Part shown: positions 1 to 64,000 of the stretch, piece after piece
Position numbering within the stretch: position 1 is the first letter of the stretch
How the letters are laid out: each line of letters starts with the position of its first letter
IMG/VR virus record: IMGVR_UViG_3300032323_003201
Span: 1-64,000 of that record
Reading direction: 5' to 3' (one strand)
Length of the DNA: 64,000 nucleotides
Source of the DNA: a virus
The notes under the pieces: model-generated
Databases searched by the model: none
The model's input: the letters and a program-made list of their open reading frames with translations, nothing else
Told to the model about the DNA's origin: nothing
Program-made: the position numbers and the translations under genes

Positions 1-2
1 TA

Positions 3-2003
3 GAGAGTAATGCAATCATAGCTATTCACAATGCAAAATTTGATTTGCTTGTATTGATTGAGCAAGACCCATCACTGACACCAATCATTATTAGTGCCTT
101 AAAGCAAGGCAGATTGATTTGCACAGCGATTGCACAAGCCATGATGAATGCAGCTCTACCATCACAATATGGTCAAAGAAATATCTCATTACTTGATAGC
201 ATTCAACCTTACCTATCTACTGAGAAATATGATCAGCTAGCTGATTTGAAAAGTGGTAAGGGTGATGATATGGATGACACACTAGAACAGCTTGTGCTTG
301 AAGGTATTGAAGATGCACCCAAGACCAGAAGTAAAAAGAAGGGTGCGTCTGTTCGCACTAGCTATGGTGATTTGATTGACACACCTATTTCCCAATGGTC
401 TGCTAAGGCTGTGGAATATGCAAAAGAGGATGCCTTATTTGTAAAGGCTCTTTTCTTTTCCCAATGGTCAAAGAGCAGTAGATTTTATGTACAGCACAAT
501 AAAGCATTTTTGGAAGATTTACCAAGGCAAACCTATGCTGACTTTGTGCTTGCCTATGCTAGTACGAAGACAGGGTTTTTTGTAGATCAAAACCTCCACC
601 AGGTAGTTAACCAAAGCTTAAGCATTCAGCAAAGGGAGCTTGGGGATAAGCTAGTGAGCAAGAATATGCTTACCAAGTCTAAGGGTGGTGAGTATACAAT
701 ACCACAACAAAATCTAAAGGACATGTATGAAGGTATTTACAAGCAACTTGGAGAGCCTGAAAAGAATTGGAAAAGGACAAAGAAGGGTGCACTTGCCACA
801 GATGAAGAAGCCACAGAGTACATTATCTATTTAATGATTAAATCTGGTGATGATAAATTCAAGGATGCACTAGAAACCCTTGATCTACTAGATGAATACA
901 AGGATGTAGTTAAGCAAAAAAATACATACCTCAAAAATTTCAACAAGGCATTTTCATGTGATGATCAAAGACTTAGATATCGTTTTCAAGGCTATGGTGC
1001 TGCTACTGGTCGCACTACCTCTAGTGAGCCAAACCTACAAAACTTGCCTCGTGGTGGTTATGTTCGTAATTGCCTTCGTGCAGATGAAGGCTCTATTTTA
1101 GGGTTGTGCGATTATAGTAATGCAGAAATGCGAACATTGTCTCAAATCCACCTAGACGAAGGAAGAGATAGCATCCTAGCTAAAAAATATATGGAGGATG
1201 CAGAATTTGACCCTCACTTGTTCGTGTCTGCTCAATTCTGTGGTGTATCCTATGAACAAGCACAAGATTATTATGCTGACAAGAAGCACCCCATGTACAA
1301 GGATCTGAAGGAGAAAAGAAATCTTGCCAAGGTGTTAAACTTTGGTCTAGCTGGGGGGTTGGGAGCTGTCAGCTTTATCTCTTATGCAAAGGGTTATGGT
1401 TTCAAGGGGGATACCATGCTTAAGCCTAAACAAGTAGGTGACTTGATTAAAAATTGGATGGCTGTCTATCCAGAGATGAAGGCTTATTTTAAATTAAAGA
1501 CTGATACAGCACCAAATCAAAAGCTGTTATTTGATGCCTTTAAGAAAGCATTGGCATGGGACACAACACACACAGCCATGTATCAATTTCCTCGCTCAAA
1601 TCGATATCGTTTTTGTGATAGCTATACCAATGCCTGTAATACACCTTTCCAAGGGATGGCTAGTGATGGTGCAAAGAATGCTTTGATTATGGTCTTTGAA
1701 GAGTGCCTATTAAATCCCCATTCCCCTCTCTTTGGTTGCCAAATCGTGTGCTTTATCCATGATGAAATTATCATTGAAATCCCTGTGGATGATCTTGATG
1801 GTGAGCATTACACAGAGCAAGGTAAGGCAGCAGTAGACAGATTGTCAGAGCTGATGAGACAAGGCATGGAAATCATGACACCAGATATCCCTGCTGTATG
1901 TGAAACAACCTTGTCATATAGATGGGATAAAGAGGCTTATTCACCAATCAAGGGAAACAAACAACAGGTCTATGTATCTAAGGTGGACATAAAGAAAATT
2001 TAA
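3..2003 (+). CDS. polA: Family A DNA polymerase with 3'-5' exonuclease domain (5' end outside window)
   Basis: Replicative or repair polymerase of the phage. The frame is open from base 3, so the true start lies outside the window. The first residues hold the Exo II motif HNAKFD (bases 30-44), and an Exo III-type YAKEDA follows near base 418. The polymerase domain shows motif A as DYSNAEMR (near 1110), motif B as RNLAKVLNFGLAGG (near 1320) and motif C as HDE (near 1760). These are hallmarks of the Pol I family. In motif B the O-helix tyrosine that normally follows NFGxx is glycine. A SNF2-type helicase and a Cas4-like nuclease lie downstream. The assignment is firm; how much exonuclease sequence is missing is unknown. 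Confidence 0.93.
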   Translation, partial: ESNAIIAIHNAKFDLLVLIEQDPSLTPIIISALKQGRLICTAIAQAMMNAALPSQYGQRNISLLDSIQPYLSTEKYDQLADLKSGKGDDMDDTLEQLVLEGIEDAPKTRSKKKGASVRTSYGDLIDTPISQWSAKAVEYAKEDALFVKALFFSQWSKSSRFYVQHNKAFLEDLPRQTYADFVLAYASTKTGFFVDQNLHQVVNQSLSIQQRELGDKLVSKNMLTKSKGGEYTIPQQNLKDMYEGIYKQLGEPEKNWKRTKKGALATDEEATEYIIYLMIKSGDDKFKDALETLDLLDEYKDVVKQKNTYLKNFNKAFSCDDQRLRYRFQGYGAATGRTTSSEPNLQNLPRGGYVRNCLRADEGSILGLCDYSNAEMRTLSQIHLDEGRDSILAKKYMEDAEFDPHLFVSAQFCGVSYEQAQDYYADKKHPMYKDLKEKRNLAKVLNFGLAGGLGAVSFISYAKGYGFKGDTMLKPKQVGDLIKNWMAVYPEMKAYFKLKTDTAPNQKLLFDAFKKALAWDTTHTAMYQFPRSNRYRFCDSYTNACNTPFQGMASDGAKNALIMVFEECLLNPHSPLFGCQIVCFIHDEIIIEIPVDDLDGEHYTEQGKAAVDRLSELMRQGMEIMTPDIPAVCETTLSYRWDKEAYSPIKGNKQQVYVSKVDIKKI

Positions 2004-2009
2004 AAATTT

Positions 2010-2048
2010 AACTTTTTACTTGACTTATTTTATCAAAATTTATATATC
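2010..2048 (+). promoter_or_regulatory. Sigma70-like promoter after the polymerase gene
   Basis: TTGACT (2020-2025), a 17-base spacer and TATATC (2043-2048). The stretch TTTTTACTTGACTTATTTT is shared with the minus-strand promoters near 46.2 and 47.8 kb. The leader then has AAAGCAAACTC followed by AAAAAG and a T run, also seen at those promoters. It would drive the small genes from 2103. Confidence 0.7.
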
Positions 2049-2102
2049 CATAAATACAAAGCAAACTCAAAAAGTTTTTTCAGTTTTATGGAGTAATCAA
2101 AA

Positions 2103-2372
2103 ATGAAAAACAGCAATCAAAATTGTGGCTTATGGCCAATCGTAAAATTAGACGCAGACACTGACCCAAAGCAAACAAGGGACACAAGGGACACAACAGA
2201 ATTCCCCAGAGTAAAGCCTCTTCAACCTTGGTCACCATACCTTGATTATAGCGAAGAGAGAGCAGAGCAACAAAGACAAAGAGAAATTCAATCAATCAAG
2301 AATTTCTTTGAAGAGCTTGGCGTCTTTATTTGCATGGCAATTCTCTTTGCATGTCTCTTCCTCTTTTACTAA
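2103..2372 (+). CDS. Small hypothetical protein with C-terminal membrane segment
   Basis: 89 residues, no recognised family. The N-terminal two thirds are polar, with a tryptophan/proline patch and a charged helix rich in Glu, Arg and Gln (about residues 48-65). The last 17 residues are hydrophobic and look like a C-terminal membrane anchor. A GGAGT ribosome site lies at proper distance upstream, and a good promoter at 2020-2048 precedes it, so the gene is probably real. Function unknown; early membrane-associated phage proteins of this shape are often involved in host takeover, which is only inference here. Confidence 0.65.
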   Translation: MKNSNQNCGLWPIVKLDADTDPKQTRDTRDTTEFPRVKPLQPWSPYLDYSEERAEQQRQREIQSIKNFFEELGVFICMAILFACLFLFY

Positions 2373-2379
2373 ACAACAC

Positions 2380-2435
2380 ACTTGAAACTTGAAACTTGAA
2401 ACTTGAAACTTGAAACTTGAAACTTGACACTTGGA
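2380..2435 (+). repeat. Tandem 7-bp repeat (ACTTGAA) next to a ribosome binding site
   Basis: Six perfect ACTTGAA units (2380-2421) are followed by ACTTGAC and ACTTGGA. The last unit leads directly into the GGAG of the next gene's ribosome site. Each unit carries a TTGAAA hexamer resembling a -35 box. Confidence 0.95.
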
Positions 2436-2443
2436 GACGCACC

Positions 2444-2644
2444 ATGGCTATGACAGAAAAAACAAAGCTCTTAAAGACTAAGACAGGTCTTACCTTAAAA
2501 GAAATTGCAGACAGACTAGGGTATAATAAAACAACCATTTGCCTCGTATGTCGTGATGCAATTGCACCATCTAAAAGACTTGCTCGCACACTGGCTGAAT
2601 TGTGTGGTGTGGATGAGAGCTACTTCCTCACACAGCAACAATAA
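2444..2644 (+). CDS. Small XRE/Cro-type helix-turn-helix regulator
   Basis: 66-residue DNA-binding protein, essentially a lone HTH. Residues about 16-38 read LTLKEIADRLGYNKTTICLV, a clear HTH with recognition helix, and the C-terminus resembles the helix after it in Cro-like proteins. The frame extends up to a TTG at 2417 inside the 7-bp repeat. I chose ATG 2444 because GGAG at 2432-2436 gives a 7-8 base spacing. Located after the polymerase and before early-type genes, it likely regulates early transcription; the target is unknown. The neighbouring heptamer repeat could modulate its expression. Confidence 0.8.
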   Translation: MAMTEKTKLLKTKTGLTLKEIADRLGYNKTTICLVCRDAIAPSKRLARTLAELCGVDESYFLTQQQ

Positions 2645-2651
2645 AAACTAA

Positions 2652-2680
2652 TTCAGATCATCATGCTACTATGGTATAAA
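2652..2680 (+). promoter_or_regulatory. Promoter with extended -10
   Basis: TGGTATAAA (-10 at 2675-2680 with a TG one base upstream) and a weak TTCAGA at 2652-2657, 17 bases upstream. It precedes the gene at 2703. Confidence 0.5.
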
Positions 2681-2702
2681 ATAGAAGTAGCAGGAGATGA
2701 TT

Positions 2703-3074
2703 ATGATAGATTTAGGTTTGCACGATAACACCATTGAAATTATTAATGATTTAGAATTTTACTCACAAAATAAAAGTGAGCTTAGACTTAAAGAAAAACA
2801 AGTAGAGGATAATAAAATCTCTCTCTATTTTGACTGCTTGTCTCAAGCCTTTGATATTCGTATCTGTGTTGATGACTTGACTATACTAGCACAGCTCCCA
2901 AAGGTCTTTGAAAGAAATGCAAAGATACACTTTAGAGCATGGACAGAGATACACTTGCCAGCTTGGTATTACATAGACGATTTAGTCATAGAAAAAAATT
3001 TAGATGAAGAAGAAGGATTGTGGCAAGCTAAATGTAGATTGATCGTATCACTACAAGAGAGAAAAAATGTCTGA
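2703..3074 (+). CDS. Hypothetical protein, 123 residues
   Basis: No recognised family. An acidic, mixed alpha/beta soluble protein with a mid-region WTEIHLPAWYYIDD and a charged C-terminus. An ATG at 2697 abuts the ribosome site with no spacing, so the ATG at 2703 (six bases after GGAG) is preferred. The 3' end overlaps the next ORF by 8 bases, suggesting translational coupling. Own promoter at 2652-2680. Confidence 0.6.
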   Translation: MIDLGLHDNTIEIINDLEFYSQNKSELRLKEKQVEDNKISLYFDCLSQAFDIRICVDDLTILAQLPKVFERNAKIHFRAWTEIHLPAWYYIDDLVIEKNLDEEEGLWQAKCRLIVSLQERKNV

Positions 3075-3312
3075 CCCAATCCCCCAACCCCCACAAGATT
3101 TTTGGGTGCTTGCTGCTAAGAATAGCGAATCACTTGGCCTACTTGCTCTGGCTTATTTTACTAAGCAAATTGTGCCTATCTTTGATCGTTATGTCACACT
3201 AAAGGAAAAGCAAGATCCTATTGTTGATAGGCTATCAGAGAAGATACAGGATTTAGAGCTTAAGATTGAAATTTTGCTAGAAAAAAGTAAGCTTTGGGAT
3301 AAAGATAAATAA
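3067..3312 (+). CDS. Small hypothetical protein with C-terminal coiled coil
   Basis: 81 residues. Proline-rich N-terminus, a moderately hydrophobic middle (LGLLALAYFTKQIVPIF) that may be an amphipathic or short membrane helix, then a heptad-like charged helix from about residue 50 to the end. It overlaps the previous gene by 8 bases. The shape resembles the small membrane/coiled-coil proteins at 17.2-18.1 kb, but no function is assigned. Confidence 0.55.
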   Translation: MSDPIPQPPQDFWVLAAKNSESLGLLALAYFTKQIVPIFDRYVTLKEKQDPIVDRLSEKIQDLELKIEILLEKSKLWDKDK

Positions 3313-3325
3313 CTTTATTTATATC

Positions 3326-3338
3326 TTTTTGTTATACT
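3326..3338 (+). promoter_or_regulatory. Extended -10 promoter
   Basis: TGTTATACT with the -10 hexamer TATACT at 3333-3338; no convincing -35. It lies about 20 bases before the nuclease gene. Confidence 0.5.
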
Positions 3339-3358
3339 CTCATTTGAAAGAGAGTTAA

Positions 3359-4537
3359 ATGATGAGCAAATTTTCACATATTTCAGCGTCTCAAATTACC
3401 ATGTTCAGCGATAACTGTGCTAGGAAGTGGTATGAGATTTATGTAAATGGTGAACAAATCCCCTCAAGTAAAGCTCAAGAGCGTGGCCACCAAGTACATG
3501 CACACCTTGAAGACTATATTTTAAAGGGGATTTTACCACCACAGGACACAGACGAAGGCAAGATTGCCTCTGCTGGGTTGCCTTTCCTACCTAAGTATGT
3601 TCATGGTAGGGTTTTTGTAGAGCAATCACTAGAAGCATATGCACCTATTTACCATAATATAAAATTCAAGGGTTTTATTGACTGTCTCATCATCCATGAT
3701 GACCATATTGAAATCCTCGATCATAAAACCACCAGTGCTAAAAAATATATGCTCACAGAGCTAGATTTGATGACGAATACACAGCTCATTATCTATGCTA
3801 GACATGTCATGCAATCCTACCCACACACTAAATTTAAATTATCCCATGTTTACTACCTCACTTCTGCACCATATAAGGCAGAAAAGAGAAGTGTAGAGGT
3901 AGATAAAGAGCATATCCTAAAGGTTTTCTCTCAATTAGAGCCTAAAATCTTAGATATGATTGCTGCATATAACAAGCCTATTGACCAGATGAATAAGAAT
4001 GAGAGCAGTTGCTTTGCCTATGGTCAAAGATGTCCATTTTATTTGAGATGTAAGAGAGCTGATATAGAAAGCTTTGAGGATCTACTAACTGTGCCAAAGG
4101 AAAGTGAAATGCAACAAGCACAACAACCCCAATCAACAAACCCTGATCTTTTAAAATACCTACTTGGACAAGCTCCACAACCACCACAACCACAAATCTT
4201 TGAAGAGAGTAAACCTATGAAACAACCACAAGCACAGGCACAGGCAGAAGCTAAAGAGCCATGTATTCTTTTTGTAAGCTGTACAATTGTTAAGGGTCAA
4301 TCAACCATGCTTGCTTTGGAAGCACTGAAACCCATGATTAATGAGATTTGCACTAAAGAGAGAGTTAGTCATATCTCAACAATCCAATATGCAAGAGGTT
4401 ATGACATGCTATGCACCATGCTTACACAACAAGGCAAGCTCCCATGTAGTATGCAAATCGATGCTCGTTCTTTTGAATACCAAAAGCTTGGTGCAACACT
4501 TGAAGCCTTGGCAGATATTGTTGTGAGAGGTGTATAA
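3359..4537 (+). CDS. Cas4/RecB-like PD-(D/E)XK nuclease with probable Fe-S cluster
   Basis: A DNA end-processing nuclease by motif. Residues GHQVHAHLE (43-51), FKGFIDCLI with Asp108, LDHKTT (Asp121, Lys123) and QLIIYA (142-147) form the RecB-type active site. Cys20 plus Cys218, Cys225 and Cys231 match the four-cysteine Fe-S arrangement of Cas4 and AddB. After a Gln/Pro/Ala-rich linker (about 250-298) there is an extra C-terminal domain of about 95 residues that I do not recognise. The gene overlaps the helicase start (TAATGG), implying coupling. No CRISPR array or other cas gene is visible, so a replication or recombination role is more likely than adaptation. Either of two adjacent ATGs could be the start. 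Confidence 0.82.
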   Translation: MMSKFSHISASQITMFSDNCARKWYEIYVNGEQIPSSKAQERGHQVHAHLEDYILKGILPPQDTDEGKIASAGLPFLPKYVHGRVFVEQSLEAYAPIYHNIKFKGFIDCLIIHDDHIEILDHKTTSAKKYMLTELDLMTNTQLIIYARHVMQSYPHTKFKLSHVYYLTSAPYKAEKRSVEVDKEHILKVFSQLEPKILDMIAAYNKPIDQMNKNESSCFAYGQRCPFYLRCKRADIESFEDLLTVPKESEMQQAQQPQSTNPDLLKYLLGQAPQPPQPQIFEESKPMKQPQAQAQAEAKEPCILFVSCTIVKGQSTMLALEALKPMINEICTKERVSHISTIQYARGYDMLCTMLTQQGKLPCSMQIDARSFEYQKLGATLEALADIVVRGV

Positions 4538-6234
4538 TGGATAAGAGTATCTTTGATATGTTTATGGCTGGTGGTGGCACACCTAGCTATCAAGTAAATG
4601 TCCCACTACTTGATGATGTTCGTATCAATAGGATTCCACCTAGCACTACTAAAGAGCAAGTGCCAGATTATACTGATAGGTATCGAACAGATTTAGGGAC
4701 AATGAAGTTGAGAGCAATTCAAAATTCAATGCTTTTTGAATTTGAAAAGACAAATGGTCTAGTCGCTCTTGCAGGCTGTGGCACTGGCAAGACTTTGACA
4801 ACCTTTCTTCTTCCTCGTGTATCCAATGCAAGCAAACCCCTCTTAATTGTGCCTGCCTCTCTTAGGGATAAGACCAAGGCTGAATGGGTTGGCTATGCAC
4901 AGCATTTTAATTTAATCCCCATTGAAGTGATTAGCTATGAGCAAATCCAAACCCCCAAAGGCAAGGATATTCTTTTTAAACTCGCACCTGATCTAATCAT
5001 TTGTGATGAAGCTCACTATATCAAAAATTTGAAATCTGCTAGAGCCTCAAGGCTTGGCTTATATTTAAACAAAAGGCCTGATACTAAATTTGTAGTGCTT
5101 TCAGGCACACTCATGAATAAGAGTATTGCAGATATTGCTCACTTATCTGATTGGTCTCTTCTTGATCGTTCACCCTTCCCTAGAGATAGAAGACAGGTGC
5201 AAGTTTGGGATAGACTCATAGATGGTAGTGCAACAGGCTATGAATATATTGAGTTTAAAAGACATTGGCAGGTTGATGGTCTAGCAGTAAAAGAGAGTAT
5301 CTATAAAAGGCTTTCTACATGTGATGGTGTTGTGCTAACTGGCAAGGACATTGTGCCAAGCTCTCTCAACATGTATGCAAATCGTTTACATGTGCCAAAA
5401 AGCTTAATCACAGCAATCAACCAAGCATTCAATGAGAAAAGGATGGCAGATGCTTTGGGGGATTTTGAGCTAGATATCAAAATGATAGAGGATAGTCAGC
5501 ATTTGTGGAAAACAACTGATGCCTTTGCTCTTAGAGCCTATTCCCAAATGATGATGGGTTTTTTGTATGTTTGGGATTGGCAAGGCACACCAGATGAAGA
5601 GTGGCTCACTGCTCGTTCAGTATATGGTAAGGCAATCAGGCAAGTGCTTGACCTTGAAATCGAAGGCATTGACTCACCTGCTATGGTTGAACAAAATGTT
5701 GATATCTTGCCAAGTGCCTTTCAAAAGTTTTTCTTGATGGCTAAATTTGAGTGGGAAAAGCACAAGCATAAGGATAAGCCACCAACTAAGTGCCTTTGGC
5801 TTGATGATTATTTTGTGAAAGCAATCAAGGCTTGGGTTACTACGATAGAGGATAACTTTATTATATGGGTGGGGATGTCAGAGCTTGGTAATAGACTAGA
5901 ACAAGAGCTAGGCATTCCTTATTATAGAGGTGGGTCAGAGATACCAAATAAAGACCCTCACCCTTGCATTGCCTCTATCAAGGCACATGGCACAGGTAAA
6001 AATCTACAAGCATGGAATGTTAACCTAATTGCTCACCCACTATCTGACCCTGCTACTTGGGAACAGCTACTTGCTCGCACACATAGACATGGACAACAAG
6101 CAGATGAGGTATCTATCTATTATTTCTCTCATGGTCTTTTTGGTAGTGCTATGTGGAAGGCAAGGCAAGGTGCTGATACTATCTCAAGGATAACAGGACA
6201 AGAGCAAAGACTAAAGTATGCAACATATAGCTAG
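4537..6234 (+). CDS. SNF2/DEAD-type superfamily 2 helicase
   Basis: ATP-dependent DNA helicase or translocase. Motif I GCGTGKT (80-86), motif II DEAH (157-160), motif III SGT (189-191) and a C-terminal motif VI LLARTHRHGQ are visible, in the SNF2-like order. The N-terminal half is the ATPase lobe. The middle (about 210-420) is an insertion without obvious motifs. The start codon overlaps the stop of the Cas4-like nuclease, so the two proteins may act together, as nuclease and helicase pairs often do. 565 residues is compact for the family. Confidence 0.85.
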   Translation: MDKSIFDMFMAGGGTPSYQVNVPLLDDVRINRIPPSTTKEQVPDYTDRYRTDLGTMKLRAIQNSMLFEFEKTNGLVALAGCGTGKTLTTFLLPRVSNASKPLLIVPASLRDKTKAEWVGYAQHFNLIPIEVISYEQIQTPKGKDILFKLAPDLIICDEAHYIKNLKSARASRLGLYLNKRPDTKFVVLSGTLMNKSIADIAHLSDWSLLDRSPFPRDRRQVQVWDRLIDGSATGYEYIEFKRHWQVDGLAVKESIYKRLSTCDGVVLTGKDIVPSSLNMYANRLHVPKSLITAINQAFNEKRMADALGDFELDIKMIEDSQHLWKTTDAFALRAYSQMMMGFLYVWDWQGTPDEEWLTARSVYGKAIRQVLDLEIEGIDSPAMVEQNVDILPSAFQKFFLMAKFEWEKHKHKDKPPTKCLWLDDYFVKAIKAWVTTIEDNFIIWVGMSELGNRLEQELGIPYYRGGSEIPNKDPHPCIASIKAHGTGKNLQAWNVNLIAHPLSDPATWEQLLARTHRHGQQADEVSIYYFSHGLFGSAMWKARQGADTISRITGQEQRLKYATYS

Positions 6235-6243
6235 GAGTAAATC

Positions 6244-6846
6244 ATGGGTAGGAAAAAAAATTACGATATTAGCACGCTAGAGAGACAACTCAATGGCCAA
6301 GTAGATATCACACAAATAGAAGAGCCTATTGCTCAAGAAGTACACCCCTACTTAATAGGTCAAGATGTACCACCTCTTCCTTATGATGATATCTATAGGG
6401 AACGATGGCTAACAGTTGTTGAATATTTGGTGGGTGTAAGAAGAATATTTGGTGCATCTGTGATTGCAGAGATTTGTGGTATAGCAAATAACACAGCTAG
6501 CAACCTACTTGATGAGCTTAAAATTAGGTGGGGGAAAACACTGACACCAGCACAAGCAAATTCACGAAGAGAAGCTCTCTACCAAGAGTGTGAAAGGGTC
6601 AAGGCACTTGCTTGGGAAGAGGTGATGATCAACCCCAAAGAAAAGGTAGCATATCTAAGGCTTGTGCTAGAAGCTCAAAAGAGACAAGCTACCTTGTGTG
6701 GATTAGACAAGCTCGAAATATCTGTTGAGCAAATCACCACAGAGAAAAAAGAAATAGCGATTGATGCATCACCAGAAACCTTGTCTCAAATAGGTCACAT
6801 ACTTGCACAATCGATTTCATCGCAGAAAAGGCTAAATGATGGATAA
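6244..6846 (+). CDS. terS: Terminase small subunit (putative)
   Basis: 200 residues placed directly before and overlapping the large terminase gene by 11 bases, the usual position of the DNA-recognition subunit. A helical segment around residues 70-95 (FGASVIAEICGIANNTASNL) reads as a helix-turn-helix, followed by long charged helices that could form the oligomer. Start chosen at ATG 6244 after GGAG. Identification rests mostly on position plus HTH. Confidence 0.7.
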   Translation: MGRKKNYDISTLERQLNGQVDITQIEEPIAQEVHPYLIGQDVPPLPYDDIYRERWLTVVEYLVGVRRIFGASVIAEICGIANNTASNLLDELKIRWGKTLTPAQANSRREALYQECERVKALAWEEVMINPKEKVAYLRLVLEAQKRQATLCGLDKLEISVEQITTEKKEIAIDASPETLSQIGHILAQSISSQKRLNDG

Positions 6847-8524
6847 TAATGAGAAAAAATTAAATGACCTTATGCAAACCAAAGAGGGAAGAAAGCTTTT
6901 ATCCAAGCACTCACCATCCTTCTTTGCATCCTACTATCTTGGGTACTCTTACACAAATCACCAAGACAGGTGGCTCAAGCTGATTGATGGTATGGTAAGT
7001 GAGGGTAAGAAAACCAATGAAAAGAAAAAGCTCCTTTTACTCGCACCTCGTGACCATGGTAAGAGCATGCTCTGTATTGCAGTCACTCTTAGAGCTTTAT
7101 GCCTTGATCGTAATACAAGAATTTTATGGCTCTCTAAATCCATTGGCCAAGCAGAAAAGCGTGTGCGTGTGTGTAAGAACCATTTCCAAGATCAGAGATT
7201 AATAGACGATTGGGGAAGTGATGAGCCTTTTGCTCGCAAGGATATTGATAAATGGACAAGCACACAAATCTATCTTAATCGTACACTTAATTCTATTGAC
7301 CCAAGCATTGAAGCTGTGGGAGCTGGTGGCTCTATTACAGGTGGACACTTTGACATGATTATCATAGACGACTTGGAGGATGAGAAGACAGTCTTTAGTG
7401 CATCCCAAAGACAAAAGACAAGGGATTGGTTGAAAGGCACTTGTATGCCTATGCTCACAAAGGGTGGCACAATGGTTGTTGTAGGCACAAGAAAGCACTA
7501 TGATGATTGCTACAACATGATGATCAAAGATCCAACCTTTCAAGTGGTTTGTACACCTGCTATTATCAAGTGGCCTAAATCCTACAGACATGTTCTAAAG
7601 GAGGTTGATGGTAGAGCCATGTGGCAAGATGTTGTGATAGAGGGTGATTATGAAGTGCTTTGGCCAGAAGAAAGAAACATTAAATTACTACTCAAAGAAT
7701 TATATTCAGCTGGGTCATTGTCCTTTACTCGTGAATTTCAAAACCAAGTGCAATCTGACAACGATGCTATCTTTAAGCTCTCATGGCTAGACGCAGCTAA
7801 GGACAGAGGTTTCTTTTATTCATATGGTGAAGTGCCACCAGTAGAAAGAATGGTAGTAGTGCAAGCTTGGGATTTAGCTTTAAAAACTGATAAGAAATCA
7901 GCTGAAGAACAAGATAGCGATTACACTGTAGGCATTACACTTGGCAAGGATGAGAAGGGAAATCACTACCTACTTTCTATGTTTAGAGATAGAGGTTTAA
8001 CACCTTCCCAAATCTACCAAGCGATTATTGATGAATTTAACAAGTTTAAAAAATTATGTCATGTCATCTCTATTGAAAAGAACAACTTTGGTCAGCTACA
8101 TACCTTCACACTACAAAAAAACACTGACCTACCTATTAAGGAACATGTCACAACAGCAGGCAATAAGAATAGTGCATGGATAGGTGTGCCAAGCCTTACC
8201 ACCCTCTTTGAGAATGGGAAAATGATCCTACCAACAAAGACACCAGAGGATGTAGATAAGTCAGATTTATTATGTAGTGAGCTGTATGGTCTTGGGAAGG
8301 AAAAGCATGATGATACAGTCATGAGCCTTTGGATTGCAGTATCTGCCATGAGAGATAGTGATTTTCAATATTCTATTGCTGTGGGTGATACCATGCTTGA
8401 TGCACATGGTGAAAAAATGACACAAGCGAATTTTTCTTCCTATAGTAAGATAGCTCAAAGCGAAGCTGTCCAGTCTATTTGGGATAGCTTTCAAATAGAC
8501 TATGATGTTGATGATGAAGGATAA
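6836..8524 (+). CDS. terL: Terminase large subunit (packaging ATPase/nuclease)
   Basis: Motor that cuts and packages genomic DNA into the prohead. Walker A is APRDHGKS (70-77) and Walker B MIIIDDLED (174-182), with a coupling-type GTRKHYDD near 217. The RNase H-like nuclease has Asp346 (VQAWDLALK), Glu414 (ISIEKNN) and Asp492/493 (KHDDTVMS). 562 residues is normal for the family. Both domains appear intact. Confidence 0.95.
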   Translation: MMDNNEKKLNDLMQTKEGRKLLSKHSPSFFASYYLGYSYTNHQDRWLKLIDGMVSEGKKTNEKKKLLLLAPRDHGKSMLCIAVTLRALCLDRNTRILWLSKSIGQAEKRVRVCKNHFQDQRLIDDWGSDEPFARKDIDKWTSTQIYLNRTLNSIDPSIEAVGAGGSITGGHFDMIIIDDLEDEKTVFSASQRQKTRDWLKGTCMPMLTKGGTMVVVGTRKHYDDCYNMMIKDPTFQVVCTPAIIKWPKSYRHVLKEVDGRAMWQDVVIEGDYEVLWPEERNIKLLLKELYSAGSLSFTREFQNQVQSDNDAIFKLSWLDAAKDRGFFYSYGEVPPVERMVVVQAWDLALKTDKKSAEEQDSDYTVGITLGKDEKGNHYLLSMFRDRGLTPSQIYQAIIDEFNKFKKLCHVISIEKNNFGQLHTFTLQKNTDLPIKEHVTTAGNKNSAWIGVPSLTTLFENGKMILPTKTPEDVDKSDLLCSELYGLGKEKHDDTVMSLWIAVSAMRDSDFQYSIAVGDTMLDAHGEKMTQANFSSYSKIAQSEAVQSIWDSFQIDYDVDDEG

Positions 8525-8529
8525 AAATC

Positions 8530-8853
8530 ATGATTATGAGAACGATTGAGCTGGCATCACAAGATAACCAGCCTGTAATTTTTGACAAAGCAAGCATGGG
8601 GTTTTCCCCTGCAGATATCTTGTCAGCCTGTCAAATCCATTGCACAGGTCTTGATGGTGGTAAATACAAGGTTGAGCTACTTCCACCTGATGGTTTTGGC
8701 TATATTCTTTTCCAAGACAATGCCACACAGCTTGATGGTGTGCTTGTGACTGAACAAAGCTTTGTATTTGAAGCTCTAAGAGTAACCTTTATCGATTTGG
8801 GTGTAGGTGCACAACCAAAGGTCAAAGCCAACTTCTTTAGAAGGAGAATGTAG
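8530..8853 (+). CDS. Hypothetical virion-region protein
   Basis: 107 residues, no recognised family. Mostly beta-rich, with an even spread of polar residues, and a basic C-terminus (NFFRRRM). AAGGA lies 8 bases before ATG 8530. It ends three bases before the first fibre gene, with that gene's ribosome site inside its 3' end, so the pair is likely co-translated. A fibre-attachment or small structural protein is possible, but this is only a guess from position. Confidence 0.65.
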   Translation: MIMRTIELASQDNQPVIFDKASMGFSPADILSACQIHCTGLDGGKYKVELLPPDGFGYILFQDNATQLDGVLVTEQSFVFEALRVTFIDLGVGAQPKVKANFFRRRM

Positions 8854-8855
8854 TC

Positions 8856-11800
8856 ATGTCAATTCTACTTGGTAATCAAGCAGTCAGTGGTAAGCCTGCT
8901 AGTGAAACGCAACCAGGTGTTGTACAGCTAGCCACTGCTGAACAAACTGCTGAGGGTCAATCAAGCACACTAGCCACAACCCCTGCAGGTGTATCTCTAG
9001 CGATTGAAGGTGTTGTTGCCAATGCACCACAATCCCTTGACACACTTGGGGAGCTTGCACTTGCAATCAACAATGACCCAAGCTTTGGGATAACTGTCAA
9101 TGCTAGACTTGATGCACTTGAAGCAGGTGGGGGACAAGCAGATGTTGGTGCAATTATCATTGAGCTAGATGCAACACAAGTGGGTGCAGGTCTCAATGCT
9201 AATGGATCATATTCACCAGATGGAAGCACTGACTTTATTGCTCAAGCAACCTCTCTAAAACATGCAGATACCTTACTTGATATGGGTCTCTCTAGTCTGT
9301 CGGATTTAGTACAAATCCAAGATGCAAGTATCCAAGCAAACACAAACAACCTCGCAACTTTGACACCTGCTGTGGCAAGCAATTCTCTCTCAATTGTAAG
9401 CCTACAATCAGATTTGACAACACTGTCTAATACTGTGTCTAATCAAGGCACAAGCATTGCCACTTTGTCTACTGATTTGGCTAGTGTAGTCGTTGATGTT
9501 TCCACACACACAGGACAATTAAACAGCTTACAAGCTGATGTCATTACTCAAGGGAATACGATCAACTCGCACTCACAAGCGATTTTAGATCTACAAGGTG
9601 GCCTTGCTCAATCTAATGCAAATATTAGTGCCAATACCAATGCAATTTCAATCGTAGATACAGCTCTCACCACAGAGATTTTAACTAGAGAGCAAGCAGA
9701 CACCACACTACAAAACAACATTAATACAGTGGGTGCAAATCTAGCCACAGAGATTTTAGATAGACAGGCAGCGATTGTATCTGTGACTAATGCAATCACT
9801 GTCGTAGATGGTAAAGTATTGGATGAAAGCACAACAAGAGAGCAAGCAGACACCACATTACAAGGCAATATTAATGCTGTGTCAGTAGCTCTCAACCAAG
9901 AGGTGGCAGATCGTCAAGGTGCAGATACCACAATCCAAAACAATATCAATGTAGTAAGCAATGCACTTGCTCAAGAGGTGGCAGATCGTCAAGGTGCAGA
10001 TACCACAATTCAAAACAATATCACTGGTGTATCTCTTAACCTAACCACAGAAATCACAAATCGTGCAAATGCTGACCAAGTTTTGCAAGCAAGTATCACA
10101 ACTGTTAGCAATGATTTAGTCACAGAGGTTAACAATCGCACCCAAGCAATCGCAAGCTTGACACTATCACTTGATGGCACAAACACAAATCTTAGCAATG
10201 AAATTTTAGCTAGACAACAGGCTGACACTACACTTCAAAACAATATTAATGGTGTAGCAAATGATTTACTAAGTGAAGCAAATACCAGAGCTGGTGCAGA
10301 TGCTAGCCTCTTGCTTTCTATTCAAGGTGCAATCCAATCAATCAATGCTCTTGATATAGATATAGAGAATGAAGCTCTTGCTCGCTCGCAAGCAGATACA
10401 TTACTTGATACTAGAATCACAACACTAGAGCAAAATGTGCCTAGCGATGCAAACTTTGAAGCTCTAAATAATAAGGTTAGTGCAATCGTAAGCTCTGTCT
10501 CTCTCAATGTAGATGGCACATATAACCAACCTGTTGGGACAAACTCACTAGATGCAAGCACAAGTGTCATGGGTGCTTTGGTGATTATTGATAGTGAAAT
10601 TCATGGTGTATCCACTGACTTGGCACAAGAAATCTCTGAGAGACAACAAGCAATTTCTAACCTGTCTACAAGTGTCCAAAACCTAAGCATTGATTTGACA
10701 GCAGAGATTATCACTAGAGAGCAAGCAGATACTCTTCTTCAAAATAGAATTAATGGTGTATCCAGTGATTTGACAGATGAGGTTGGGTTTAGATCAAGTG
10801 CAGATACCACTCTTCAAAACAATATCAATGGGGTGAGTGCAAATCTAGCAACAGAAATCACAGATAGACAACAAGCTATCACAGCCTTAGACACTTTTCT
10901 TACAAATGCTATTGCTGTTGTAGGTGCTGATTTAGCCACAGAGATTTTGGATAGACAACAGGCTGATACATTTTTACAAAGTGATATTAATGCTCTGAAT
11001 ATTGGCTTTACTCAAGATCTACAAGATACACAAACAGCAATCACCAATTTAGACACAGAGCTAACAAGTGCGATTGGTGTAGTCAGTGCAAATCTTGCCA
11101 CAGAGATTTTAGATAGACAAGGTGCAGATACAACCCTTCAAAATAATATCAATGGGGTGAGTGCAAATCTAGCCACAGAGATTTTAGATAGGCAGCAAGC
11201 TATCACAGCCTTAGATACTTCTCTATCTAGTGCAATTGACCAAGTGGCTGGCAACCTTACAACAGAAATCACAAATAGACAACAAGCAGATACAACCCTT
11301 CAAAATAATATCAATGGGGTGAGTGCAAATCTAACCAATGAAACCAATGCTCGTGCAAGTGCAGATATCGTTCTTCAAGGACATATTGACACTGTGAGCG
11401 ATGATTTAGCACAAGAAAGACTTGATCGTTTAAGTGCTGTGGCTCAAGAGGTGCTTGATCGTGCAAGTGAAGATAACTTGTTACAGGATCAAATTGATAG
11501 CTTGGTGGATGAAGTAAACTTAATTGAAGGCTCAATTGGCCTTGAGAATGATGGTAGCTATGTAGCTCCAATCTCTAACTTTCTTTCAGGCACTGCCACA
11601 GTTAAGCAAGGCTTGCAAGTTTTAGATCAGCAAGTGAAACTAGCTTTTGATACCATCACAAGCACTGAAAACAATTTATCAAGTGAGCTTGCACCTCTCA
11701 TTATTCGCAACAATGGGTTTTTAGATCAAGGTGTAGATGTTGTCATCTTTGATCCAGAAAATCATGTTGTGCGTGGTGATTATGGTGCTTTAGGGTTTCA

Positions 11801-11903
11801 ACCATCCACAGGGGACGCTGTTTTTTATGCTCCCCTTGGTGGCTCATCTGATAGACACTTTACCTACGACTTAACAGGCAATATCATCTTTACAGGAGTA
11901 TAG
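8856..11903 (+). CDS. Long tail fibre with coiled-coil-like repeats
   Basis: 1015 residues. Residues about 1-90 carry the phage-fibre segment around PQSLDTLGELALAINNDP, common near the start of distal fibre domains. Most of the rest (about 270-900) is a repeat of roughly 22-25 residues built on phrases such as ATEILDRQQADTTLQNNING, typical of a trimeric coiled-coil or beta-helical shaft. The C-terminal 100 residues are not repetitive (FLDQGVDVVIFDPENHVVRG) and may be a tip or junction. Ribosome site AAGGAGA is well placed. Its location between terminase and the second fibre, away from the baseplate genes, is unusual. Confidence 0.88.
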   Translation: MSILLGNQAVSGKPASETQPGVVQLATAEQTAEGQSSTLATTPAGVSLAIEGVVANAPQSLDTLGELALAINNDPSFGITVNARLDALEAGGGQADVGAIIIELDATQVGAGLNANGSYSPDGSTDFIAQATSLKHADTLLDMGLSSLSDLVQIQDASIQANTNNLATLTPAVASNSLSIVSLQSDLTTLSNTVSNQGTSIATLSTDLASVVVDVSTHTGQLNSLQADVITQGNTINSHSQAILDLQGGLAQSNANISANTNAISIVDTALTTEILTREQADTTLQNNINTVGANLATEILDRQAAIVSVTNAITVVDGKVLDESTTREQADTTLQGNINAVSVALNQEVADRQGADTTIQNNINVVSNALAQEVADRQGADTTIQNNITGVSLNLTTEITNRANADQVLQASITTVSNDLVTEVNNRTQAIASLTLSLDGTNTNLSNEILARQQADTTLQNNINGVANDLLSEANTRAGADASLLLSIQGAIQSINALDIDIENEALARSQADTLLDTRITTLEQNVPSDANFEALNNKVSAIVSSVSLNVDGTYNQPVGTNSLDASTSVMGALVIIDSEIHGVSTDLAQEISERQQAISNLSTSVQNLSIDLTAEIITREQADTLLQNRINGVSSDLTDEVGFRSSADTTLQNNINGVSANLATEITDRQQAITALDTFLTNAIAVVGADLATEILDRQQADTFLQSDINALNIGFTQDLQDTQTAITNLDTELTSAIGVVSANLATEILDRQGADTTLQNNINGVSANLATEILDRQQAITALDTSLSSAIDQVAGNLTTEITNRQQADTTLQNNINGVSANLTNETNARASADIVLQGHIDTVSDDLAQERLDRLSAVAQEVLDRASEDNLLQDQIDSLVDEVNLIEGSIGLENDGSYVAPISNFLSGTATVKQGLQVLDQQVKLAFDTITSTENNLSSELAPLIIRNNGFLDQGVDVVIFDPENHVVRGDYGALGFQPSTGDAVFYAPLGGSSDRHFTYDLTGNIIFTGV

Positions 11904-11908
11904 CAAGC

Positions 11909-14900
11909 ATGTCAGCTATTAGACCCAATGCAAATGGAAGCCACGATCTTGGAACAAGTACACATAAATGGGGTACTGTCCATGCTCAAAATGTAAATGC
12001 TCAAAATGCAAGTATCTCTCAAGACTTGACCATTGAAGGCAATCTTACAGTCAATGGCAATCAAATTATTAACAATGTTGAAACTGTGGAAGCTGTTGAC
12101 CCACTCATCAAGCTTGCCAAAGACAACAATGGTGATTTACTTGATATTGGTCTCTATGGTCAATACCAAGAAGGTGAAAGCACCAAGTATGCAGCTATCT
12201 ATAGAGATGCAAGTGAAAACAAGTTTAAGCTCTCTACAGGTATTGTTGCACAGCCTACTACCACTGTTTCAGGTGGTGTTGTTGGCACTCTTGTTGCAAA
12301 TGTAGAAGGTAATGCTGACTCTGCATCTGCTCTTGAAACACCTCGTCAAATTGCTTTATCTGGTGCTGTGAGTGGATCAGTGAATTTTGATGGTAGTGCA
12401 AATGTTGAGCTAGTCACAAGCATTGCGAATGGTACAATTGCCAATGACAAGCTTGCTCATTCATCTATCCTTTTTGGTGAAGAACAAATTGCACTAGGTG
12501 GCACAATCAATTTTGAAGGCACTGCCAACCAAGTCTCTGTTGCTCAAGCTGGCAATACCTTTACCTTTAGTCTACCCAACCACCTTTTCCTTGGCACAAT
12601 CACAGCAAGTCATATCAATGCTCAAATTGAAGGTGTGTCAGCAGAAGCCAATAAACTTGCTACACCTCGTCAAATCTCTTTGGGTGGTGCAGTCAGTGGT
12701 GCAATCAATTTTGATGGGTCAAGCGATGTAGAAATTAACACAAGTATTGCCAATGGAAGCCTTGCGAATGCCAAGCTCACAAATTCATCCATTGCTGTCA
12801 ATGGATCAAGTATTTCCCTTGGTGGCTCTTTGGATATTCAAGGTAGTGCAAGCCAAGTAGTAGTTAGCACAGATGGATCAACCTTGACCCTATCCTTGCC
12901 AGCTAGTATCAATGTTAATTCAGCATCTTCCACTATCCTTGAAACACCTCGTCAAATTGCTTTATCAGGTGCAGTCAATGGCTCAGTCAATTTTGATGGG
13001 TCAAGTAATGTTGAGCTAGTCACAAGCATTGCGAATGGAAGCCTTGCCAATGAGAAGCTCACAAGCTCTTCTATTTCTGTCAATGGGTCAAGCATTTCTC
13101 TAGGTGGGTCTTTGGATATTCAAGGCACTGCAAGTCAAGTGGCTGTGTCCACAGATGGATCAACAGTGAGCTTGGCTTTACCTGCTAGTATCAATGTCAA
13201 TGCACAAACTGCCACTGCTCTTGAAACTGCTCGTGAAATCTCTTTAAGTGGTGCAGTCAGTGGTGCAGTCAATTTTGATGGTAGTGCAAATGTAGGAATT
13301 ATAACAAGCATTGCGAATGGGACAATTGCCAATGACAAGCTTGTAAATAGTGCAATCTCTTTTGATGGCACAAGCATTGCTCTTGGTGGCACTGTGTCAA
13401 TTCAAGGTAGTGCAAATCAAGTTTCTGTTGGTCAAGTAGGTGGTGCATATACCATTAGCTTGCCAGCTAGTATCAATGTAAATTCAGAGTCTGCCACAGC
13501 TCTTGAAACAGCTAGACAAATCGCTCTATCTGGTGCAGTCAGTGGCTCTGTGAATTTTGATGGGTCAAGCAATGTTGAAATTTCAACAAGCATTGCCAAT
13601 GGGTCAATTGCCAATGATAAGCTTGCAAGCAATTCTATTTCTTTTGATGGTGCAAACATTGCTCTTGGTGGATCTGTATCTATCCAAGGCACAGCTGACC
13701 AAGTGTCTATTGCACAAGTAGGTGGAGCATATACGATTGGCTTGCCAGAAAGCATTCTTGTCAATGCACAAACTGCAAGCTCTCTTCTCTCACCTAGACA
13801 AATTGCTTTATCAGGTGCAGTCAGTGGCTCTGTAAATTTTGATGGTAGTGCAAATGTTGAAATTAGCACAAGCATTGCCAATGGTAGTGTTGCGAATGCC
13901 AAGCTCACAAATTCATCCATTGCTGTGAATGGCACAAGTATTTCCCTTGGTGGGTCTTTGGATATTCAAGGCACTGTTAGTGAGGTGTCTGTGTCCACTG
14001 ATGGATCAACCTTGACCATTGGGTTACCAAATGAAATTAGTGCTGACTTGCTTGGGAATGCTGACACTGCCACACTTGCAACCCAAGCCTTGAGCCTATC
14101 TACTGCACGCACTATCTCTTTGAGTGGTGATGTTGTTGGTAGTGTGAATTTTGATGGTAGTGCAAATGTAGACATTGTAAGCACAATCCAAGTGGCAAGT
14201 GTAGAAAATAGCATGCTTGCTAACTCAAAGCTTGTTTTCAATGGTGGGGATGTAAACTTAGGTGATAGTTTCTCTATTAGTGCAGGGTCAAATCTTGCAT
14301 CATCGCAAGTTGGTAATGCATTGACCCTATCTATTGCCACTGCCTTTAGTGATAGAGTAGGACAATCAGAGCTTGATATTGCTGCTCTTGATACTCGTCT
14401 TGACACTGCTGAAATTGATATTGATACCTTACAAGGTGCAATGACAACAGCTCAAGGTGATATCACTACCTTACAAGGTGCAATGACAACAGCTCAAGGG
14501 AATATCACTACCTTACAAGGTGCAATGACAACAGCTCAAGGTGATATTGTTGCTCTTGATGGTCGTCTTGATACTGCTGAGATTGATATTGATACACTAC
14601 AAGGTGAAATGACAACAGCTCAAGGGGATATCACAAGCTTAGAAACAAGCGTGGCAGGTATTCTTAGCTCTAAGGCTCAAGCTGGTGGTATTGCAACCCT
14701 TGATTTGAATGGCACTATCCCACAATCCCAATTGCCTTCAATTGCTCTCAACTCAACCTATGCTGTGGCAGATATTGCTGAAAGAGATGCTTTGGTTGTG
14801 CAGCAAGGTGACATGGCAATCGTTGCAAGTGAAACTAAAACCTATGTGTATACACAGGACAATTCATGGCTTGAAATCCTATCACCAACCTTCTCTTCAT

Positions 14901-16558
14901 CCTTCCAATCACTACAAGATGAGATTGATGCTGTAGAGCTTGGATCAGGCTTAAGCAATAGTGGTGCATACATTGCAGATAACACAACCAGCTACCTAAC
15001 CCTTGCCACCTCTCTAAAGGATGCAGACAAGAAGCTAGATAGTGCTATCCTTGCTATCGATGGTAGAGTAACAACAGCAGAAGGCAATATCACTACCTTA
15101 CAGGGTGGATTAACAACAGCTGAAGGCAATATCACAAGCTTGCAAGGTGATTTAGGCACTGCTGAGGGTGATATTTTAGCTTTGGATACTCGCTTAACAA
15201 CAGCTGAAGGCAATATCAGTGGCTTACAAGGGAACATGGTTGTTGCTCAAGGTGATATTACTACATTACAAGGTGGGTTAACTACTGCTCAAGGTGATAT
15301 TACTACATTACAAGCTAGTTTAGGCACAGTTCAAAGTGATATCTCTGGTCTTGATACTCGCTTAACAAGTGCAGAGGGTGTGAATACAACACAAGGCACA
15401 AGTATCACAACACTACAAAGCAATCAATCAACCATGAGAATTTCTTCTGGTCTTGAAAGCAATTTAACCTATGTGCCAAACAATTGGTCTTCTCTCGGCT
15501 TTCCTTTACCTGGTGCTAATGAAGCTCATTATGTCACAAGTGCTAGTCGTTTAGCAGGTGCGATTGCTATCCTTGACCAAAAGGTATATGAAGCTAAGAC
15601 AGCTTTAGGTAATGGTCAAATCTCTAATGCACAGCTCACAAATTCAACCATCTCTGTCAATGGCACAAGTATTGCTCTTGGTGATAGCTTAACCCTTGAA
15701 GGCACAGCCAGTGAGGTGGATGTAAGCACAAGTGGATCTACTGTGTCCATTGGCTTGCCTCAAGATGTGACAATTGCACGAAACTTGACTGTTGTAAATA
15801 ACATGACTTGCCAAGGTGGTAATCTTGTTGTTGAGGATGGTAGCTTGACTGTCTATGGTGGTATCACTGCTGTTGGTGGTAATCTCTCTGTCAATGGTGG
15901 TGTCATTACAAGCTCACAAGCTAACTTCTCATCACTCGTTGCCAAATTCGTTGACCCATTACTCTCTATTGGCTATGACAATTCAAGTGCAACAGCTGAC
16001 CTTGGTTTCTATGTAAAAGATAGTAGTGCAAAATATCAAGGCTTGGTAAGTGATACCTCTGATAGTGGCAAGTGGAAGCTCTTAAAGAATTTAACCTCAG
16101 ATCCAGGCACTAACAATGTTGTTGATCTTACAGGCTCATCCTTTGCAGATATCAAGGTTGGTGGATTAGAAGCAAGCACAATCACAGGCTCATCTCTTGC
16201 AACTGTTGCAAGCTTAAAGGTCAGTGGTGCAGTAAAAACAAGTGGGATTACAACCAACACAAATGCAAGCTATTCAATCTCTAGTTCAACTCATATCATG
16301 CTTGTCAATGACAGCTCTGTTGGGATATTACCAGCTATCACAGCTGACATGGCAGGTCTCAAATTGGTTGTCAAGTGCTTACAATTTAGTGCAGATGCAT
16401 GGTTTATGGTGCAGGGTGCAGGCACAGATAAGATTGATACACAATCAGCTATCACAGTTAATCTCACTGAAGGGTGTCCAAGTGTTGAATTATTGTGTGA
16501 TGGTAGTGCTTGGTGGATTGTTAGTAAGCATGCCTCTTCTATTACTTATACCCCATAG
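11909..16558 (+). CDS. Very long tail fibre with seven ~90-residue repeats
   Basis: 1549 residues, the longest gene here. The N-terminus (HDLGTSTHKWGTVHAQNV) is typical of phage fibre shafts. From about residue 140 to 810 seven copies of a ~90-residue unit occur, each starting near TPRQIALSGAVSGSVNFDGS and containing TSIANGSLANxKL. Two blocks of TAQGDITTLQGAM-type repeats follow, then a partial extra repeat and a C-terminal domain ending in CDGSAWWIVSK, likely receptor-binding. A single related repeat occurs in the protein at 40798. Close DNA identity between repeats makes recombination within the gene likely. Confidence 0.88.
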   Translation: MSAIRPNANGSHDLGTSTHKWGTVHAQNVNAQNASISQDLTIEGNLTVNGNQIINNVETVEAVDPLIKLAKDNNGDLLDIGLYGQYQEGESTKYAAIYRDASENKFKLSTGIVAQPTTTVSGGVVGTLVANVEGNADSASALETPRQIALSGAVSGSVNFDGSANVELVTSIANGTIANDKLAHSSILFGEEQIALGGTINFEGTANQVSVAQAGNTFTFSLPNHLFLGTITASHINAQIEGVSAEANKLATPRQISLGGAVSGAINFDGSSDVEINTSIANGSLANAKLTNSSIAVNGSSISLGGSLDIQGSASQVVVSTDGSTLTLSLPASINVNSASSTILETPRQIALSGAVNGSVNFDGSSNVELVTSIANGSLANEKLTSSSISVNGSSISLGGSLDIQGTASQVAVSTDGSTVSLALPASINVNAQTATALETAREISLSGAVSGAVNFDGSANVGIITSIANGTIANDKLVNSAISFDGTSIALGGTVSIQGSANQVSVGQVGGAYTISLPASINVNSESATALETARQIALSGAVSGSVNFDGSSNVEISTSIANGSIANDKLASNSISFDGANIALGGSVSIQGTADQVSIAQVGGAYTIGLPESILVNAQTASSLLSPRQIALSGAVSGSVNFDGSANVEISTSIANGSVANAKLTNSSIAVNGTSISLGGSLDIQGTVSEVSVSTDGSTLTIGLPNEISADLLGNADTATLATQALSLSTARTISLSGDVVGSVNFDGSANVDIVSTIQVASVENSMLANSKLVFNGGDVNLGDSFSISAGSNLASSQVGNALTLSIATAFSDRVGQSELDIAALDTRLDTAEIDIDTLQGAMTTAQGDITTLQGAMTTAQGNITTLQGAMTTAQGDIVALDGRLDTAEIDIDTLQGEMTTAQGDITSLETSVAGILSSKAQAGGIATLDLNGTIPQSQLPSIALNSTYAVADIAERDALVVQQGDMAIVASETKTYVYTQDNSWLEILSPTFSSSFQSLQDEIDAVELGSGLSNSGAYIADNTTSYLTLATSLKDADKKLDSAILAIDGRVTTAEGNITTLQGGLTTAEGNITSLQGDLGTAEGDILALDTRLTTAEGNISGLQGNMVVAQGDITTLQGGLTTAQGDITTLQASLGTVQSDISGLDTRLTSAEGVNTTQGTSITTLQSNQSTMRISSGLESNLTYVPNNWSSLGFPLPGANEAHYVTSASRLAGAIAILDQKVYEAKTALGNGQISNAQLTNSTISVNGTSIALGDSLTLEGTASEVDVSTSGSTVSIGLPQDVTIARNLTVVNNMTCQGGNLVVEDGSLTVYGGITAVGGNLSVNGGVITSSQANFSSLVAKFVDPLLSIGYDNSSATADLGFYVKDSSAKYQGLVSDTSDSGKWKLLKNLTSDPGTNNVVDLTGSSFADIKVGGLEASTITGSSLATVASLKVSGAVKTSGITTNTNASYSISSSTHIMLVNDSSVGILPAITADMAGLKLVVKCLQFSADAWFMVQGAGTDKIDTQSAITVNLTEGCPSVELLCDGSAWWIVSKHASSITYTP
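12325..14345 (+). repeat. Seven ~270-bp direct repeats inside the fibre gene
   Basis: In-frame tandem units of about 270 bp, each containing a version of GGTGCAGTCAGTGGxxC followed by AATTTTGATGG. Adjacent units are closely similar at DNA level; the last is most diverged. Confidence 0.85.
14415..15350 (+). repeat. Two blocks of ~42-bp repeats inside the fibre gene
   Basis: Blocks at about 14415-14640 and 15070-15350 repeat the coding phrase LQGAMTTAQGDITT with small changes; the intervening stretch is non-repetitive coding sequence. Confidence 0.8.
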
Positions 16559-16718
16559 TTTTTGAAACAAATTTGATGATTTTTGACACGATTTAGTGCT
16601 TACCCCCTACCTATTTTATATAATTTACATACAAAAGCACTCAAAATTAAAGCCTGCACCTATCAGAAATAGCATGTTCCATAGCTTTTTAAGCAAAATC
16701 CTATCAAAAAGCATGATC

Positions 16719-17061
16719 GAAAAGGGGGGGATAAGGTGAAAAAGGAGCAAAAAAGAGGCAGTTTTCTATCAAAAACCATGTGATTGAGCATGAAAACAGT
16801 CGTTTTTGGGTGCAAAAAAGGGGGGATAATTTGGCGTTTTTCATGTATTTGCCACCCCCCCTCCCCCCCCCACCCCCCATTTACATATCTTTCTATCATC
16901 TCTAAGTAGTTGAAAACACTACATATTTAATAATACTATATACATGGGGGGAGGGGGGGTATTTTTATTTGAGATGAGAAATATTTTTTTATTTTTTTGT
17001 GCAGACAGATTTAGAAAAATATTTTTTTAGAAGAGGTATACACCCCCCACCCCCCCATCAT
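16719..17061 (+). repeat. Long-range inverted repeat, copy A (G/C-run element)
   Basis: The core 16862-17061 matches the reverse complement of 57531-57732 nearly base for base, with a few short indels. Landmarks in order are CCCCCCATTTACATATCTTT, CTAAGTAGTTGAAAAC, TACATGGGGGGAGGGGGGG, GAGAAATATTTTTTTATTTT and AGAAGAGGTATACA. The left arm (16719-16861) is more diverged but keeps AAGGGGGGATAATTTGGC and GGGGGGATAAGG. Several runs of six or more C in a row could form G-quadruplexes on the opposite strand. Confidence 0.92.
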
Positions 17062-17156
17062 GTGAAACAAATAAATTAATGCTCTACATTCGATGAAATC
17101 AAGATATTGATAGCAATGGGGGGGGTATGCATATTTTAGAATGACTTTTTGCCTTG

Positions 17157-17165
17157 TGCTACAAT
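17157..17165 (+). promoter_or_regulatory. Extended -10 promoter for the lysis block
   Basis: TGCTACAAT: -10 hexamer TACAAT at 17160-17165 with TG upstream; no clear -35. It sits just before the ribosome site of the gene at 17184, giving a very short leader. Confidence 0.4.
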
Positions 17166-17183
17166 CCAAGCAAAGGAGACACT

Positions 17184-17492
17184 ATGCAAATGAAGATCAA
17201 TACTGCCAGATACACAACCCTTATTCTTATTCTTTTAATCCTGTGCCTATACTTTCCCAATGTGATGGCATGGGTTAGCACAGTAATCACAAGCATGATA
17301 GGTTGGCTGTTATTCACGACTAAGGAACAGACTAAAGCACAAGAAAAAGCAATAGAGGATCATATCCATAGAGCGATTGAAATCCATGACAAGCTGGCAA
17401 GCATGGAAGCTCTCATGCAACATAAGATGGAAAAGGCACGACTTGACGCAAGGGATGAGGCAATCTCTAAGCTAGATGGTGAATGGAAATGA
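17184..17492 (+). CDS. Small membrane protein with coiled coil (holin-like candidate)
   Basis: 102 residues. The N-terminal TLILILLILCLYFPNVMAWV and the following VSTVITSMIGWLLF form one or two membrane segments, then a charged helix rich in Lys, Glu and Ala runs to the C-terminus. ATG 17184 with AAGGAG five bases upstream is a better start than the TTG at 17154. It heads a run of three small membrane/coiled-coil genes followed closely by a lytic transglycosylase gene, so a holin or spanin-like role in lysis is likely but unproven. Confidence 0.65.
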   Translation: MQMKINTARYTTLILILLILCLYFPNVMAWVSTVITSMIGWLLFTTKEQTKAQEKAIEDHIHRAIEIHDKLASMEALMQHKMEKARLDARDEAISKLDGEWK

Positions 17493-17848
17493 TCAGCCTC
17501 ATCCTACAGCTTGGTCTTTGGGTGAATACGAATGGGGTAGAGCAGCATGTGCCTTGTCCCCTAATCTATGAGCAAGAGCAAAGGTTGCCTGTGGGGTGCA
17601 TGGTGCTAAATCAAGGTGTATTATATTCACCCACACACTACATAGACACTAAAGTGAATGAGTCAGAGGATAAGGTTAAAATTAGTGCATTGGAGGAGCA
17701 AATTGCTTTCCTACAAGCAGAGTTAGTAAAGACTCAAAACCAATTAACAAAATGCCTTATTGAGCCAAAGCCAAGCACAACCCAGCCTTTTATCTATGGT
17801 GTGCTAGGTGGTGCGATTATTACAGGAGCGATATTATGGAACAAGTAA
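17483..17848 (+). CDS. Membrane-anchored coiled-coil protein (lysis block)
   Basis: 121 residues. A short N-terminal domain contains two cysteines (VPCPLIYEQEQ and PVGCMVLNQG), followed by a coiled coil (about 70-95) and a C-terminal membrane helix near YGVLGGAIITGAIL. An ATGA overlap with the previous stop makes ATG 17489 an alternative start. Its 3' end overlaps the next gene by 13 bases. The topology resembles spanin or phage membrane stator proteins, but I recognise no family. Confidence 0.6.
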   Translation: MEMISLILQLGLWVNTNGVEQHVPCPLIYEQEQRLPVGCMVLNQGVLYSPTHYIDTKVNESEDKVKISALEEQIAFLQAELVKTQNQLTKCLIEPKPSTTQPFIYGVLGGAIITGAILWNK

Positions 17849-18072
17849 CTTTAACCTATGCCACACTACTTGGCCTTGTAGGTCTTTTCTATACCTCTCT
17901 CAAAGAGAAGCAAGAGCAAGCCAAATCACTTGGGAAATTAGAAGAGAAGGTGGCTAGTTTAGAAGCCAAACAACAAACTTTACATGAATTAGTGGAAGCT
18001 CTACAAGAAACTAAAATAGCAGTGGCAAGACTTGAAACAAAGATTGACGCTTTACTAGGACATAGACAATAG
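17836..18072 (+). CDS. Small N-terminal membrane protein with coiled coil
   Basis: 78 residues: a membrane helix (about 8-22, ATLLGLVGLFYTSL) followed by a regular heptad helix to the end. It overlaps the preceding gene by 13 bases. The tight chain of three such genes suggests a membrane complex acting in lysis; i-spanin is one possibility. Confidence 0.6.
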   Translation: MEQVTLTYATLLGLVGLFYTSLKEKQEQAKSLGKLEEKVASLEAKQQTLHELVEALQETKIAVARLETKIDALLGHRQ

Positions 18073-18081
18073 GAAGGGAAG

Positions 18082-18684
18082 ATGATGGATCAGTACTCAC
18101 TACTTGCATATAGTGCAAACGATGAAATTTTGGCAACAAAAATAACCTATGCACTTACTCGCTATTCTTCAATCTTAGAGCCAGATGACAAGAGCTTGAT
18201 TTGGCGTTGGTCATCTATCATTAAAGAAATCTGTGAGCCTTTTCCCATCACTATTGCCTACCACATGCCACTTCAACATTGCATTGACTTGTTTCAATTC
18301 GATTTAGGTATAAAGATAGTACATATCTCTGAAAATGAGTATTTTTATCCCCATCAAGTGATAGCTCATAGAAAAATTACTAAGGGGAAGGGTGTTATAG
18401 ATGATGAAGCAGAATTGATTTTGAGAGAGAGTATCCACAAGGCCAGAGTGACTTATTTGTCCCTTATAAATCGTGGTGTTGATCATCAAATTGCAAGCCT
18501 GTGCCTTCCTCAATCCATTTTTGTAGACTGCCACCTTCAAGGAGATATCCACACATGGTGTAGTTTCTTCCTTGCTCTCAAAGAAGATAAGCAAGAGTGG
18601 CAGTATATCAAAAAGCATGCAGAGGGAATACAAAAGCTCATCCAAGAGGTATTCCCCAAAACAATGAAAGTGCTAAAGCTATGA
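18082..18684 (+). CDS. ThyX-like protein, probably lacking catalytic residues
   Basis: 200 residues. The C-terminal half (about residues 125-198) follows the FAD-dependent thymidylate synthase ThyX pattern: LINRGVDHQIASLCLP matches the helix with E-x-AR-x-x-LP, and KEDKQEWQYIKKHAEGIQKL matches the AQ-E-I-x-x-YA helix. The ThyX signature RHRxxSxNxxSxRY is not recognisable, and the arginine of the usual N-x-R-S segment appears absent. So the fold is probably ThyX but classical activity is doubtful. The next metabolic gene is a dCMP deaminase, which makes dUMP. Family assignment is from remembered pattern, not a search. Confidence 0.5.
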   Translation: MMDQYSLLAYSANDEILATKITYALTRYSSILEPDDKSLIWRWSSIIKEICEPFPITIAYHMPLQHCIDLFQFDLGIKIVHISENEYFYPHQVIAHRKITKGKGVIDDEAELILRESIHKARVTYLSLINRGVDHQIASLCLPQSIFVDCHLQGDIHTWCSFFLALKEDKQEWQYIKKHAEGIQKLIQEVFPKTMKVLKL

Positions 18685-19160
18685 CAGACAGTTTTATTTT
18701 ATGTTGGTGGATCATGATGCAAGTTATTGCACCCACTCAAGATCCTGTATCACCAGCATATAAAAAACAATTAGGTAAAACGATCATGGATAGGGTTGTT
18801 CAGTGCGAACAATTACATGACCATGCAATCAAGCATGATGTGAATAAATATCTTGTGCTTTCACTTGCCTACCATGAAAGTAAATTTGTTCGTAATGCAA
18901 AGAGTAGTAAGGGAGCTGTGGGAGCAATGCAAATCATGCCACAGTACAAGCCTTGTGCCAAATGTAGTGATGCAGAGAATGGTGTGCTTATGCTTAGGAA
19001 AATGCTAGATAATCATGGTGGGGATGAGTGTAAGGCAATTGGCTTTTATGCCACTGGTAAGACCTTGCCAAAGTGTGGGAGCTATGGGAAGAGTATCCAA
19101 GATTTTGCTACAGAGATATTTGATTATGCAGTACTCATGGGAATAGATGAGGGTTGCTAA
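18681..19160 (+). CDS. Lytic transglycosylase (SLT domain), lysis enzyme
   Basis: 159 residues. Catalytic Glu66 lies in AYHESKF, followed by SSKGAVGAMQIMP (75-87), the classic soluble lytic transglycosylase signature. The first 16 residues (SFILCWWIMMQVIA) are hydrophobic and may act as a signal or anchor. ATG 18681 overlaps the ThyX-like stop (ATGA). It cleaves peptidoglycan glycan strands; being within the lysis block it could be the endolysin, but a second cell-wall enzyme occurs at 44790. Confidence 0.85.
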   Translation: MTDSFILCWWIMMQVIAPTQDPVSPAYKKQLGKTIMDRVVQCEQLHDHAIKHDVNKYLVLSLAYHESKFVRNAKSSKGAVGAMQIMPQYKPCAKCSDAENGVLMLRKMLDNHGGDECKAIGFYATGKTLPKCGSYGKSIQDFATEIFDYAVLMGIDEGC

Positions 19161-19161
19161 G

Positions 19162-19626
19162 ATGAAGGACAAGTTTTTAAAATTTAGAATTGCTCAGTGC
19201 CTACACCTTGCCACCATGTCCCCCTGTAGTAGGAGACAATTTGGTGCAGTGATTGTAAACCCCACCTCAAATTCGATTTTGGCAGAGGGGTACAATGGCA
19301 CACCAAGAGGACACCAGCACACACTTTGTGGCACTAGCTCTTGCCTTCGTGATTGTGTGCAAAGTGGCACAAAGCTAGAAATTGGCTGTCACCATGCAGA
19401 GGCTAATGCTTTGATGAATGCACTAAGAAATCATGCTGACATTAGGGGTGCTGTCATAATCGTAAGTGGTGAGCCTTGCCTTATGTGTGCAAAATTGATC
19501 CATCATTCAGGTATAGAGAAGGTCTACACAATACAAGGCTCATACTCTGCCAAGGATGGTGTAGACTACTTAATAGAAAACAATGTGCCAGTGCTAAAGG
19601 TCAATGCACAAGGAGAATATTTATGA
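19162..19626 (+). CDS. dcd-like: Deoxycytidylate (dCMP) deaminase
   Basis: Converts dCMP to dUMP for thymidylate supply. The zinc site is HAE in CHHAEANAL and PCLMC in SGEPCLMCAK; cysteines in the CGTSSCLRDC stretch match the extra zinc of phage-type enzymes. I chose ATG 19162 (GAGGG spacing); ATG 19147 in the same frame would add five residues. It ends with an ATGA overlap onto the portal gene, an odd neighbour for a metabolic enzyme, and follows the ThyX-like and lysis genes. Confidence 0.9.
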   Translation: MKDKFLKFRIAQCLHLATMSPCSRRQFGAVIVNPTSNSILAEGYNGTPRGHQHTLCGTSSCLRDCVQSGTKLEIGCHHAEANALMNALRNHADIRGAVIIVSGEPCLMCAKLIHHSGIEKVYTIQGSYSAKDGVDYLIENNVPVLKVNAQGEYL

Positions 19627-21116
19627 GTGATGATTTACAAGTCTTTGCAAAGGCAGCACTTAACCTACTAAAGCAAGCCATGATAGAAAACCCAAGCGTT
19701 GACACAGAGGGGATTGCTAAGAGCTTGATTGAAAACTTGGGGGAAAAACCCACAGTCATGAGCAAGGAAATCAACCCTGCTGATATTGCAAATGTGGGGA
19801 TGATACCACCTTTAGAGATGGGTCATCGTGGCACTTTTGGCTTAACCTTTGACACACTACAAGCCATGTCTCGTGTGCCTGTTATCTCTGCTGTGATTAA
19901 CACAAGAATAAATCAAGTGTCAGAGTTTGCCAAGGCAGTCAATGAAGATGATGGTCTTGGCTTTCAAATTCGTCTCAAAGATCGTAAGGCACATGCAAGT
20001 GAAGATGATAAGCAAAATATCCTTGAGATTACAGAGTTTATAAAATCATGTGGGGATAATCGAATAACTTTTGAAACTGACTTTGAAGCCTTCCTTCGTA
20101 TGCTCGTAAGAGACTCTCTCATTTATGACCAAGCCTGCTTTGAAATCGTTCGTAACCAAGATGGCAAGGTCTGTGGCTTTCTCAATGTGGATAGTGCCAC
20201 AATAAGAAGGTCAGCTCTCACAGAGCAAGAGCGATTAGATGGTAGAAGGTCTGCTGATGGTGTGCAATTTGTGCAGGTGATGAATAACCAAATTGTGGCT
20301 CAATACAAAGCACTAGATCTATGTTGGGGTATTCGTAGACCAAGATCAGATTTACGATTTAGAGGCTATGGCTTTCCAGAGCTTGAAGAGCTTGTTAAAG
20401 TCATCACTCATATTTGTAATGCAGAAATATTTAATGCCAACAATTTCACCAATGGCATTTCTGCAAGTGGGATTATCGCAGTTAAATCAAAGATGAATCC
20501 AACTCTATTCAAAGCTTTTAGGAAAGAGTTTTACTCAATGCTTACAGGTGCAAGCAATAGTAAAAGGACACCTCTTATTCAGCTTGATCCAAGTAATAAC
20601 GAAGAGGTGCAAAGCATCAATCTAAGCAATACAAACAAGGAGATGGAATACCAAGAATGGTTGAATTATTTGCTCAAAATCACTTGTGCCATGTTCCAAA
20701 TAGACCCTGCAGAAATTGGCTTTAATTTTGGTGTAGAGGGTCAATCAAGTGCCATCTTCTCTATGGGTGTCCAAGATCGTGCAATCCTATCTAAAGAAAA
20801 GGGATTGAGGCCACTACTTAGAGCAATAGAGAGCTGGATCAATAGATACATTATTGACCAAATTGACCCTCGTTATGAGCTTACATTCATTGGTCTTGAT
20901 AGTATCCCTAAAGATAAACAGCTTGAGATGGATCTAAAAAAGATGAGCTTTATGACTCTCAATGAAATCAGAGCTAAGTATGATCTGCCACCACACCCAA
21001 TGGGTGATAAAATTGGCAATCCACTTTTTAATCCAACAGAGCAAGCTCAAGTTGGGGAACAAGTAAATGCACCTGAACAGCCTATACAACCCTCTGAAGA
21101 AAATCCTACAGAATAA
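19623..21116 (+). CDS. Portal protein
   Basis: 497 residues. Forms the dodecameric ring at the capsid vertex through which DNA enters. The region around VPVISAVINTRINQVSEFAK and the later ITCAMFQIDPAEIGFNF are typical of phage portal proteins. The frame is open upstream to 19476, but ATG 19623 overlaps the deaminase stop and has AAGGAGA upstream, so that is the start. The C-terminal tail is Pro/Glu/Gln-rich. It precedes the protease and capsid genes as expected. Confidence 0.85.
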   Translation: MSDDLQVFAKAALNLLKQAMIENPSVDTEGIAKSLIENLGEKPTVMSKEINPADIANVGMIPPLEMGHRGTFGLTFDTLQAMSRVPVISAVINTRINQVSEFAKAVNEDDGLGFQIRLKDRKAHASEDDKQNILEITEFIKSCGDNRITFETDFEAFLRMLVRDSLIYDQACFEIVRNQDGKVCGFLNVDSATIRRSALTEQERLDGRRSADGVQFVQVMNNQIVAQYKALDLCWGIRRPRSDLRFRGYGFPELEELVKVITHICNAEIFNANNFTNGISASGIIAVKSKMNPTLFKAFRKEFYSMLTGASNSKRTPLIQLDPSNNEEVQSINLSNTNKEMEYQEWLNYLLKITCAMFQIDPAEIGFNFGVEGQSSAIFSMGVQDRAILSKEKGLRPLLRAIESWINRYIIDQIDPRYELTFIGLDSIPKDKQLEMDLKKMSFMTLNEIRAKYDLPPHPMGDKIGNPLFNPTEQAQVGEQVNAPEQPIQPSEENPTE

Positions 21117-21121
21117 AAAAC

Positions 21122-21155
21122 TTGTACATATCCCTAGCTTATCGGACATGTACAA
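21122..21155. repeat. Short inverted repeat after portal gene
   Basis: TTGTACAT (21122-21129) and ATGTACAA (21148-21155) are perfect complements with an 18-base spacer, in the only sizeable gap of this head block. It may be an operator or an RNA stem. Confidence 0.5.
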
Positions 21156-21204
21156 TTCATCGTATCTAAAAAACTATTAACGAATAAACCAAAGGTTTTT
21201 TATT

Positions 21205-21594
21205 ATGGCTCAAAAGTTATCCTATACAGTGCCTGCAAAGGTTAGAGCAAATGCCAAGCGTGGATTAAAATTGCGTGCTGAGACAGGTGGCAAGGGTGGC
21301 CTCACAACACAACAAGCTGGCAAGCTAAAAATAGGAAGTGGGGTAGCTCGTGCCAACTCTCTTATTCATGGCAATGTTACCTATGACACCATCAAGAGAA
21401 TGTATTCCTTTTTTTCTAGGCACAAGATTTACAAGGACAAAGGCTACCACAAGGATAGAAAAAGCAAGGCTTATATTAGCTGGCTGCTTTGGGGTGGTGA
21501 TGCAGGTTTTTCTTGGTGCAAGCGAATAATTAGAGAGTATGAGTCATCTACTGAAAAAGGTGTCTTTTTAGATATCGTGCTACAATCACTATGA
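21205..21594 (+). CDS. Small basic head-region protein, protease-associated domain
   Basis: 129 residues, very basic. The pattern GVARANSLIHG...RMYSFFSRHK...ISWLLWGGDAG is one I recall as an N-terminal domain of XkdF-type phage serine protease proteins; here it is a separate gene immediately before the protease. Stop and the possible protease start overlap (ATGA at 21591), consistent with a split of a usually fused protein. Molecular function unknown; DNA or capsid binding is plausible from its charge. Confidence 0.65.
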   Translation: MAQKLSYTVPAKVRANAKRGLKLRAETGGKGGLTTQQAGKLKIGSGVARANSLIHGNVTYDTIKRMYSFFSRHKIYKDKGYHKDRKSKAYISWLLWGGDAGFSWCKRIIREYESSTEKGVFLDIVLQSL

Positions 21595-21605
21595 AAAGAG
21601 GTGCT

Positions 21606-22775
21606 ATGAATAAGAGTTATTTTTCAGCATGGACAAGCATTGATTTGTCAAAGGATGATACAGCCAAGGCAGATGAAAAGCTTGGCTTTATCAAGGGTGT
21701 AGTATCATCTGAGCTTGAGGATCAAGCAGGGGATATCATCAAGCAAGATGGTCTTGATTGGACATACTTCCTTGATAAAGGCTATTTCAATTGGGAGCAT
21801 AAAGATGGGCCAGAAAACATACTTGGTTATCCTACCAAGATTTTAAAGGGTGAGTCAGATACTTCGGTTGAAGGCTATCTTTTTCTTGATAGACCCAAAG
21901 CAAAAGATGCGTATGACATGGCTAAAATCCTCAAGGATGTGCAAGCTCCTCGCTCAATTGGTTTCTCTATTGAAGGCCAAGTTATTGAGCGTGATAAAGA
22001 AAATGAGAATATTATCACAAAAGCCAAAATCTTAAATGTAAGTGTAACAGCTCACCCATGCAACCCTGATGCCAAGATGATGGTTAAGGCTCTTGCAGAT
22101 ATGGAAGACTATATGAAAAAGAAAACGACTGTACAGCCAACACTTCTCAAAACAATTGAAGAAGACGAAGCAAAAAAGAAGGCAGAAGCAGAAGCAGCAA
22201 TGGCACAAACTGAGGATGAAAAAAAGGCTTATTCATCAGACGATGATGCTACCAAATCCACAACAGAGGATACTGCTAAAAATGACGACTCCAGCACAAA
22301 AGAAGATGATCAAGGATCTAAAGCAGACGATCAAGAAGCTCAAAAAGTAGCAGAAGACGATGCTGAAAAAGGCATGGTATCAAAATCTGAAGATGATGAT
22401 GATGATATTAACAAGGCTGAAGATGATGATGAAGATGATGAAGATGACTCACTAGATGATGACTCTCTTGATGACTCTTCTCTAACAGATGATTTTTGGG
22501 ATGATGCTGATCGTAAATATGTAGACGAAGCTTTTAGTGCATTGTGGACAATGTTAGGGTCACTACAAGATCAACTCACTGCTCAGATCAAGACAAAGAG
22601 AGTAGCACAAAGACAAGCACTTGCTCAAAAGTCAATCAAGGATGCATCACCAGTATCTAGCAAAGATTTACTTGAGCGAATTGCCAAGCATTTTCCTACA
22701 ATGACACTAGATCAACAAAAACAACTCACTCGCAAAAGTGCTGATATCATCAGAGAGTATTTTGTCAAGGATTAA
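21606..22775 (+). CDS. Prohead serine protease with acidic C-terminal tail
   Basis: 389 residues from ATG 21606 (GAGG upstream; ATG 21591 would add five). The N-terminal domain (about 1-180) has FNWEHKDGPENILGYP with the candidate catalytic His and RSIGFSIEG with the candidate Ser, and ends in VSVTAHPCNPDAKM, as in XkdF/S78-like prohead proteases. Residues about 200-310 are strongly Asp/Glu-rich, including runs of Asp. The last ~80 are helical. Such fused tails can serve as scaffold that is removed on maturation, so one gene may give both protease and scaffold. Confidence 0.8.
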   Translation: MNKSYFSAWTSIDLSKDDTAKADEKLGFIKGVVSSELEDQAGDIIKQDGLDWTYFLDKGYFNWEHKDGPENILGYPTKILKGESDTSVEGYLFLDRPKAKDAYDMAKILKDVQAPRSIGFSIEGQVIERDKENENIITKAKILNVSVTAHPCNPDAKMMVKALADMEDYMKKKTTVQPTLLKTIEEDEAKKKAEAEAAMAQTEDEKKAYSSDDDATKSTTEDTAKNDDSSTKEDDQGSKADDQEAQKVAEDDAEKGMVSKSEDDDDDINKAEDDDEDDEDDSLDDDSLDDSSLTDDFWDDADRKYVDEAFSALWTMLGSLQDQLTAQIKTKRVAQRQALAQKSIKDASPVSSKDLLERIAKHFPTMTLDQQKQLTRKSADIIREYFVKD

Positions 22776-22778
22776 CAA

Positions 22779-23210
22779 ATGAAAAAACAGATGACCAAAG
22801 ACGCAGTGGATCAATTTTTTACCACTCTCAAAAAGAGCATCCTTTCACAAGGAGATACTGTGAAGCAAGCCACCACTCTAGCCAAGTCTGCTGACAAGGC
22901 TCTAAATGACCAAAATGCAACCATCGCAGCATTGGCAAAGACCATTGAGATTTTGACCCAAAAGGTTGAAGCTCTTAGTCAACCTAAAGCACCAGCTATT
23001 CAAAAGTCTGTGACCCATGTTGCACCTGAAGCTCACCCATTAAATGGTACAGCGATTGCTCAAGAAGAAGATGCACCTACACTTATTCAAAAAGCATTTG
23101 ATCTTTTGAAGGGTGCTGACAAGGCTAGACAATCTGAATTGACCAGAGCTATCTCTTTGCTCAATGTTGGTGGCAATCCCTCTGAAATCAAAAAGAATTA
23201 CAAGTTGTAG
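22779..23210 (+). CDS. Scaffold- or capsid-associated protein (putative)
   Basis: 143 residues between protease and capsid genes. Helical N-terminal half with a coiled-coil-like region (ATIAALAKTIEILTQKVEAL), a Pro/Ala linker, and a short helical C-terminus. No family recognised. Position and helical character suggest a scaffold or decoration function. Confidence 0.6.
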   Translation: MKKQMTKDAVDQFFTTLKKSILSQGDTVKQATTLAKSADKALNDQNATIAALAKTIEILTQKVEALSQPKAPAIQKSVTHVAPEAHPLNGTAIAQEEDAPTLIQKAFDLLKGADKARQSELTRAISLLNVGGNPSEIKKNYKL

Positions 23211-23219
23211 GAGACACAC

Positions 23220-24716
23220 ATGTTCGGTTTACCAAATAACAATGAAATGGTTAGCATTAGCGATTTAACTCGTTTAAATGATGCAATTCGCAAGGCAACC
23301 CCTGGTTTTGCTGGTTATCAAACCCCAGCTCAAATGGGTGATGGCTCTTTATCTCCTCTTGCCACCCAAAGCATTGAGGCTAATCTTGCCACAGCTACCT
23401 TTACAAGCAAGCACCTTACCTTGTGGCAAAAACTCACCAAGACCAGTGCAAATAATTTTATCCATGAATATACCTCTGTGCTTGAAAATGGTTTAGATAC
23501 CAATCCATTCATTGCAGAAGGTGAAGGTGGCTCTGATTCACTTGGCACAAATCAATCTGTGTATGAAAGAAAGTTTGTAAAGATCAAATTCATGGCAGAA
23601 AGACGCCAAGTATCTGATATGGCCTCTATGTTGTCATTCAACATTGGTGCAAATGCAAATGCTTTGGCAGAAGAAACTGAAAGAGGCACTTTAACTCTTC
23701 TCAAAAAAATCGAAAAAGCCTTGTGGTTTGGTGATGAAGATGTAAATCCTGAAGGCTTTGATGGGATTATCAAGCAAATTGAGCGTACAAGTGGTGCGAT
23801 TGTTGATGGTCAAGGTCGTCCTTATCGTTCAAATACTTGGGATTTAGAAGGCAAAGCTCCAACTGTTCTTCTTCTTCAAGAAATCCTTGGTGAAGTATAT
23901 GGGTCTCCAAATTATGGTGAACCTGATACCATCTATGTAACACCAGCTATCTATGCCGAATTACAAAAGCAATTTAACGAACAAGGCAGATATGATATTA
24001 GCATCAGTGGCAATTCAATTGTTGCAGGTGTCAAGTCTATTTCTGTGATGGCACCATATGGTTTAGTTGATATTGTTTCTGCACCATTCCTTGAAAGATC
24101 AGAAAAACCCAATGCGATTGAAGCTGTAGGTCATGGGATTGTTGCAAGTTTCTCTACACAACCAACAGCAGCAGCTGATGCATCTAGCAAGAGCAAGTTT
24201 AAGGCAGCAGATGCAGGCTTTTATAAATATGCAGTTGTTGCAGTCAATAAACTTGGTATGACCTTGCCAATTATCTCTAATGCTGTTCAAGTATCAGCTG
24301 GGGATAAAGTAAGCATGAAGATTGCTCGCAATGGTGGAAATCCTGCAATCTCTTATCGTATCTATCGCACAGCTAAGGCAGTATCTGCTGAAGCTGTGAA
24401 TTTAGATTCTCTCAAATTTATTATGGAAGTATCTGCAAGCCAACTCGAAGGCAATACCTTTGCTGATTACAATCATTTCATGTATGGCTGTTCTCACATT
24501 GTGTTTGCAAATCATGATCCAGGTCAAATGGCTTTTGCAAAACTCATGGATTTCATGAGAAAAGATTTGGCACAAGTGTCTACAACAAGACCATTCTTGC
24601 TCATGCTTTTTGGCTCACTCATGGTAAAGACACCTAACAAGTTTTGGGTTGTTCGTAATGCTGGTGTGAACAATGCAAGTGGTGTTGCTGCTAATTATTT
24701 AAACGCAAATTTCTAA
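23220..24716 (+). CDS. Major capsid protein
   Basis: 498 residues, following the scaffold-like gene with a strong ribosome site (AGGAGA). HK97-type features include the long N-arm, FIAEGEGGS-type loop, KFMAERRQVSDMAS helix and a P-domain around TIYVTPAIYAELQKQFNEQG. Residues about 305-410 look like an Ig-like insertion (YKYAVVAVNKLGMT..ISYRIYRTAK). The C-terminus ends in RNAGVNNASGVAANYLNANF. Identification is by position, size and fold pattern. Confidence 0.85.
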   Translation: MFGLPNNNEMVSISDLTRLNDAIRKATPGFAGYQTPAQMGDGSLSPLATQSIEANLATATFTSKHLTLWQKLTKTSANNFIHEYTSVLENGLDTNPFIAEGEGGSDSLGTNQSVYERKFVKIKFMAERRQVSDMASMLSFNIGANANALAEETERGTLTLLKKIEKALWFGDEDVNPEGFDGIIKQIERTSGAIVDGQGRPYRSNTWDLEGKAPTVLLLQEILGEVYGSPNYGEPDTIYVTPAIYAELQKQFNEQGRYDISISGNSIVAGVKSISVMAPYGLVDIVSAPFLERSEKPNAIEAVGHGIVASFSTQPTAAADASSKSKFKAADAGFYKYAVVAVNKLGMTLPIISNAVQVSAGDKVSMKIARNGGNPAISYRIYRTAKAVSAEAVNLDSLKFIMEVSASQLEGNTFADYNHFMYGCSHIVFANHDPGQMAFAKLMDFMRKDLAQVSTTRPFLLMLFGSLMVKTPNKFWVVRNAGVNNASGVAANYLNANF

Positions 24717-24743
24717 GATAGTAAATTAAAGAGGCATCTCATC

Positions 24744-25055
24744 ATGTGGATATACAATAGAAGTTATACTATGGGTAGTGGGATTTTTACTGCCAAGATA
24801 AAGAATATTAAGTTTGTGTTTGAGATGCCAAGTGGTAAGGTTTTAACTAAATTTACAGCCAATGAAGAAGCCTACATTCGATTAAATCCATCTCTCTTTA
24901 CATGGTGCGAAGATAAGAGAGAGGAAGGCAAGAGAGCTGACCAAGTAGAAATTCAAGATAAGCAAGCTAATTTAATTTTAAGTATAGTAGAAGAAGAATT
25001 GAAGGTGCAGACAACACCTAAAAAGACAAGTACCAAAAAGGGTGGGAAAGCATAG
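24744..25055 (+). CDS. Small head-region protein
   Basis: 103 residues. Beta-type N-terminal part (GSGIFTAKIKNIKFVFEM), then a charged helical C-terminus ending in a lysine-rich tail. No family recognised. It lies between capsid and connector genes, where head-completion proteins often occur. Confidence 0.65.
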   Translation: MWIYNRSYTMGSGIFTAKIKNIKFVFEMPSGKVLTKFTANEEAYIRLNPSLFTWCEDKREEGKRADQVEIQDKQANLILSIVEEELKVQTTPKKTSTKKGGKA

Positions 25056-25078
25056 ACCCACCACTAAGTGGAGTATCT

Positions 25079-26044
25079 ATGAGCATATTTAATTTTGTAA
25101 CCCCCCACAGACTAAGGCAGACATATTTAGGTGGGATTGATCTAACCACAGATCAAGGCTCACCCTTTAGCGATATCCTACTCACAGATGCAATTCAACA
25201 GGCTGTCTCATCACTAGAGATGGAGCTTGGGATTATCATTGACCCTTTAAGGGTTGTGGGTGAGAGGCATGATGCAAATGCTAAGGATAGAGAAACCTTT
25301 TGGCCATTCCATTTAAATTATCGTCCTGTTGTGCAAATAGATGAGGTAAGACTACAGCTAGGCAATAACCCATTCATGAAGATGCCAACGAATTGGTTTA
25401 ACATTATATCACCTGAAGCAGGTCAAGTGAATTTACTACCTACAAGCGATAGTATGGGGAGTTTCTTTTTTAGAAGTGGTATGCCTCTAGTGTTTGGGGA
25501 TGTATTCAACCCCTATGTCAATGTACCTGGATATTGGGGTGTTGATTACCTAGCAGGCTTTAGATTTGAGGAAGGGATTGCCACGATTAAGGCAAACACC
25601 TCTAGTGTGGATGTGACAATACCAGGTGCTACACTCTCAACCAAGCCAATAGTAGAATGTGAATTTACAGGCTCAAGCAATGGTGCACTCTACCCCAAAA
25701 TGAAAATAGCTGGCACAAAGGTATTTACTATAGGCGTTTCACAAGTGCCTACACAAGACACACAAATCACATGGAAGCTCACAACTGTTGAGCCTGCACT
25801 TATTAAGGCAATTTGCTTGATGGCTAGCATCTTGCCTCTTGGTGTCAGTGGTAATCTTGTTGCAGGTGCAGGGATTAGTAATTTTTCTTTGGGGGTTGAT
25901 GGTTTATCACAATCTATTAGCACAACAAAATCAGCAGATGCAGGTGCTTATAATGCCTTGATTAAGCAATACCAAGCAGAGCTTAAGGAAACAATCACAC
26001 AGCTCAAAGCCAAGTATCGTGCTATGAATATTGCAATCATTTAG
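25079..26044 (+). CDS. Head-tail connector/adaptor (putative)
   Basis: 321 residues. The start (LTDAIQQAVSSLEMELGIII) resembles the adaptor proteins that sit below the portal. The middle is beta-rich and may contain an inserted domain (about 155-235). The end is a helix (LIKQYQAELKETITQLKAKY). Order capsid, adaptor, neck proteins, sheath supports the call; the exact ring protein is not settled. Confidence 0.65.
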   Translation: MSIFNFVTPHRLRQTYLGGIDLTTDQGSPFSDILLTDAIQQAVSSLEMELGIIIDPLRVVGERHDANAKDRETFWPFHLNYRPVVQIDEVRLQLGNNPFMKMPTNWFNIISPEAGQVNLLPTSDSMGSFFFRSGMPLVFGDVFNPYVNVPGYWGVDYLAGFRFEEGIATIKANTSSVDVTIPGATLSTKPIVECEFTGSSNGALYPKMKIAGTKVFTIGVSQVPTQDTQITWKLTTVEPALIKAICLMASILPLGVSGNLVAGAGISNFSLGVDGLSQSISTTKSADAGAYNALIKQYQAELKETITQLKAKYRAMNIAII

Positions 26045-26057
26045 AAAGAGATAGACC

Positions 26058-26864
26058 ATGCAACTACCACTAAATCAGATGGATCAACGCAAGAATAGAG
26101 TTGATTTCATGGACAAGCAATTTAAACAGCTTGTTGACCAAAAGGGTCAAGAGGTGCTTTGGTATCAAACTACTGAATGTCCATGTAGACAAGTTGGCAG
26201 TGAGCTAGGTTTAGATCTAGCTAGTATCTCTAGCACAGTATCATCTAGCACAGGCTTTAATAATGGGTGTCCAGTGTGCAAGGGTCAAGGGATTATTCTG
26301 CATTCCCCCCAAATCATTATGGCGATTCTTACTAGCATGGGGGGTGTGTATTCGGTCAGTGAATATGGTGTATATCGTGATGAGAAAATCAATGTGACTA
26401 CTCACCCAGAGCATTTACTAGGCTTTGGGGATAAGATTGTATTACAGCACTCTGTCATGAGATACACTGAAAGTGTGGAAATGCCTAGTAGTGGCTTAAT
26501 TGCTAGCACTCGTTATCCCATAGTCAAAAGAGCGATGACTTTATCATCGGGTGAGGTGGAAATTGGTGTACTATACCTTCAAAAAGCAAATACAAATGCT
26601 CAAGCGATTGTGGGGGGTGTACTTGTGCAGGATGAACATTTCACAATTACCATTGATGGTAAGGTTGATTTTAGTTTATCTCCTAGCACTGCACCAACCC
26701 CTAGCACACTATTCTCTATCTCTTATTTTATGCACCCTACTTACAAGATTGGTAGTTATCCTCATTCTATTAGGGATACTAAGGTAGTGTATAAGCAACC
26801 AAGTGAATTGCATACACCACTACTGACCCAAGCGACTGCATCATTGGATTTCCTAAATGTTTGA
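26058..26864 (+). CDS. Neck/head-completion protein with zinc-binding cysteines
   Basis: 268 residues. CPCR near residue 40 and CPVCKGQG near 73 make a probable four-cysteine zinc site. The rest is beta-rich. Overlaps the following gene by 8 bases. Probably a connector between portal adaptor and tail; the family is inferred from location. Confidence 0.6.
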   Translation: MQLPLNQMDQRKNRVDFMDKQFKQLVDQKGQEVLWYQTTECPCRQVGSELGLDLASISSTVSSSTGFNNGCPVCKGQGIILHSPQIIMAILTSMGGVYSVSEYGVYRDEKINVTTHPEHLLGFGDKIVLQHSVMRYTESVEMPSSGLIASTRYPIVKRAMTLSSGEVEIGVLYLQKANTNAQAIVGGVLVQDEHFTITIDGKVDFSLSPSTAPTPSTLFSISYFMHPTYKIGSYPHSIRDTKVVYKQPSELHTPLLTQATASLDFLNV

Positions 26865-27471
26865 TCTTCATTTCACTCACATACTTAGAAATGGTTTAGC
26901 TTTGTACTCTAATCAAGCAAGGTTTAACCAGCTCTTCCCCATGATTGCACCCACACTACAAGCTAAATTTTACCAGCTCTTTATGGATACTCAAGGGAAA
27001 AGGCCTATTGTGATAGACCTTGCCAATGAGGGGAAGGTGCAAGGCTTGCCAATTATTAGCGTATTACTTACAGAGCAAGCATTTGAGACACAAGGCTTAA
27101 GTGATATGAGCGATGATAGGCATCTTCACCTACTGACACTACAAACAGTGGATGTCAATATCCATGCTCAAGACCAAGATTTAGTGCGTATTCTGCATGC
27201 TATCACCCATGCTAGTTTCCTACAGTATAAATCAGCACTTTTAAGGGTTGGATATGATAATTTAAGGTTTGTGACAAGCTCAGATGTAGAGCAGGAAACA
27301 GCTTTAAAATCAGAGTCTAACTCACTTGTTAACTACAAGCGAAAGCTAAGATTTTCAGCTGTGCATCATCTTTATATACCAACAATCACCAGCCTAAATG
27401 ACCTTGAGTTGCCTATCCTTGTGCAGCTTGATCTACATGGTGGTGACATAACAACCTACAAAAAAATTTAA
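26857..27471 (+). CDS. Tail terminator/neck protein (putative)
   Basis: 204 residues immediately before the sheath gene, the normal location of the tail terminator. No diagnostic motif seen. The sequence is mixed alpha/beta with phrase LHLLTLQTVDVNIHAQDQDL typical of the beta core of such proteins. Overlap with the previous gene suggests translational coupling. Confidence 0.6.
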   Translation: MFDLHFTHILRNGLALYSNQARFNQLFPMIAPTLQAKFYQLFMDTQGKRPIVIDLANEGKVQGLPIISVLLTEQAFETQGLSDMSDDRHLHLLTLQTVDVNIHAQDQDLVRILHAITHASFLQYKSALLRVGYDNLRFVTSSDVEQETALKSESNSLVNYKRKLRFSAVHHLYIPTITSLNDLELPILVQLDLHGGDITTYKKI

Positions 27472-27485
27472 CACAGGAGAAACAC

Positions 27486-29417
27486 ATGCCTTCATCAGTG
27501 ATTTTTCAAGGTGGCAGAAAATATAGACCAGGTGTCTATGGTGAAATCAAGACAGCTCCCACAGCCAACCCTAGCATTGCAAGTGGTGCTGTGGCTCTCG
27601 TTGGTGATTTCCCTCTCTTCCAAAAAGATAGTGTCCACACCTTTGACAACCTAGAAGCCTTTTTAGAAGCAACTGGGGGGGAATATGGCCTTGATATACT
27701 TGGACAGATTGGTTTCTCACCTAGAGCAGATTTAGGTGGCAATCCCACAAGTATTACAATCGTAAATGCTCGCAATACAACCCAAGCAAGCCACACAGTG
27801 GGTGGGTTAAAGGTAAAGGCAAGACACTATGGCACTTGTGGCAATCGTGTTTTTGTGTCCTTGGTTGCGAATGTAGATAATGCAGATCTTTATGATTTAT
27901 ATATCTCTGAGGGTGGCTCTATTGTAGAGAAGAACAAGGGGATTGGTAAGGGGAAGATTGCAAGCCTACAATACACAGGCTCTTTACTCACAGATGTTAA
28001 GCTTGTATCAAATCAAGGCTTAGATAAGTTTGCTCTCACCTTTGTGAAAAGCATTAGCTCATCAATCATCATACCAGGTACTGCAATTGCTTTGAATGAC
28101 CTTGGTGTTGTGGGTGCACTTACCTTTACACAAAGACTACTTGCCACCCCATCCCCTGTATCAATTACAATTCATGGTTTATCAGAGACAGGCTCATCAA
28201 TCACTACCACAACCACCTTGCCTGCTGGTGCAGTGGGGACAAGTGTTACTACAAGTCAAGAGTATTCTCAAATCACAAGTATTGTGCTAGATGGTGCAAG
28301 TGATTATGCAGGGTCTATTGAAATCAGTGGCTCTTTATACTCTGTCAAGCTCTCAGAGATTTCAAGCCTTAGCTCAACTCTAGTCAGTATCAACCAAGTG
28401 CATGATGACATTGTTGTGGTTTTGCCTGAGTCTATTGTCAGTGGTGTACAGCTCGATGATGTTGCAAGTGTCAGCATTTTAGGCAGTGCCTTATCTCTTA
28501 CATGTGATTGTGCCTTCCTCAAGGATTTCCTAGATGGTAGCCTTGTTTGTGAGGGTGAAATTGTCAGTGGTGCAAGACCAACAGCACAAGATTTTAGATT
28601 AGTAGGTGGGTCTTTAGGCTCACTCACAGCAAGTGATTGGCAATCTGCTCTTGATGCACTTGTGTATAAGCAAGTCAATATCGTTGTTGCATACTCAGAG
28701 GATATTGCTATCCACCAGCTTGTAAAGGCACATTGTGAAAAGGCATCTATTGAAGCTGGCCTTGAGAGAAATGCTTGGTGTGGCACAAGTGCAGGCTTAA
28801 CACTCAATCAAATCTATGCTCAATATGTGAAAGTTTTGAATGATAGAAATTGTGCAGTAGTGGGTCAATCCCCAATCGTGCTAATCAATGGGGAGAAAAA
28901 GACACTTGCACCCAAAGCACTTGCATTCTTCATGGCATGCTTTCAAGCCTCTCTTGGTGTTGCAACACCTCTTACAAGAAAGCAACCCAAGATATTTGCA
29001 ACAACTCAAGTATTTAACCCTGAAGCAGATGCAAGCCTTGCAATTCAAAAAGGCATTGTAATTCTCAATGGCCAAGATCGTGGGTTAAAAGTTGAACGAT
29101 CTATCACTACTTGGCTCAAGGATTTAAACCCCTTCTATACTGAAGTATCTGCGAATGAGAGCATCAATCTTTCTATTAGAGATTTAAGATTATTCCTTGA
29201 TACAGAGATTGGGAGCAAGTCAACAGTAGCTCAAAAGGATAATGTTCAAAGGCTTACAATCAATCGCTTGAGCTTTCAAAGAGACAGTGGCTTAATCCTA
29301 GATTTCAAGGATGTGTCAGTGCGTCAATCTGGGGATGTCATTAGCATTGTCTATGCAATGGCAGGAATTGAGCCACTCAATTTCATCACTATCACAGCTA
29401 ATGTAGGGAGAATTTAG
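27486..29417 (+). CDS. Tail sheath protein
   Basis: 643 residues; makes the contractile outer cylinder. The N-terminal RPGVYGEIKTAPT and a C-terminal domain ending in DNVQRLTINRLSFQRDSGL and GIEPLNFITITANVGRI are typical sheath features. Ribosome site GGAG 8 bases before the ATG. Tail tube follows after two bases, as in other contractile tails. The presence of a sheath defines this as a myovirus. Confidence 0.92.
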   Translation: MPSSVIFQGGRKYRPGVYGEIKTAPTANPSIASGAVALVGDFPLFQKDSVHTFDNLEAFLEATGGEYGLDILGQIGFSPRADLGGNPTSITIVNARNTTQASHTVGGLKVKARHYGTCGNRVFVSLVANVDNADLYDLYISEGGSIVEKNKGIGKGKIASLQYTGSLLTDVKLVSNQGLDKFALTFVKSISSSIIIPGTAIALNDLGVVGALTFTQRLLATPSPVSITIHGLSETGSSITTTTTLPAGAVGTSVTTSQEYSQITSIVLDGASDYAGSIEISGSLYSVKLSEISSLSSTLVSINQVHDDIVVVLPESIVSGVQLDDVASVSILGSALSLTCDCAFLKDFLDGSLVCEGEIVSGARPTAQDFRLVGGSLGSLTASDWQSALDALVYKQVNIVVAYSEDIAIHQLVKAHCEKASIEAGLERNAWCGTSAGLTLNQIYAQYVKVLNDRNCAVVGQSPIVLINGEKKTLAPKALAFFMACFQASLGVATPLTRKQPKIFATTQVFNPEADASLAIQKGIVILNGQDRGLKVERSITTWLKDLNPFYTEVSANESINLSIRDLRLFLDTEIGSKSTVAQKDNVQRLTINRLSFQRDSGLILDFKDVSVRQSGDVISIVYAMAGIEPLNFITITANVGRI

Positions 29418-29419
29418 TC

Positions 29420-29902
29420 ATGGTACAACCAAGAGTAATCAGTGGTGCATCTGCTATCGTCAAGCAAAATGGCAAAGCGATTGGATACTGCACCAATATC
29501 ACAGTAACAGAGAATTACACCCTTCAAAGAGTGGATGTTTTAGGCTCTATTGATAGCTATGACATTGAGCCTGTAGGTAGAACAGTGAGCTGTCAAGTGG
29601 GTTTCATGAGAGTAGTGCCAAATGGTGGGTCTGCTGCACAAGGTCTTGTTCCTAGCCACCTTGCCACAGCTACCAATCAACAAAGAACAGTCGATGTGGT
29701 TAATTTCTTTTCTCAAGGTGTGGATTTAGAATTAGCTGACTCTGCTGATTTTGGTGCAGGTCAAAAGACACGATATTTAATTAAGGGTTGCAAGCCAGAG
29801 AGCCAAAGCTTTACTGTAAATCGTCAAACTTTGATGGCAACAAATGTAAATTTCCAAGCCTTAAAGCTCATTGAAATCAAGGATGAAGAGCAATTAGGCT
29901 AA
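29420..29902 (+). CDS. Tail tube protein
   Basis: 160 residues directly after the sheath. The segment GYCTNITVTENYTLQRVDVLGS and the later TVNRQTLMATNVNFQALK fit the gp19-like tube fold. The last 32 bases (29871-29902) recur at 30352-30383 beyond the next gene. Its stop codon overlaps the stop of the leftward gene at 29899. Confidence 0.85.
   Translation: MVQPRVISGASAIVKQNGKAIGYCTNITVTENYTLQRVDVLGSIDSYDIEPVGRTVSCQVGFMRVVPNGGSAAQGLVPSHLATATNQQRTVDVVNFFSQGVDLELADSADFGAGQKTRYLIKGCKPESQSFTVNRQTLMATNVNFQALKLIEIKDEEQLG
29871..29902 (+). repeat. Tube-gene 3' end, copy 1 of a 32-bp direct repeat
   Basis: TTGAAATC-A-AGGATGAAGA-G-CAATTAGGCTAA; matches 30352-30383 at 30 of 32 positions. Contains the tube stop TAA and, on the other strand, the stop TAG of the leftward gene. 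Confidence 0.95.
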
Positions 29903-30339
29903 TTTCTTCGTGAGATATCAACCTCAAAATACTCATGTAACTCTTTAATGTATTCATCAAATGGTAAAAAATCAAAATCACAGAAAATCTCTTCTATCAA
30001 ATCCTCACGACTGAAACAAGGCTCATGCTTGTAGGTTGTGATTTTTTCAGCAAGCTCATATTGTCGATCATCATTGATTGTGCCAATGACATATGGGATG
30101 GGGTAGAAGTATTTGGTGAGTGTGTAAAACTCTAGCTTGGTACTCTTATCCTTATCACCAGAGATGAAGATATCAAGCTTTTGGTAACCAATAAGAATAT
30201 GAAGCACAATCAAATCTTTCTCATACTCAATCAAAGAGTGACAAATAGATTTTGGATACCCCAATTCTTTCACCTTATCGCCTAATGTAGTGGATAGTGT
30301 TTGCAATTCTTCTTCAGAGAAAGAGAAAGTTAGGCTCAT
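29899..30339 (-). CDS. Island protein A, hypothetical
   Basis: 146 residues from the ATG at 30339 (GGAG seven bases upstream), although the frame is open further. Acidic, with no recognised domain. It shares a pattern with the product at 31155: YPKSICHSLIEYEKDLIVLHILI against HPKSICPTIEYKHNHLAL. It is the last gene of a four-gene leftward island that interrupts the rightward tail operon. The stop overlaps the tube stop by four bases (tail-to-tail). Function unknown; accessory (morphogenesis-independent) cargo is likely. Confidence 0.7.
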   Translation of the reverse strand: MSLTFSFSEEELQTLSTTLGDKVKELGYPKSICHSLIEYEKDLIVLHILIGYQKLDIFISGDKDKSTKLEFYTLTKYFYPIPYVIGTINDDRQYELAEKITTYKHEPCFSREDLIEEIFCDFDFLPFDEYIKELHEYFEVDISRRN

Positions 30340-30351
30340 GGATAGACTCCT

Positions 30352-30383
30352 TTGAAATCTAGGATGAAGAACAATTAGGCTAA
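30352..30383 (+). repeat. Tube-gene 3' end, copy 2 (fossil fragment)
   Basis: Repeats the end of the tube gene, but has an in-frame TAG replacing AAG in the tube reading frame, so it is non-coding debris. The leftward ORF B also ends here, with its TAG at the same position as ORF A's. Confidence 0.95.
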
Positions 30384-30727
30384 ATGAGTTTCTTATCACC
30401 AACAGGACAAGTATCAGTAAATAAAGCAAGGATTTGATCTAGTTTTAAACGATTGCTTACTTCGTTAGTGTAGTAATCATTATCAATCCATCCAGATGGT
30501 AAATACAACAGAGAGATGGAGTATGTGCCATCATTGTAATCAAACAAATACATGATCATCATGCCTTTGCTTTCACATTTGTAGCTAATCATAGCAACCT
30601 GTTCTTCTTCAACAAGCATGCTATCAAATTTTATACAGGTCTCATCAAGATCATATTTCTTTTTTGATGCATATAAGAAGAAATTGGATTTGATCGTTTC
30701 TTTTTGTTTTTGTGTGAGTTTTAGCAT
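30380..30727 (-). CDS. Island protein B, hypothetical
   Basis: 115 residues. N-terminus LTQKQKETIKSNFFLYASKKKYD resembles that of island protein D (LNASQKEQLKQNLISFLKRLKFD), suggesting common ancestry. Mixed alpha/beta, no known family. It overlaps ORF C start by 7 bases. Its stop lies within the second copy of the duplicated tube terminus. Confidence 0.65.
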   Translation of the reverse strand: MLKLTQKQKETIKSNFFLYASKKKYDLDETCIKFDSMLVEEEQVAMISYKCESKGMMIMYLFDYNDGTYSISLLYLPSGWIDNDYYTNEVSNRLKLDQILALFTDTCPVGDKKLI

Positions 30728-31122
30728 TTGTTTTTAAGGTATTCCTTCAAGCGTGTTGTTCGGTCAGTCAACCATTCATCTTGTAGACGCTGAGACTCTT
30801 TTGGATCAGGCCAAAAAGAATAAGCACATGTAATCAATCTCTCAACTAAAGCAGATCTAGTATCATTTGGGTATACAAGAGTTTCTTGAAAGCCAGAGTC
30901 TCCTATCTTAAATAGAATATCCTCTGTTGTTGATCCATCATCATTGAAGTGGTACATACAGCTATATGTACAAAAATCATAGAAAATGCTAATAGCATAC
31001 ATGGGATTACCCTCGATATCTATAGTATGCCTAAGTGGTTTTGTGTGTCCCATAGCTTGTAACTGCATGCACATATTACCAAGTATGAGAGCATGCTCTG
31101 CGTCTGTAAGTGTGATATCCAT
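30721..31122 (-). CDS. Island protein C, hypothetical
   Basis: 133 residues. HTKPLRHTIDIEGNPMYAIS aligns loosely with the HPKSICPTIEYK segment of protein D and YPKSICHSLIEYE of protein A. C-terminus is charged and helical. The ATG at 31122 is preceded by GGAGCTTCCTTT, the same leader as ORF D. No known family. Confidence 0.65.
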   Translation of the reverse strand: MDITLTDAEHALILGNMCMQLQAMGHTKPLRHTIDIEGNPMYAISIFYDFCTYSCMYHFNDDGSTTEDILFKIGDSGFQETLVYPNDTRSALVERLITCAYSFWPDPKESQRLQDEWLTDRTTRLKEYLKNKC

Positions 31123-31154
31123 AAAGGAAGCTCCAGTGGTTTGCTTGTGTATTG

Positions 31155-31640
31155 TTAAGATTTTGATGGTGAATTAAAAGAGCCAATATATTGGTCCCCC
31201 AAAGAACGAATAGCATTTTTGAGTGCACCATTCATATGGTCAGCATATAAAAGATTACCAAACAAGATACCAATATCAAGAACATGGTCATTTAGAATAC
31301 TATTACTGCCAAAAAGAGTAAGAGCATCCTTGATATCCACAGATTTGTCTTGGTAGTCATGGGGGATAAGTAGAGACCCAGAGTCAAAACCCATTGGATA
31401 GAAAAAGACATGTATCTTGCATTTTTGTTCTTCGTTAACCATCTTTTCTTCTAAAACTACTCTCAAAGCAAGATGATTGTGCTTGTATTCAATCGTGGGA
31501 CAAATTGATTTTGGGTGATTGACTTCTTGAAATTCACAAGTTGCAATAGCATATTGTGTGTTGTCGAATTTCAGTCTTTTAAGAAAAGAAATTAGGTTTT
31601 GTTTGAGTTGCTCTTTTTGAGAAGCATTTAGTGTAAGCAT
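31155..31640 (-). CDS. Island protein D, hypothetical
   Basis: 161 residues, first gene of the leftward island. Helical N-terminus followed by a beta-rich region containing VNHPKSICPTIEYKHNHLAL. The leader GGAGCTTCCTTTATG is identical to that of ORF C, so gene plus leader were probably duplicated together. A promoter lies at 31686-31714. Nothing in the sequence suggests a virion role. Confidence 0.68.
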   Translation of the reverse strand: MLTLNASQKEQLKQNLISFLKRLKFDNTQYAIATCEFQEVNHPKSICPTIEYKHNHLALRVVLEEKMVNEEQKCKIHVFFYPMGFDSGSLLIPHDYQDKSVDIKDALTLFGSNSILNDHVLDIGILFGNLLYADHMNGALKNAIRSLGDQYIGSFNSPSKS

Positions 31641-31685
31641 AAAGGAAGCTCCAATAGGTTATTGCATGGTTGATTTGCATATGTA

Positions 31686-31714
31686 TATATATATGAATAT
31701 GTGATTTAGATCAA
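31686..31714 (-). promoter_or_regulatory. Leftward promoter of the four-gene island
   Basis: On the minus strand TTGATC, 17-base spacer, TATATA. It faces away from the rightward promoter at 31775, so the island is separately expressed from the tail genes. Confidence 0.6.
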
Positions 31715-31716
31715 AT

Positions 31717-31740
31717 AAAAAGTTAAATTTTTAAACTTTT
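31717..31740. repeat. AT palindrome between divergent promoters
   Basis: AAAAGTTAAATTTTTAAACTTTT, a near-perfect palindrome of the same type as at 46203-46227 and 47821-47847. Possibly an operator or bidirectional terminator. Confidence 0.6.
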
Positions 31741-31774
31741 CTTAGATCATAGAAAATAACTAATTTTTATTCTG

Positions 31775-31803
31775 TTGCATGAATATTAACTATGCTATAT
31801 ATC
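31775..31803 (+). promoter_or_regulatory. Rightward promoter for tail chaperone/tape measure block
   Basis: TTGCAT, 17-base spacer, TATATC. It lies about 28 bases before the chaperone ATG, so downstream tail genes have a promoter independent of the interrupted upstream operon. Confidence 0.55.
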
Positions 31804-31831
31804 AAAGCACTTATCTTTTGATGGAGTAAAA

Positions 31832-32299
31832 ATGAGTAAGAAAGAAACAATTGATTTGAGAAAGATCAAGGCAGATGCTGAGTCTTTAGTAGAGAAAAAA
31901 GAAGATGATTTAGTCAGTAGGGAAGAGAGCTTTTCTATTGAATATGTTGCACCAACAGGCAAACAATTCAGAGCTGATCTTCTCTCTTGTGTCATGGATA
32001 CAGAGAGTAGGCTAGCAATGAATAGGGTTTTACAAAGTCTGTGCATGGGGGTTGTTTTTGATAACCTACCAACAGAAGAAAAATACAGATTACAAGGTCT
32101 TGCTCGTTGTCTAGTACAGCTCAAAGACCCACCAGAGTGGTTAACAGAATGGATTGGTCAAGACAATCAACTGCTTATACAAATTTTGAATACCTTGATT
32201 GAGCATGAAGCTCTTTTTTTTGGAGCAAGCTCCAAAGAGGGTGAAGAGGCTAAGGGACAAAAGCGAATTTCAATTACTGCAAAGTTTACTACCAGATAG
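31832..32299 (+). CDS. Tail assembly chaperone, upstream frame (gpG-like)
   Basis: 155 residues immediately before the tape measure. Acidic helical protein, as expected for the shorter form of a phage tail chaperone. A run of eight T (32214-32221) followed by a perfect hairpin lies near its 3' end and leads to the overlapping ORF in a different frame. Ribosomes that do not shift make this form. Family call is by gene order and the frameshift architecture. Confidence 0.72.
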   Translation: MSKKETIDLRKIKADAESLVEKKEDDLVSREESFSIEYVAPTGKQFRADLLSCVMDTESRLAMNRVLQSLCMGVVFDNLPTEEKYRLQGLARCLVQLKDPPEWLTEWIGQDNQLLIQILNTLIEHEALFFGASSKEGEEAKGQKRISITAKFTTR

Positions 32300-32525
32300 A
32301 ATTAAATACCACCTCTCAATTGAAAATTATTATTCGTGGGAAAATCTTGAGCTTGCCATGCTCCACTGCACACAAGAAACATTTGAGCAAGCCTTCCCCC
32401 ATCTTTATGCTAAAATCGAATTTACAGATGGGATTGCTCTCACAGGTATAGGTGAGATAGACAAGATGGAACAGGCTCTAGCAAGAGGAGAAGATCTAAA
32501 TGAGTACCTCGCAACCTACAAATAA
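32205..32525 (+). CDS. Tail assembly chaperone, frameshifted extension (gpGT-like)
   Basis: Open frame offset +1 from the chaperone ORF. It has an internal ATG (32205) but no ribosome site, so it is probably made only as the C-terminal part of a fusion: residues up to FF of the first ORF, then EQAPKRVKRLRDKSEF onward. The portion after the shift is about 100 residues and precedes the tape measure with a 26-base overlap. This layout matches G/GT proteins of many phages. Confidence 0.68.
   Translation: MKLFFLEQAPKRVKRLRDKSEFQLLQSLLPDRIKYHLSIENYYSWENLELAMLHCTQETFEQAFPHLYAKIEFTDGIALTGIGEIDKMEQALARGEDLNEYLATYK
32213..32236 (+). promoter_or_regulatory. Probable programmed frameshift site
   Basis: In-frame CTT TTT TTT followed by GGA (T run 32214-32221). 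The stretch TTTGGAGCAAGCTCCAAA (32219-32236) folds into a perfect stem-loop directly beyond it. The downstream frame requires a -2 or +1 shift. Confidence 0.7.
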
Positions 32526-34050
32526 CCAAATACCACCACCTATGGGAGTAGCTCAACCACAAATCACAGAGCCACCCCAAGCACAGCCTACAATTGCACC
32601 ACCCACAAGCACACCACAAGCAACAGGCTCAGGTGGTATCATCACTGCGATGAATGGGTTGTCAGCAGTACTCAAGCAACTCATTGAGATTAATCAAAAG
32701 CTGATTGCAAGCAATAACCTAACTGCACAAGCAACACAGCAAGCAACACAGCAAGCAACAGCACAAGCTAAGGCAGAAAAGGCAGAGAAAGAGAAAGAGG
32801 TAACCTTTCAACAGCTTGAACAAAAGATAGCTCAAATTGTTGGCAAGGTGGGTCAAGTGGGTGGTGCAACCAATGGGTTTGCAGGCCAACTCTCTGCTAT
32901 CCCTTTTGGTCTTGGTGGCTTGCTTGCATCTCAATTCTCTACCTTGATGGGTGCAGCAGACCAAGCCTCTAGCTATGGGTCAAGCCTTGCAGATTTAAAG
33001 GGTCTTGGTGGTAGTGGGATAGGTGGATTTGCTGGCAAGGGATATAAATCAGGTGAAGCCTTCTCTATTCAAAAAGCGATTGCCATGAGTGGTGGGTCTC
33101 TAAGTGTTGATCAAGCGATTGCAAGTGAGCAAAGAGGCTTGGGAGCTGGTCTAGTCGCTAGTGTGCAAAAGCTTGGTGATGTAGTAGGCAAGCAAGCAAA
33201 TTTAGGTGTATCACTCGCAAGCTCACTAATGGGACAAGATTTATCACCTGAGCAAAGACGATCAGGTCTGTCATCCATTCAAGGCATGCTCTCTCAAAGA
33301 ATGGGGGGTGATTTATCTCTTGCAAGCACCAATAGCACTGAGCTACTTCGTAAAATCAGTGATTCAAGTAGTAAAGGCACAAGTTTTCTCCAAACAATAA
33401 GCGATATTCAAAAAGAGGATGCATTAAAGAAAGGTATCATTGCATCTGATCCAATAGAAACTTTTAATCGTAAGCTATCCACACAGCAAGCAGGTCTATT
33501 ACTCGCACAACAACAGGCTGATGTAATCAAAGCAAGACCTGATCTTAGCTTGTCCCAACAATTACAGCTCTCAAGATACAATTTCATGGGTCAATCCTTG
33601 CCACCAGAGATAGCAGATGCATTCAAGGAATTGCCTCTCATACTTGGTAAAGGGAAGGGTGATTTTAGTGCGATTGGTAGGGGTGGGATTGCCTCTGCTC
33701 AAGCAAGTGCAGAGATGCAAATTATCAATTCAGCTTTAGGCAATTCAAGCTCAATTATTTCAGCAATCCAAGCAGACACAAGAGTGAGAAGAACGAATAT
33801 TTCCACCCAACAAGATTATGAAGAGCTAGGTAAGACAGGGGAAACTGCTGCACAAGCTTTAAGTGTTGGTCTCACAGTGCTTTCTAAGGGTGTAAATACG
33901 CTTGCTGGTGCTATGAATAAGACGATTGAAGCAGTGGAAAAACTCACTGAGAAATTTAGTTTTAGTGGTTTTGGTAATCCATTTAAGAGCGAACCACCAA
34001 AAGTAAAGCAAGAAAATCGTAAGGCAGGGGAGGCTAGCAAGCTACCATGA
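32500..34050 (+). CDS. Tape measure protein (putative)
   Basis: 516 residues, starting in overlap with the chaperone extension and just before the baseplate hub genes. Gln/Pro/Ala-rich N-terminus, a helical segment rich in Gln/Ala/Lys (about 75-115), glycine-rich hydrophobic stretches (LSAIPFGLGGLLASQFSTLMG) and long helical regions, as in tape measure proteins. It is short for the family, implying either a short tail or a divergent protein. Confidence 0.68.
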   Translation: MSTSQPTNNQIPPPMGVAQPQITEPPQAQPTIAPPTSTPQATGSGGIITAMNGLSAVLKQLIEINQKLIASNNLTAQATQQATQQATAQAKAEKAEKEKEVTFQQLEQKIAQIVGKVGQVGGATNGFAGQLSAIPFGLGGLLASQFSTLMGAADQASSYGSSLADLKGLGGSGIGGFAGKGYKSGEAFSIQKAIAMSGGSLSVDQAIASEQRGLGAGLVASVQKLGDVVGKQANLGVSLASSLMGQDLSPEQRRSGLSSIQGMLSQRMGGDLSLASTNSTELLRKISDSSSKGTSFLQTISDIQKEDALKKGIIASDPIETFNRKLSTQQAGLLLAQQQADVIKARPDLSLSQQLQLSRYNFMGQSLPPEIADAFKELPLILGKGKGDFSAIGRGGIASAQASAEMQIINSALGNSSSIISAIQADTRVRRTNISTQQDYEELGKTGETAAQALSVGLTVLSKGVNTLAGAMNKTIEAVEKLTEKFSFSGFGNPFKSEPPKVKQENRKAGEASKLP

Positions 34051-35549
34051 TTAGAGTTTATATTTTAGGATTAGAAAGCCTTGATATTACAAAGTTTGTG
34101 ACAAGCTTTTCCTTTTCCAAAGCAATTGATTTAACAAGTAATAAGGCAAGTATGAGCCTTGACATGTTTAGCACAAGCATAGATAACTTGTTTAAGAATG
34201 GGGATAACTTCGCACTCAAAGGCAAGCAAATCACAATCAAATATGCAGACCAGCTTATCTATTGGGGTTTTATTGATAGCATTTCAATAGATACAATTTA
34301 TGATGATATGGGTCTTGAAATCACAACATGCTCACTCTCTTGCGATAGTATCTTTACTAGGCTCTTAAACTCTGAGATTGTCCATTCAAATACAACAAAA
34401 TTGTTTGGCTCTGTGACAAGTCAGACACTGGCTGATTATGGTGCATATCTTAGCCAAGAGAATGACTTTGGTAAAATCCTACAATACACCCTTGACCAAT
34501 TTGCCTTTGCCAAAGCACCACTTGCACTATTTGAGCAGAGCCTTAAAATCGCAGAGCTAATCAATGTTTGCGATGGTGTGTCAAATTACCACCTGCCTAT
34601 TCTCGCTCAATATTCAAATCCAAGCAATAAGGTTTTCTCTATCCTAAAGCAAGGCTTAGTCAACCCCAATGATAAGTTGCTTACACTACAAAAATTCATG
34701 ACCATATTTCAGCAGACACCTGAGCTTGTAGAGTTTTTCTTCGTACTCTTACCTTACCAAGAGAGCTATAAAATTGAGCAATCAAAGAAGGTGCTTTATA
34801 AAGCTTTGGGAGCTGTGCCTACAATCATCTTTAGGTACAAGCCACTGCCACCCAAATTCAATATCAACCAAAAGACACTTGAGAAGGTGCGTGATACTAG
34901 ACTCATCTCTAAGGCCACACTTGGTAAAACATACACAGAGGATACAAGCGATAGATCTAAAATAGAATACCTAAAGATACCATCACACCAAATACTTTCC
35001 ATTGCATACGATATTGATGATGAGATGGTCAATACTGTGTCTGTTTACAATGGTGTGAGCGATAACAATTCAAGTGTTGCATTCAACCTTGCATCAAGTT
35101 TAAACCACCTAATCATGAATAAGGTTGACGCAGAAGAATTTGGCATATCCCACAAGGTCATTACTAACTTTTATGTAGAAGATCGTAATCCTCTCATATC
35201 TGCCAAGCTGACAGAGCTGGGGTTTTGCTTACATGGTGATGGTGCATATTATAGTAAAGGCATTGTGAAGCTCGCTTTATCATTTACCCAATCCCTTGTT
35301 GTTGGGATATGGTGTGATATGTCAATCAATGGGTCAAGCTTTACATGCTATATCACCAAGCTTGATTATAAGATGAGCTTGTCTGCATCTGGTGTACAAG
35401 AGGGATACATTGAAATGCACTTTGAGAGAGGTAGTAAAAATAGGTTGCCTCTATTCTATCCCAAGCAAGTCACACAAGACTATCAAGATAATGGTGCAAG
35501 CAAGCCTATCAACCCAATCCCCAAAGCTGACACTGAAAAGAGAGGTTAG
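34047..35549 (+). CDS. Baseplate hub protein, gpD-like
   Basis: 500 residues. The N-terminal SLDITKFVTSFSFSKAIDL and beta-rich pattern are like the late control protein D/T4 gp27 hub family, with a second tube-like domain near the C-terminus (LVVGIWCDMSINGSSFTCYITKL). It overlaps the tape measure stop by four bases and precedes the spike gene, the normal order. Confidence 0.7.
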   Translation: MIRVYILGLESLDITKFVTSFSFSKAIDLTSNKASMSLDMFSTSIDNLFKNGDNFALKGKQITIKYADQLIYWGFIDSISIDTIYDDMGLEITTCSLSCDSIFTRLLNSEIVHSNTTKLFGSVTSQTLADYGAYLSQENDFGKILQYTLDQFAFAKAPLALFEQSLKIAELINVCDGVSNYHLPILAQYSNPSNKVFSILKQGLVNPNDKLLTLQKFMTIFQQTPELVEFFFVLLPYQESYKIEQSKKVLYKALGAVPTIIFRYKPLPPKFNINQKTLEKVRDTRLISKATLGKTYTEDTSDRSKIEYLKIPSHQILSIAYDIDDEMVNTVSVYNGVSDNNSSVAFNLASSLNHLIMNKVDAEEFGISHKVITNFYVEDRNPLISAKLTELGFCLHGDGAYYSKGIVKLALSFTQSLVVGIWCDMSINGSSFTCYITKLDYKMSLSASGVQEGYIEMHFERGSKNRLPLFYPKQVTQDYQDNGASKPINPIPKADTEKRG

Positions 35550-35553
35550 TATT

Positions 35554-36246
35554 ATGCAAATTTGTAAGGGAAAAGTACAAGCAATCTCTAAGAATGATAG
35601 TGGTGAGCTATTGTATACGATACAGCTAGAAGATGGTTGTATTGTGAGCAATGCTAGGCAACTGAGCTGGGGTGGTAGTGATACTAGATTTAGTGTGCAA
35701 CCCATTGCAGAAGGTGCAATTGTGGTGCTTTTATTTGAGCCTAAATTCCTGCCTATCATACTTGGTTGCATTGCAGATATACAAGATAGGCAGTCAATCG
35801 GTTTAGGTATATCAACCAAGCCTATCACAAGCGATTTGAATGCAATTAGCCACTTAGACACACACCTATCAAATGCTAGAGGAAGCATAAACTTGGGTGT
35901 CAATGGGATTACTCTTGATAGTGATATCATTCGTATGCAACTCAATAAGCTCAGAATTTCGCACGATGGAAGCACAAGTGATTTGGCTATCAATGGACAA
36001 GCTTTTATTGATGCTCTCACCTCGCAACTGTCCTTCTATGTAAGCCACATGATTATCCAAAATTCAATCATGCTTAGTATTATCACAAGCCTTGCAAGTA
36101 AAGGTATTTTAACACCACAGGAAGCAGCAACACTAACAACTACTTTGACCAATAGCACAGCTCTCAATTTAAGTGAGCATGTGCCAACAAGTCAGGTTAG
36201 AGACGCTTTACTTGCTACACTAAACACACGAATAGAGCTACCATAG
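35554..36246 (+). CDS. Baseplate spike/OB-fold protein, gpV-like
   Basis: 230 residues from ATG 35554 (ribosome site GAGAGG). The N-terminal domain (about 1-85) has an OB-fold-like pattern, with VVLLFEPKFLPIILGCIADI as in gpV/gp5 spikes. A beta-helix-like segment (SINLGVNGITLDSDIIRMQL) follows, then a helical C-terminus. It would form the membrane-piercing tip below the hub. Confidence 0.7.
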   Translation: MQICKGKVQAISKNDSGELLYTIQLEDGCIVSNARQLSWGGSDTRFSVQPIAEGAIVVLLFEPKFLPIILGCIADIQDRQSIGLGISTKPITSDLNAISHLDTHLSNARGSINLGVNGITLDSDIIRMQLNKLRISHDGSTSDLAINGQAFIDALTSQLSFYVSHMIIQNSIMLSIITSLASKGILTPQEAATLTTTLTNSTALNLSEHVPTSQVRDALLATLNTRIELP

Positions 36247-36256
36247 GAGCATAAGC

Positions 36257-38017
36257 ATGAAGTTAGGTATCAAAGGCAAGGTTGAGAAAAAAGGGATTTT
36301 TGACAAGGTGAGTGGTGTCATGGATCAGGTCATGGATGTGGTTGATAGTGTGGTTAGATTACCTATTGACTATTATTTAGAGCTGTATCAAGGTGGGAAG
36401 AGGGTCAAGGTTGTTGTCCTACCTTCCCAACCACAAGGGTTTAGCATAGAGAGAGAAACACCTAGCAAGCTAGAATACACCTTTGATGATCAATCTGTGT
36501 TTAGACAGGTTGGCACACCTCGTAAGGCAAGCATAGCAATCAAGGGAAAGGTAGGTCTTGGAGCTAGGCTAGGGAGCAAGGCAAGTGGTATCATAGGCTT
36601 TCTCACACCTGATCAATTGGTGCAAGAGTTTGGTGATTTCTTACATGAGTATGGTGAGCAAGCAAGGTCAGAGAAGAACAAGATTTTTCTTGATTTTACA
36701 GAGCTAGACACCTTCCTAAAGGATAAGAGAACCACCCTCGTTTTTAGAGCAGTGCAAGAGCAAGTCAATGCCAAGGTAGAGGTTAAGCGTTGGCGTGCTG
36801 ATAGAACAAGGTTGTCATATGATTGGACACTTGATTTAGAAGCCTATGATCAAGCTGTGCCACCAGAGAAATCATGGTATGACCAAGTGATGGATGTGGT
36901 TAAGGATGTAGAGAAGCTCACAAATTCAATTCGTGCATTTGGTGCAGTGGCAAATAATGTGGCAACCAATGCAAGTAATGTGGTTTCTAGTGTCAGTAGT
37001 GCGATTAAGAATGTTGCTCTCTTACCTATCACTATTGCAAGTGATTTCAAAAATTCATGGAAAACCTTGGGTGGTATAATTGACACGATCAAGGACGCAA
37101 TCAAGCAAATCAAATCTGCATATGGTGATGATGAGGCAACAGGTGTAAGCACAACAGCACAAGCAAGCTGGGAAATAAGGGGGTTATCCTTTGGTGATGC
37201 AATTCGTGTACAATGGAAAAATAGCAATATCCCTAATTTATCTCAAGGCACACCCATTGATTTAAATCTTCTTATCTTAACCCAAAGCTTAGAAGATCTT
37301 GCATACACCCTTGAGCTATTACAAGGCTATATTACACCCAGTCTAAAGAGTGATGATTTGGCCAAAGGCTTTCTTAGGACAGAGAGAGGCTTTAAACAAC
37401 TCTCTGCATTCAATCAAGGTTTTGATACCACCCCAAGTGTTGAGCAAGATCCTTATCCCACCTTTGAATATACTCTTAGAGTAGGTGAGAATTTACTTAC
37501 CATTGCCACAGATTTACTGAATGCACCATCTGATTGGCACAAGCTTGCCAAGCTCAATTCATGCCTTGATGCTCACACTAAAAGAGATGGGTCAATCCTA
37601 CAAGCAGGGGACATTATCCTTGTGCCAACAGATGAGGCAATCCCAAGCTTTGCACCCAACCAATACACTAGCGATTTAAAGCTAATAGATGGTGACCTTG
37701 TACTTGGTAGTGATGATCTTGCTCTTGTCTCTGGCATGGTTGCAATTAAACAATCACTTGTTTATAGGCTCACAACAGAGAAGGGACAGCTCACACTATT
37801 CCCCAACTTTGGTATACAAAAAATCATTGGCTCAAAGAATGTGAACAAGGTTAATTCTTACCTTGCTGTGGATATTAAAGAACAAATTTTAAGTGATACT
37901 AGAATTATTGATGTGCCAAGCATTTCAATCGTGGCAGATGGTGATGGGGTTGCCATAGATTTATCATGTCGCACTACACTAAATGATGATAGTATCTCTC
38001 TCATTGCACCAATATAG
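36257..38017 (+). CDS. Baseplate protein: hub-associated domain + LysM + gp25/W-like domain
   Basis: 586 residues with three recognisable parts. N-terminal 1-200 is a baseplate domain (VVLPSQPQGFSIERETPSKL). A LysM-type unit is at about 395-460 (YTLRVGENLLTIATDLLNAP ... GDIILVPTDE). The C-terminal ~120 residues (MVAIKQSLVYRLTTEKGQLT) are gp25/gpW-like wedge protein. In other phages LysM and wedge are often separate genes, so this is a natural fusion. Confidence 0.72.
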   Translation: MKLGIKGKVEKKGIFDKVSGVMDQVMDVVDSVVRLPIDYYLELYQGGKRVKVVVLPSQPQGFSIERETPSKLEYTFDDQSVFRQVGTPRKASIAIKGKVGLGARLGSKASGIIGFLTPDQLVQEFGDFLHEYGEQARSEKNKIFLDFTELDTFLKDKRTTLVFRAVQEQVNAKVEVKRWRADRTRLSYDWTLDLEAYDQAVPPEKSWYDQVMDVVKDVEKLTNSIRAFGAVANNVATNASNVVSSVSSAIKNVALLPITIASDFKNSWKTLGGIIDTIKDAIKQIKSAYGDDEATGVSTTAQASWEIRGLSFGDAIRVQWKNSNIPNLSQGTPIDLNLLILTQSLEDLAYTLELLQGYITPSLKSDDLAKGFLRTERGFKQLSAFNQGFDTTPSVEQDPYPTFEYTLRVGENLLTIATDLLNAPSDWHKLAKLNSCLDAHTKRDGSILQAGDIILVPTDEAIPSFAPNQYTSDLKLIDGDLVLGSDDLALVSGMVAIKQSLVYRLTTEKGQLTLFPNFGIQKIIGSKNVNKVNSYLAVDIKEQILSDTRIIDVPSISIVADGDGVAIDLSCRTTLNDDSISLIAPI

Positions 38018-38027
38018 GATTTGAATT

Positions 38028-39416
38028 ATGCCATATACACCTAAACCAGCTCTTGAAATATTAAGAGATTTGACAGCCATGACAATTGGTAGGACAGGTC
38101 TAAATGATATCTCTAATGGGTCTATTTTAACCACCCTCTTCTCTGCGATTGCACAGGAATTAGCTAGTGTAGAGAGAAAGCTCGTGTCTATTCGTGAGAG
38201 CTATTTCTTTGATACTGTTTCAGGGGTTGAGCTAGATGAGAGAGTGAGAGAGCTACCTCTTGGCACTGTGAGAAGATTACAAGCAAGCCATGCAAGTGGT
38301 GCAATCATTGAAGTGACTAGAGATGATACAAGTGAGAGCCTTACAATCCCTGCAGGTAGTGAGGTTGTATGCTCTCGCACTAGCATGACATATAGAACGA
38401 TTGAGGATTACACCATGGTTGTTGGTGCGTCTACTCGCTCAGGTATTTTTGTTGTTGCAAGTCAACCAGGTAGTCTTGGGAATTGTGCTATTGGGGAAAT
38501 TGACAAGATTAAATCCATGCCTGATACCATTCTATCATGCACCAATACCATTGCTCTAAATAATGGATTCGATGAAGAGGATGACAGTAGTCTTAGAGCA
38601 AGAGCTAAAACATATCTCAATTCACTTTCTCGTTCACAAAAGGCAGCACTTGAATTTCTAGCTGTGTCCTTCGTTGGTAGCACAGGGGAAAGGCTAAGAT
38701 ATGCCAAGCTTGTTGAGCCAGAGAATAGGCCTGCCTATAGTGAATTGTATGTGGATGATGGCACAGCTGAGATGAGTGTGAATACTCGCTCAAGAGTAGG
38801 CAAGGCAATTGGGGGGATTGTGCCTGTTGGTGGCCAAAGGGTCTTATACCATGAAGCACCTGCAACAGCACCTATCACAGCTAATCAAATTCGTATCAAT
38901 GGGTTAGCGATTGCATCAAGTCGTATCATCTCTTTACCAGAGAGAGGCCTAGTTTATGTGCAAGGGTTGCAAGCTGGGGATGAATGGAGCATTGGGGAAA
39001 GCTCACCATATAGGGTCTATACAGGTATTATCGCTGAAATACAAAGAGAGATTGAGGGTGATTTAGATGAGCCTACAAGGATGACAGGCTTTAGAGCAGC
39101 AGGCACAAGGGTTGTTGTAAAAGCAATCACACCCACAGTTATATCCCTACTTGTCAATCTTAAGGTAAAGCCAACTTATTCAGCAAGTGTTGTGCAATCA
39201 GCTGTTGTCCAAGCCTTGGTTGCCTATATCAATTCACTTGCACCCACAGATACATTATATGTCTCACAGCTTGTCAATATTTGCATGGATATTGATGGTG
39301 TGCTTGACATTGCCTTTATCAATGCAGATGAGACACCACTACAAAATATTGAGCCACAAACCTCTTCACCCACACGAATAAAAACAGAAAATATTACAGT
39401 TAGAGTAGGAGCTTAA
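38028..39416 (+). CDS. Baseplate J-like wedge protein
   Basis: 462 residues. YFFDTVSGVELDERVRELPL, LTIPAGSEVVCS and the acidic FDEEDDSSLRARAKTYLNSL are typical of gpJ/gp6 baseplate wedge proteins. It follows the gp25-like domain as in other contractile tails. Ends with the ribosome site for the next gene. Confidence 0.85.
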   Translation: MPYTPKPALEILRDLTAMTIGRTGLNDISNGSILTTLFSAIAQELASVERKLVSIRESYFFDTVSGVELDERVRELPLGTVRRLQASHASGAIIEVTRDDTSESLTIPAGSEVVCSRTSMTYRTIEDYTMVVGASTRSGIFVVASQPGSLGNCAIGEIDKIKSMPDTILSCTNTIALNNGFDEEDDSSLRARAKTYLNSLSRSQKAALEFLAVSFVGSTGERLRYAKLVEPENRPAYSELYVDDGTAEMSVNTRSRVGKAIGGIVPVGGQRVLYHEAPATAPITANQIRINGLAIASSRIISLPERGLVYVQGLQAGDEWSIGESSPYRVYTGIIAEIQREIEGDLDEPTRMTGFRAAGTRVVVKAITPTVISLLVNLKVKPTYSASVVQSAVVQALVAYINSLAPTDTLYVSQLVNICMDIDGVLDIAFINADETPLQNIEPQTSSPTRIKTENITVRVGA

Positions 39417-39417
39417 C

Positions 39418-40794
39418 ATGACTATCAAGAAAAAAGTTTTATTACAGCCACTTGAAAGACTTGACCTTGAGGATGTTCAAGGCTTGCAGGATATTGTACA
39501 TGAGCAAATGAGTAGATTACTTGGGGGTTTAGTGACAAATGGGGGTGGCTTACTAAAGAAATGGAGTAGTGCAACCACTGTAAATAATACAAACCACCTA
39601 ATCAATTTCAGTAATTTTAGTTTTTTCTCTCGTTCTATCATAGGAACAGATGCTAGTCAAGGCTCTGTCTGTATCTTTGATAGTAGTTTATCAACAAATA
39701 GCACCTGTGATTTTACAACAGCTCGCTCACTAACCCAAGCTTACTATACTGCTAATTCTAGCCTTCCACCAAATCCCACAAGTGAAAGCTATGTTTCTGC
39801 AACCCATGCTCAATATTACCCACCTATCTTTGTAAAGCGTGTGCTTGCTAATGCAGAGACACAAAACAGACGATTTTGGTCAGTGGTGGATGGTGCAGAG
39901 ACTACACAAGCAATTGCAACTAGACAGATTGAAAGCACTCAATTTTATGTAGGTGTGCCAAGTGATTTGGGGGATGAGGGAGAAGCATGGTCTCTTATTG
40001 GTAGAATTACCTCTTGGTCTCTCTCTGGTAGTACAGTACAGCTCGCACTTGCAGGTATCACACCCTTCTATTTATCTGACCAGCTTGTAGGCAATTCGTT
40101 GTATGTGGATAAAACAAGTGAATGGATTGCACTTACAAATCCAAGTGGTATTGGTGGATTACAAGAAGGCATGGGTTATTTAAGATCAAGGCTTGATGAT
40201 TTGGCAGATACCTTTAGCACACTCTCAACCACTCTCACAACCTTCATGAGTAAGAAAAAGAGAGGCTCAATCACTGCCAAGCATATTCTTAATCTCACTA
40301 ACCCCTACACCAATACACTAACAATCAATCAAAACTCACTTGATGATTTCAACCTCGATATAAGACAAGATTTTGATCCTGTAGACAATGTTGGCACAAT
40401 CACCACACCCTACACAGCACAAAAGGTCAATGCAAGCAGTGATGGTGTAAAGGCAATGCTCGCAAGTTATGTTGTTCTTGTGCCACAAGCCTATGAGAAC
40501 ATGCTTTTCAATTGTACGATAAACACCATTGTGCCTATGATCGATACTGTGTCAGCTGGTGTGCTAATCGATTTTAGGGGACAAGACACTAAAGGCTTTG
40601 ATATTTTACTAGATGGTAATGAAACGAATATCACCAATGCAAACAAGGTTAGATTGATATACTATAAGGATGCAAGTGGCACAGCTCTCACAGGCTATGG
40701 CTTTAAAATTAGACGAAGAGATTACCTAAATACTGCCTACACACAAGATACCTACAATATCTCTCTATTCTCACTAGATGTCACAATAGGATAA
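39418..40794 (+). CDS. Baseplate-associated protein (unrecognised)
   Basis: 458 residues in the position of tail protein I or a fibre-linking protein. N-terminal helical segment (LERLDLEDVQGLQDIVHEQM) suggests a baseplate attachment domain, followed by beta-rich sequence with aromatic and Ser/Thr-rich stretches. No family recognised. The next genes encode fibre components, so an attachment role is plausible. Confidence 0.6.
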   Translation: MTIKKKVLLQPLERLDLEDVQGLQDIVHEQMSRLLGGLVTNGGGLLKKWSSATTVNNTNHLINFSNFSFFSRSIIGTDASQGSVCIFDSSLSTNSTCDFTTARSLTQAYYTANSSLPPNPTSESYVSATHAQYYPPIFVKRVLANAETQNRRFWSVVDGAETTQAIATRQIESTQFYVGVPSDLGDEGEAWSLIGRITSWSLSGSTVQLALAGITPFYLSDQLVGNSLYVDKTSEWIALTNPSGIGGLQEGMGYLRSRLDDLADTFSTLSTTLTTFMSKKKRGSITAKHILNLTNPYTNTLTINQNSLDDFNLDIRQDFDPVDNVGTITTPYTAQKVNASSDGVKAMLASYVVLVPQAYENMLFNCTINTIVPMIDTVSAGVLIDFRGQDTKGFDILLDGNETNITNANKVRLIYYKDASGTALTGYGFKIRRRDYLNTAYTQDTYNISLFSLDVTIG

Positions 40795-40797
40795 AAC

Positions 40798-42411
40798 ATG
40801 ATTACTACATACACAAGCAGTCAAACTAACCCTCTAGCAAGTCAACATGATAAGATTATTGATCTAGGTAGTGTGAGTTTACCACAAACAGGCATCCAAT
40901 TGTATGGACAAGCTCAAGATAGCAATCACCCATCAGCCAGCTTTCTTTATTCATGGACACTGTCAAAGCCAAGTGGTAGTAATGCATCCTTGAGTAGTAG
41001 CACCATCCAAAACCCCATCCTTAACAATGTTGATATTTGGGGGAATTACAGAGTCTTTTTGATTGCTACCAACACAAGCACAGGTGAGCGAAGTCAGAGC
41101 GATGCTATTATTGCACCATCCACTTCTTTTGTTCATGTTCGTGTCCTATCAGAGAGTAAGGGTCTTCAGAAGCCTGCTGTTGGTGAAAGAAATTGGCAAT
41201 CAAGCTTTAATGACCTAGTGGATAGTGTAGAGAATGATATTGGTGGAGCATCTAGCATGGCACAGCTCACAGATGTAGACACCACTGGCAAGGCTCAAGG
41301 TAAATATGTGAGATATGATGAAGCTAGTCAAAAATTTACCATGCAAGACGCAGATCAAATCATATCTATCCCCCCTGCACTAAATGACCTTTCAGATGTG
41401 AGTGTGTCTAGTGCAACACAGGGTCAAGTGTTGGTGCGTGGTGCAAGTGAATGGGTGGCACAGGATTTAAATGTAAGTGGTGGTGCAACCAAATTGAATG
41501 ATCTTACAGATTGTGCGAATGTCAGTAGTTATCCTTTGAGTGGGGAAATCCTTATGTATGACTCTGCACAAGGGTGGAAAAACCAAAGCATACCATCTGC
41601 ACCAAGTCAAAATTTAAATGTGGGTGCAAACGATGTTATTCTGCCTATCACAGTGGTTGACCTTGCAAATGATAAGCTTTCTTTTCATGGCACAAGTGGT
41701 GAGATTGATGTAGTAAAGACTAAAAGTGGCAATGACCTTAGAATCACCATGAGCCTACCTTCGTCCATTAGTGCAAATGCAAGCACAGCCACAAAGCTTG
41801 CCACAACTCGCTTGATTTCTATTACTGGTGCAGTCAGTGGATCTGCCAGCTTTGATGGAAGTGCACCTATCACAATTGATACAACTTCAAATATCAGCAT
41901 ACCTGCACAGTGGATTACATATAGCCAACAATCAACAGCCACGATTGCTGTGGCTACTAAGGACATATCTAATCCAAATCTAACAGGTGCATTTAGTGAA
42001 GGCACTTTATCAAAGGATTTTAGTAGTGAAATTGCTTTACACCCCCACCTAGTATGGAGAAACAACACAGGCACAACCATTAAGATTACATACATTGACC
42101 TTGTTGTCTTTAGTGGTGGGTCTCAAGATGGTGATGCAGCACCTGCAGATGAGTATACCTTCTCACTTGTGAAATGTGTGACACCTGAAGCACTCGCTTT
42201 AAATACATGGGTTGACCAAAATGTATTAATAGAAGCGATAAGATCCTCCAATGTTAACTATAAAAATCATCGACCCTTACCAGCTTATTTGGATTTGAAT
42301 ACAAACCCTGTGTCTATTCCTAATGGTCAATGGTTTGGGATTAAAGTTTTATCTCACCCTTACCATCATGGCTATGGTCTAGCAGGCACAATCACTGCCT
42401 ATTTAGCATAG
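40798..42411 (+). CDS. Tail fibre-like protein with one shared fibre repeat
   Basis: 537 residues. N-terminal Ig/PKD-like pattern (FLYSWTLSKPSGSNASLSSS). Later NDLSDVSVSSATQGQVLVRG and LATTRLISITGAVSGSASFD; the latter is the same repeat that occurs seven times in the fibre at 11909. The C-terminal ~140 residues are unique and may bind receptor or a partner. The shared module suggests exchange between fibre genes. Confidence 0.72.
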   Translation: MITTYTSSQTNPLASQHDKIIDLGSVSLPQTGIQLYGQAQDSNHPSASFLYSWTLSKPSGSNASLSSSTIQNPILNNVDIWGNYRVFLIATNTSTGERSQSDAIIAPSTSFVHVRVLSESKGLQKPAVGERNWQSSFNDLVDSVENDIGGASSMAQLTDVDTTGKAQGKYVRYDEASQKFTMQDADQIISIPPALNDLSDVSVSSATQGQVLVRGASEWVAQDLNVSGGATKLNDLTDCANVSSYPLSGEILMYDSAQGWKNQSIPSAPSQNLNVGANDVILPITVVDLANDKLSFHGTSGEIDVVKTKSGNDLRITMSLPSSISANASTATKLATTRLISITGAVSGSASFDGSAPITIDTTSNISIPAQWITYSQQSTATIAVATKDISNPNLTGAFSEGTLSKDFSSEIALHPHLVWRNNTGTTIKITYIDLVVFSGGSQDGDAAPADEYTFSLVKCVTPEALALNTWVDQNVLIEAIRSSNVNYKNHRPLPAYLDLNTNPVSIPNGQWFGIKVLSHPYHHGYGLAGTITAYLA

Positions 42412-42424
42412 AAAGGATTAGATC

Positions 42425-43261
42425 ATGGAAACTGGCTTTGGCTCACCTACCTATCCCAAGGTTTTTGATAATGGCTTTGGCTCACCATATAGCACCATAC
42501 AAAGAGACACTGGCTTTGGCTCACCCTATGATCTATCTGTATCTAGTAGCTCACTTAGTCAAGTGCTTGTCCCCAACCATGGTGGCACTAGACTTCATAT
42601 CTATGCAGATTGGAAAACCCTAGCAAGCACTACTCGCTATCCCTTTGTTGTGGGTGGCTTTAGGGTGTCTTTCCTAGATAGCATGGGTCTAGTGAAGGCT
42701 GTATCTCATGGGGGTTTTCCCAAGTCTATGGGTGTGTGCTATACAGATGTTTGGCAAACAATGCTTGTGTGCTATGTGCCACCTCTTATCAAAGGCACAT
42801 ATTCAATTTTAGTAGAGTGGGGAAATAACAAAAGCTTGAAGCTTGATGACTCGCTTGTAGTGGTGGATAAATTTAGAGCATCATCTGTTTATTCTATGAG
42901 AAAGCAACTACCACCTTCTTTGGCAACAGGTGCTAGAGATAGTAGACTTGACCCAATCGCACAGGATGAATTTGATTTTGGTGTGCTAGAAAGTCTATTG
43001 CTCACAGTGGGTGAACAAATCCACAACCTCGTAGGCCAACCCACCACAATTCTTTCTATGGATTTTGATGATATTCATGATTTGGTCTTACATGTAGAGA
43101 GTACACTTGGCTTTCCAGAGCAAGGCTCTCTCTTTGTAGAGAATAGAAGATTTACATATACAAGCAAGACAAATACCAGCTTTATTGGTCTTGCTTTTAC
43201 CAAGCTGGCATTGCCAATTTTAAGAGGGGGGGTTGTATCCTATGCTGTCTCCAATAGCTAA
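42425..43261 (+). CDS. Tail-region protein with GFGSPY repeats
   Basis: 278 residues. The N-terminus repeats GFGSP three times (residues 4-8, 17-21, 30-34). The centre is beta-rich with an Ig-like GTYSILVEWGN. No family recognised. It precedes another tail gene and overlaps it by 20-29 bases. Probably a minor tail or fibre-adaptor protein. Confidence 0.6.
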   Translation: METGFGSPTYPKVFDNGFGSPYSTIQRDTGFGSPYDLSVSSSSLSQVLVPNHGGTRLHIYADWKTLASTTRYPFVVGGFRVSFLDSMGLVKAVSHGGFPKSMGVCYTDVWQTMLVCYVPPLIKGTYSILVEWGNNKSLKLDDSLVVVDKFRASSVYSMRKQLPPSLATGARDSRLDPIAQDEFDFGVLESLLLTVGEQIHNLVGQPTTILSMDFDDIHDLVLHVESTLGFPEQGSLFVENRRFTYTSKTNTSFIGLAFTKLALPILRGGVVSYAVSNS

Positions 43262-44048
43262 AGCAGACCAAATCAAGAATGAAACTCTTTTACATAGAGC
43301 AAGTGGGATTGATTTCCAACGAATGCTTTCTCTCTATGGCTTTCATCGCTTGCCTTTTATCCCTGAGCAATATGTCAGAGAAGCTCTACGATCAGTGGCT
43401 TTTGGTGCAAGAGGCACAATAGGCACTGCCTTTGCCTTCTTTAAAAATTTACTACAAGGTTGGATTGATAGCACAGAAATACAAGTGCTTTCAATTGGTA
43501 GTCGCACACTACAAGGCACAGGCTTTCATACTAGATATGAGGGTAGGTGGTGTGAGATAGATGGTGTCATCCACTACATAGAAAGGGTCAGTGGATCTAC
43601 CAATCTTATTTTTAGTGATATATCCACAAGCTTGTGGAAAAAGGCTAGCTTTAAGGCTGGTGATACATACACAATCAAAATTCTACCTTTTTGGGTTGCA
43701 CAAGACGATTTAGGCTTGCTTGGGATTTACATTGATGGGTCTATATTCAGTGCACCTACCACATACATGAGAGTAGATGGAGAGCCAAGAGAGAATGACC
43801 CACTTGGTGGCATACTTGTACCACAAGCACAAACAAGTGATGACGCACCAGCTCTCTATTTTGCATCAACAGATATATCATCTGTGATTGAATATGCATG
43901 GGAACAGATTTTAGCTGCAGGGATAAGAGGCAAGCTTTTGTCTAGGGAATGGACACCAGAGGGTGAGCCACAAATTTTCTCATCAATTTACAATTCAAAT
44001 TTAGGTTTCTTTGGGGATATCGTGAGTGTAGAGCCTTCCAATTTTTAA
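43233..44048 (+). CDS. Tail/baseplate-distal protein (unrecognised)
   Basis: 271 residues. N-terminal helical region (FGARGTIGTAFAFFKNLLQG) and beta-rich rest. TTG 43233 follows GAGGGGGG with good spacing; ATG 43242 is an alternative. The last gene of the rightward structural block; its stop overlaps the stop of the leftward nuclease-like gene by four bases. Confidence 0.6.
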   Translation: MYPMLSPIAKADQIKNETLLHRASGIDFQRMLSLYGFHRLPFIPEQYVREALRSVAFGARGTIGTAFAFFKNLLQGWIDSTEIQVLSIGSRTLQGTGFHTRYEGRWCEIDGVIHYIERVSGSTNLIFSDISTSLWKKASFKAGDTYTIKILPFWVAQDDLGLLGIYIDGSIFSAPTTYMRVDGEPRENDPLGGILVPQAQTSDDAPALYFASTDISSVIEYAWEQILAAGIRGKLLSREWTPEGEPQIFSSIYNSNLGFFGDIVSVEPSNF

Positions 44049-44614
44049 GCTCTTGATAACTGCCTAATAATTCTCGCTCTTTCTTCCCTTGCCTCTCGAA
44101 TTGCATCATCAAGGCTCATGAGCTGATCTTGTCGTACACCATTACCTAAATCAGTGCCATCTTGAAGCACGATTTTTTGACCAAAAGCCTTGTGGAAGGG
44201 AATAGCACCTAGAAAGCGATTTCCCCATTTTTCATCTTCATGCACAAGTACATAGATATCAATGACAGTATTTTTTTTAGATTGGGGAACAAGTAAATTT
44301 GAATGTGAATATCTTACACCTTTGATATCCAAGAGGACACCATCATAATTTAAATCGCCTAAATCTGTGCCTTTGATTGCAGAGCGATTACCTGATTTAA
44401 ACACCTGCTCAATATCCAACCCAAGAGTGATGGCCATGCTTGCCTCACATACAATTCCACGAAGCTCAATAGTCTCTTGTGACTCAGTGGATTTCTTTGC
44501 ATCCTTCCACCAAGGCTTGGCTAGGTTTTCTTGGGTGCGTCTCTTGGCTGCTCTTTTGCATCTGTCCATCAAGTCATCTGGGATGGGTGCAAGTGTGTCT
44601 TTTTTTCTAAGCAT
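44045..44614 (-). CDS. PD-(D/E)XK nuclease-like protein
   Basis: 189 residues from ATG 44614 (GGAG nine bases upstream). IVCEASMAITLGLDI followed by DLGDLNYDGVLLDIKGVRYS, with D...DIK active-site spacing, then LLVPQSKKNTVIDIYVLV. The pattern fits small phage nucleases of the PD-(D/E)XK fold. C-terminal helix is basic. Transcribed from its own leftward promoter, isolated between late genes and endolysin, like other accessory nucleases. Substrate unknown. Confidence 0.6.
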   Translation of the reverse strand: MLRKKDTLAPIPDDLMDRCKRAAKRRTQENLAKPWWKDAKKSTESQETIELRGIVCEASMAITLGLDIEQVFKSGNRSAIKGTDLGDLNYDGVLLDIKGVRYSHSNLLVPQSKKNTVIDIYVLVHEDEKWGNRFLGAIPFHKAFGQKIVLQDGTDLGNGVRQDQLMSLDDAIREAREERARIIRQLSRA

Positions 44615-44663
44615 TGTATTTCTCCAAAGTTGAAAAAGTTTTTTAGATTTGCTTTGTGAGTAT

Positions 44664-44692
44664 AGCATATAATAAAAAATGCATGTGTACAA
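44664..44692 (-). promoter_or_regulatory. Leftward promoter for nuclease-like gene
   Basis: On the minus strand TTGTAC, 17-base spacer, TATGCT; a TATACT overlaps just downstream. The leader contains ACAAAGCAAATC and AAAAAACTTTTTC, matching the leader pattern at 2050-2080. Confidence 0.55.
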
Positions 44693-44719
44693 TGAAAAAG
44701 TTAAAAAATTTAAATTTAA

Positions 44720-44747
44720 GTGGGTGAGGCGTTGCACCTACACCCAC
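44720..44747 (-). terminator. Terminator-like hairpin (leftward)
   Basis: GTGGGTGAGG and CCTACACCCAC pair with one bulge and a short loop. Read leftward it is followed by a T/A-rich run. It could stop leftward transcripts coming from the gene at 45233. Confidence 0.4.
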
Positions 44748-44789
44748 AAAAACAAGGCTCGATTGCCACCAACAGAATAAAGGAAAATC

Positions 44790-45230
44790 ATGAGTGTGTC
44801 AAAAGTTGTAATGAAGCCTGCTCTGCTTAGTAGAGAGCAAAAGCATGATATGCAGATAACCCCCAATTTCAATTTGCATGAGCTTGAGTTTAGATCAGTG
44901 ATACCTGATGAATATCTAAGCAATGCAAAGAGCTTATTAATTGAGCTACAAAAGGTCAGAGACGCACTAGGCAAGCCTATCATCATCACAAGTGGCTATA
45001 GGTCATCTGAATATAATAGTGAGATTGGGGGAGCTACGAAGAGCCAACATATCACAGCCAGTGCAGTTGATTGCTATGCTAGCGATATGGATATTAAAGC
45101 ATTTCACAAATTTGTGAGAGATGGTATCAAGGCAAAAAAATGGCAATTTGGGGGATTAGGCTTTTATGATCGTGGGTGGATACATGCAGATATTAGGAAA
45201 TCCCCCCACCTTGTAGAGTGGATTGGCTAG
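44790..45230 (+). CDS. M15-type peptidoglycan peptidase (endolysin candidate)
   Basis: 146 residues. SGYRSSEYNSEIGGATKSQH and ITASAVD give zinc ligands His87 and Asp94, and the C-terminal GLGFYDRGWIHADIR supplies His132, the Peptidase_M15_3 pattern. It would cleave peptide stems of peptidoglycan. It lies alone at the end of the structural block; with the transglycosylase at 18681 the phage has two cell-wall enzymes. No signal peptide seen. Confidence 0.85.
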   Translation: MSVSKVVMKPALLSREQKHDMQITPNFNLHELEFRSVIPDEYLSNAKSLLIELQKVRDALGKPIIITSGYRSSEYNSEIGGATKSQHITASAVDCYASDMDIKAFHKFVRDGIKAKKWQFGGLGFYDRGWIHADIRKSPHLVEWIG

Positions 45231-45232
45231 GC

Positions 45233-46123
45233 TTATTCCCAAATTCGCCAAGCGTCTTTCTCATCAAAAGGCTCACCTTCGTCAACAAGCTCAGTGCAGC
45301 CACAATCAAGAGCGATTTGCATCAAGTCTAGTGCATCACCCTTGTCCCCACTCTCAAGAAATGACTCCCAAGCACAGAGCATGTTCTCTTGCACCCACTC
45401 TCGTGCTTGGGTCAAGGTTTTCAATTTCCCCTCTGGCAAATCATATTGATAGCCATGATTGAAACCATCACCATACACACCACAGGAATACACAGACATT
45501 TTGAAGGTGTCAGTGCTTAGGGACACAAACCAAAGCTTGTCTGCATTGGGTTGGATTGCCTTCATGCTGTCAACCAAGTCTTGGATATCAGTTGCATTTC
45601 TGATGATACGAACCATGTCCAAATACTTGGTCTTCTCTGAGATTGCATTCAAGAAGATTTGCACACCTTGACAGCTACCACGCACACCAAATGACTTGGT
45701 AATGTCAACAATGGTCACACCATTATTTGATACAGTGGTGTCCACAGTGTAGCCATTGATATCCATGGTGCTTGTCTTGATTTCTACTGCATCAATGGTT
45801 GCTTGCTTTTCTGCCTTGAGGGTTGCAAGCTTTTCTTCCAACACTTTGATTTCATCATCAATGGTAGCAACAGTTTCAGCTTGTGCAACAACAACAGGCT
45901 TGTCTTCTACCATGCCTTGTGACTCACAGAGTAAGAAGCACATTTGGACAGAGTAAGCAACTGGCACATACATGAAACCATCATCTTGACGAACAACAGA
46001 GTAGACACCTTCTAGGTGCAATTCAACATTGTACTTGCGACCAGCCTTGTCAACATAGGTGCGTACTAAGGTGGTTGGGTGGGTTTCTTTGGCTTGTGCG
46101 ATGAGTGCATTGAAGTCGATCAT
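45233..46123 (-). CDS. Hypothetical protein with central coiled coil
   Basis: 296 residues, no recognised family. N-terminal beta-type region, a clear coiled coil (about 88-112, DDEIKVLEEKLATLKAEKQA), then a mixed domain and acidic C-terminus. Strong promoter at 46172-46200 and good ribosome site suggest abundant early or middle expression. Converges with the endolysin gene with two bases between stops. Confidence 0.65.
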   Translation of the reverse strand: MIDFNALIAQAKETHPTTLVRTYVDKAGRKYNVELHLEGVYSVVRQDDGFMYVPVAYSVQMCFLLCESQGMVEDKPVVVAQAETVATIDDEIKVLEEKLATLKAEKQATIDAVEIKTSTMDINGYTVDTTVSNNGVTIVDITKSFGVRGSCQGVQIFLNAISEKTKYLDMVRIIRNATDIQDLVDSMKAIQPNADKLWFVSLSTDTFKMSVYSCGVYGDGFNHGYQYDLPEGKLKTLTQAREWVQENMLCAWESFLESGDKGDALDLMQIALDCGCTELVDEGEPFDEKDAWRIWE

Positions 46124-46171
46124 TTTTGTTTTCCTTTAGGATAAAGTTGTTTAGTTTGCTTTGTATATATA

Positions 46172-46200
46172 TGTATATAGTATGTATAAAAATAAGTCAA
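46172..46200 (-). promoter_or_regulatory. Leftward sigma70-like promoter
   Basis: On the minus strand TTGACT, 17-base spacer, TATACA. Upstream is TTTTTAC as at 2010-2020. The leader has ACAAAGCAAACT. Confidence 0.75.
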
Positions 46201-46202
46201 GT

Positions 46203-46227
46203 AAAAAGTTAAAAAAATTAACTTTTT
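46203..46227. repeat. Perfect AT palindrome between divergent genes
   Basis: AAAAAGTTAA, five A, TTAACTTTTT: a perfect 10-bp stem. One arm abuts the leftward -35 region, and the other leads to the ClpP-like gene. Confidence 0.8.
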
Positions 46228-46242
46228 TTAAAGAGGTGTTTT

Positions 46243-46788
46243 ATGACAGAAAAAAATGTGACCAGGTTGGGACAACATATTTATTTTTATGATGAGGTTG
46301 ACCCTGAGTCAATTCATGCTCTCTGTATGCTGCTAAAAGAGGTTGAGAGAGAAAGCAAGTGCAAGCAGGTCAATGATGGCCTTGACAATCCCCCAATCAT
46401 CCACCTTCATGTTCATAGCTATGGGGGTGATGCCTACTCTGGTCTAGCAGGTGCAAGTGCTGTGCTTGGGTGTAGTGTGCCTATTCATACATATGTAGAG
46501 GGGGGTGTGGCTAGTGCTGCTACACTGCTCACTATGGCAGGCAAGAAAAGATTTATTCACTCACTTAGCTTTATGCTGATCCACCAAATCAGCACTTGGA
46601 CACAAGGCACATATGAAAACCTACTAGACAGCAAGGACAATTCAACACAGCTCATGCAGACCTTCTACGATTTCTATGAGAGCAAATCAAAGCTCAAGGC
46701 TAAACAAATCAAAAAAATTCTAAAGCGTGATTTGTGGTTTAGTGCATCTGACTGTAAGGCTTTTGGATTGGTGGATGAAATCCTATAA
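46243..46788 (+). CDS. clpP-like: ClpP-like serine protease
   Basis: 181 residues. Catalytic triad visible: Ser91 in GGVASAATLL, His114 in MLIHQIS, Asp163 in KRDLWFSASD; the oxyanion region HSYGGDAYSG and the C-terminal KAFGLVDEIL also fit. Usually phage ClpP-like proteases sit in the head module, fused or next to portal, but here it is a lone gene among accessory genes and the head module has its own protease. It may degrade host or phage regulators. No Clp ATPase seen. Confidence 0.88.
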   Translation: MTEKNVTRLGQHIYFYDEVDPESIHALCMLLKEVERESKCKQVNDGLDNPPIIHLHVHSYGGDAYSGLAGASAVLGCSVPIHTYVEGGVASAATLLTMAGKKRFIHSLSFMLIHQISTWTQGTYENLLDSKDNSTQLMQTFYDFYESKSKLKAKQIKKILKRDLWFSASDCKAFGLVDEIL

Positions 46789-46793
46789 AAAGC

Positions 46794-46821
46794 AAAAAGC
46801 CACCTTTTACAGTGGCCTTTT
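46794..46821 (+). terminator. Rho-independent terminator after clpP-like gene
   Basis: AAAAAGCCAC, 8-base loop, GTGGCCTTTT: a stem of GCCAC/GTGGC flanked by A and T runs; it can work in both directions for the converging genes. Confidence 0.75.
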
Positions 46822-46874
46822 AACTTGTTCAACTCAACCCAATCAACACACAAACTGTCTTCCTATCCAAGACT

Positions 46875-47741
46875 TTAAAACTGTGCCTCTTCCCATGTCT
46901 CACAATCTTCATCAAACTTTACCATGTCATCATGAATTGTGTCAAGGAAGTCAATCAAATTTGTTTGGGTGGTAGTGTAGGCACTCTTGCCACTTGCTCT
47001 ATCATACCACTGGCACAAGGTGAAATCTTCATCATCACTTGCAATTAGTAGATATTCTGTCTTGCCATAGGTGACCAAGAGTCTGTCTTTGATACCAGGT
47101 GCACGATTGCGATTATAGGCCATGAGAAAGGTATCATCCTTGATTTCACAAGAGAGACCAAGGATCTGTGCCTTTTGGTAAGCCTCTGCAATGGTTTCTT
47201 CCTTGATACGAATTTCAGCTTGCTCTGAAGTCTCGAACAGCTCTGCCACTTGCACCTCACCATAAGCCTCATCTAGCTTGCTCATACATGAGTCAAGGTT
47301 GTGTGTCAAAAACTTGAGACTGCTCTGCAATTGGTCAACCATTTTAAAGCTGTCCTTAACCATGTTCTTGAGAGACATGACTTGATCAACACATGGACAA
47401 TCATCATCTTGCATAGCTTGGATTTCAATAGCAGCAGTTTCAATGACCTGAGCAACTTGATTGACAGTTTCAACAACAGCATCTACCAAGGTGTGTACTT
47501 GGTTTGTTGTTTCTTCTGCCACTTGTTCAAACACGATTTCAAATTGAGCGATGCCAGTCATTTTGTAGCCAAGTCTTTTAGCGATAACAACAAGGATGGG
47601 TGTAAAGGGTGAGCTGGTGATTTCATCTTGTGACAATGCATTGCCTTGTGCGTCTACTAGAGAGAAGATACAGCCTTCAGAAACGATATGAGCTTGTGCT
47701 TTGGTGCTGGTGTGTGTAAATTGAAAAATTGACTTCATCAT
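46875..47741 (-). CDS. Hypothetical protein with coiled-coil centre
   Basis: 288 residues. N-terminal domain about 70 residues, a long helical middle (about 75-165) with heptad-like pattern, a C-terminal mixed domain (LLVTYGKTEYLLIASDDEDF). Acidic overall, with a CPC motif near 117. Size, acidity, coiled coil and promoter architecture parallel the protein at 45233, but I see no convincing sequence match. Function unknown. Confidence 0.65.
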   Translation of the reverse strand: MMKSIFQFTHTSTKAQAHIVSEGCIFSLVDAQGNALSQDEITSSPFTPILVVIAKRLGYKMTGIAQFEIVFEQVAEETTNQVHTLVDAVVETVNQVAQVIETAAIEIQAMQDDDCPCVDQVMSLKNMVKDSFKMVDQLQSSLKFLTHNLDSCMSKLDEAYGEVQVAELFETSEQAEIRIKEETIAEAYQKAQILGLSCEIKDDTFLMAYNRNRAPGIKDRLLVTYGKTEYLLIASDDEDFTLCQWYDRASGKSAYTTTQTNLIDFLDTIHDDMVKFDEDCETWEEAQF

Positions 47742-47789
47742 TTTTTTTCTCCAAGGGAAAAAGTTTTGTTTTGGTTTGCTTGTGTCTTA

Positions 47790-47818
47790 TATTTATCACT
47801 ATGCAAAAAAGAAGTCAA
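47790..47818 (-). promoter_or_regulatory. Leftward promoter
   Basis: On the minus strand TTGACT, 17-base spacer, TAAATA, preceded by TTTTTAC, followed by a leader with CAAGCAAACC. Same module as at 2020 and 46172. Confidence 0.7.
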
Positions 47819-47820
47819 GT

Positions 47821-47847
47821 AAAAAGTAAAATTTTTTAACTTTTTTT
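47821..47847. repeat. AT palindrome overlapping gene end
   Basis: AAAAAGTAAAA and TTTTAACTTTTT arms, one mismatch by a single-base offset. It overlaps the stop of the five-HTH gene and abuts the next promoter, so may both end and start transcripts. Confidence 0.65.
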
Positions 47848-48855
47848 AATCTCATCATCCCATAGCCAAAAGTTTTGATCGTTTTTTCTTCGTGTCTTGC
47901 GTGGTGGCAGACCTAGTTTTTTCACAATTGCACAGATATATGAGATAGAAACCTCAAGGGATTCAGCTATTATTTTGTTGGGGTATCCCTTTTGCCTCAT
48001 GTTTTTTATCTTCTCCAGTAGTAAGTGTGTCTTATATTTATTTATGAGAAAGTGATTTAATTTATAAGTGTAAATATATGATTTAATAGTGCTTGGAGCT
48101 TTGCATAGGATATCTGCAATCTCCTCTACACTAAGATTTTGCTCAAGCAAGCCTCTTATCTTAGAAGCAGGCACAGCCTTGTATGCAGGTGCATCCATGA
48201 CTTTGATTTGGTAGCTGCATAGGTAGGTTTGGATTGTGCGATGGGATAGACCAAGCTCACTGGCTATCTCTTTGGCACATAAACCCTCTGCCAGCTTTGC
48301 AAAGAAATATTCAGCAGGTGGCTTTTTGGTCTTCATGGTAAAGCCAGTGGTGTGCCTAATCTTAGCCACATAGCATGCTCTTGTCCCTACGAATTTAGCA
48401 ATCTGCTCATTCGTAAGACTCGTGTCATTTCCCAAATATTCAACAATCCTTGTGGCCTTGCTCTTTTTACGATTTTTATCATATAGCTCAACATAGCCAT
48501 ATTTGACAATAGCTCTTCGCACAGAGTCACGATGGACACCTAGCTTTTTAGCCATGTATGCTGTGGATTTACCAGCTAGGATCATCTTATATAGATCCTT
48601 GGGTGAGATTGCTTTAGGCTGTGGCTTGGTCTTGATATGTCCCAAATATACATAAATGAGACGCAAGATTGTGCCTTCCATTTTATGTATCTCCCCCCAA
48701 GCATCAAGACCTATCTTTTTGACAATTTTTGATTCAACCTTTTCATCCAATCCCATGCTTTCAAGCACAGGCTTGCACCTTTCAGTGAGCTGTTTCTTTA
48801 CAAGTGGGTCATCTTGCATCTCAATACAGAGAGCAAGTAATTGTAGATCATCCAT
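47836..48855 (-). CDS. Multi-HTH DNA-binding protein (five predicted HTH units)
   Basis: 339 residues. After a ~80-residue helical N-terminus there are about five helix-turn-helix units at roughly 98-119 (MAKKLGVHRDSVRRAIVKYG), 149-170 (EQIAKFVGTRACYVAKIR), 194-216 (KEIASELGLSHRTIQTYLCS), 243-265 (EEIADILCKAPSTIKSYIY) and 293-315 (KIIAESLEVSISYICAIV), spaced about 45-50 residues. Basic C-terminus. Such an array could recognise a long or repeated DNA site, for instance a replication origin or promoter set. No family name is certain. Confidence 0.75.
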   Translation of the reverse strand: MDDLQLLALCIEMQDDPLVKKQLTERCKPVLESMGLDEKVESKIVKKIGLDAWGEIHKMEGTILRLIYVYLGHIKTKPQPKAISPKDLYKMILAGKSTAYMAKKLGVHRDSVRRAIVKYGYVELYDKNRKKSKATRIVEYLGNDTSLTNEQIAKFVGTRACYVAKIRHTTGFTMKTKKPPAEYFFAKLAEGLCAKEIASELGLSHRTIQTYLCSYQIKVMDAPAYKAVPASKIRGLLEQNLSVEEIADILCKAPSTIKSYIYTYKLNHFLINKYKTHLLLEKIKNMRQKGYPNKIIAESLEVSISYICAIVKKLGLPPRKTRRKNDQNFWLWDDEIKKS

Positions 48856-48955
48856 GTTCTTGTTTATCCTTTATGTGAGTTGGATTGACTCATGATAAAC
48901 AATTTTTTTTACTTGATTGTATCAATGAAATTGAAAAAGTTTTTTTAACTTGAAT

Positions 48956-49486
48956 TTAAATATTTTTGTACAGATTAACTGAGTTATTTAGATCTAAAAT
49001 CGTTTGCATGAATTGCTCTGGTGTGCCAACCAGTGCCTTCAATTGCTCTACGATATCAATAATTTTTATACCATTCTCATTCTCTAGTGTTACAAAATCA
49101 TGCTTGCTTAACTTTGTTACAATCGCAGGGATTTTATCTGTGCCTATGGAATAGGACATTTTAAGCCTCTTTGGTGTGATGATAAGCCTTTTCACTCGTG
49201 TGCGATACTCTTCTATATCAATATCATCCACATGAAACCAAGCATTGAAAATAAAGAATTGATCCTTATCAATCTCTAGGCTTGTTTCGAATTTGATATA
49301 GGTATTCTTACAGGACATGCCAACAGTGGTGCAAACATAACAATAAGTTTTAAAATCAAACATGCTCTTAATCATTTTAGAGAATTGCCAATGGTAGTCA
49401 GAAGCATAGGCATGGTCATCATTTGTATCTTCTGGTGTGCTAGATACGAATGTAAAGACCCTCTCATTATCAAATAGATCAAGCAT
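48956..49486 (-). CDS. Hypothetical protein, end of nucleotide operon
   Basis: 176 residues from ATG 49486, which overlaps the upstream gene's TGA by 8 bases. Contains paired cysteines (YCYVCTTVGMSC) and an acidic segment. No family recognised. Last gene of the leftward operon that begins at 57161. Confidence 0.6.
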   Translation of the reverse strand: MLDLFDNERVFTFVSSTPEDTNDDHAYASDYHWQFSKMIKSMFDFKTYCYVCTTVGMSCKNTYIKFETSLEIDKDQFFIFNAWFHVDDIDIEEYRTRVKRLIITPKRLKMSYSIGTDKIPAIVTKLSKHDFVTLENENGIKIIDIVEQLKALVGTPEQFMQTILDLNNSVNLYKNI

Positions 49487-49778
49487 TGCTCTTACTCTTC
49501 TTATCTCTAGCACAAGCAAGTATACCATAGCCAGCCAAATCTTGATAAGGTGACTCACCCATTGGGTCATTGTCCCTAGCAATCCTAGATATTTTGTCTA
49601 GCATTCGCACAATTACATGAATATCTTTATACTGAGCGATTGAGATACCATCAGGATAAAGAAGCTCCAAAATCTTTGTTGTCTTTGCAAAGGCATCACC
49701 ATAGGCACTGTTCTTTTGCTCCAATAGCTGACCCAATTGGGTTGCGATTTGTACGAAGTCAGACTCAGCCATTTTCAT
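49479..49778 (-). CDS. DUF1599-like (nucleotide-modification-associated) protein
   Basis: 99 residues from ATG 49778 (AAGGAAA upstream; ATG 49772 is also possible; the frame is open further). QKNSAYGDAF followed by RMLDKISRIARDNDP and YQDLAGYGILA matches the DUF1599/Nmad1 pattern as I remember it: a KNxxYGD segment, RxxDKxxRI and DLAGYxxL. That family is linked to phage nucleotide metabolism or DNA modification. Fits its position beside the DUF550 and RNR genes. Confidence 0.65.
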   Translation of the reverse strand: MKMAESDFVQIATQLGQLLEQKNSAYGDAFAKTTKILELLYPDGISIAQYKDIHVIVRMLDKISRIARDNDPMGESPYQDLAGYGILACARDKKSKSNA

Positions 49779-49938
49779 TTTCCTTAAATACCTTACCACG
49801 AATTGTGACGAATTTTGAGCCATGCTCAATAAATACCTCGTCTGTGGATACATTGAATTTGGGTGGCACTTTCTTATGAGATACACCCTTGTCATCAATA
49901 AATGTGAGCTTGCCACTTTTTGTAATCAGTAGTTTCAT
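49765..49938 (-). CDS. Very small protein, 57 residues
   Basis: ATG at 49938 with AGGA five bases upstream, ending at TGA 49765-49767 and overlapping the start of the DUF1599-like gene. Starts MKLLITKSGKLTFIDDKG and ends KVFKENENG. Lysine-rich and beta-like. The coding spacing, ribosome site and overlap make it a real small gene. Function unknown. Confidence 0.65.
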   Translation of the reverse strand: MKLLITKSGKLTFIDDKGVSHKKVPPKFNVSTDEVFIEHGSKFVTIRGKVFKENENG

Positions 49939-49941
49939 GTT

Positions 49942-50415
49942 TTATCCTATGAAATGAAAAATCGCTATGTTTGTCCAAAGCAGAAGGTAGAAAGGAATGC
50001 TCTCAAAGTCAAGTAGATCTACATAATCAAAACCATAGCTTGAGAAACGATTGCTGTCTAGGTTGTATCTTAGAGAGTTGTCCCCAGTGAGCCTTTGGAC
50101 ACAAATCCAATCATAGAGCCACTTGTATTCACAAATCTTTGCTTTGATGGAGCATTCAAGGCCAAGTAGTGAAACAAATAAAAAGGTAAAAATTAGAAAG
50201 TGCTGCTTATCACTTGGTAAGAATAGGCTTAGGATAACCAAGGTTGTGGCAATCATCTTCATATACAATCTTTTACTTTGCTCTCGTTCGATTAGATTGA
50301 AGGCAAAATCTAGCTCTTTGTGGAATGCCTCTTGATCCATATATGCATCAGAGAGCTGATCATCTTGCTCTAAAATTTCTTGAAGCTCATCAATTGTGCT
50401 TTTTTCTTCACTCAT
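49942..50415 (-). CDS. Membrane protein, hypothetical
   Basis: 157 residues from ATG 50415 (GGA six bases upstream). An acidic N-terminus, then two adjacent hydrophobic helices (IATTLVILSLFLP and HFLIFTFLFVSLLGL) and a possible third at the C-terminus (IPFYLLLWTNIAIFHFI). No family recognised. Could anchor the nucleotide or replication proteins at the membrane, but this is only inference from its place in the operon. Confidence 0.6.
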   Translation of the reverse strand: MSEEKSTIDELQEILEQDDQLSDAYMDQEAFHKELDFAFNLIEREQSKRLYMKMIATTLVILSLFLPSDKQHFLIFTFLFVSLLGLECSIKAKICEYKWLYDWICVQRLTGDNSLRYNLDSNRFSSYGFDYVDLLDFESIPFYLLLWTNIAIFHFIG

Positions 50416-50476
50416 CATAAATCCTTTGTGTGTGGGTGGCACATATAAACACACACTCACAAGCAATTTTTAAAAA

Positions 50477-51067
50477 TTATTTTTTATGCGTAATACAGCC
50501 TTGTTCATCTGGCTGTGCAGAGTAATCTCTTTTTTTTACCTGTTCAAGCTTGGTGGCCACTGCTGTTCTTACATCAATATCGCAAAGTGCTGCAAGGTGC
50601 ATAAGCAAAATGTATAGGTCAGCAAATTCTTTTTCTTGTGCCTCTGTCCCCACATCTGTTTCTTCAAATTCCTTGATTTCATTTTTGAGATGGTTGATAA
50701 CACCAGAGATGGAAGCTCTACCATCAAATTGAGTTTGCCACTGCCACACTTCCTTGGTGATTGAGTCAAGGCTTGGGATAAGAGGCAAGTAAAACCCTAC
50801 ATTTTCACTATCAAGAGCTTTGAGCATAGGTAAATCCTCATCTGTTGCACCCATCTGTTCCCAATTGTACATGGGGGTGATTGTGCCACTTGGATTTAAC
50901 TTGATACCTTCCAAAGCATTGTCATATTTTGCCTTGAGAAGAAGAGGCTCTTGATTGCATGCAGTGAAATGCTCAACAATTTGCAATTTCCTAGCCAAGT
51001 TATTTGCGACTAGGTAGTCAATTAAATATTTTTTTACAGTATGGGGTACAGCCACTTCAATTTTCAT
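50477..51067 (-). CDS. DUF550/MazG-like dATP/dGTP pyrophosphohydrolase domain protein
   Basis: 196 residues. The C-terminal half shows VWQWQTQFDGRASISGVINH, NEIKEFEE, EFADLYILLMHLA and ATKLEQVKKRDYSA followed by PDEQGCITH, the order expected for DUF550 all-alpha NTP pyrophosphatases with EExxE..ExxD metal-binding helices. The N-terminal ~90 residues are not recognised. It probably removes particular dNTPs to bias the pool or to favour modified bases. Confidence 0.72.
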   Translation of the reverse strand: MKIEVAVPHTVKKYLIDYLVANNLARKLQIVEHFTACNQEPLLLKAKYDNALEGIKLNPSGTITPMYNWEQMGATDEDLPMLKALDSENVGFYLPLIPSLDSITKEVWQWQTQFDGRASISGVINHLKNEIKEFEETDVGTEAQEKEFADLYILLMHLAALCDIDVRTAVATKLEQVKKRDYSAQPDEQGCITHKK

Positions 51068-51171
51068 TTTTTTGATCCTTCTTGGATATGTATATGTCTA
51101 TATAGGTATGACATAACAATAAGCATAAGCATAAGGATATATATATAAAAATAGTAAAAATTTCAGCTTAT

Positions 51172-51759
51172 TTATTTATGTGTGATAAAACCTTTAGCAC
51201 CTATTGTATGACCCAATTCATTTCTTACAGGGTCAACTTGGAGCAAATCACCACGCTCAGGGATTGCCATAAAAACCATTGCAGACACAATGTAATACAC
51301 ACCTTCTTCATATGGTGGAAGGTCAACAACCACATCAAAAGGCTCTTTATAGGTCACTTTGGTTTTAATGATTGGTAAATAAAGGCCACTGACATCCACA
51401 GGAGCTACAACGAAGCAATGAGTTTTTACATCATCTTGCACTGCCTTACCACCCTTGTTTGTCATTCTTGCCACAAGACCAGATGGCTTGATTGTGCATA
51501 GAATTTCTTGTGTAATTTCATCCATCATATCGATAGGGTGGGGGGTTGCATTGTAGATACATCTTGTATCCTGCTGTACTTCAAGAAGCTTTAATTGGTC
51601 TGCTGTGGCAAGCTTTCTAACTTCAATCCCATCTTCAACCTCTCTATGATTTTCAGAGAAGGTTAAAAAGGTCATGCGATTAATCAAGTCTTGATTTTCT
51701 TTGATTTTGGTATCAATCAAGGCTCTGATGGTTTTTAAATAAGATCTAAAATCACTCAT
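51172..51759 (-). CDS. Hypothetical protein of nucleotide operon
   Basis: 195 residues from ATG 51759 (GGA upstream; ATG 51771 also possible). N-terminal coiled-coil-like helix. The C-terminus contains IVSAMVFMAIPERGDLLQVD followed by NELGHTIGAKGF, a segment I have seen in small phage proteins of unknown function. No enzymatic motif visible. Its promoter is not clear; it may be read from the upstream RNR genes. Confidence 0.6.
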   Translation of the reverse strand: MSDFRSYLKTIRALIDTKIKENQDLINRMTFLTFSENHREVEDGIEVRKLATADQLKLLEVQQDTRCIYNATPHPIDMMDEITQEILCTIKPSGLVARMTNKGGKAVQDDVKTHCFVVAPVDVSGLYLPIIKTKVTYKEPFDVVVDLPPYEEGVYYIVSAMVFMAIPERGDLLQVDPVRNELGHTIGAKGFITHK

Positions 51760-51877
51760 TTGTGTATCCATGTGGGTGGGGGTTTGCTTTGAAACCAAAG
51801 ATAACAAAAATATTTTAGATTGTATAGATAATTGTTTATATTTTATTTTTTATGAAAGATTTACTTATTCCGATTTA

Positions 51878-52825
51878 CTACCAACCCCACTCACCTGTCA
51901 TACCACTTGCACTATAATCTGTGACTACACCCTCAAAAAAGTTTTTGAAAGACACCCCATTGACAATCCAATCAAGCCAAGGTAGTGGGTTTTTTTCAAT
52001 ATGATAAATAGGTGTGCAATTTAATTGGTGCAATCGTCTATCTGCTAGATACCTAATAAATGTTTTAACAGCGACCTTGGTTAAGCTCTCCATCACTTGG
52101 ATATCCCCAAAGATTAAATCAATGACTTGATCTTCTAGCTGCACTGCTGACTCAAACAGTCTCTTGATATCACTCTCACTTACCTTGACTTGGGTTTCTT
52201 CTACATAGGTATGGTAAAGCTTAGTCATTGCCTCAACATGTAAGCTCTCGTCTTTAATTGACCATTCCACAACCTCACACATACCTTTCATTTTCCCATG
52301 CTGTTGGAAGTGTAAGAGCATGACAAATGCACTGAACAAGCTCATCCCTTCATTGCACACTGCTTGTGCCAGTGCATAGGCTGTTTGTGTGCTATCACTT
52401 GGGTTGATTGCTTGCATGTTGTGAATTTTATCTAGCATTGGCTTGTGACTAAGAAAATAAGCATACTCACTTTCATCAAGGCCAAGTGTGTCATTGAGTA
52501 GTGCATAAGCTCTCTGGTGTGTGCCTTCACGATTAGCAAAGGATAACAACATGTTGCGAATTTCATTGTTCCTAAAAATAGGCAAGAATTGGTCAACATA
52601 GTTATCTGCTACAGCCACATCTGACTGAGTAAAAATTCTTAGGATTTGTGTGATAAAAAGCTTTTCAGTATCACTAAGACCCTTGCTTTTCCACTGCTTT
52701 ACATCCTCCTGCAATTTTGCCTCCCATGTCCCCCAATGTGCCTTTTCATGACTCTCTGCATATTGCATTGCCCAAGGATAGTGGAAGGGTTTATATGTTT
52801 TGCTCTCTTTTAATAAATTACTCAT
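51878..52825 (-). CDS. nrdB/nrdF: Ribonucleotide reductase, class I beta subunit
   Basis: 315 residues from ATG 52825 (AAGGA upstream). Di-iron ligands appear as Asp69 (TQSDVAVADNY), Glu100 and His103 (REGTHQRAYALL), Glu159 (CNEGM), Glu193 and His196 (KDESLH). The radical tyrosine Tyr107 is present four residues after His103. So a classical tyrosyl-radical enzyme is expected. Starts five bases before the alpha subunit's stop region, forming a coupled pair. Provides dNTPs for replication. Confidence 0.92.
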   Translation of the reverse strand: MSNLLKESKTYKPFHYPWAMQYAESHEKAHWGTWEAKLQEDVKQWKSKGLSDTEKLFITQILRIFTQSDVAVADNYVDQFLPIFRNNEIRNMLLSFANREGTHQRAYALLNDTLGLDESEYAYFLSHKPMLDKIHNMQAINPSDSTQTAYALAQAVCNEGMSLFSAFVMLLHFQQHGKMKGMCEVVEWSIKDESLHVEAMTKLYHTYVEETQVKVSESDIKRLFESAVQLEDQVIDLIFGDIQVMESLTKVAVKTFIRYLADRRLHQLNCTPIYHIEKNPLPWLDWIVNGVSFKNFFEGVVTDYSASGMTGEWGW

Positions 52826-52829
52826 TTTA

Positions 52830-54548
52830 TTATCCTTGACATGCGATACATTCATCAAGCTTTACGACTTGCTTGATAACTGGCTTACTGATTTTTTCTG
52901 CTTGTGTGCCTGCTGTTGTGCGAAGGTAGTACACAGATTTTAAGCCTTCCTTCCATGCTTGAAGGTGGCAGGCATTAACATACGATTTATCACTGCCTGA
53001 AGGGAAGAATAAATTAACAGATTGACCTTGGCAAATGTGTGCTTGTCTATCCCCAGCATGAGAAATCACCCACCTTTGATCAATTTCATATGCAGTCTTA
53101 AACACTTGCTTTTGTTGGTAGTTGAGCATTGGAAGGTGTTGTACTGACCCTTCATGAATTATGATTGATTGCCACACATCTTCATACTCTGACTCAGTCA
53201 ATCCTTTGAGCCTTAAAATCTCATCAAGATATTTATTCTTAGTTAGGAATGTGCCAGCTCGTGTGCGATGGGTGAAAGCATTGGCAACCCAAGGCTCAAT
53301 GGATGGTGAGGTATCCAAAATGATGGATGAATTTGAGTTGGGAGCTACTGCTAACAAGTGTGCATTGCGTCTACATGTGCCAACACCATCAGGATACTCA
53401 CCACGCTCAATCGCTAGGATTTCACTTTGAGCAATTGCCTTCTCTTGGATCAGCTTAAATATTTTTTTATTGAGACCTTTGGCAACCACTGACTCAAAAG
53501 CCACATTCTTTCTTTGTAGGTATGAATGAAATCCCATCGTGCCAAGACCCAAGGATCTTTCTTGCCTTGCACCATGTATGGCATTGGCAAGTTGGGGGGG
53601 TGCATGGTCAATGAAATATTGAAGCACATTGTCCAAAAATGTTATGCAATCCTCAACAATGCTTGTATCTTTCCAATCATCAAAATATTCTAGGTTTAGG
53701 CTAGATAGACAACATACAGCTGACCTATCTTTGGCAGTTGGCAAAAAAATCTCGGAACAAAGATTTGAGCTATGTATTTGTAAGCCTTTATCCTTTAAAG
53801 CCTGTGGTAAAGCTCGATTAGCTGTGTCCTTGAACATAAGATATGGCTCACCTGTTCTAAATCTCACCTCTAAAATTCGTTGCCACAATTCTCGTGCTTG
53901 GATTGTTTCCCTTGTTTCCTTTGTGTGTGGGTCAATCAAATCCCAACTCGTATTATCTATGACAGCTGTCATGAAAGCATCACTTATGCAGATTGCATTG
54001 TGCAAATTGAAAGCCTTCCTATTGGTATCACCACCTGTAGGTAATCGTAAATTGAGAAATTCAATGATATCAGGATGGTCAACATCTAAGTATGCTGCAT
54101 AGCTCGCTCTTCTAGTCTTGCCTTGTCTATATGCCTCAACATCACTATCAACAGTTTTGATAAAAGGAATTGGCCCAGGTGCTTTTTGGGATACAGCTCT
54201 CACATGTCCCCAATAGCCACCTACACCACCACCTAGCACACCAAGCCACCTATTTTCAGTAGTGTGAGAGATGAGACCATCAAGGTCATCACTTACATAG
54301 GTGAGGTAGCAAGAGATTGGCAAGCCAGCTTTAACCTTCTCTTCTTCTTTCAATCTTGCATTGGATAAAATAGGGGATGAGAACATAAACCACCCCTTTT
54401 TTACATAGCTATGGATACGACCAGCTAAATCCAAATCACCTGCACAATAAGCTAGGCTTGCTCGCTCAAAAGCCTCATCAATATTTTTTTCATATGGTAG
54501 TAAATAGTAGCTCGTCAATAGTGACAAAGCATGATCAGAAAATTGCAT
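52830..54548 (-). CDS. nrdA: Ribonucleotide reductase, class I alpha subunit
   Basis: 572 residues. Active site Asn262-Cys264-Glu266 in SSNLCSEIF, the disulfide partners Cys80 (LPISCYL) and a Cys at 279/280 (AVCCLSS), radical-transfer tyrosines in SVYYLRT and the thioredoxin-reactive C-terminal CIACQG are all present. There is no N-terminal ATP-cone domain, so allosteric activity regulation is probably reduced. This is common in phage enzymes and would keep dNTP synthesis on. Confidence 0.93.
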   Translation of the reverse strand: MQFSDHALSLLTSYYLLPYEKNIDEAFERASLAYCAGDLDLAGRIHSYVKKGWFMFSSPILSNARLKEEEKVKAGLPISCYLTYVSDDLDGLISHTTENRWLGVLGGGVGGYWGHVRAVSQKAPGPIPFIKTVDSDVEAYRQGKTRRASYAAYLDVDHPDIIEFLNLRLPTGGDTNRKAFNLHNAICISDAFMTAVIDNTSWDLIDPHTKETRETIQARELWQRILEVRFRTGEPYLMFKDTANRALPQALKDKGLQIHSSNLCSEIFLPTAKDRSAVCCLSSLNLEYFDDWKDTSIVEDCITFLDNVLQYFIDHAPPQLANAIHGARQERSLGLGTMGFHSYLQRKNVAFESVVAKGLNKKIFKLIQEKAIAQSEILAIERGEYPDGVGTCRRNAHLLAVAPNSNSSIILDTSPSIEPWVANAFTHRTRAGTFLTKNKYLDEILRLKGLTESEYEDVWQSIIIHEGSVQHLPMLNYQQKQVFKTAYEIDQRWVISHAGDRQAHICQGQSVNLFFPSGSDKSYVNACHLQAWKEGLKSVYYLRTTAGTQAEKISKPVIKQVVKLDECIACQG

Positions 54549-54633
54549 TTCATGTCTCCTTTGAATGGTTTTTCACTATATCCAAAACACAAGAAGCATG
54601 ATGAAATTTTGAAACTCGTATCTCAGTCGTATT

Positions 54634-55482
54634 TCATTTATGACAAGCTAGACACACCTTAACAGATCCATAAACATCATCTGTATCAAGGGAGCATGAT
54701 CCACCCTGTAGTAAATTTGTGCGTCTTTTCTTTGCTTGCTTGTCTTGATATTGTTGCTTTCTCTTCTCATAGTCAGCTTTGATTTGAGCTACCCTCTCTG
54801 GTTGTGCTAGTTGCTCAAGGCTTTCATTCTCTGACCAAGTGAAAAAATAGCCATCCTTGATACTACTCTTTTCATAATCGATAGCCTCTTGAAAGGCTTG
54901 GGGGTGTCTCTCAAGTAACCCAACCCATTCAATCTTTCTTTGGAAAAAGCAAAAGGTGCATCCACTTCTACTTCTCCATTCATAGTATTGTGGTAAACCA
55001 AGACCAGCATCACTAAGTAGGCTCATGACTCTTGGCTTATCAATGCCATTTTCCCTAAGAGGGAGCTTAATGATTAGGTTTGAGTCTTTTGATTGGTATC
55101 CCTCTCTAAACTCTTCATCTGCACGAATAGCCACATAAGAATAAACTGTATAGCCTTCTTCTAAGAATGCCTGCACCCAATCTTCAAAGGGTTTCAATTT
55201 CATCTTTATGGTGCACCATCGATCAGTGGCACTTGGTAAATAATTACCATGTTGTCTAAGCCAAAAGTCAAAATCTCTCTTAGAGTCAAGTCTATTGATC
55301 TTCTTTCTAAGATAACCCTCTAGCCTATTTAGAAAATCATAGGTTTCAGGCAATTCTTTACCTGTATCTGTGAAGAAATACTCAATATCAATATCAGGGT
55401 GATATGTTCTCATGTAGACTGCAAGGCCTGCACTATCCTTACCACCAGATATACCAAGCACATGTTTTTCTTTTTTAAGCAT
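54634..55482 (-). CDS. PAPS reductase/DndC-like PP-loop protein
   Basis: 282 residues. N-terminal SGGKDSAG is the PP-loop. FTDTGKELPETYDFL, WCTIKMKLKPF and GCTFCFFQRK follow the PAPS-reductase/DndC-type order. Additional cysteines near the end (SVKVCLACHK) could bind Fe-S. In DndC/SspC-type systems such proteins help put sulfur into DNA backbone; in other cases the activity is on sulfate or tRNA. No other dnd/ssp gene is recognisable here, so the target is open. Placed between RNR and clamp genes. Confidence 0.75.
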   Translation of the reverse strand: MLKKEKHVLGISGGKDSAGLAVYMRTYHPDIDIEYFFTDTGKELPETYDFLNRLEGYLRKKINRLDSKRDFDFWLRQHGNYLPSATDRWCTIKMKLKPFEDWVQAFLEEGYTVYSYVAIRADEEFREGYQSKDSNLIIKLPLRENGIDKPRVMSLLSDAGLGLPQYYEWRSRSGCTFCFFQRKIEWVGLLERHPQAFQEAIDYEKSSIKDGYFFTWSENESLEQLAQPERVAQIKADYEKRKQQYQDKQAKKRRTNLLQGGSCSLDTDDVYGSVKVCLACHK

Positions 55483-55484
55483 GA

Positions 55485-56567
55485 CTAAGCTCTTCTTGCC
55501 ATCACGATCATTTGTGTTTTCTCATCACTGGATTTAAGAAGCAATGGTGTCATCTCGCTTAGTGAGTGATAGGCTAGGTCAGTATTTGTAAAGCCATGAA
55601 ACAGGTAGTCTAGTTGAAATCTCATGGTATAAATTGGGTCAGATGCTAGGGTGTCATATTGGTACACCTCTTGAGCCTTGACAGTACAGCTCATTCTAAA
55701 GTTATTAAACTCATCTAGGGAAATGAGAATGGTTGAGTCACCCCCACCCACCTTTCTACATTGACCAAGTGCCTTCTTCATGTCCTCTGTCACCTTATAT
55801 TCAAAGCTATGCTTTTTAGGTAGCACAGCATGAATATCAGGATAATCCTCCACAAGCAAACGAATAGACAAGCTCCGATGCACATCAGAGAAAACAAGAC
55901 TTGTGCCTTGCTTAAAGATAGCAGGGTAAGAGGTGGATGATAGGAAGCTCAAGATATGAGATACAGCAGAGCTAGGGATAAGAGCATTGAAATGAAGATC
56001 CTTATTCAATTTCTTATTTAGATTTAGGAAGGTAGCAGCATGGCCATTGGTTGAGTACATGCTTAATTTACCATCATCACAAACAAGATACACACTACAT
56101 AAGCGAATGCGACTCTCGTCCTTACTGACAAATGGAATAGCTAGAGATAGGCAATGAGATAGCTCCTTAACCTCTTCATCTGTCCAAACAACCATGCCTT
56201 CAGGTGCTAAGGGTGTCTCAATGGTTGGGTAATCTTGAGCTGGCAAGGCTTGCACGAAGATTGTGACTTTACCACATAGAGCCACATTCTTTTCTAAATC
56301 AAAATCCACAGTGCCAGAGCATACAGAAATAATTTGTTGGATTGACTCATGGTGAATAAGAATTGTGCCATCCTTATGATCAGTTGATGCAAGTGTAAGT
56401 GTTGAGCAAATTGTCATTTGTAGGTCAGTGGCAGACACCAAAAGATCATCCCCCACGATTTGGAATTTGATCATGGCAAGGTATTCAGGTTGTTTAACAA
56501 GCTTGGCAAGTGAAACAACAGCCTTGAGCTGTGTTAAGTGCTTAGTAATATCAAGTGAGAATTTCAA
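55485..56567 (-). CDS. dnaN: DNA polymerase sliding clamp (beta clamp)
   Basis: 360 residues with the three-fold repeat of the bacterial beta clamp: ALPAQDYPTIE, VYLVCDDGKLSMYSTNGHAA and LSIRLLVEDYPDIHAVLP correspond to repeated landmarks of DnaN, and the C-terminal LLLKSSDEKTQMIVMARRA matches the typical ending ...MPMR. Tethers a polymerase to DNA. A phage-encoded bacterial-type clamp with a family A polymerase is uncommon, so the partner polymerase is of interest. Confidence 0.85.
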   Translation of the reverse strand: MKFSLDITKHLTQLKAVVSLAKLVKQPEYLAMIKFQIVGDDLLVSATDLQMTICSTLTLASTDHKDGTILIHHESIQQIISVCSGTVDFDLEKNVALCGKVTIFVQALPAQDYPTIETPLAPEGMVVWTDEEVKELSHCLSLAIPFVSKDESRIRLCSVYLVCDDGKLSMYSTNGHAATFLNLNKKLNKDLHFNALIPSSAVSHILSFLSSTSYPAIFKQGTSLVFSDVHRSLSIRLLVEDYPDIHAVLPKKHSFEYKVTEDMKKALGQCRKVGGGDSTILISLDEFNNFRMSCTVKAQEVYQYDTLASDPIYTMRFQLDYLFHGFTNTDLAYHSLSEMTPLLLKSSDEKTQMIVMARRA

Positions 56568-56627
56568 GTGTTTTGTCCTTTCATAAAAAGTGAGACACTA
56601 TATAACAAAAAAATTCAAGCTTGTTGT

Positions 56628-57161
56628 TCAAATTTGATCTAGCACCTTAATGAAATCAGGCAAGAGGTTAGCAAGCATGGGGATTGGTTTACCTACTGCA
56701 AGCAAGTCAGCCTCTGTGAAGCTCTTCTTTTCATAATCCCTAAATTTGATCCATGGACAAATAAACCACTTATTATCTAGTCTCACAAGCACAACTGCAA
56801 TTTGTCCCCAAGATACTCGTCTATCAAGTTGTTCCCACTGGTAAGGGTCAATCGCACTCTTTTGGATTCGTAAGCCTTCTCTTGATTTGCATTCTAAATA
56901 GCCAGCTTTCCCACTAGGTAGCCAAATCTCAAAATCACAGCCAGCTTTTTCACTATATACTGCATGAAAGCAATTTTTGCCACTACCTACTCTTTTATAA
57001 GGCTCATGTCTCTTACACAGCTCTGCAATCCCATGCTGTAGGTAGAATGCACCAATCTCTAAGATTTGTTCCTCTGCTGTCTTACCTTGTCTTTGTGCAC
57101 GCAAGCCTGCTGCACTTTTCTCTGTCAATTGCCTTGGCATAAACCCTCTTCTCTTATTCAT
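56628..57161 (-). CDS. RecU-like Holliday-junction resolvase/PD-(D/E)XK nuclease
   Basis: 177 residues from ATG 57161 (GGAC upstream). YLQHGIAELCKRHEPYKRV, GCDFEIWLPSGKAGYLECKS with D...ExK active-site residues, and YQWEQLDRRVSWGQIAVVLV fit the RecU/VRR-type fold. It would resolve recombination intermediates. First gene of the leftward replication/nucleotide operon, starting at the edge of the inverted element copy B. Confidence 0.72.
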   Translation of the reverse strand: MNKRRGFMPRQLTEKSAAGLRAQRQGKTAEEQILEIGAFYLQHGIAELCKRHEPYKRVGSGKNCFHAVYSEKAGCDFEIWLPSGKAGYLECKSREGLRIQKSAIDPYQWEQLDRRVSWGQIAVVLVRLDNKWFICPWIKFRDYEKKSFTEADLLAVGKPIPMLANLLPDFIKVLDQI

Positions 57162-57530
57162 AGCTTGTCCTTTCAAATCGTTGAACATGATCTAAGGATA
57201 CAATAAATTGACTATATACAGGCTGGCTATTTGAGCAGAGATTAAAAATAATGCCTTTAATCTTTTAGGGGGGGATAGGTATCTTTGGGGGGGTGCTTTT
57301 GACTAAAAAGGCAGTGAATTTGACTAAAAAAGGCATGGAAAGCTTAAAATTTAGGGTCAAAAAGAGGGGGGTAAATTGACCATTTTGGCAAAAATCAGAG
57401 CCTTGCTCAAAAACAGACACCCCCCCCATGCAAAAATCATGTGTGATTGAGCGAATAGCACAGTATAGATAAACCCTTGAATTACAATATATTTTACCAT
57501 GTGATGGACATTAACTTTATCATGGGGGGT

Positions 57531-57880
57531 ATGATGGGGGGGGTGGGGGTGTGTATACCTCTTCTAAAAAAATATTTTTCTAAATATGACTACACAAAAA
57601 AATAAAAAAATATTTCTCATCATCAAATAAAAATACCCCCCCCTCCCCCCATGTATACAGTGTTATTAAATAATCAATGTTTTCAACTACTTAGAGATGA
57701 TAGAAAGATATGTAAATGGGGGGTGGGGGGGGTACTCCCTCATGAAAAGTGGTAAAAGTGCCAAATTATCCCCCCTTTTTTGACCCTAAAAATGACAGTT
57801 TTTTGATGAAATTTGATACTTTTTGATAGATTTCCATCACTTTTTGAGCCTTTTTTAGCCTTATCCCCCCCTTTTTTGAC
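57531..57880 (-). repeat. Long-range inverted repeat, copy B (G/C-run element)
   Basis: Reverse complement of copy A at 16719-17061. The core (57531-57732) is near identical apart from scattered substitutions and short indels; the outer arm keeps GCCAAATTATCCCCCC and TTATCCCCCCCTTTTTTG. The 40.5 kb between copies carries the structural and replication operons. Confidence 0.92.
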
Positions 57881-58002
57881 TACATGGTGGCACAGGTAGG
57901 AAGGCAACAGCCACCCCCCCATGCAAGTCAAGTAAGAGAAAATTTTGTTAAAAAAACAGTGAAATTATATATAGATTATTATATACTATTGATTGAGCAT
58001 TC

Positions 58003-58008
58003 TATAAT
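58003..58008 (+). promoter_or_regulatory. -10 box TATAAT for right-arm genes
   Basis: Perfect TATAAT in a very AT-rich stretch, 26 bases before ATG 58035. The -35 is not clear (TATATA at 17 bases). Confidence 0.5.
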
Positions 58009-58034
58009 TAGAGTATAACAAACAGGAGCTTACT

Positions 58035-58238
58035 ATGAGAGCAGAAAAACATTCAATGATTGTTCTACTGGATTTTGCTAGAGCAGAGGTTTATAAGTCA
58101 TGTGCTAAGGAGCAAAAGAAAAACCTAAGCAATTGGGTTAGACTTGTGCTTGATAAGGCATGTAGACAAGCTGGTAAAGAGCCAGAGCAATGGCTAGAAG
58201 AAGAAACTGAGCATGCTCTTACTACCACAGAGGAATGA
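58035..58238 (+). CDS. Small protein, possible ribbon-helix-helix DNA binder
   Basis: 67 residues. Short N-terminal strand (MIVLLDFARAEVY) then helices with NLSNWVRLVLDKAC, which resembles an Arc/CopG-type ribbon-helix-helix. AGGAG is well placed. It is the first gene right of the G/C-run element and overlaps the next ORF by 26 bases. Could be a repressor or partition-type factor, not certain. Confidence 0.6.
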   Translation: MRAEKHSMIVLLDFARAEVYKSCAKEQKKNLSNWVRLVLDKACRQAGKEPEQWLEEETEHALTTTEE

Positions 58239-58812
58239 TATCCCCAAGTGGGTTAGGGAGCATAAGGCTATAAAAGAAATCCCTGCTGATGATCGTGAGG
58301 TGCTTTCACTACATGAGCAGATATGTGAGAAAGAAGCAGAAGCACTACTTAAATATCATAAAATGCTTGCAGAAAATCCATTTAGGGAAGAGGTAAGAAT
58401 AAGCCAGCACTACATGATAAACAAGCTCAAGAAAATGCAAGCAATGGTTAAGGATAGGTTAGTGATTGAGCTGACTAAATATAGAATGGTGGAGCATGAT
58501 AGCCTAGTTTTGTGTCATAGTGTGGATGAGAGCTTGGTGGATGAGCATATTAAGAGGTGCATAGCCTATCGTGTATCAGCACCAGTAGTGCATTTCATCT
58601 TGATATCCCATAAATTTGCTAAGAAAATTGCATTATTGGAAGAAGAATTAGTCAAGTACAAGCATAAATCCCTTGATGAAGAGGTAAAAGAAGTGTATGG
58701 ACAGGTGAGCATGTACAAGGATGTGCGTGAGGCACTAGAAAAATACATGGGTGGACACACAAATAAAGACATGAAATTGCTTGCAGATCGTCTGTTTCCA
58801 CAGCATACATAG
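58213..58812 (+). CDS. Hypothetical helical protein
   Basis: 199 residues, highly helical and charged, with lysine/glutamate-rich regions (about 50-85 and 135-170). No recognised family. It overlaps the small protein upstream. Position next to the putative origin-like element makes a replication or partition role possible, but there is no motif to prove it. Confidence 0.55.
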   Translation: MLLLPQRNDIPKWVREHKAIKEIPADDREVLSLHEQICEKEAEALLKYHKMLAENPFREEVRISQHYMINKLKKMQAMVKDRLVIELTKYRMVEHDSLVLCHSVDESLVDEHIKRCIAYRVSAPVVHFILISHKFAKKIALLEEELVKYKHKSLDEEVKEVYGQVSMYKDVREALEKYMGGHTNKDMKLLADRLFPQHT

Positions 58813-58842
58813 AGCAAAGAACATGTTATTTATGCGAAATGT

Positions 58843-58953
58843 CCCTTTCGTATAAAATACCCTCTTGTATAAAAGCTAATTTAAAGCATTTAAATGCACT
58901 TTCAGAGCTACCTACCTTTCATATAAAAAAGATATGCCACTATATACGAAAGG
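58843..58953. repeat. CCTTTCGTATAAAA-type repeats before HsdM-like gene
   Basis: CCCTTTCGTATAAAATAC (58843), CCTCTTGTATAAAAGC (58861), CCTTTCATATAAAAAAG (58915) and inverted TATACGAAAGG (58943-58953), in a 200-base gene-free gap. Possibly an operator array or repeated promoters. Confidence 0.65.
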
Positions 58954-58974
58954 CCTGAAATATTGACTCACTCA

Positions 58975-58985
58975 TGTGTTACATA
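58975..58985 (+). promoter_or_regulatory. TGTGTTA-type extended -10 for HsdM-like gene
   Basis: TGTGTTACATA, with TACATA as the -10 about 24 bases before ATG 59010. Similar TGTGTTA boxes precede the genes at 60765, 61434 and 62335. Confidence 0.45.
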
Positions 58986-59009
58986 AGTGTATTTCACAAG
59001 GATTTTACT

Positions 59010-60416
59010 ATGGATGAAAACACACTCTATAAGATAGCAGAGCTACTTCGTGGGAAGCTCAAGTCAAGCGACTATGCAGATTACATTTTGGCACTTGTTT
59101 GCTACCAAAGCCTTTGCTTGCTAGATGACATGCACAGGGACACACCAGATCAAATGTTTTTCAATATCCCAATCATCTTGAATGTGAGAAGCATAATTGA
59201 TGCCTTCAAAAGAGACCCTGACTATGACACCATTGATGCATTACAACAAGCCTTTGCCTATATCCAAGACAAGCTAAGACAGTATGATGATGACTATGCC
59301 TCTATCTTTGATAGCTGTGTCATGGATCATGCAAGCTTGGGTGCAACTAGAATGCAAAGGAATAGAACAATTGAGCCTATTCTTATTCATTTGAATAGTG
59401 CAGTGCACTCACAATCAATGAGTAACTTGGGGGATATCTATGAATTTTTTATCAATCATTTTGCTCAAATCAATCGTGGCTTTGGTGAATTTTACACCCC
59501 CAAGGAGATTGCAGAATTACAGGTTGAGCTATTACTAGATGATAGTGTGCAATCTGTGTATGATCCAACCTGTGGATCAGGTGGCTTGCTCCTCCAAGCG
59601 ATTAAGAAAAATGACAAGCTCAAGGTTTATGGACAAGAGCTTAACAAGTCAACATTCAATCTATCAATCATGAATTTGATGATGCATGGCCTACACCCAT
59701 CCCAAATGAGTATAAAGCATGGTGATGTTTTGGATAACCCCATGCACATAGGCACTTCCTTTGATTTGATTGTGGCAAATCCCCCATTCTCTGTCTCTTG
59801 GAATGCAGACAAGCACAAGGATGAATTGAGATTTCCTATACTTGCACCCAAAGGCAAGGCTGACTTTGCATTTGTGCAGCATATCAGCTGGTACTTGAAT
59901 GATTATGGTAAAGCGTCAATCATCTTGCCTCATGGTGTCCTCTTTAGGGGTGGGAATGAAGGGAAAATTAGGCAATGGTTTATTGACAACAATTTGATTG
60001 ATTGCTTAATTAGCTTGCCACCCAACACCTTCTATAGCACAAGTATACCAACCTGCATGATGATCCTACGAAGAGGAAGGGAAATAGACGCACCTATTCT
60101 ATTCGTTGAGGCTAAGACTGAATGTGTCAAGGATGGTAAATTCAATCGTATTATCAAGGATAGGATTTTAGATGTGTATGCTCATAAAAAAGAGATACCT
60201 GGATTTTCTAAGCTTGTAGAAAAGTCTGAAATCGTGCAGAATGAATATAACCTAAACTTTCCTAGATTTATCAGCACCTTTGAAGAAGAAGAGCAGATAG
60301 ACTTAGAGAAGGTCATCCTAGAAACCAATGCTACAACTCAATCGATTAAGCACCTTACAAGCAAGATCAATGAGCATTTCAAGGCAATGGGTCTTAAAGT
60401 ATTTTTGGAGATTTAA
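59010..60416 (+). CDS. hsdM-like: Type I (HsdM-like) N6-adenine DNA methyltransferase
   Basis: 468 residues from ATG 59010 (AAGGA seven bases upstream). GEFYTP (159-164), SAM motif I DPTCGSGG (185-192) and catalytic NPPF (257-260) are the hallmarks of HsdM. N-terminal helical domain about 1-140. No specificity (HsdS) or restriction (HsdR) gene is adjacent, so it probably protects phage DNA or needs another protein for recognition. Related second methylase at 62927. Confidence 0.88.
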   Translation: MDENTLYKIAELLRGKLKSSDYADYILALVCYQSLCLLDDMHRDTPDQMFFNIPIILNVRSIIDAFKRDPDYDTIDALQQAFAYIQDKLRQYDDDYASIFDSCVMDHASLGATRMQRNRTIEPILIHLNSAVHSQSMSNLGDIYEFFINHFAQINRGFGEFYTPKEIAELQVELLLDDSVQSVYDPTCGSGGLLLQAIKKNDKLKVYGQELNKSTFNLSIMNLMMHGLHPSQMSIKHGDVLDNPMHIGTSFDLIVANPPFSVSWNADKHKDELRFPILAPKGKADFAFVQHISWYLNDYGKASIILPHGVLFRGGNEGKIRQWFIDNNLIDCLISLPPNTFYSTSIPTCMMILRRGREIDAPILFVEAKTECVKDGKFNRIIKDRILDVYAHKKEIPGFSKLVEKSEIVQNEYNLNFPRFISTFEEEEQIDLEKVILETNATTQSIKHLTSKINEHFKAMGLKVFLEI

Positions 60417-60419
60417 AGA

Positions 60420-60662
60420 ATGATGATGTTGTCTTATCTAGCCTTATCAGTTTTGAATGCACTACTTGTGCTTATCACAGTATCACCCTTCATCAAGATG
60501 ACTTGGGAGCTATCCTATGCTTATGATGACAAGTGGCTCATCACCTGCATGATCCTTTGTATTGGTGGGTTACTTAGCCTATGCTTTCTTGCACCACTGG
60601 CAGTGTTTGGCACACTTGCTTGTCTCTACCTTGTGAATTTTATTGTTCAAAAAATCCACTAA
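60420..60662 (+). CDS. Small membrane protein, two helices
   Basis: 80 residues with strongly hydrophobic segments LALSVLNALLVLITV and CIGGLLSLCFLAPLAVFGTLAC. No family known. It starts four bases after the methylase stop, so is co-transcribed. Its last codons overlap the first TTGTTCAA operator half-site. Confidence 0.6.
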   Translation: MMMLSYLALSVLNALLVLITVSPFIKMTWELSYAYDDKWLITCMILCIGGLLSLCFLAPLAVFGTLACLYLVNFIVQKIH

Positions 60663-60710
60663 TTGAACAATAAACAAGCAAACTGTTCAAAAATCAACAG
60701 AATTGAACAA
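60643..60710. promoter_or_regulatory. Four phased TTGAACAA/TTGTTCAA half-sites (operator or iteron)
   Basis: TTGTTCAA 60643, TTGAACAA 60663, CTGTTCAA 60683, TTGAACAA 60703: starts exactly 20 bases apart, alternating orientation, making two 28-base palindromes. Two turns of helix spacing suggests cooperative binding by a dimeric regulator. Confidence 0.75.
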
Positions 60711-60722
60711 TATGATATTAAG

Positions 60723-60757
60723 CCTTGTGTTATGTATTGCATTTTTTAAACACAAGG
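60723..60757 (+). promoter_or_regulatory. Palindrome CCTTGTGTT/AACACAAGG containing ribosome site
   Basis: Arms 60723-60731 and 60749-60757, 17-base spacer. The 3' arm includes AAGG of the ribosome site for the gene at 60765; an extended -10 TGTTATGTA overlaps the 5' arm. It could be a DNA operator or an RNA stem that hides the site. Confidence 0.65.
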
Positions 60758-60764
60758 AGACAAA

Positions 60765-61361
60765 ATGCCTATTCAAATTATTAAGCCAGATAGCGAAGAC
60801 CAAAAGGCTATCTATGATAAGAAGATTTTCCTAGCAGGTAGTATTGAAATGGGTGCTGCTGTTGATTGGCAAAAGGAAGTAGAAGCTGTTTTTGCAAATC
60901 ACTTTTACAAAGAAAGAAATAATAGTGCCACAGTCTACAACCCAAGACGAATTAATTGGGACAGCTCATGGAAGCAATCTATTGACAATGAACAATTTAG
61001 AAATCAAGTTGAGTGGGAACTAAACAGGCTGTTCCAAAGCAATCTCATTTTCATGTACTTGGATGAAAACACTAAATCACCAATCAGCTTACTTGAATTA
61101 GGCTTGTATGCTCAAGATACCAAGCTGGTTGTTGTTTGTGGTGAGAATTTTTGGAGAAGAGGCAATGTAGAGGTAACTTGCAATTATTTTGATGTGCCTC
61201 TGATTATCCACAACCCAAGAGAAGAGAGCCTTACAGATCTTCTGATTGCGAATGAAATGACCTTTTTGAAGATCTTGTACAAGCTTAACCAAACCCTTGA
61301 ATACTTTAGCACAGTAGACCCAAACTTTTCTCTTCAAGCTTTGAAAAAAAAGATGCAATGA
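60765..61361 (+). CDS. Nucleoside 2-deoxyribosyltransferase-like protein
   Basis: 198 residues. KKIFLAGSIEMG (about 20-30), YNPRRINWDSSWKQS (about 58-72) and SPISLLELGLYAQ (about 107-119) match the nucleoside 2-deoxyribosyltransferase-like domain, whose members act on deoxynucleosides or nucleotides; the Glu of LLELG would be the catalytic nucleophile. The context of methylases suggests salvage or modified-nucleotide metabolism, or a toxin-like host-NAD/nucleotide attack. Substrate cannot be told. Confidence 0.78.
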   Translation: MPIQIIKPDSEDQKAIYDKKIFLAGSIEMGAAVDWQKEVEAVFANHFYKERNNSATVYNPRRINWDSSWKQSIDNEQFRNQVEWELNRLFQSNLIFMYLDENTKSPISLLELGLYAQDTKLVVVCGENFWRRGNVEVTCNYFDVPLIIHNPREESLTDLLIANEMTFLKILYKLNQTLEYFSTVDPNFSLQALKKKMQ

Positions 61362-61373
61362 AATAAGAATTTA

Positions 61374-61384
61374 TGTGTTAATAA
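61374..61384 (+). promoter_or_regulatory. TGTGTTA-type extended -10 before Dam gene
   Basis: TGTGTTAATAA, about 50 bases before ATG 61434; same core as at 58975, 60728 and 62302. Confidence 0.4.
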
Positions 61385-61433
61385 GATTGTCAGCTCGTCC
61401 TTTGTAGATGGGGAATAGAAAAAGAGAATCGTA

Positions 61434-62282
61434 ATGCGTAGCACCTTTGAGCTGACACTAATTGATGACCAAGCAAAACCCTTTATTAAGTGGGTTGGTG
61501 GGAAAAGGCAGTTATTGCCAGAGATAAAACATTATTTACCTAAGCAATTTAATCAATATTTTGAGCCTTTCATAGGTGGTGGTGCATTGTTCTTTGAGCT
61601 AAACACGAAGCATGCAGTAATCAATGACTACAATATTGAATTAGTCAATGTATACAAAACAATAAAGCATGACCATATTGCACTTATTGAAGATTTAAAG
61701 AAGCATAGAAACACAGAGGATTACTACTATGCTATTCGTGGGTTAGATAGGGATGAGCAAGCATTTGCCAGCTTGACAGGTATTGAAAGAGCAAGTCGAT
61801 TTATCTATTTGAATAAGACAGGCTACAATGGTCTATATCGTGTGAATAATAAAAATCAAATCAATGTGGCCTTTGGTGGATATGAAGCACCATGCATTTT
61901 AGATGAGAATAATATCAAAGCCTGTCATCATGCTTTACAAACCACAACCATTTTGCAAGGTGACTTTGAGAATATTAAAGGCTTAATTCAAAAGGGGGAT
62001 TTTGTCTACCTAGATCCACCCTATGCACCTTTGACACCAACTGCAAACTTTGTGTCATATACAGCTCAAGGCTTTGATCAAGCTATGCAAGAGAGAGTAA
62101 AGAATTTGTGTGATGAGATAGATAAAATAGGTGCTTATTTCATGCTATCCAATTCAAGTGCAGACATGATTTTAAATTTGTATAGGCACTATGATATTAA
62201 AATGGTTTTGGCAAATCGCAAGATTAATTGTGCAAGTGATAAAAGGGGAGCTGTCAAAGAAGTACTTGTGACAAATTATTAA
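61434..62282 (+). CDS. dam: Dam-type N6-adenine methyltransferase
   Basis: 282 residues, D12 class. FIKWVGGKRQ (17-26) and FEPFIGGGALFFEL (43-56) form the SAM-binding site, and DPPYAPL (194-200) is the catalytic motif. Sequence features (KTGYNGLYRVNNK, NFVSYT) match Dam/DpnM enzymes, so GATC is the probable target. No partner endonuclease seen. Third adenine methylase of the right arm. Confidence 0.92.
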   Translation: MRSTFELTLIDDQAKPFIKWVGGKRQLLPEIKHYLPKQFNQYFEPFIGGGALFFELNTKHAVINDYNIELVNVYKTIKHDHIALIEDLKKHRNTEDYYYAIRGLDRDEQAFASLTGIERASRFIYLNKTGYNGLYRVNNKNQINVAFGGYEAPCILDENNIKACHHALQTTTILQGDFENIKGLIQKGDFVYLDPPYAPLTPTANFVSYTAQGFDQAMQERVKNLCDEIDKIGAYFMLSNSSADMILNLYRHYDIKMVLANRKINCASDKRGAVKEVLVTNY

Positions 62283-62289
62283 AAAAACC

Positions 62290-62328
62290 CCTTGTGTGCA
62301 GTGTTAAATATGTGACTCACACACAAGG
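62290..62328 (+). promoter_or_regulatory. Palindrome CCTTGTGTG/CACACAAGG before recombinase gene
   Basis: Arms 62290-62298 and 62320-62328 with a 21-base spacer. Same sequence family as 60723-60757. The 3' arm contains the AAGG ribosome site; TGTTAAATA in the spacer could be an extended -10. Confidence 0.65.
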
Positions 62329-62334
62329 AAAAAA

Positions 62335-62934
62335 ATGTTAATTGGATATGCAAGAGTAAGTACAGATGAGCAATCACTAAACCTTCAGATTGATTATTTA
62401 AAGCAAGTAGGCTGTGATAAAATATATGAAGAGAAAATGACAGGCAAGACAAAGGATAGACCAGAGCTGAAGAAGGCACTCGCTAAACTAAAGAAGGGTG
62501 ATACCTTAGTATGTCTCAAGCTTGATCGTCTAGGTAGATCCATGAAGCACCTAATTGATATTGTTGATCAAATCAAAGAAAAGGGTTGTCATTTTAAGAC
62601 AAGTGATGGCATAGACACAAGCACGCACATGGGTGTTTTTATTTTCCATATCTTTGGTGCACTCGCTGAGATGGAATTAGGCATGATCAAAGAGAGAACA
62701 AGATTAGGCTTGAATGCAGCCAAAGCAAGAGGAAGGATTGGTGGCAGACCCAAAGGTCTATCAAAAAGATTGCAAGGCAAGGCTGACACAATTATACACC
62801 TATACAAGCAAGGGATGAAAGCTTGTGATATTGCCACCACAGTTGAGATTGCTCATGCAAGTGTTTACAATTGCTTAAAGGCTCAAGGCATTACCTTAAA
62901 AACTAAAACTAAGAATGAGAACAATCATGAGTAA
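62335..62934 (+). CDS. Serine recombinase (resolvase/invertase type)
   Basis: 199 residues. YARVSTDEQ has the catalytic Ser9, with Arg residues in the KLDRLGRSMKHL helix and the EMELGMIKERTRLGL long E-helix typical of small serine recombinases. C-terminal HTH (AGKADTIIHLYKQGM..ACDIATTVEIAHASVYNCL) binds DNA. Could be a DNA invertase, a plasmid-type multimer resolvase or an integration-related enzyme; target sites not seen. It overlaps the next methylase by 8 bases. Confidence 0.9.
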   Translation: MLIGYARVSTDEQSLNLQIDYLKQVGCDKIYEEKMTGKTKDRPELKKALAKLKKGDTLVCLKLDRLGRSMKHLIDIVDQIKEKGCHFKTSDGIDTSTHMGVFIFHIFGALAEMELGMIKERTRLGLNAAKARGRIGGRPKGLSKRLQGKADTIIHLYKQGMKACDIATTVEIAHASVYNCLKAQGITLKTKTKNENNHE

Positions 62935-64000
62935 AAAAATATCTGAGAAGGTGGATGCACTTTACCATTCATATGCACAGCATTTTACACAAGAGCAAGT
63001 GGCTCAAATTATCCTACAATCACTTTTATTACAAATGACAAGTGGCAAGATTTATGACTCACTAGATGCAATTAAAGAGAGCATAGGGAATGCACCAGAA
63101 GAATATAAAATGCTATTGAATACAGCTCTCTTTGATAAGTGGCAAGCTCTAGCAATTTATGAAGAAGCAAGCAAGTTTGATTTGAGTCGTGAGAGAGATG
63201 ATTTGGGGGAAGTATTTGAGTATTTGATTAGTCGTGCAGATGCACAAAGACTAGGACAATTCTACACACCCCCAACACTTGCTAATTTACTCATCAAAAT
63301 TTGTATGCTTGGAAGAGGTGATGAGCCTTTATCTATCTATGATCCAGCTATGGGAACAGCAGGCTTACTTGTGCTTGCTCAAAAATACCTAAAGAGAGAT
63401 GATAAATTCTATGGTCAAGAGTTTAATTCAACAAGCTGGAAGATAGCACTAATCAATGCTTTACTTAATGGTATGAAATATGATTTTGGCTCAAATCCAT
63501 GTAGTACATTCATTTGTGATATCCATGCAAATCAAAAAATGGATATTATCCTTGCAAATCCACCATACAATCAAAAGTCATGGAATGATGGGATTGATAT
63601 CCTAAAGGATGATAGATTTAAAGATATGCCACACCCACCATCAAGCAATGGTAATTTTGCATGGATCTTACATTGCCTGCACCACCTAAAGGATGATGGG
63701 ATAGCAAGCATAGTAATTGCGAATGGGTCACTAACAACCATGCAAAAGGATGAGCTTGTAGTAAGAAAATATTTAGTAGAGCATGACCTAGTGGAAGCTG
63801 TCATATCACTACCACCAAAGCTATTTACAACAACAAGCATATCTGCATGTGTATGGGTGATAAATAAAGCCAAGAAAAAGAAGGGACATATTCTTTTTGT
63901 GGATATCGCAAGTGAAGGCAAGAAGATTAGTAGAAATCAAAATGAGCTTGATATACTGACAATTGACCAAGTGGTTGATACAATAGGTAGGTGGAGAAAT
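62927..64000 (+). CDS. Second HsdM-like N6-adenine methyltransferase (3' end outside window)
   Basis: Open from ATG 62927 to the window end, 358 residues seen. QFYTP (111-115), SAM motif DPAMGTAG (139-146) and catalytic NPPY (211-214), then LKDDGIASIVIANGSL, give the HsdM/type I or type IIG methylase order. It is related to, but clearly diverged from, the methylase at 59010. Its ATG overlaps the recombinase stop. The downstream part may carry a specificity or nuclease domain; this cannot be seen. Confidence 0.85.
   Translation, partial: MSKKISEKVDALYHSYAQHFTQEQVAQIILQSLLLQMTSGKIYDSLDAIKESIGNAPEEYKMLLNTALFDKWQALAIYEEASKFDLSRERDDLGEVFEYLISRADAQRLGQFYTPPTLANLLIKICMLGRGDEPLSIYDPAMGTAGLLVLAQKYLKRDDKFYGQEFNSTSWKIALINALLNGMKYDFGSNPCSTFICDIHANQKMDIILANPPYNQKSWNDGIDILKDDRFKDMPHPPSSNGNFAWILHCLHHLKDDGIASIVIANGSLTTMQKDELVVRKYLVEHDLVEAVISLPPKLFTTTSISACVWVINKAKKKKGHILFVDIASEGKKISRNQNELDILTIDQVVDTIGRWRN

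What the first reader, a model, noticed from the sequence alone, without database searches (positions are those of the whole stretch)
16719..57880. A 343/350-bp G/C-run element present twice in inverted orientation about 40.5 kb apart
16719-17061 and 57531-57880 are reverse complements, nearly base-for-base over 200 bp and diverging outward. Both are gene-free, dense in long G and C runs, and one lies exactly between divergent operons. Such an element could be a pair of replication origins, a packaging or recombination site, or an inversion hotspot. Conservation of non-coding sequence at distance implies function or gene conversion between copies.
Basis: partly seen in the sequence, partly recalled or inferred. 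Interest (0 to 1): 0.82.

Follow-up and report, generated by a model that had tools for sequence, protein, structure and literature searches.

The report
Twin inverted phage elements flipping segment
A 72-kb phage of unknown host carries two gene-free, origin-like DNA elements facing each other 40 kb apart; its relatives keep a matched pair at the same two places although the sequence differs from species to species, and public contigs show the segment between them in both orientations, which suggests that the pair recombines and flips over half of the genome.

Summary
16719-17061 (+) and 57531-57875 (-) are 83% identical in inverted orientation (E 7e-94), the only two copies in a circularly closed 72,061-bp myovirus. 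Two relatives (G003, also circular, and G002) carry G/C-run elements at the same two syntenic sites. The element sequence differs between species, yet the two copies within a genome are alike (K 0.10-0.19, against synonymous divergence of about 1.8 between genomes). So the pair is old and has been homogenised by recombination. In one species cluster the RecU-like resolvase operon is joined through the same 211-bp core either to the 58035 side (L036/L049, standard) or to the tail-fibre side (G002 and L032/L047, inverted). Orientation does not follow relatedness (L047 and L049 are 99.6% identical). Other contigs stop inside the element. Each element has an AT-rich core framed by a G-run and a C-run 97-102 bp apart, plus species-specific repeats. 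Best reading: a pair of initiator-binding, origin-like elements, like SPP1 oriL/oriR but longer, inverted and recombining, so that the 35-40-kb segment isomerises. Homogenisation is well supported. Inversion is supported by assemblies, not reads. Origin function is inferred. A Gin-type invertase is encoded, but no gix-like site was found.

The parts
16719..17061 (+). element copy 1 (outside-to-inside reading = + strand)
57531..57875 (-). element copy 2, reverse complement of copy 1, 83% identical
16855..16878 (+). outer C-run cluster C7TC9AC6 of copy 1
16946..17056 (+). central module of copy 1: G6AG7 (16946-16959) TATTTTT, T-tracts, C6AC7 (17043-17056). The G-run-start to C-run-start distance of 97-102 bp is kept in all five elements of three species
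57536..57650 (-). central module of copy 2 (G-run at 57636-57650 and C-runs at 57536-57549 when read on the minus strand)
57718..57732 (-). outer C-run cluster of copy 2
16714..16829 (+). two outer iteron-like repeats of copy 1 (near-copy of AAAAAAGGGGGGATAA at 16719, exact at 16814)
57766..57879 (-). outer iteron-like repeats of copy 2 (at 57766 and 57861) and TCAAAAA boxes spaced 32, 21, 20 and 23 bp
57350..57386 (+). inner, inverted copy of the same repeat on the resolvase side of copy 2 (81% to 57754-57790)
17062..57530 (.). 40-kb segment bounded by the two elements; its counterpart in the G002 species cluster occurs in both orientations
56628..57188 (-). RecU-like Holliday-junction resolvase gene, first gene inside the segment at copy 2
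17154..17492 (+). first gene inside the segment at copy 1 (unknown function), start of the structural operon
58035..58238 (+). 67-aa conserved all-helical protein next to copy 2 on the outside; weak fold resemblance to ribbon-helix-helix DNA binders (no match with E below 0.001)
62335..62934 (+). Gin-family serine invertase; catalytic part 82-86% identical between the three phages, helix-turn-helix tail only 22-24%

Best explanation
The two elements are a functionally matched pair of cis-acting replication/recombination sites: AT-rich cores framed by G and C runs and flanked by species-specific, helically spaced repeats (iterons) that a phage DNA-binding protein, most likely the SF3 helicase-primase encoded at 66237-69737 of the genome, recognises to open DNA and start replication, or to arrest a fork as SPP1 gp38 does at oriR. 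Because the copies face each other in a circular genome, recombination between them, with the RecU-like resolvase encoded beside copy 2 a candidate helper, does two things: it homogenises the copies (gene conversion) and it flips the 35-40 kb segment between them (crossover). Supported here: the pair exists in three species at the same sites; the copies evolve together within a genome and apart between genomes; contigs of one species carry both segment orientations. Inferred: that the sites are origins, which protein binds them, and that homologous recombination rather than the phage's own invertase makes the crossover.
For: Elements at the same two syntenic sites in G003 and G002. Within-genome copies align over 348 nt (83%) and 398 nt (86%), while between genomes almost nothing aligns. 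K between copies is 0.10-0.19 against dS 1.7-1.8 between genomes, so exchange happened long after the split. Several other orthologous intergenic gaps do align between G000 and G003. Both junction types occur in one species: resolvase-element-58035 side in L036/L049 (1734 bp 99.94% to the G002 end) and resolvase-element-tail fibre in G002 and L032/L047. The shared 211-bp core differs at 0-1 positions, and orientation does not follow relatedness (L047 vs L049 99.59%, each 97.3% to G002). Six of ten contigs reaching the resolvase and five of six reaching gene 17483 stop at or inside the element, and two 35-kb contigs are exactly the segment, ending at an element on both sides. Repeats spaced 20-22 bp on one or both sides of the core in most elements; repeat words found only or almost only in the elements. 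Central G-run/T-rich/C-run module with constant 97-102 bp spacing; of nine viral-contig stretches matching its pattern, seven are in this phage family. The genome encodes an SF3 helicase-primase, its own DNA polymerase, clamp, exonuclease and a RecU-like resolvase. The helicase core is conserved (54-93%) while its two ends are less so (23-46% in many windows). SPP1 offers a worked precedent with two origins of direct repeats plus an AT-rich element bound by one initiator (PMC6316719; PMC3485210).
Against: No replication start was mapped. GC skew follows gene strand and cannot be separated from it. Copy 1 of this window shows little of the 21-22 bp periodicity (5-mer score 4, common elsewhere), and the score of copy 2 is reached by 3% of other windows. 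The inversion rests on assembled contigs, which may be misjoined at repeats, and G/C runs may by themselves break assemblies. G000 and G003 copies have diverged 14-17%, so they are probably not recombining now at high rate by ordinary homologous recombination. Positions next to operon starts would also suit a shared regulatory site.
Confidence: 0.5

Rival explanations
1. Site-specific inversion: the Gin-family serine recombinase at 62335-62934 recognises a short site inside each element and flips the 40-kb segment; the long similarity is its synaptic or accessory region.
For: Closest solved relatives are DNA invertases (entries 4m6f and 3uj3, E about 1e-49), well ahead of resolvases. Its DNA-reading tail is 22-24% identical between the three phages while the catalytic part is 82-86%, as if it followed the species-specific elements. 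It lies 4.5 kb from copy 2. Both orientations exist.
Against: Short-site crossover alone would not homogenise about 350 bp. The gene sits between two methyltransferase genes and may serve them.
Confidence: 0.2
2. Shared transcription-control region: both copies lie just upstream of the two operons that read into the segment (structural and resolvase/clamp/RNR operons) and carry the same promoter/operators, kept alike by one regulator.
For: Orientation relative to the downstream operon is the same in both copies; operators are species-specific elsewhere in this genome too; a candidate -35 TTGAAA lies just before the G-run; the transcript has a strong C-run/G-run stem (z -3.8); a possible ribbon-helix-helix gene is adjacent.
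Against: Promoter-like matches are at chance level and no compact terminator was found. About 350 bp of similarity at low K is far more than operators need. Such a site does not explain the inversion.
Confidence: 0.2
3. Passive repeat: an old duplicated non-coding stretch kept alike by occasional recombination, with inversions as a harmless by-product or assembly artefact.
For: Gene conversion alone explains the low K between copies; G/C runs and repeats are known assembly traps (general knowledge).
Against: Kept at the same two sites in three species at dS of about 1.8; the G-run/T-rich/C-run module and its spacing are constant although the sequence is not; within a species the core is more conserved than the neighbouring genes (0-1 differences in 211 bp against 2.7%).
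Confidence: 0.1

Closest known systems
Bacillus phage SPP1 oriL and oriR (gp38-bound dual origins; PMC6316719, PMC3485210)
   Same: Two distant sites in one circularised tailed-phage genome, each with direct repeats plus an AT-rich part; one (oriR) lies among late genes; a phage Holliday-junction resolvase is implicated in the switch that follows fork arrest.
   Different: Here the copies are inverted, about 350 bp alike, framed by G and C runs, homogenised, and bound a segment that occurs in both orientations. A gp38 homologue was not looked for by direct comparison; the initiator candidate is an SF3 helicase-primase. The SPP1 sequence was not in the collection under the accessions tried, so no direct comparison was made.
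Satellite phage P4 ori1/crr (recalled from general knowledge)
   Same: Two separate iteron-bearing sites used by one SF3 helicase-primase (the P4 alpha protein).
   Different: Not compared by sequence here; P4 is an 11-kb satellite and no segment inversion between the sites is known to me.
Yeast 2-micron plasmid, HSV-1 and chloroplast inverted repeats (isomerising genomes; PMC3147054)
   Same: Inverted repeats in a replicating genome whose unique segment is found in both orientations, with recombination tied to replication.
   Different: Those repeats are longer and near-identical (general knowledge); here G000 and G003 copies are 83-86% alike and the genome is a tailed phage.
Gin/Cin/Hin invertible segments
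   Same: A Gin-family recombinase is encoded and a segment inverts.
   Different: The segment is 35-40 kb rather than a few kb, the ends are non-coding so no fibre gene is switched, and no 26-bp crossover site was found.

Membership tests
SPP1-type dual phage origin | two separated sites sharing the same repeats, present at both and not elsewhere | tested here: met
   species-specific 16-25-nt repeat words found only or almost only in the two elements of each genome
SPP1-type dual phage origin | regularly spaced direct repeats (iterons) in each site | tested here: inconclusive
   20-22 bp is the top spacing in most elements, clear in G003 and the G002 cluster, weak in copy 1 of this window
SPP1-type dual phage origin | AT-rich unwinding element next to the repeats | tested here: met
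   T-tract core between G-run and C-run in all elements read through
SPP1-type dual phage origin | replication starts or forks arrest there; initiator binds | not testable with these tools
   needs read depth over an infection and binding assays
SPP1-type dual phage origin | gp38-family initiator | not tested
   family scans show a VapE-like SF3 helicase-primase instead; no direct gp38 comparison was run
Gin/Hin/Cin invertible segment | serine invertase gene | tested here: met
Gin/Hin/Cin invertible segment | paired 26-bp crossover sites with dyad half-sites at the segment ends | tested here: not met
Gin/Hin/Cin invertible segment | inversion switches alternative protein ends (usually tail fibres) | tested here: not met
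   the junctions lie in gene-free DNA; no gene crosses them
Isomerising inverted-repeat genome (2-micron, HSV-1) | both orientations of the segment exist | tested here: met
   both junction types in contigs of one species, from three samples
Isomerising inverted-repeat genome (2-micron, HSV-1) | both orientations coexist in one population | not testable with these tools
   raw reads are not held; contigs stopping inside the element are only suggestive

The most novel reading that the evidence does not exclude
The flip is part of the replication cycle: recombination between the two facing elements during theta replication turns one fork round, so that both forks chase each other and the phage makes concatemers by double rolling circle, as proposed for the yeast 2-micron plasmid. 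A tailed phage would then switch from theta to sigma replication by inverting half of its genome.
Probability: 0.12. Interest if true: 0.88.

Novelty: new variant of a known kind. Interest (0 to 1): 0.64.

Why it matters
How tailed phages pass from circular replication to concatemers is known in few systems. A natural phage family with a matched, facing, homogenised pair of origin-like elements and a segment seen in both orientations gives a concrete place to test whether paired origins, fork arrest and inversion drive that switch. It also warns that many metagenomic phage contigs may be cut, or frozen in one orientation, at such elements.

Tried and rejected
Known RNA families: none in the window. 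tRNA: none. Annotated phages: no DNA match to the element and only remote relatives of the terminase and major capsid proteins. Prophage or host by resolvase and terminase in 84,980 genomes: none, so the host is unknown. An exact 30-mer of this window's core in viral contigs: none, as expected from the turnover. Packaging site: no support. Compact intrinsic terminator and sigma-70 promoter: chance level. Third-position skew of the few genes that run against their neighbours: too few genes to decide. G6AG7 equals the human mitochondrial CSB II run (recalled), which suggested an R-loop or G-quadruplex origin, but the exact run is not kept in relatives (G8AG6, G9), so it stays a lead. Two pattern hits outside the family (L054, L057) carry no related genes. 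Literature searches found no description of a tailed phage with such an isomerising pair, in open-access text only.

Full report
1. Observation. The two stretches are there and are far beyond chance: 16719-17061 (+) matches 57531-57875 (-) at 83% (E 7e-94) and nothing else in the 72,061-bp genome. The best ungapped arms are 103 nt at 91% and 120 nt at 83%. Similarity fades to the outer side of the segment and stops at the inner C-run. The regions are gene-free; the short ORFs called inside have no relatives in the sister phages.

2. What the genome is. The record closes on itself with a 123-nt end overlap, as a circular or circularly permuted genome does. Genes mark a contractile-tailed virus with its own DNA polymerase, exonuclease, helicase, terminase, portal, sheath and baseplate genes, ribonucleotide reductase, sliding clamp, RecU-like resolvase, methyltransferases, a serine recombinase, ThyX and a VapE-like SF3 helicase-primase. 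No integrase was seen among the genes scanned. The host is unknown.

3. The same pair in relatives. IMG/VR holds two long relatives: G003 (72,735 bp, also closed) and G002 (63,017 bp), with mostly 60-95% protein identity. Both have dense G/C-run elements at exactly the two orthologous places: beside the tail-fibre genes, and next to the RecU-like gene facing the 58035 gene. In G003 the two copies match over 398 nt at 86%; in G002 the second copy is cut by the contig end but shares its outer part (78% over 126 nt). Between species the elements barely align, while several other intergenic gaps do (for example 313 nt at 79% and 199 nt at 83%; these may hold unlisted coding sequence). Synonymous divergence between genomes is about 1.7-1.8, against 0.10-0.19 between copies. 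The positions are therefore old and the copies have exchanged sequence since the split: concerted evolution.

4. The segment is found in both orientations. In G000 and G003 the order is tail fibre - element - gene 17154 ... resolvase - element - gene 58035. In G002 the tail-fibre side is joined through the element to the resolvase operon. A second sample (L032/L047) has the same inverted junction, reaching tail-fibre sequence 91.6% identical to G002. A third sample (L036/L049) joins the resolvase to the 58035 side, and that side is 99.94% identical to the G002 contig start over 1734 bp. The 211-bp core differs at no or one position among the three. L047 (inverted) and L049 (standard) are 99.59% identical over 2.9 kb of the resolvase operon, while G002 (inverted) is 97.3% from both, so orientation does not follow relatedness. 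Six of ten resolvase-bearing contigs and five of six contigs with gene 17483 end at or inside the element, and contigs 3300046786_000914 and 3300033076_001332 are exactly the inter-element segment. Unresolved repeats or mixed isomers would do this; trouble sequencing through G/C runs could add to it. Because raw reads are not available, misassembly at the repeat is not fully excluded, but it would have to occur alike in two independent samples.

5. Anatomy. Read from outside to inside, the elements share the order C-run, AT-rich stretch, G-run, T-tract stretch, C-run, and mostly a further G-run. The distance from the central G-run to the next C-run is 97-102 bp in all five elements measured, although the sequence between differs. 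A search of 2.9 million viral contigs for G6TATTTT-N68-92-AC6 returned nine stretches, seven of them in this family and the other two without related genes. Repeats flank the core. Their wording is species-specific (AAAAAAGGGGGGATAA here, AATTACCCTTTTTACCCCCC in G003, AATTCCCCCCTCTAAAAAGGTAATT in G002); the longer words are found only in the elements, some copies in inverted orientation on the inner side. Their spacing is commonly 20-22 bp, with 31-32 and 74 bp, all near whole helical turns. This periodicity is clear in the G002 cluster and G003, moderate in copy 2 here and weak in copy 1. The RNA of the core forms a strong C-run/G-run stem (z -3.8).

6. Who might act on it. The SF3 helicase-primase has a conserved core and fast-changing ends. 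The 67-aa protein next to copy 2 is predicted all-helical with only weak resemblance to ribbon-helix-helix repressors. The serine recombinase is a Gin-family invertase whose DNA-reading tail has diverged to 22-24% identity while the catalytic part stays at 82-86%: the pattern expected if it tracks a changing target, though no invertase-type site was found in the elements. Each is a candidate; none is shown to bind.

7. Mechanism. I favour an origin-like pair: an initiator binds the repeats, the T-rich core between the G and C clamps opens, and replication starts or, at a bound copy, stops. SPP1 gives the precedent: two origins of direct repeats plus an AT-rich element, one initiator, fork arrest at oriR and a phage Holliday-junction resolvase in the switch to concatemers (PMC6316719; PMC3485210). 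Recombination at such arrested or restarted forks between facing copies would give both gene conversion and inversion; double rolling-circle replication is known to stimulate inversion between inverted repeats (PMC3147054). Shown: pairing, synteny, homogenisation. Strongly suggested: inversion. Inferred: origin function and the acting proteins.

8. Verdict. Interest 0.64: an unusual and testable arrangement, novel as a variant of paired phage origins and isomerising inverted repeats, with the function still to be shown.

Noticed in passing
1990-2047, 31711-31744, 44696-44718, 46188-46231, 47806-47849 (and 66145, 71599 of the 72-kb genome): A family of AT-rich palindromic operator/promoter-like sites (AGTTAAA..TTTAACTTTT, several followed by TTACTTGACTT) scattered over the genome; absent from G003 and G002 at 3 mismatches, so this regulator's specificity also seems to change between species.
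   Followed up: partly
12311-14047 and 9673-11400: Long in-frame tandem repeats (282-bp units and others) in the two tail-fibre genes 8856-11903 and 11909-16558; a related repeat lies at 41803-41881 in another gene.
   Followed up: no
L047 5841-7533 against G002 31043-33102: The receptor-binding-like genes next to the element on the tail-fibre side are replaced between two otherwise 97-98% identical phages, a hypervariable module beside the recombining element.
   Followed up: partly
58974-60416, 62335-62934, 62915-64252: Two related N6-methyltransferase genes lie on either side of the Gin-family recombinase, whose end overlaps the second methyltransferase start; a possible alternative substrate region of the recombinase.
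   Followed up: partly
29899-31640: Four-gene minus-strand block inside the structural operon with no counterpart in G003 or G002.
   Followed up: no
54634-55482: PAPS-reductase-family gene, 92% identical in G003 but missing from G002; possibly a DNA-modification or sulfur-metabolism gene.
   Followed up: no
46243-46788: Second ClpP/head-protease-like gene, not found in G003 or G002.
   Followed up: no
47836-48855: Conserved protein with many helix-turn-helix motifs, similar to phage D5-like regulators; a further candidate DNA-binding partner.
   Followed up: no

What the first reader, a model, noticed from the sequence alone, without database searches (positions are those of the whole stretch)
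31832..32525. Programmed -2 or +1 frameshift in the tail chaperone
The two overlapping ORFs just before the tape measure are offset by +1. The junction has CTT TTT TTT GG, followed directly by an 18-base perfect hairpin, and the second ORF lacks a ribosome site. Most phages use -1; a -2 shift is rarer (phage Mu is a known case), and transcriptional slippage on eight T is another option.
Basis: partly seen in the sequence, partly recalled or inferred. Interest (0 to 1): 0.62.

Follow-up and report, generated by a model that had tools for sequence, protein, structure and literature searches.

The report
Phage tail-chaperone +1 frameshift site
Two overlapping genes of a phage are most likely fused by a programmed ribosomal slip into the +1 frame to make a tail-building helper protein; relatives nearly all slip at one conserved motif (TTT_CGN), and this phage's small clade has swapped that motif for a run of eight T.

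Summary
ORF1 (31832-32299) and the ORF2 frame (32199-32525) overlap with a +1 offset at CTT_TTT_TTT_GGA. Eight close relatives that span the junction keep the offset and all eight T. Silent variation collapses in the overlap (3/26 third positions variable, against 74/127 upstream; Fisher P = 9e-6), so both frames are translated there. ORF2 has no ribosome site.

The interpretation needs changing. Homologs of both halves of the protein, about 40 distinct contigs outside the clade, place the junction at the same codon with no indel. All but two have TTT_CGN (one TTT_CTC, one TAC_AAA), and all are +1. TTT_CGN cannot re-pair at -2. It is the +1 signal of influenza PA-X and has been proposed for HF1-group haloviruses. 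The sheath tree nests the window clade inside TTT_CGN users. So a +1 ribosomal shift is inherited and -2 is not needed, although the derived U8_GGA site also permits -2 or RNA-polymerase slippage. The hairpin is broken in every relative and overlaps the slip site, so it is probably irrelevant.

Verdict: a real tail-chaperone frameshift, of known kind, with a derived slippery site. The near-invariant TTT_CGN +1 site across bacterial myophages is more notable than the window itself.

The parts
31832..32299 (+). ORF1, tail assembly chaperone short form (155 aa; lambda gpG-like role)
   Evidence: Lies after the sheath and tube genes and before the tape measure; good SD (GGAG); conserved in 9 close relatives and homologous to TAC1 in about 40 further contigs
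32214..32221 (+). U8 slippery run, read CUU_UUU_UUU_GGA in the ORF1 frame; the shift site
   Evidence: Invariant in all eight relatives that span it. 32219-32221 is exactly the codon that is TTT in nearly all homologs
32222..32224 (+). GGA codon at the position where homologs have CGN; rarest Gly codon of the phage (6.7 per 1000, GGT 35.9)
32223..32525 (+). ORF2 part translated after the shift (C-terminal half of the fusion, gpT-like), about 100 aa
   Evidence: Third-position variability pattern shows coding; homologous to the +1-frame extension in related phages
32219..32236 (+). 18-nt palindrome (hairpin) overlapping the T run; judged non-functional
   Evidence: Broken by T32231A in all eight relatives that span it
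32242..32244 (+). TGA that closes the -1 frame 7 codons after the slip
   Evidence: -1 frame closes within 7-10 codons in all relatives
29420..29902 (+). putative tail tube protein
   Evidence: phrog_3776, phrog_365; directly follows the sheath
27486..29417 (+). tail sheath
   Evidence: phrog_279 E=1e-39, PF04984
32500..34050 (+). putative tape measure protein, 516 aa, strong SD
   Evidence: assigned by position only; no significant family hit

Best explanation
The locus encodes a tail assembly chaperone made in two forms from one start at 31832. Most ribosomes end at 32299 and make the short form. A minority slip forward by one nucleotide in the U run (P-site tRNA on CUU or UUU re-pairing on UUU) and continue to 32525, giving a fusion (...EALF-LEQAPKRV...). 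The site descends from the TTT_CGN +1 site found in nearly all relatives. In this clade CGN became GGA and the two upstream codons became CTT and TTT, so the cognate slip probably moved one or two codons upstream, to UUU_U or CUU_U. Shown: both frames coding, frame conservation, homology of both halves, colinearity without indel, and TTT_CGN ancestry. Inferred: that the event is ribosomal, that it is +1, the exact codon, and the chaperone function.
For: Offset, T8 and dual coding are conserved. Direct TAC1 homologs outside the clade (26 loci, E 1e-34 to 4e-10) and a second, partly overlapping set of 27 loci have TTT at the aligned column and CGN next, with two exceptions (TTT_CTC, TAC_AAA); all have a long +1 extension, while the -1 frame is mostly short. 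The T2 halves align. In the sheath tree the sister of the window clade is TAC_TTT_CGC/CGA (L182, L184, L176; support 0.994) and deeper branches are TTT_CGN. L226 reads CGA_TTT_TTT_CGT, an intermediate toward a T run. More distant myophages: 69/69 distinct sites TTT, 65/69 CGN, all +1, with TTT only 23% of Phe codons there; HF2 TTT_CGC and Thermus phiMa TTT_CGA, also +1. There is no ORF2 ribosome site. CUU_U is the most efficient +1 shift site in the RF2 context (PMC5009743).
Against: The defining CGN codon is missing in the window clade, and UUU_G cannot re-pair fully at +1 at the ancestral codon. U8 in exactly this register (C UUU UUU UU) is the minimum for tandem -2 re-pairing of two Phe tRNAs and is close to the length that makes RNA polymerase slip, so the mechanism may have switched. 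No experiment. No stimulatory element for +1 was found.
Confidence: 0.65

Rival explanations
1. Transcriptional slippage: RNA polymerase omits one U (or adds two) in the T8 run and ribosomes read the altered mRNA without shifting.
For: U8 is invariant in the clade and is the only sense T8 inside a gene of the window. Slippage on 9 A or T is efficient in bacteria (PMC5009743). The clade has lost the ancestral ribosomal motif.
Against: 8 is below the documented 9. Documented slippage adds bases, and one added base leads to the -1 frame, which stops after 7-10 codons. Sense A8 runs are tolerated in four other genes. Relatives use a non-homopolymer site at the same codon.
Confidence: 0.2
2. Mu-like -2 ribosomal frameshift: P- and A-site Phe tRNAs on UUU_UUU slip back two bases onto UUU_UUU.
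For: The register C UUU UUU UU is exactly sufficient for both tRNAs to re-pair at -2. Mu is a known -2 case (PMC5009743, PMC3498833).
Against: The homologous junction in relatives is TTT_CGN, where -2 re-pairing is impossible, so the frame relation arose as +1. A -1 slip on U_UUU_UUU should compete and gives a dead-end product. The downstream hairpin is not conserved.
Confidence: 0.11
3. No fusion: ORF2 is expressed from its own internal start (ATG 32205 or TTG 32199) or by reinitiation.
For: The ATG at 32205 is present in all relatives.
Against: No Shine-Dalgarno; TTG 32199 is lost in some relatives; the ATG follows from the conserved His-Glu codons of ORF1. The same two-ORF geometry recurs with a conserved shift codon in relatives.
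Confidence: 0.03
4. Broken gene: an indel or sequencing error in the T run split an ancestral single ORF.
For: Homopolymers are error-prone.
Against: T8 and the offset are identical in eight further contigs; relatives at 32-42% identity have the same offset with no indel and no single-ORF version was seen.
Confidence: 0.01

Closest known systems
Lambda gpG/gpGT and other recoded tail assembly chaperones (reviewed in PMC5009743)
   Same: Two overlapping ORFs between tail tube and tape measure; the second lacks a ribosome site; slippery site near the end of ORF1
   Different: Lambda and most others use -1; here the frame is +1 and the proteins show no detectable similarity to PHROG or Pfam families
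HF1/HF2-group haloviruses, tail chaperone with TTT_CGC (PMC7230728)
   Same: +1 offset at a TTT codon in the tail chaperone; I confirmed GAG AAG TTT CGC AGA TAG in HF2
   Different: Archaeal viruses; the CGN codon is kept there and lost in the window clade
Influenza A PA-X and plant amalgavirus UUU_CGN +1 sites (PMC3498833, PMC5052127)
   Same: P-site UUU followed by CGN, +1; amalgaviruses also show rare replacement of UUU_CGN by a variant site in two members
   Different: Eukaryotic ribosomes; unrelated genes; the window site is U8_GGA
Phage Mu -2 tail chaperone frameshift
   Same: Access to the same relative frame in the same gene role
   Different: Here relatives establish +1 as the ancestral direction
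Thermus thermophilus dnaX transcriptional slippage (PMC5009743)
   Same: Homopolymer run giving access to another frame
   Different: 9-nt run there, 8 here; relatives of this gene do not use a homopolymer

Membership tests
Recoded tail assembly chaperone (gpG/gpGT-type) | Lies between tail tube and tape measure genes | tested here: met
   Sheath (phrog_279) and a putative tube upstream, long ORF downstream; the tape measure itself is assigned by position only; four minus-strand genes intervene in the window alone
Recoded tail assembly chaperone (gpG/gpGT-type) | Second ORF overlaps the first, in another frame, without its own ribosome site | tested here: met
Recoded tail assembly chaperone (gpG/gpGT-type) | Sequence similarity to a named chaperone family (supportive, not required: these proteins diverge strongly) | tested here: inconclusive
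   No PHROG or Pfam hit for either ORF; distant syntenic relatives hit phrog_25000 tail assembly chaperone weakly, but the window family does not match their profile
Recoded tail assembly chaperone (gpG/gpGT-type) | Fusion and short form both needed for tail assembly | not testable with these tools
   needs genetics
UUU_CGN +1 frameshift sites | +1 relation of the frames at a UUU codon | tested here: met
UUU_CGN +1 frameshift sites | CGN in the A site | tested here: not met
   GGA in the window and all relatives of its clade; CGN in nearly all outside relatives
Mu-type -2 frameshift | Both tRNAs can re-pair two bases back | tested here: met
   U8 in register
Mu-type -2 frameshift | Trans-frame protein carries the extra residue | not testable with these tools
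   mass spectrometry needed
Transcriptional slippage site | Homopolymer of 9 or more A/T | tested here: not met
   8 T; threshold from PMC5009743
Transcriptional slippage site | mRNA length heterogeneity at the run | not testable with these tools
   cDNA sequencing needed

The most novel reading that the evidence does not exclude
The clade has switched recoding mechanism while keeping gene, frame and junction codon: an ancestral PA-X-like ribosomal +1 site (UUU_CGN) was replaced by a U8 run that works by another route (RNA-polymerase slippage or -2), a within-gene change of mechanism comparable to dnaX in Thermus versus E. coli.
Probability: 0.31. Interest if true: 0.62.

Novelty: new variant of a known kind. 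Interest (0 to 1): 0.47.

Why it matters
Tail-chaperone frameshifts are well known, but +1 shifts in bacteria are poorly understood outside RF2. The comparison shows a +1 site, TTT_CGN, kept almost without exception across about 100 distinct phage contigs, including GC-rich phages where TTC would be expected. Bacterial ribosomes therefore probably use the same signal as influenza PA-X. The window clade is a natural mutant of that signal that kept both frames, so it offers a test of what the site needs: the UUU codon, the CGN codon, or only a run that lets the P-site tRNA re-pair.

Tried and rejected
Hairpin as stimulator: rejected. The stem is broken by T32231A in all eight relatives that span it, and it overlaps the slip site so it would be melted by the decoding ribosome; the stretch downstream is not unusually stable (z positive in all). 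Independent ORF2 start: rejected on SD energy and relatives. Indel or assembly error: rejected. -1 frame: closed within 7-10 codons in all relatives. Profile comparison of window TAC1 with PHB04-like TAC1 found no significant similarity, so for ancestry I rely on the direct homologs found through the capsid profile and treat the PHB04-like set as syntenic support only. AlphaFold of ORF1 was too poor to use (mean pLDDT 46). Sheath-based scans for intermediates gave only L050, whose contig ends before the chaperone. No tRNA genes in the window. My first automatic pairing of overlapping ORFs mis-picked several loci, with apparent offsets of 2; it was replaced by the profile-anchored analysis.

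Full report
What is there. The window is most of a 72,061-bp IMG/VR virus record, a contractile-tailed phage with SU10-type capsid (phrog_752), sheath (phrog_279) and baseplate proteins. Between the putative tube gene (29420-29902) and the putative tape measure (32500-34050) lie ORF1 (31832-32299) and the open frame of ORF2 (32199-32525), offset by +1. The ORF1 frame reads GAA GCT CTT TTT TTT GGA GCA; the T run is 32214-32221. The finding is correct in coordinates, offset, T run, palindrome and lack of a ribosome site for ORF2.

Is it more than chance. Nine IMG/VR contigs carry ORF1 at 92-95% identity and eight of them span the junction. All eight keep T8 and both frames. In ORF1-only sequence 58% of third positions vary, in the overlap 12%, and in ORF2-only sequence 54% of ORF2 third positions (Fisher P = 9e-6 and 2e-4). 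Variation in the 64 nt just before the T run still has the normal ORF1 pattern (13/21 third positions). So double coding starts near the T run. The T run itself is not rare (5 runs of at least 8 T, 3 expected), but it is the only sense T8 in a gene.

What does not hold. The hairpin TTTGGAGCAAGCTCCAAA overlaps the T run (32219-32236). All eight spanning relatives have A at 32231, which replaces the middle A-T pair by A.A and weakens the local fold from -10.2 to -5.8 kcal/mol; the sequence after the junction shows no unusual stability. A ribosome on the slip site would cover the stem anyway (inference).

Ancestry of the site. A profile of the capsid protein found phages at 40-48% capsid identity. 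Of these, 26 loci outside the window clade carry direct ORF1 homologs, and a scan with the ORF1 family alignment found 27 loci outside the clade, partly the same contigs. Together these are about 40 distinct sequences. Aligned on ORF1, the window TTT at 32219 falls on a codon that is TTT in all but one of them (TAC_AAA in L211), and the next codon is CGN in all but two (TTT_CTC in L154; L211). The preceding codon is free: TAC, TGG, TTT or TTC. In the second set the preceding Phe is written TTT 12 times and TTC 3 times, while the shift-site Phe is TTT in 24 of 24 distinct sequences. Every locus has a long +1 extension (150-325 nt); the -1 frame is mostly short. The C-terminal halves are homologous too (RV..xR...EF.LL, ENLE..LL, EQAL..GED) and align without a gap near the junction, so the window needs the same +1 relation with no indel. 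In a sheath tree rooted on more distant myophages the sister of the window clade is TAC_TTT_CGC/CGA, and every deeper branch in this family except L211 is TTT_C. L226 (CGA TTT TTT CGT GGA) shows a T6 with CGT retained.

Wider context. Seven isolated myophages (Bordetella PHB04, Pseudomonas Dolphis and Touem01, Aeromonas ST4, Morganella Mecenats66, Enterobacter phiT5282EW, Yersinia fHe-Yen8-01) and many metagenomic relatives have two overlapping ORFs at the same place, usually annotated as separate hypothetical proteins. In 69 distinct sequences the site is TTT in 69, CGN in 65, TCC or TCT before it in 51; TTT makes up 23% of Phe codons in these loci (log10 P about -48 if independent, which related phages are not). 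Their profiles do not match the window proteins significantly, so this group supports by synteny only. Halorubrum HF2 (AAG TTT CGC) and Thermus phiMa (GCG TTT CGA) are also +1; Lactobacillus LP65 has a +1 overlap containing TTT CTC, while Mycobacterium Phrappuccino is -1. The TTT-CGC motif was already proposed for HF1-group haloviruses (PMC7230728) and UUU_CGN is established for influenza PA-X and proposed for amalgaviruses (PMC3498833, PMC5052127). My literature searches found no report of it in bacterial phage tail chaperones, but most subscription papers are not held.

Mechanism. At TTT_CGN the Phe tRNA moves from UUU to UUC (PMC3498833); a -2 move would not pair. The frame relation therefore began as +1. 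In the window clade UUU is followed by G, so re-pairing at the old codon would put G against G in the third position. The T run instead offers UUU_U and CUU_U, both able to re-pair at +1, one and two codons upstream; CUU_U is the strongest +1 site in the RF2 context (PMC5009743). GGA is the rarest Gly codon of the phage (6.7 per 1000). This is my preferred reading (0.65). Loss of one U by RNA polymerase (within the 0.20 given to transcriptional slippage) gives the same protein, ALFLEQAPK; -2 (0.11) gives ALFFLEQAPK. Both are allowed by the sequence; neither is required by the ancestry. The exception L211, where the aligned codons are TAC_AAA_AGA, offers AAA_A and suggests that UUU_CGN, when lost, is replaced by another run that permits +1 re-pairing (inference from two cases).

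Limits. The chaperone function rests on position and recoding geometry; no family hit supports it. No protein or RNA data exist. Host unknown.

Noticed in passing
L036-L042 and about 60 further loci: PHB04-like myophages have a near-invariant TTT_CGN +1 site (usually TCC/TCT_TTT_CGN) at the junction of two overlapping ORFs before the tape measure, mostly annotated as two separate hypothetical proteins.
   Followed up: yes
window 29899-31640, minus strand: Four short minus-strand genes, some weakly similar to each other, sit between tube and chaperone only in the window; the sheath-to-chaperone gap is 2415 nt against 625-763 nt in close relatives. No convincing family hits. Looks like an inserted cassette.
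   Followed up: partly
L211 (TAC1 ORF from about 17078): Shift site TTT_CGN replaced by TGG_TAC_AAA_AGA while the +1 offset is kept: a second loss of the motif, perhaps shifting on AAA_A.
   Followed up: partly
L101, L116, L118, L123: PHB04-like loci with TTT followed by AAA, AGA, CAA or CAG instead of CGN.
   Followed up: no
L134 (Thermus phage phiMa) 2293-2977 and L135 (LP65) 6839-7982: +1-offset overlapping ORFs before the tape measure with TTT_CGA and TTT_CTC inside the overlap, not annotated as frameshifted.
   Followed up: partly
window 54634-55482 and 60765-61361: PAPS-reductase-domain protein and a nucleoside 2-deoxyribosyltransferase-like protein carried by the phage.
   Followed up: no
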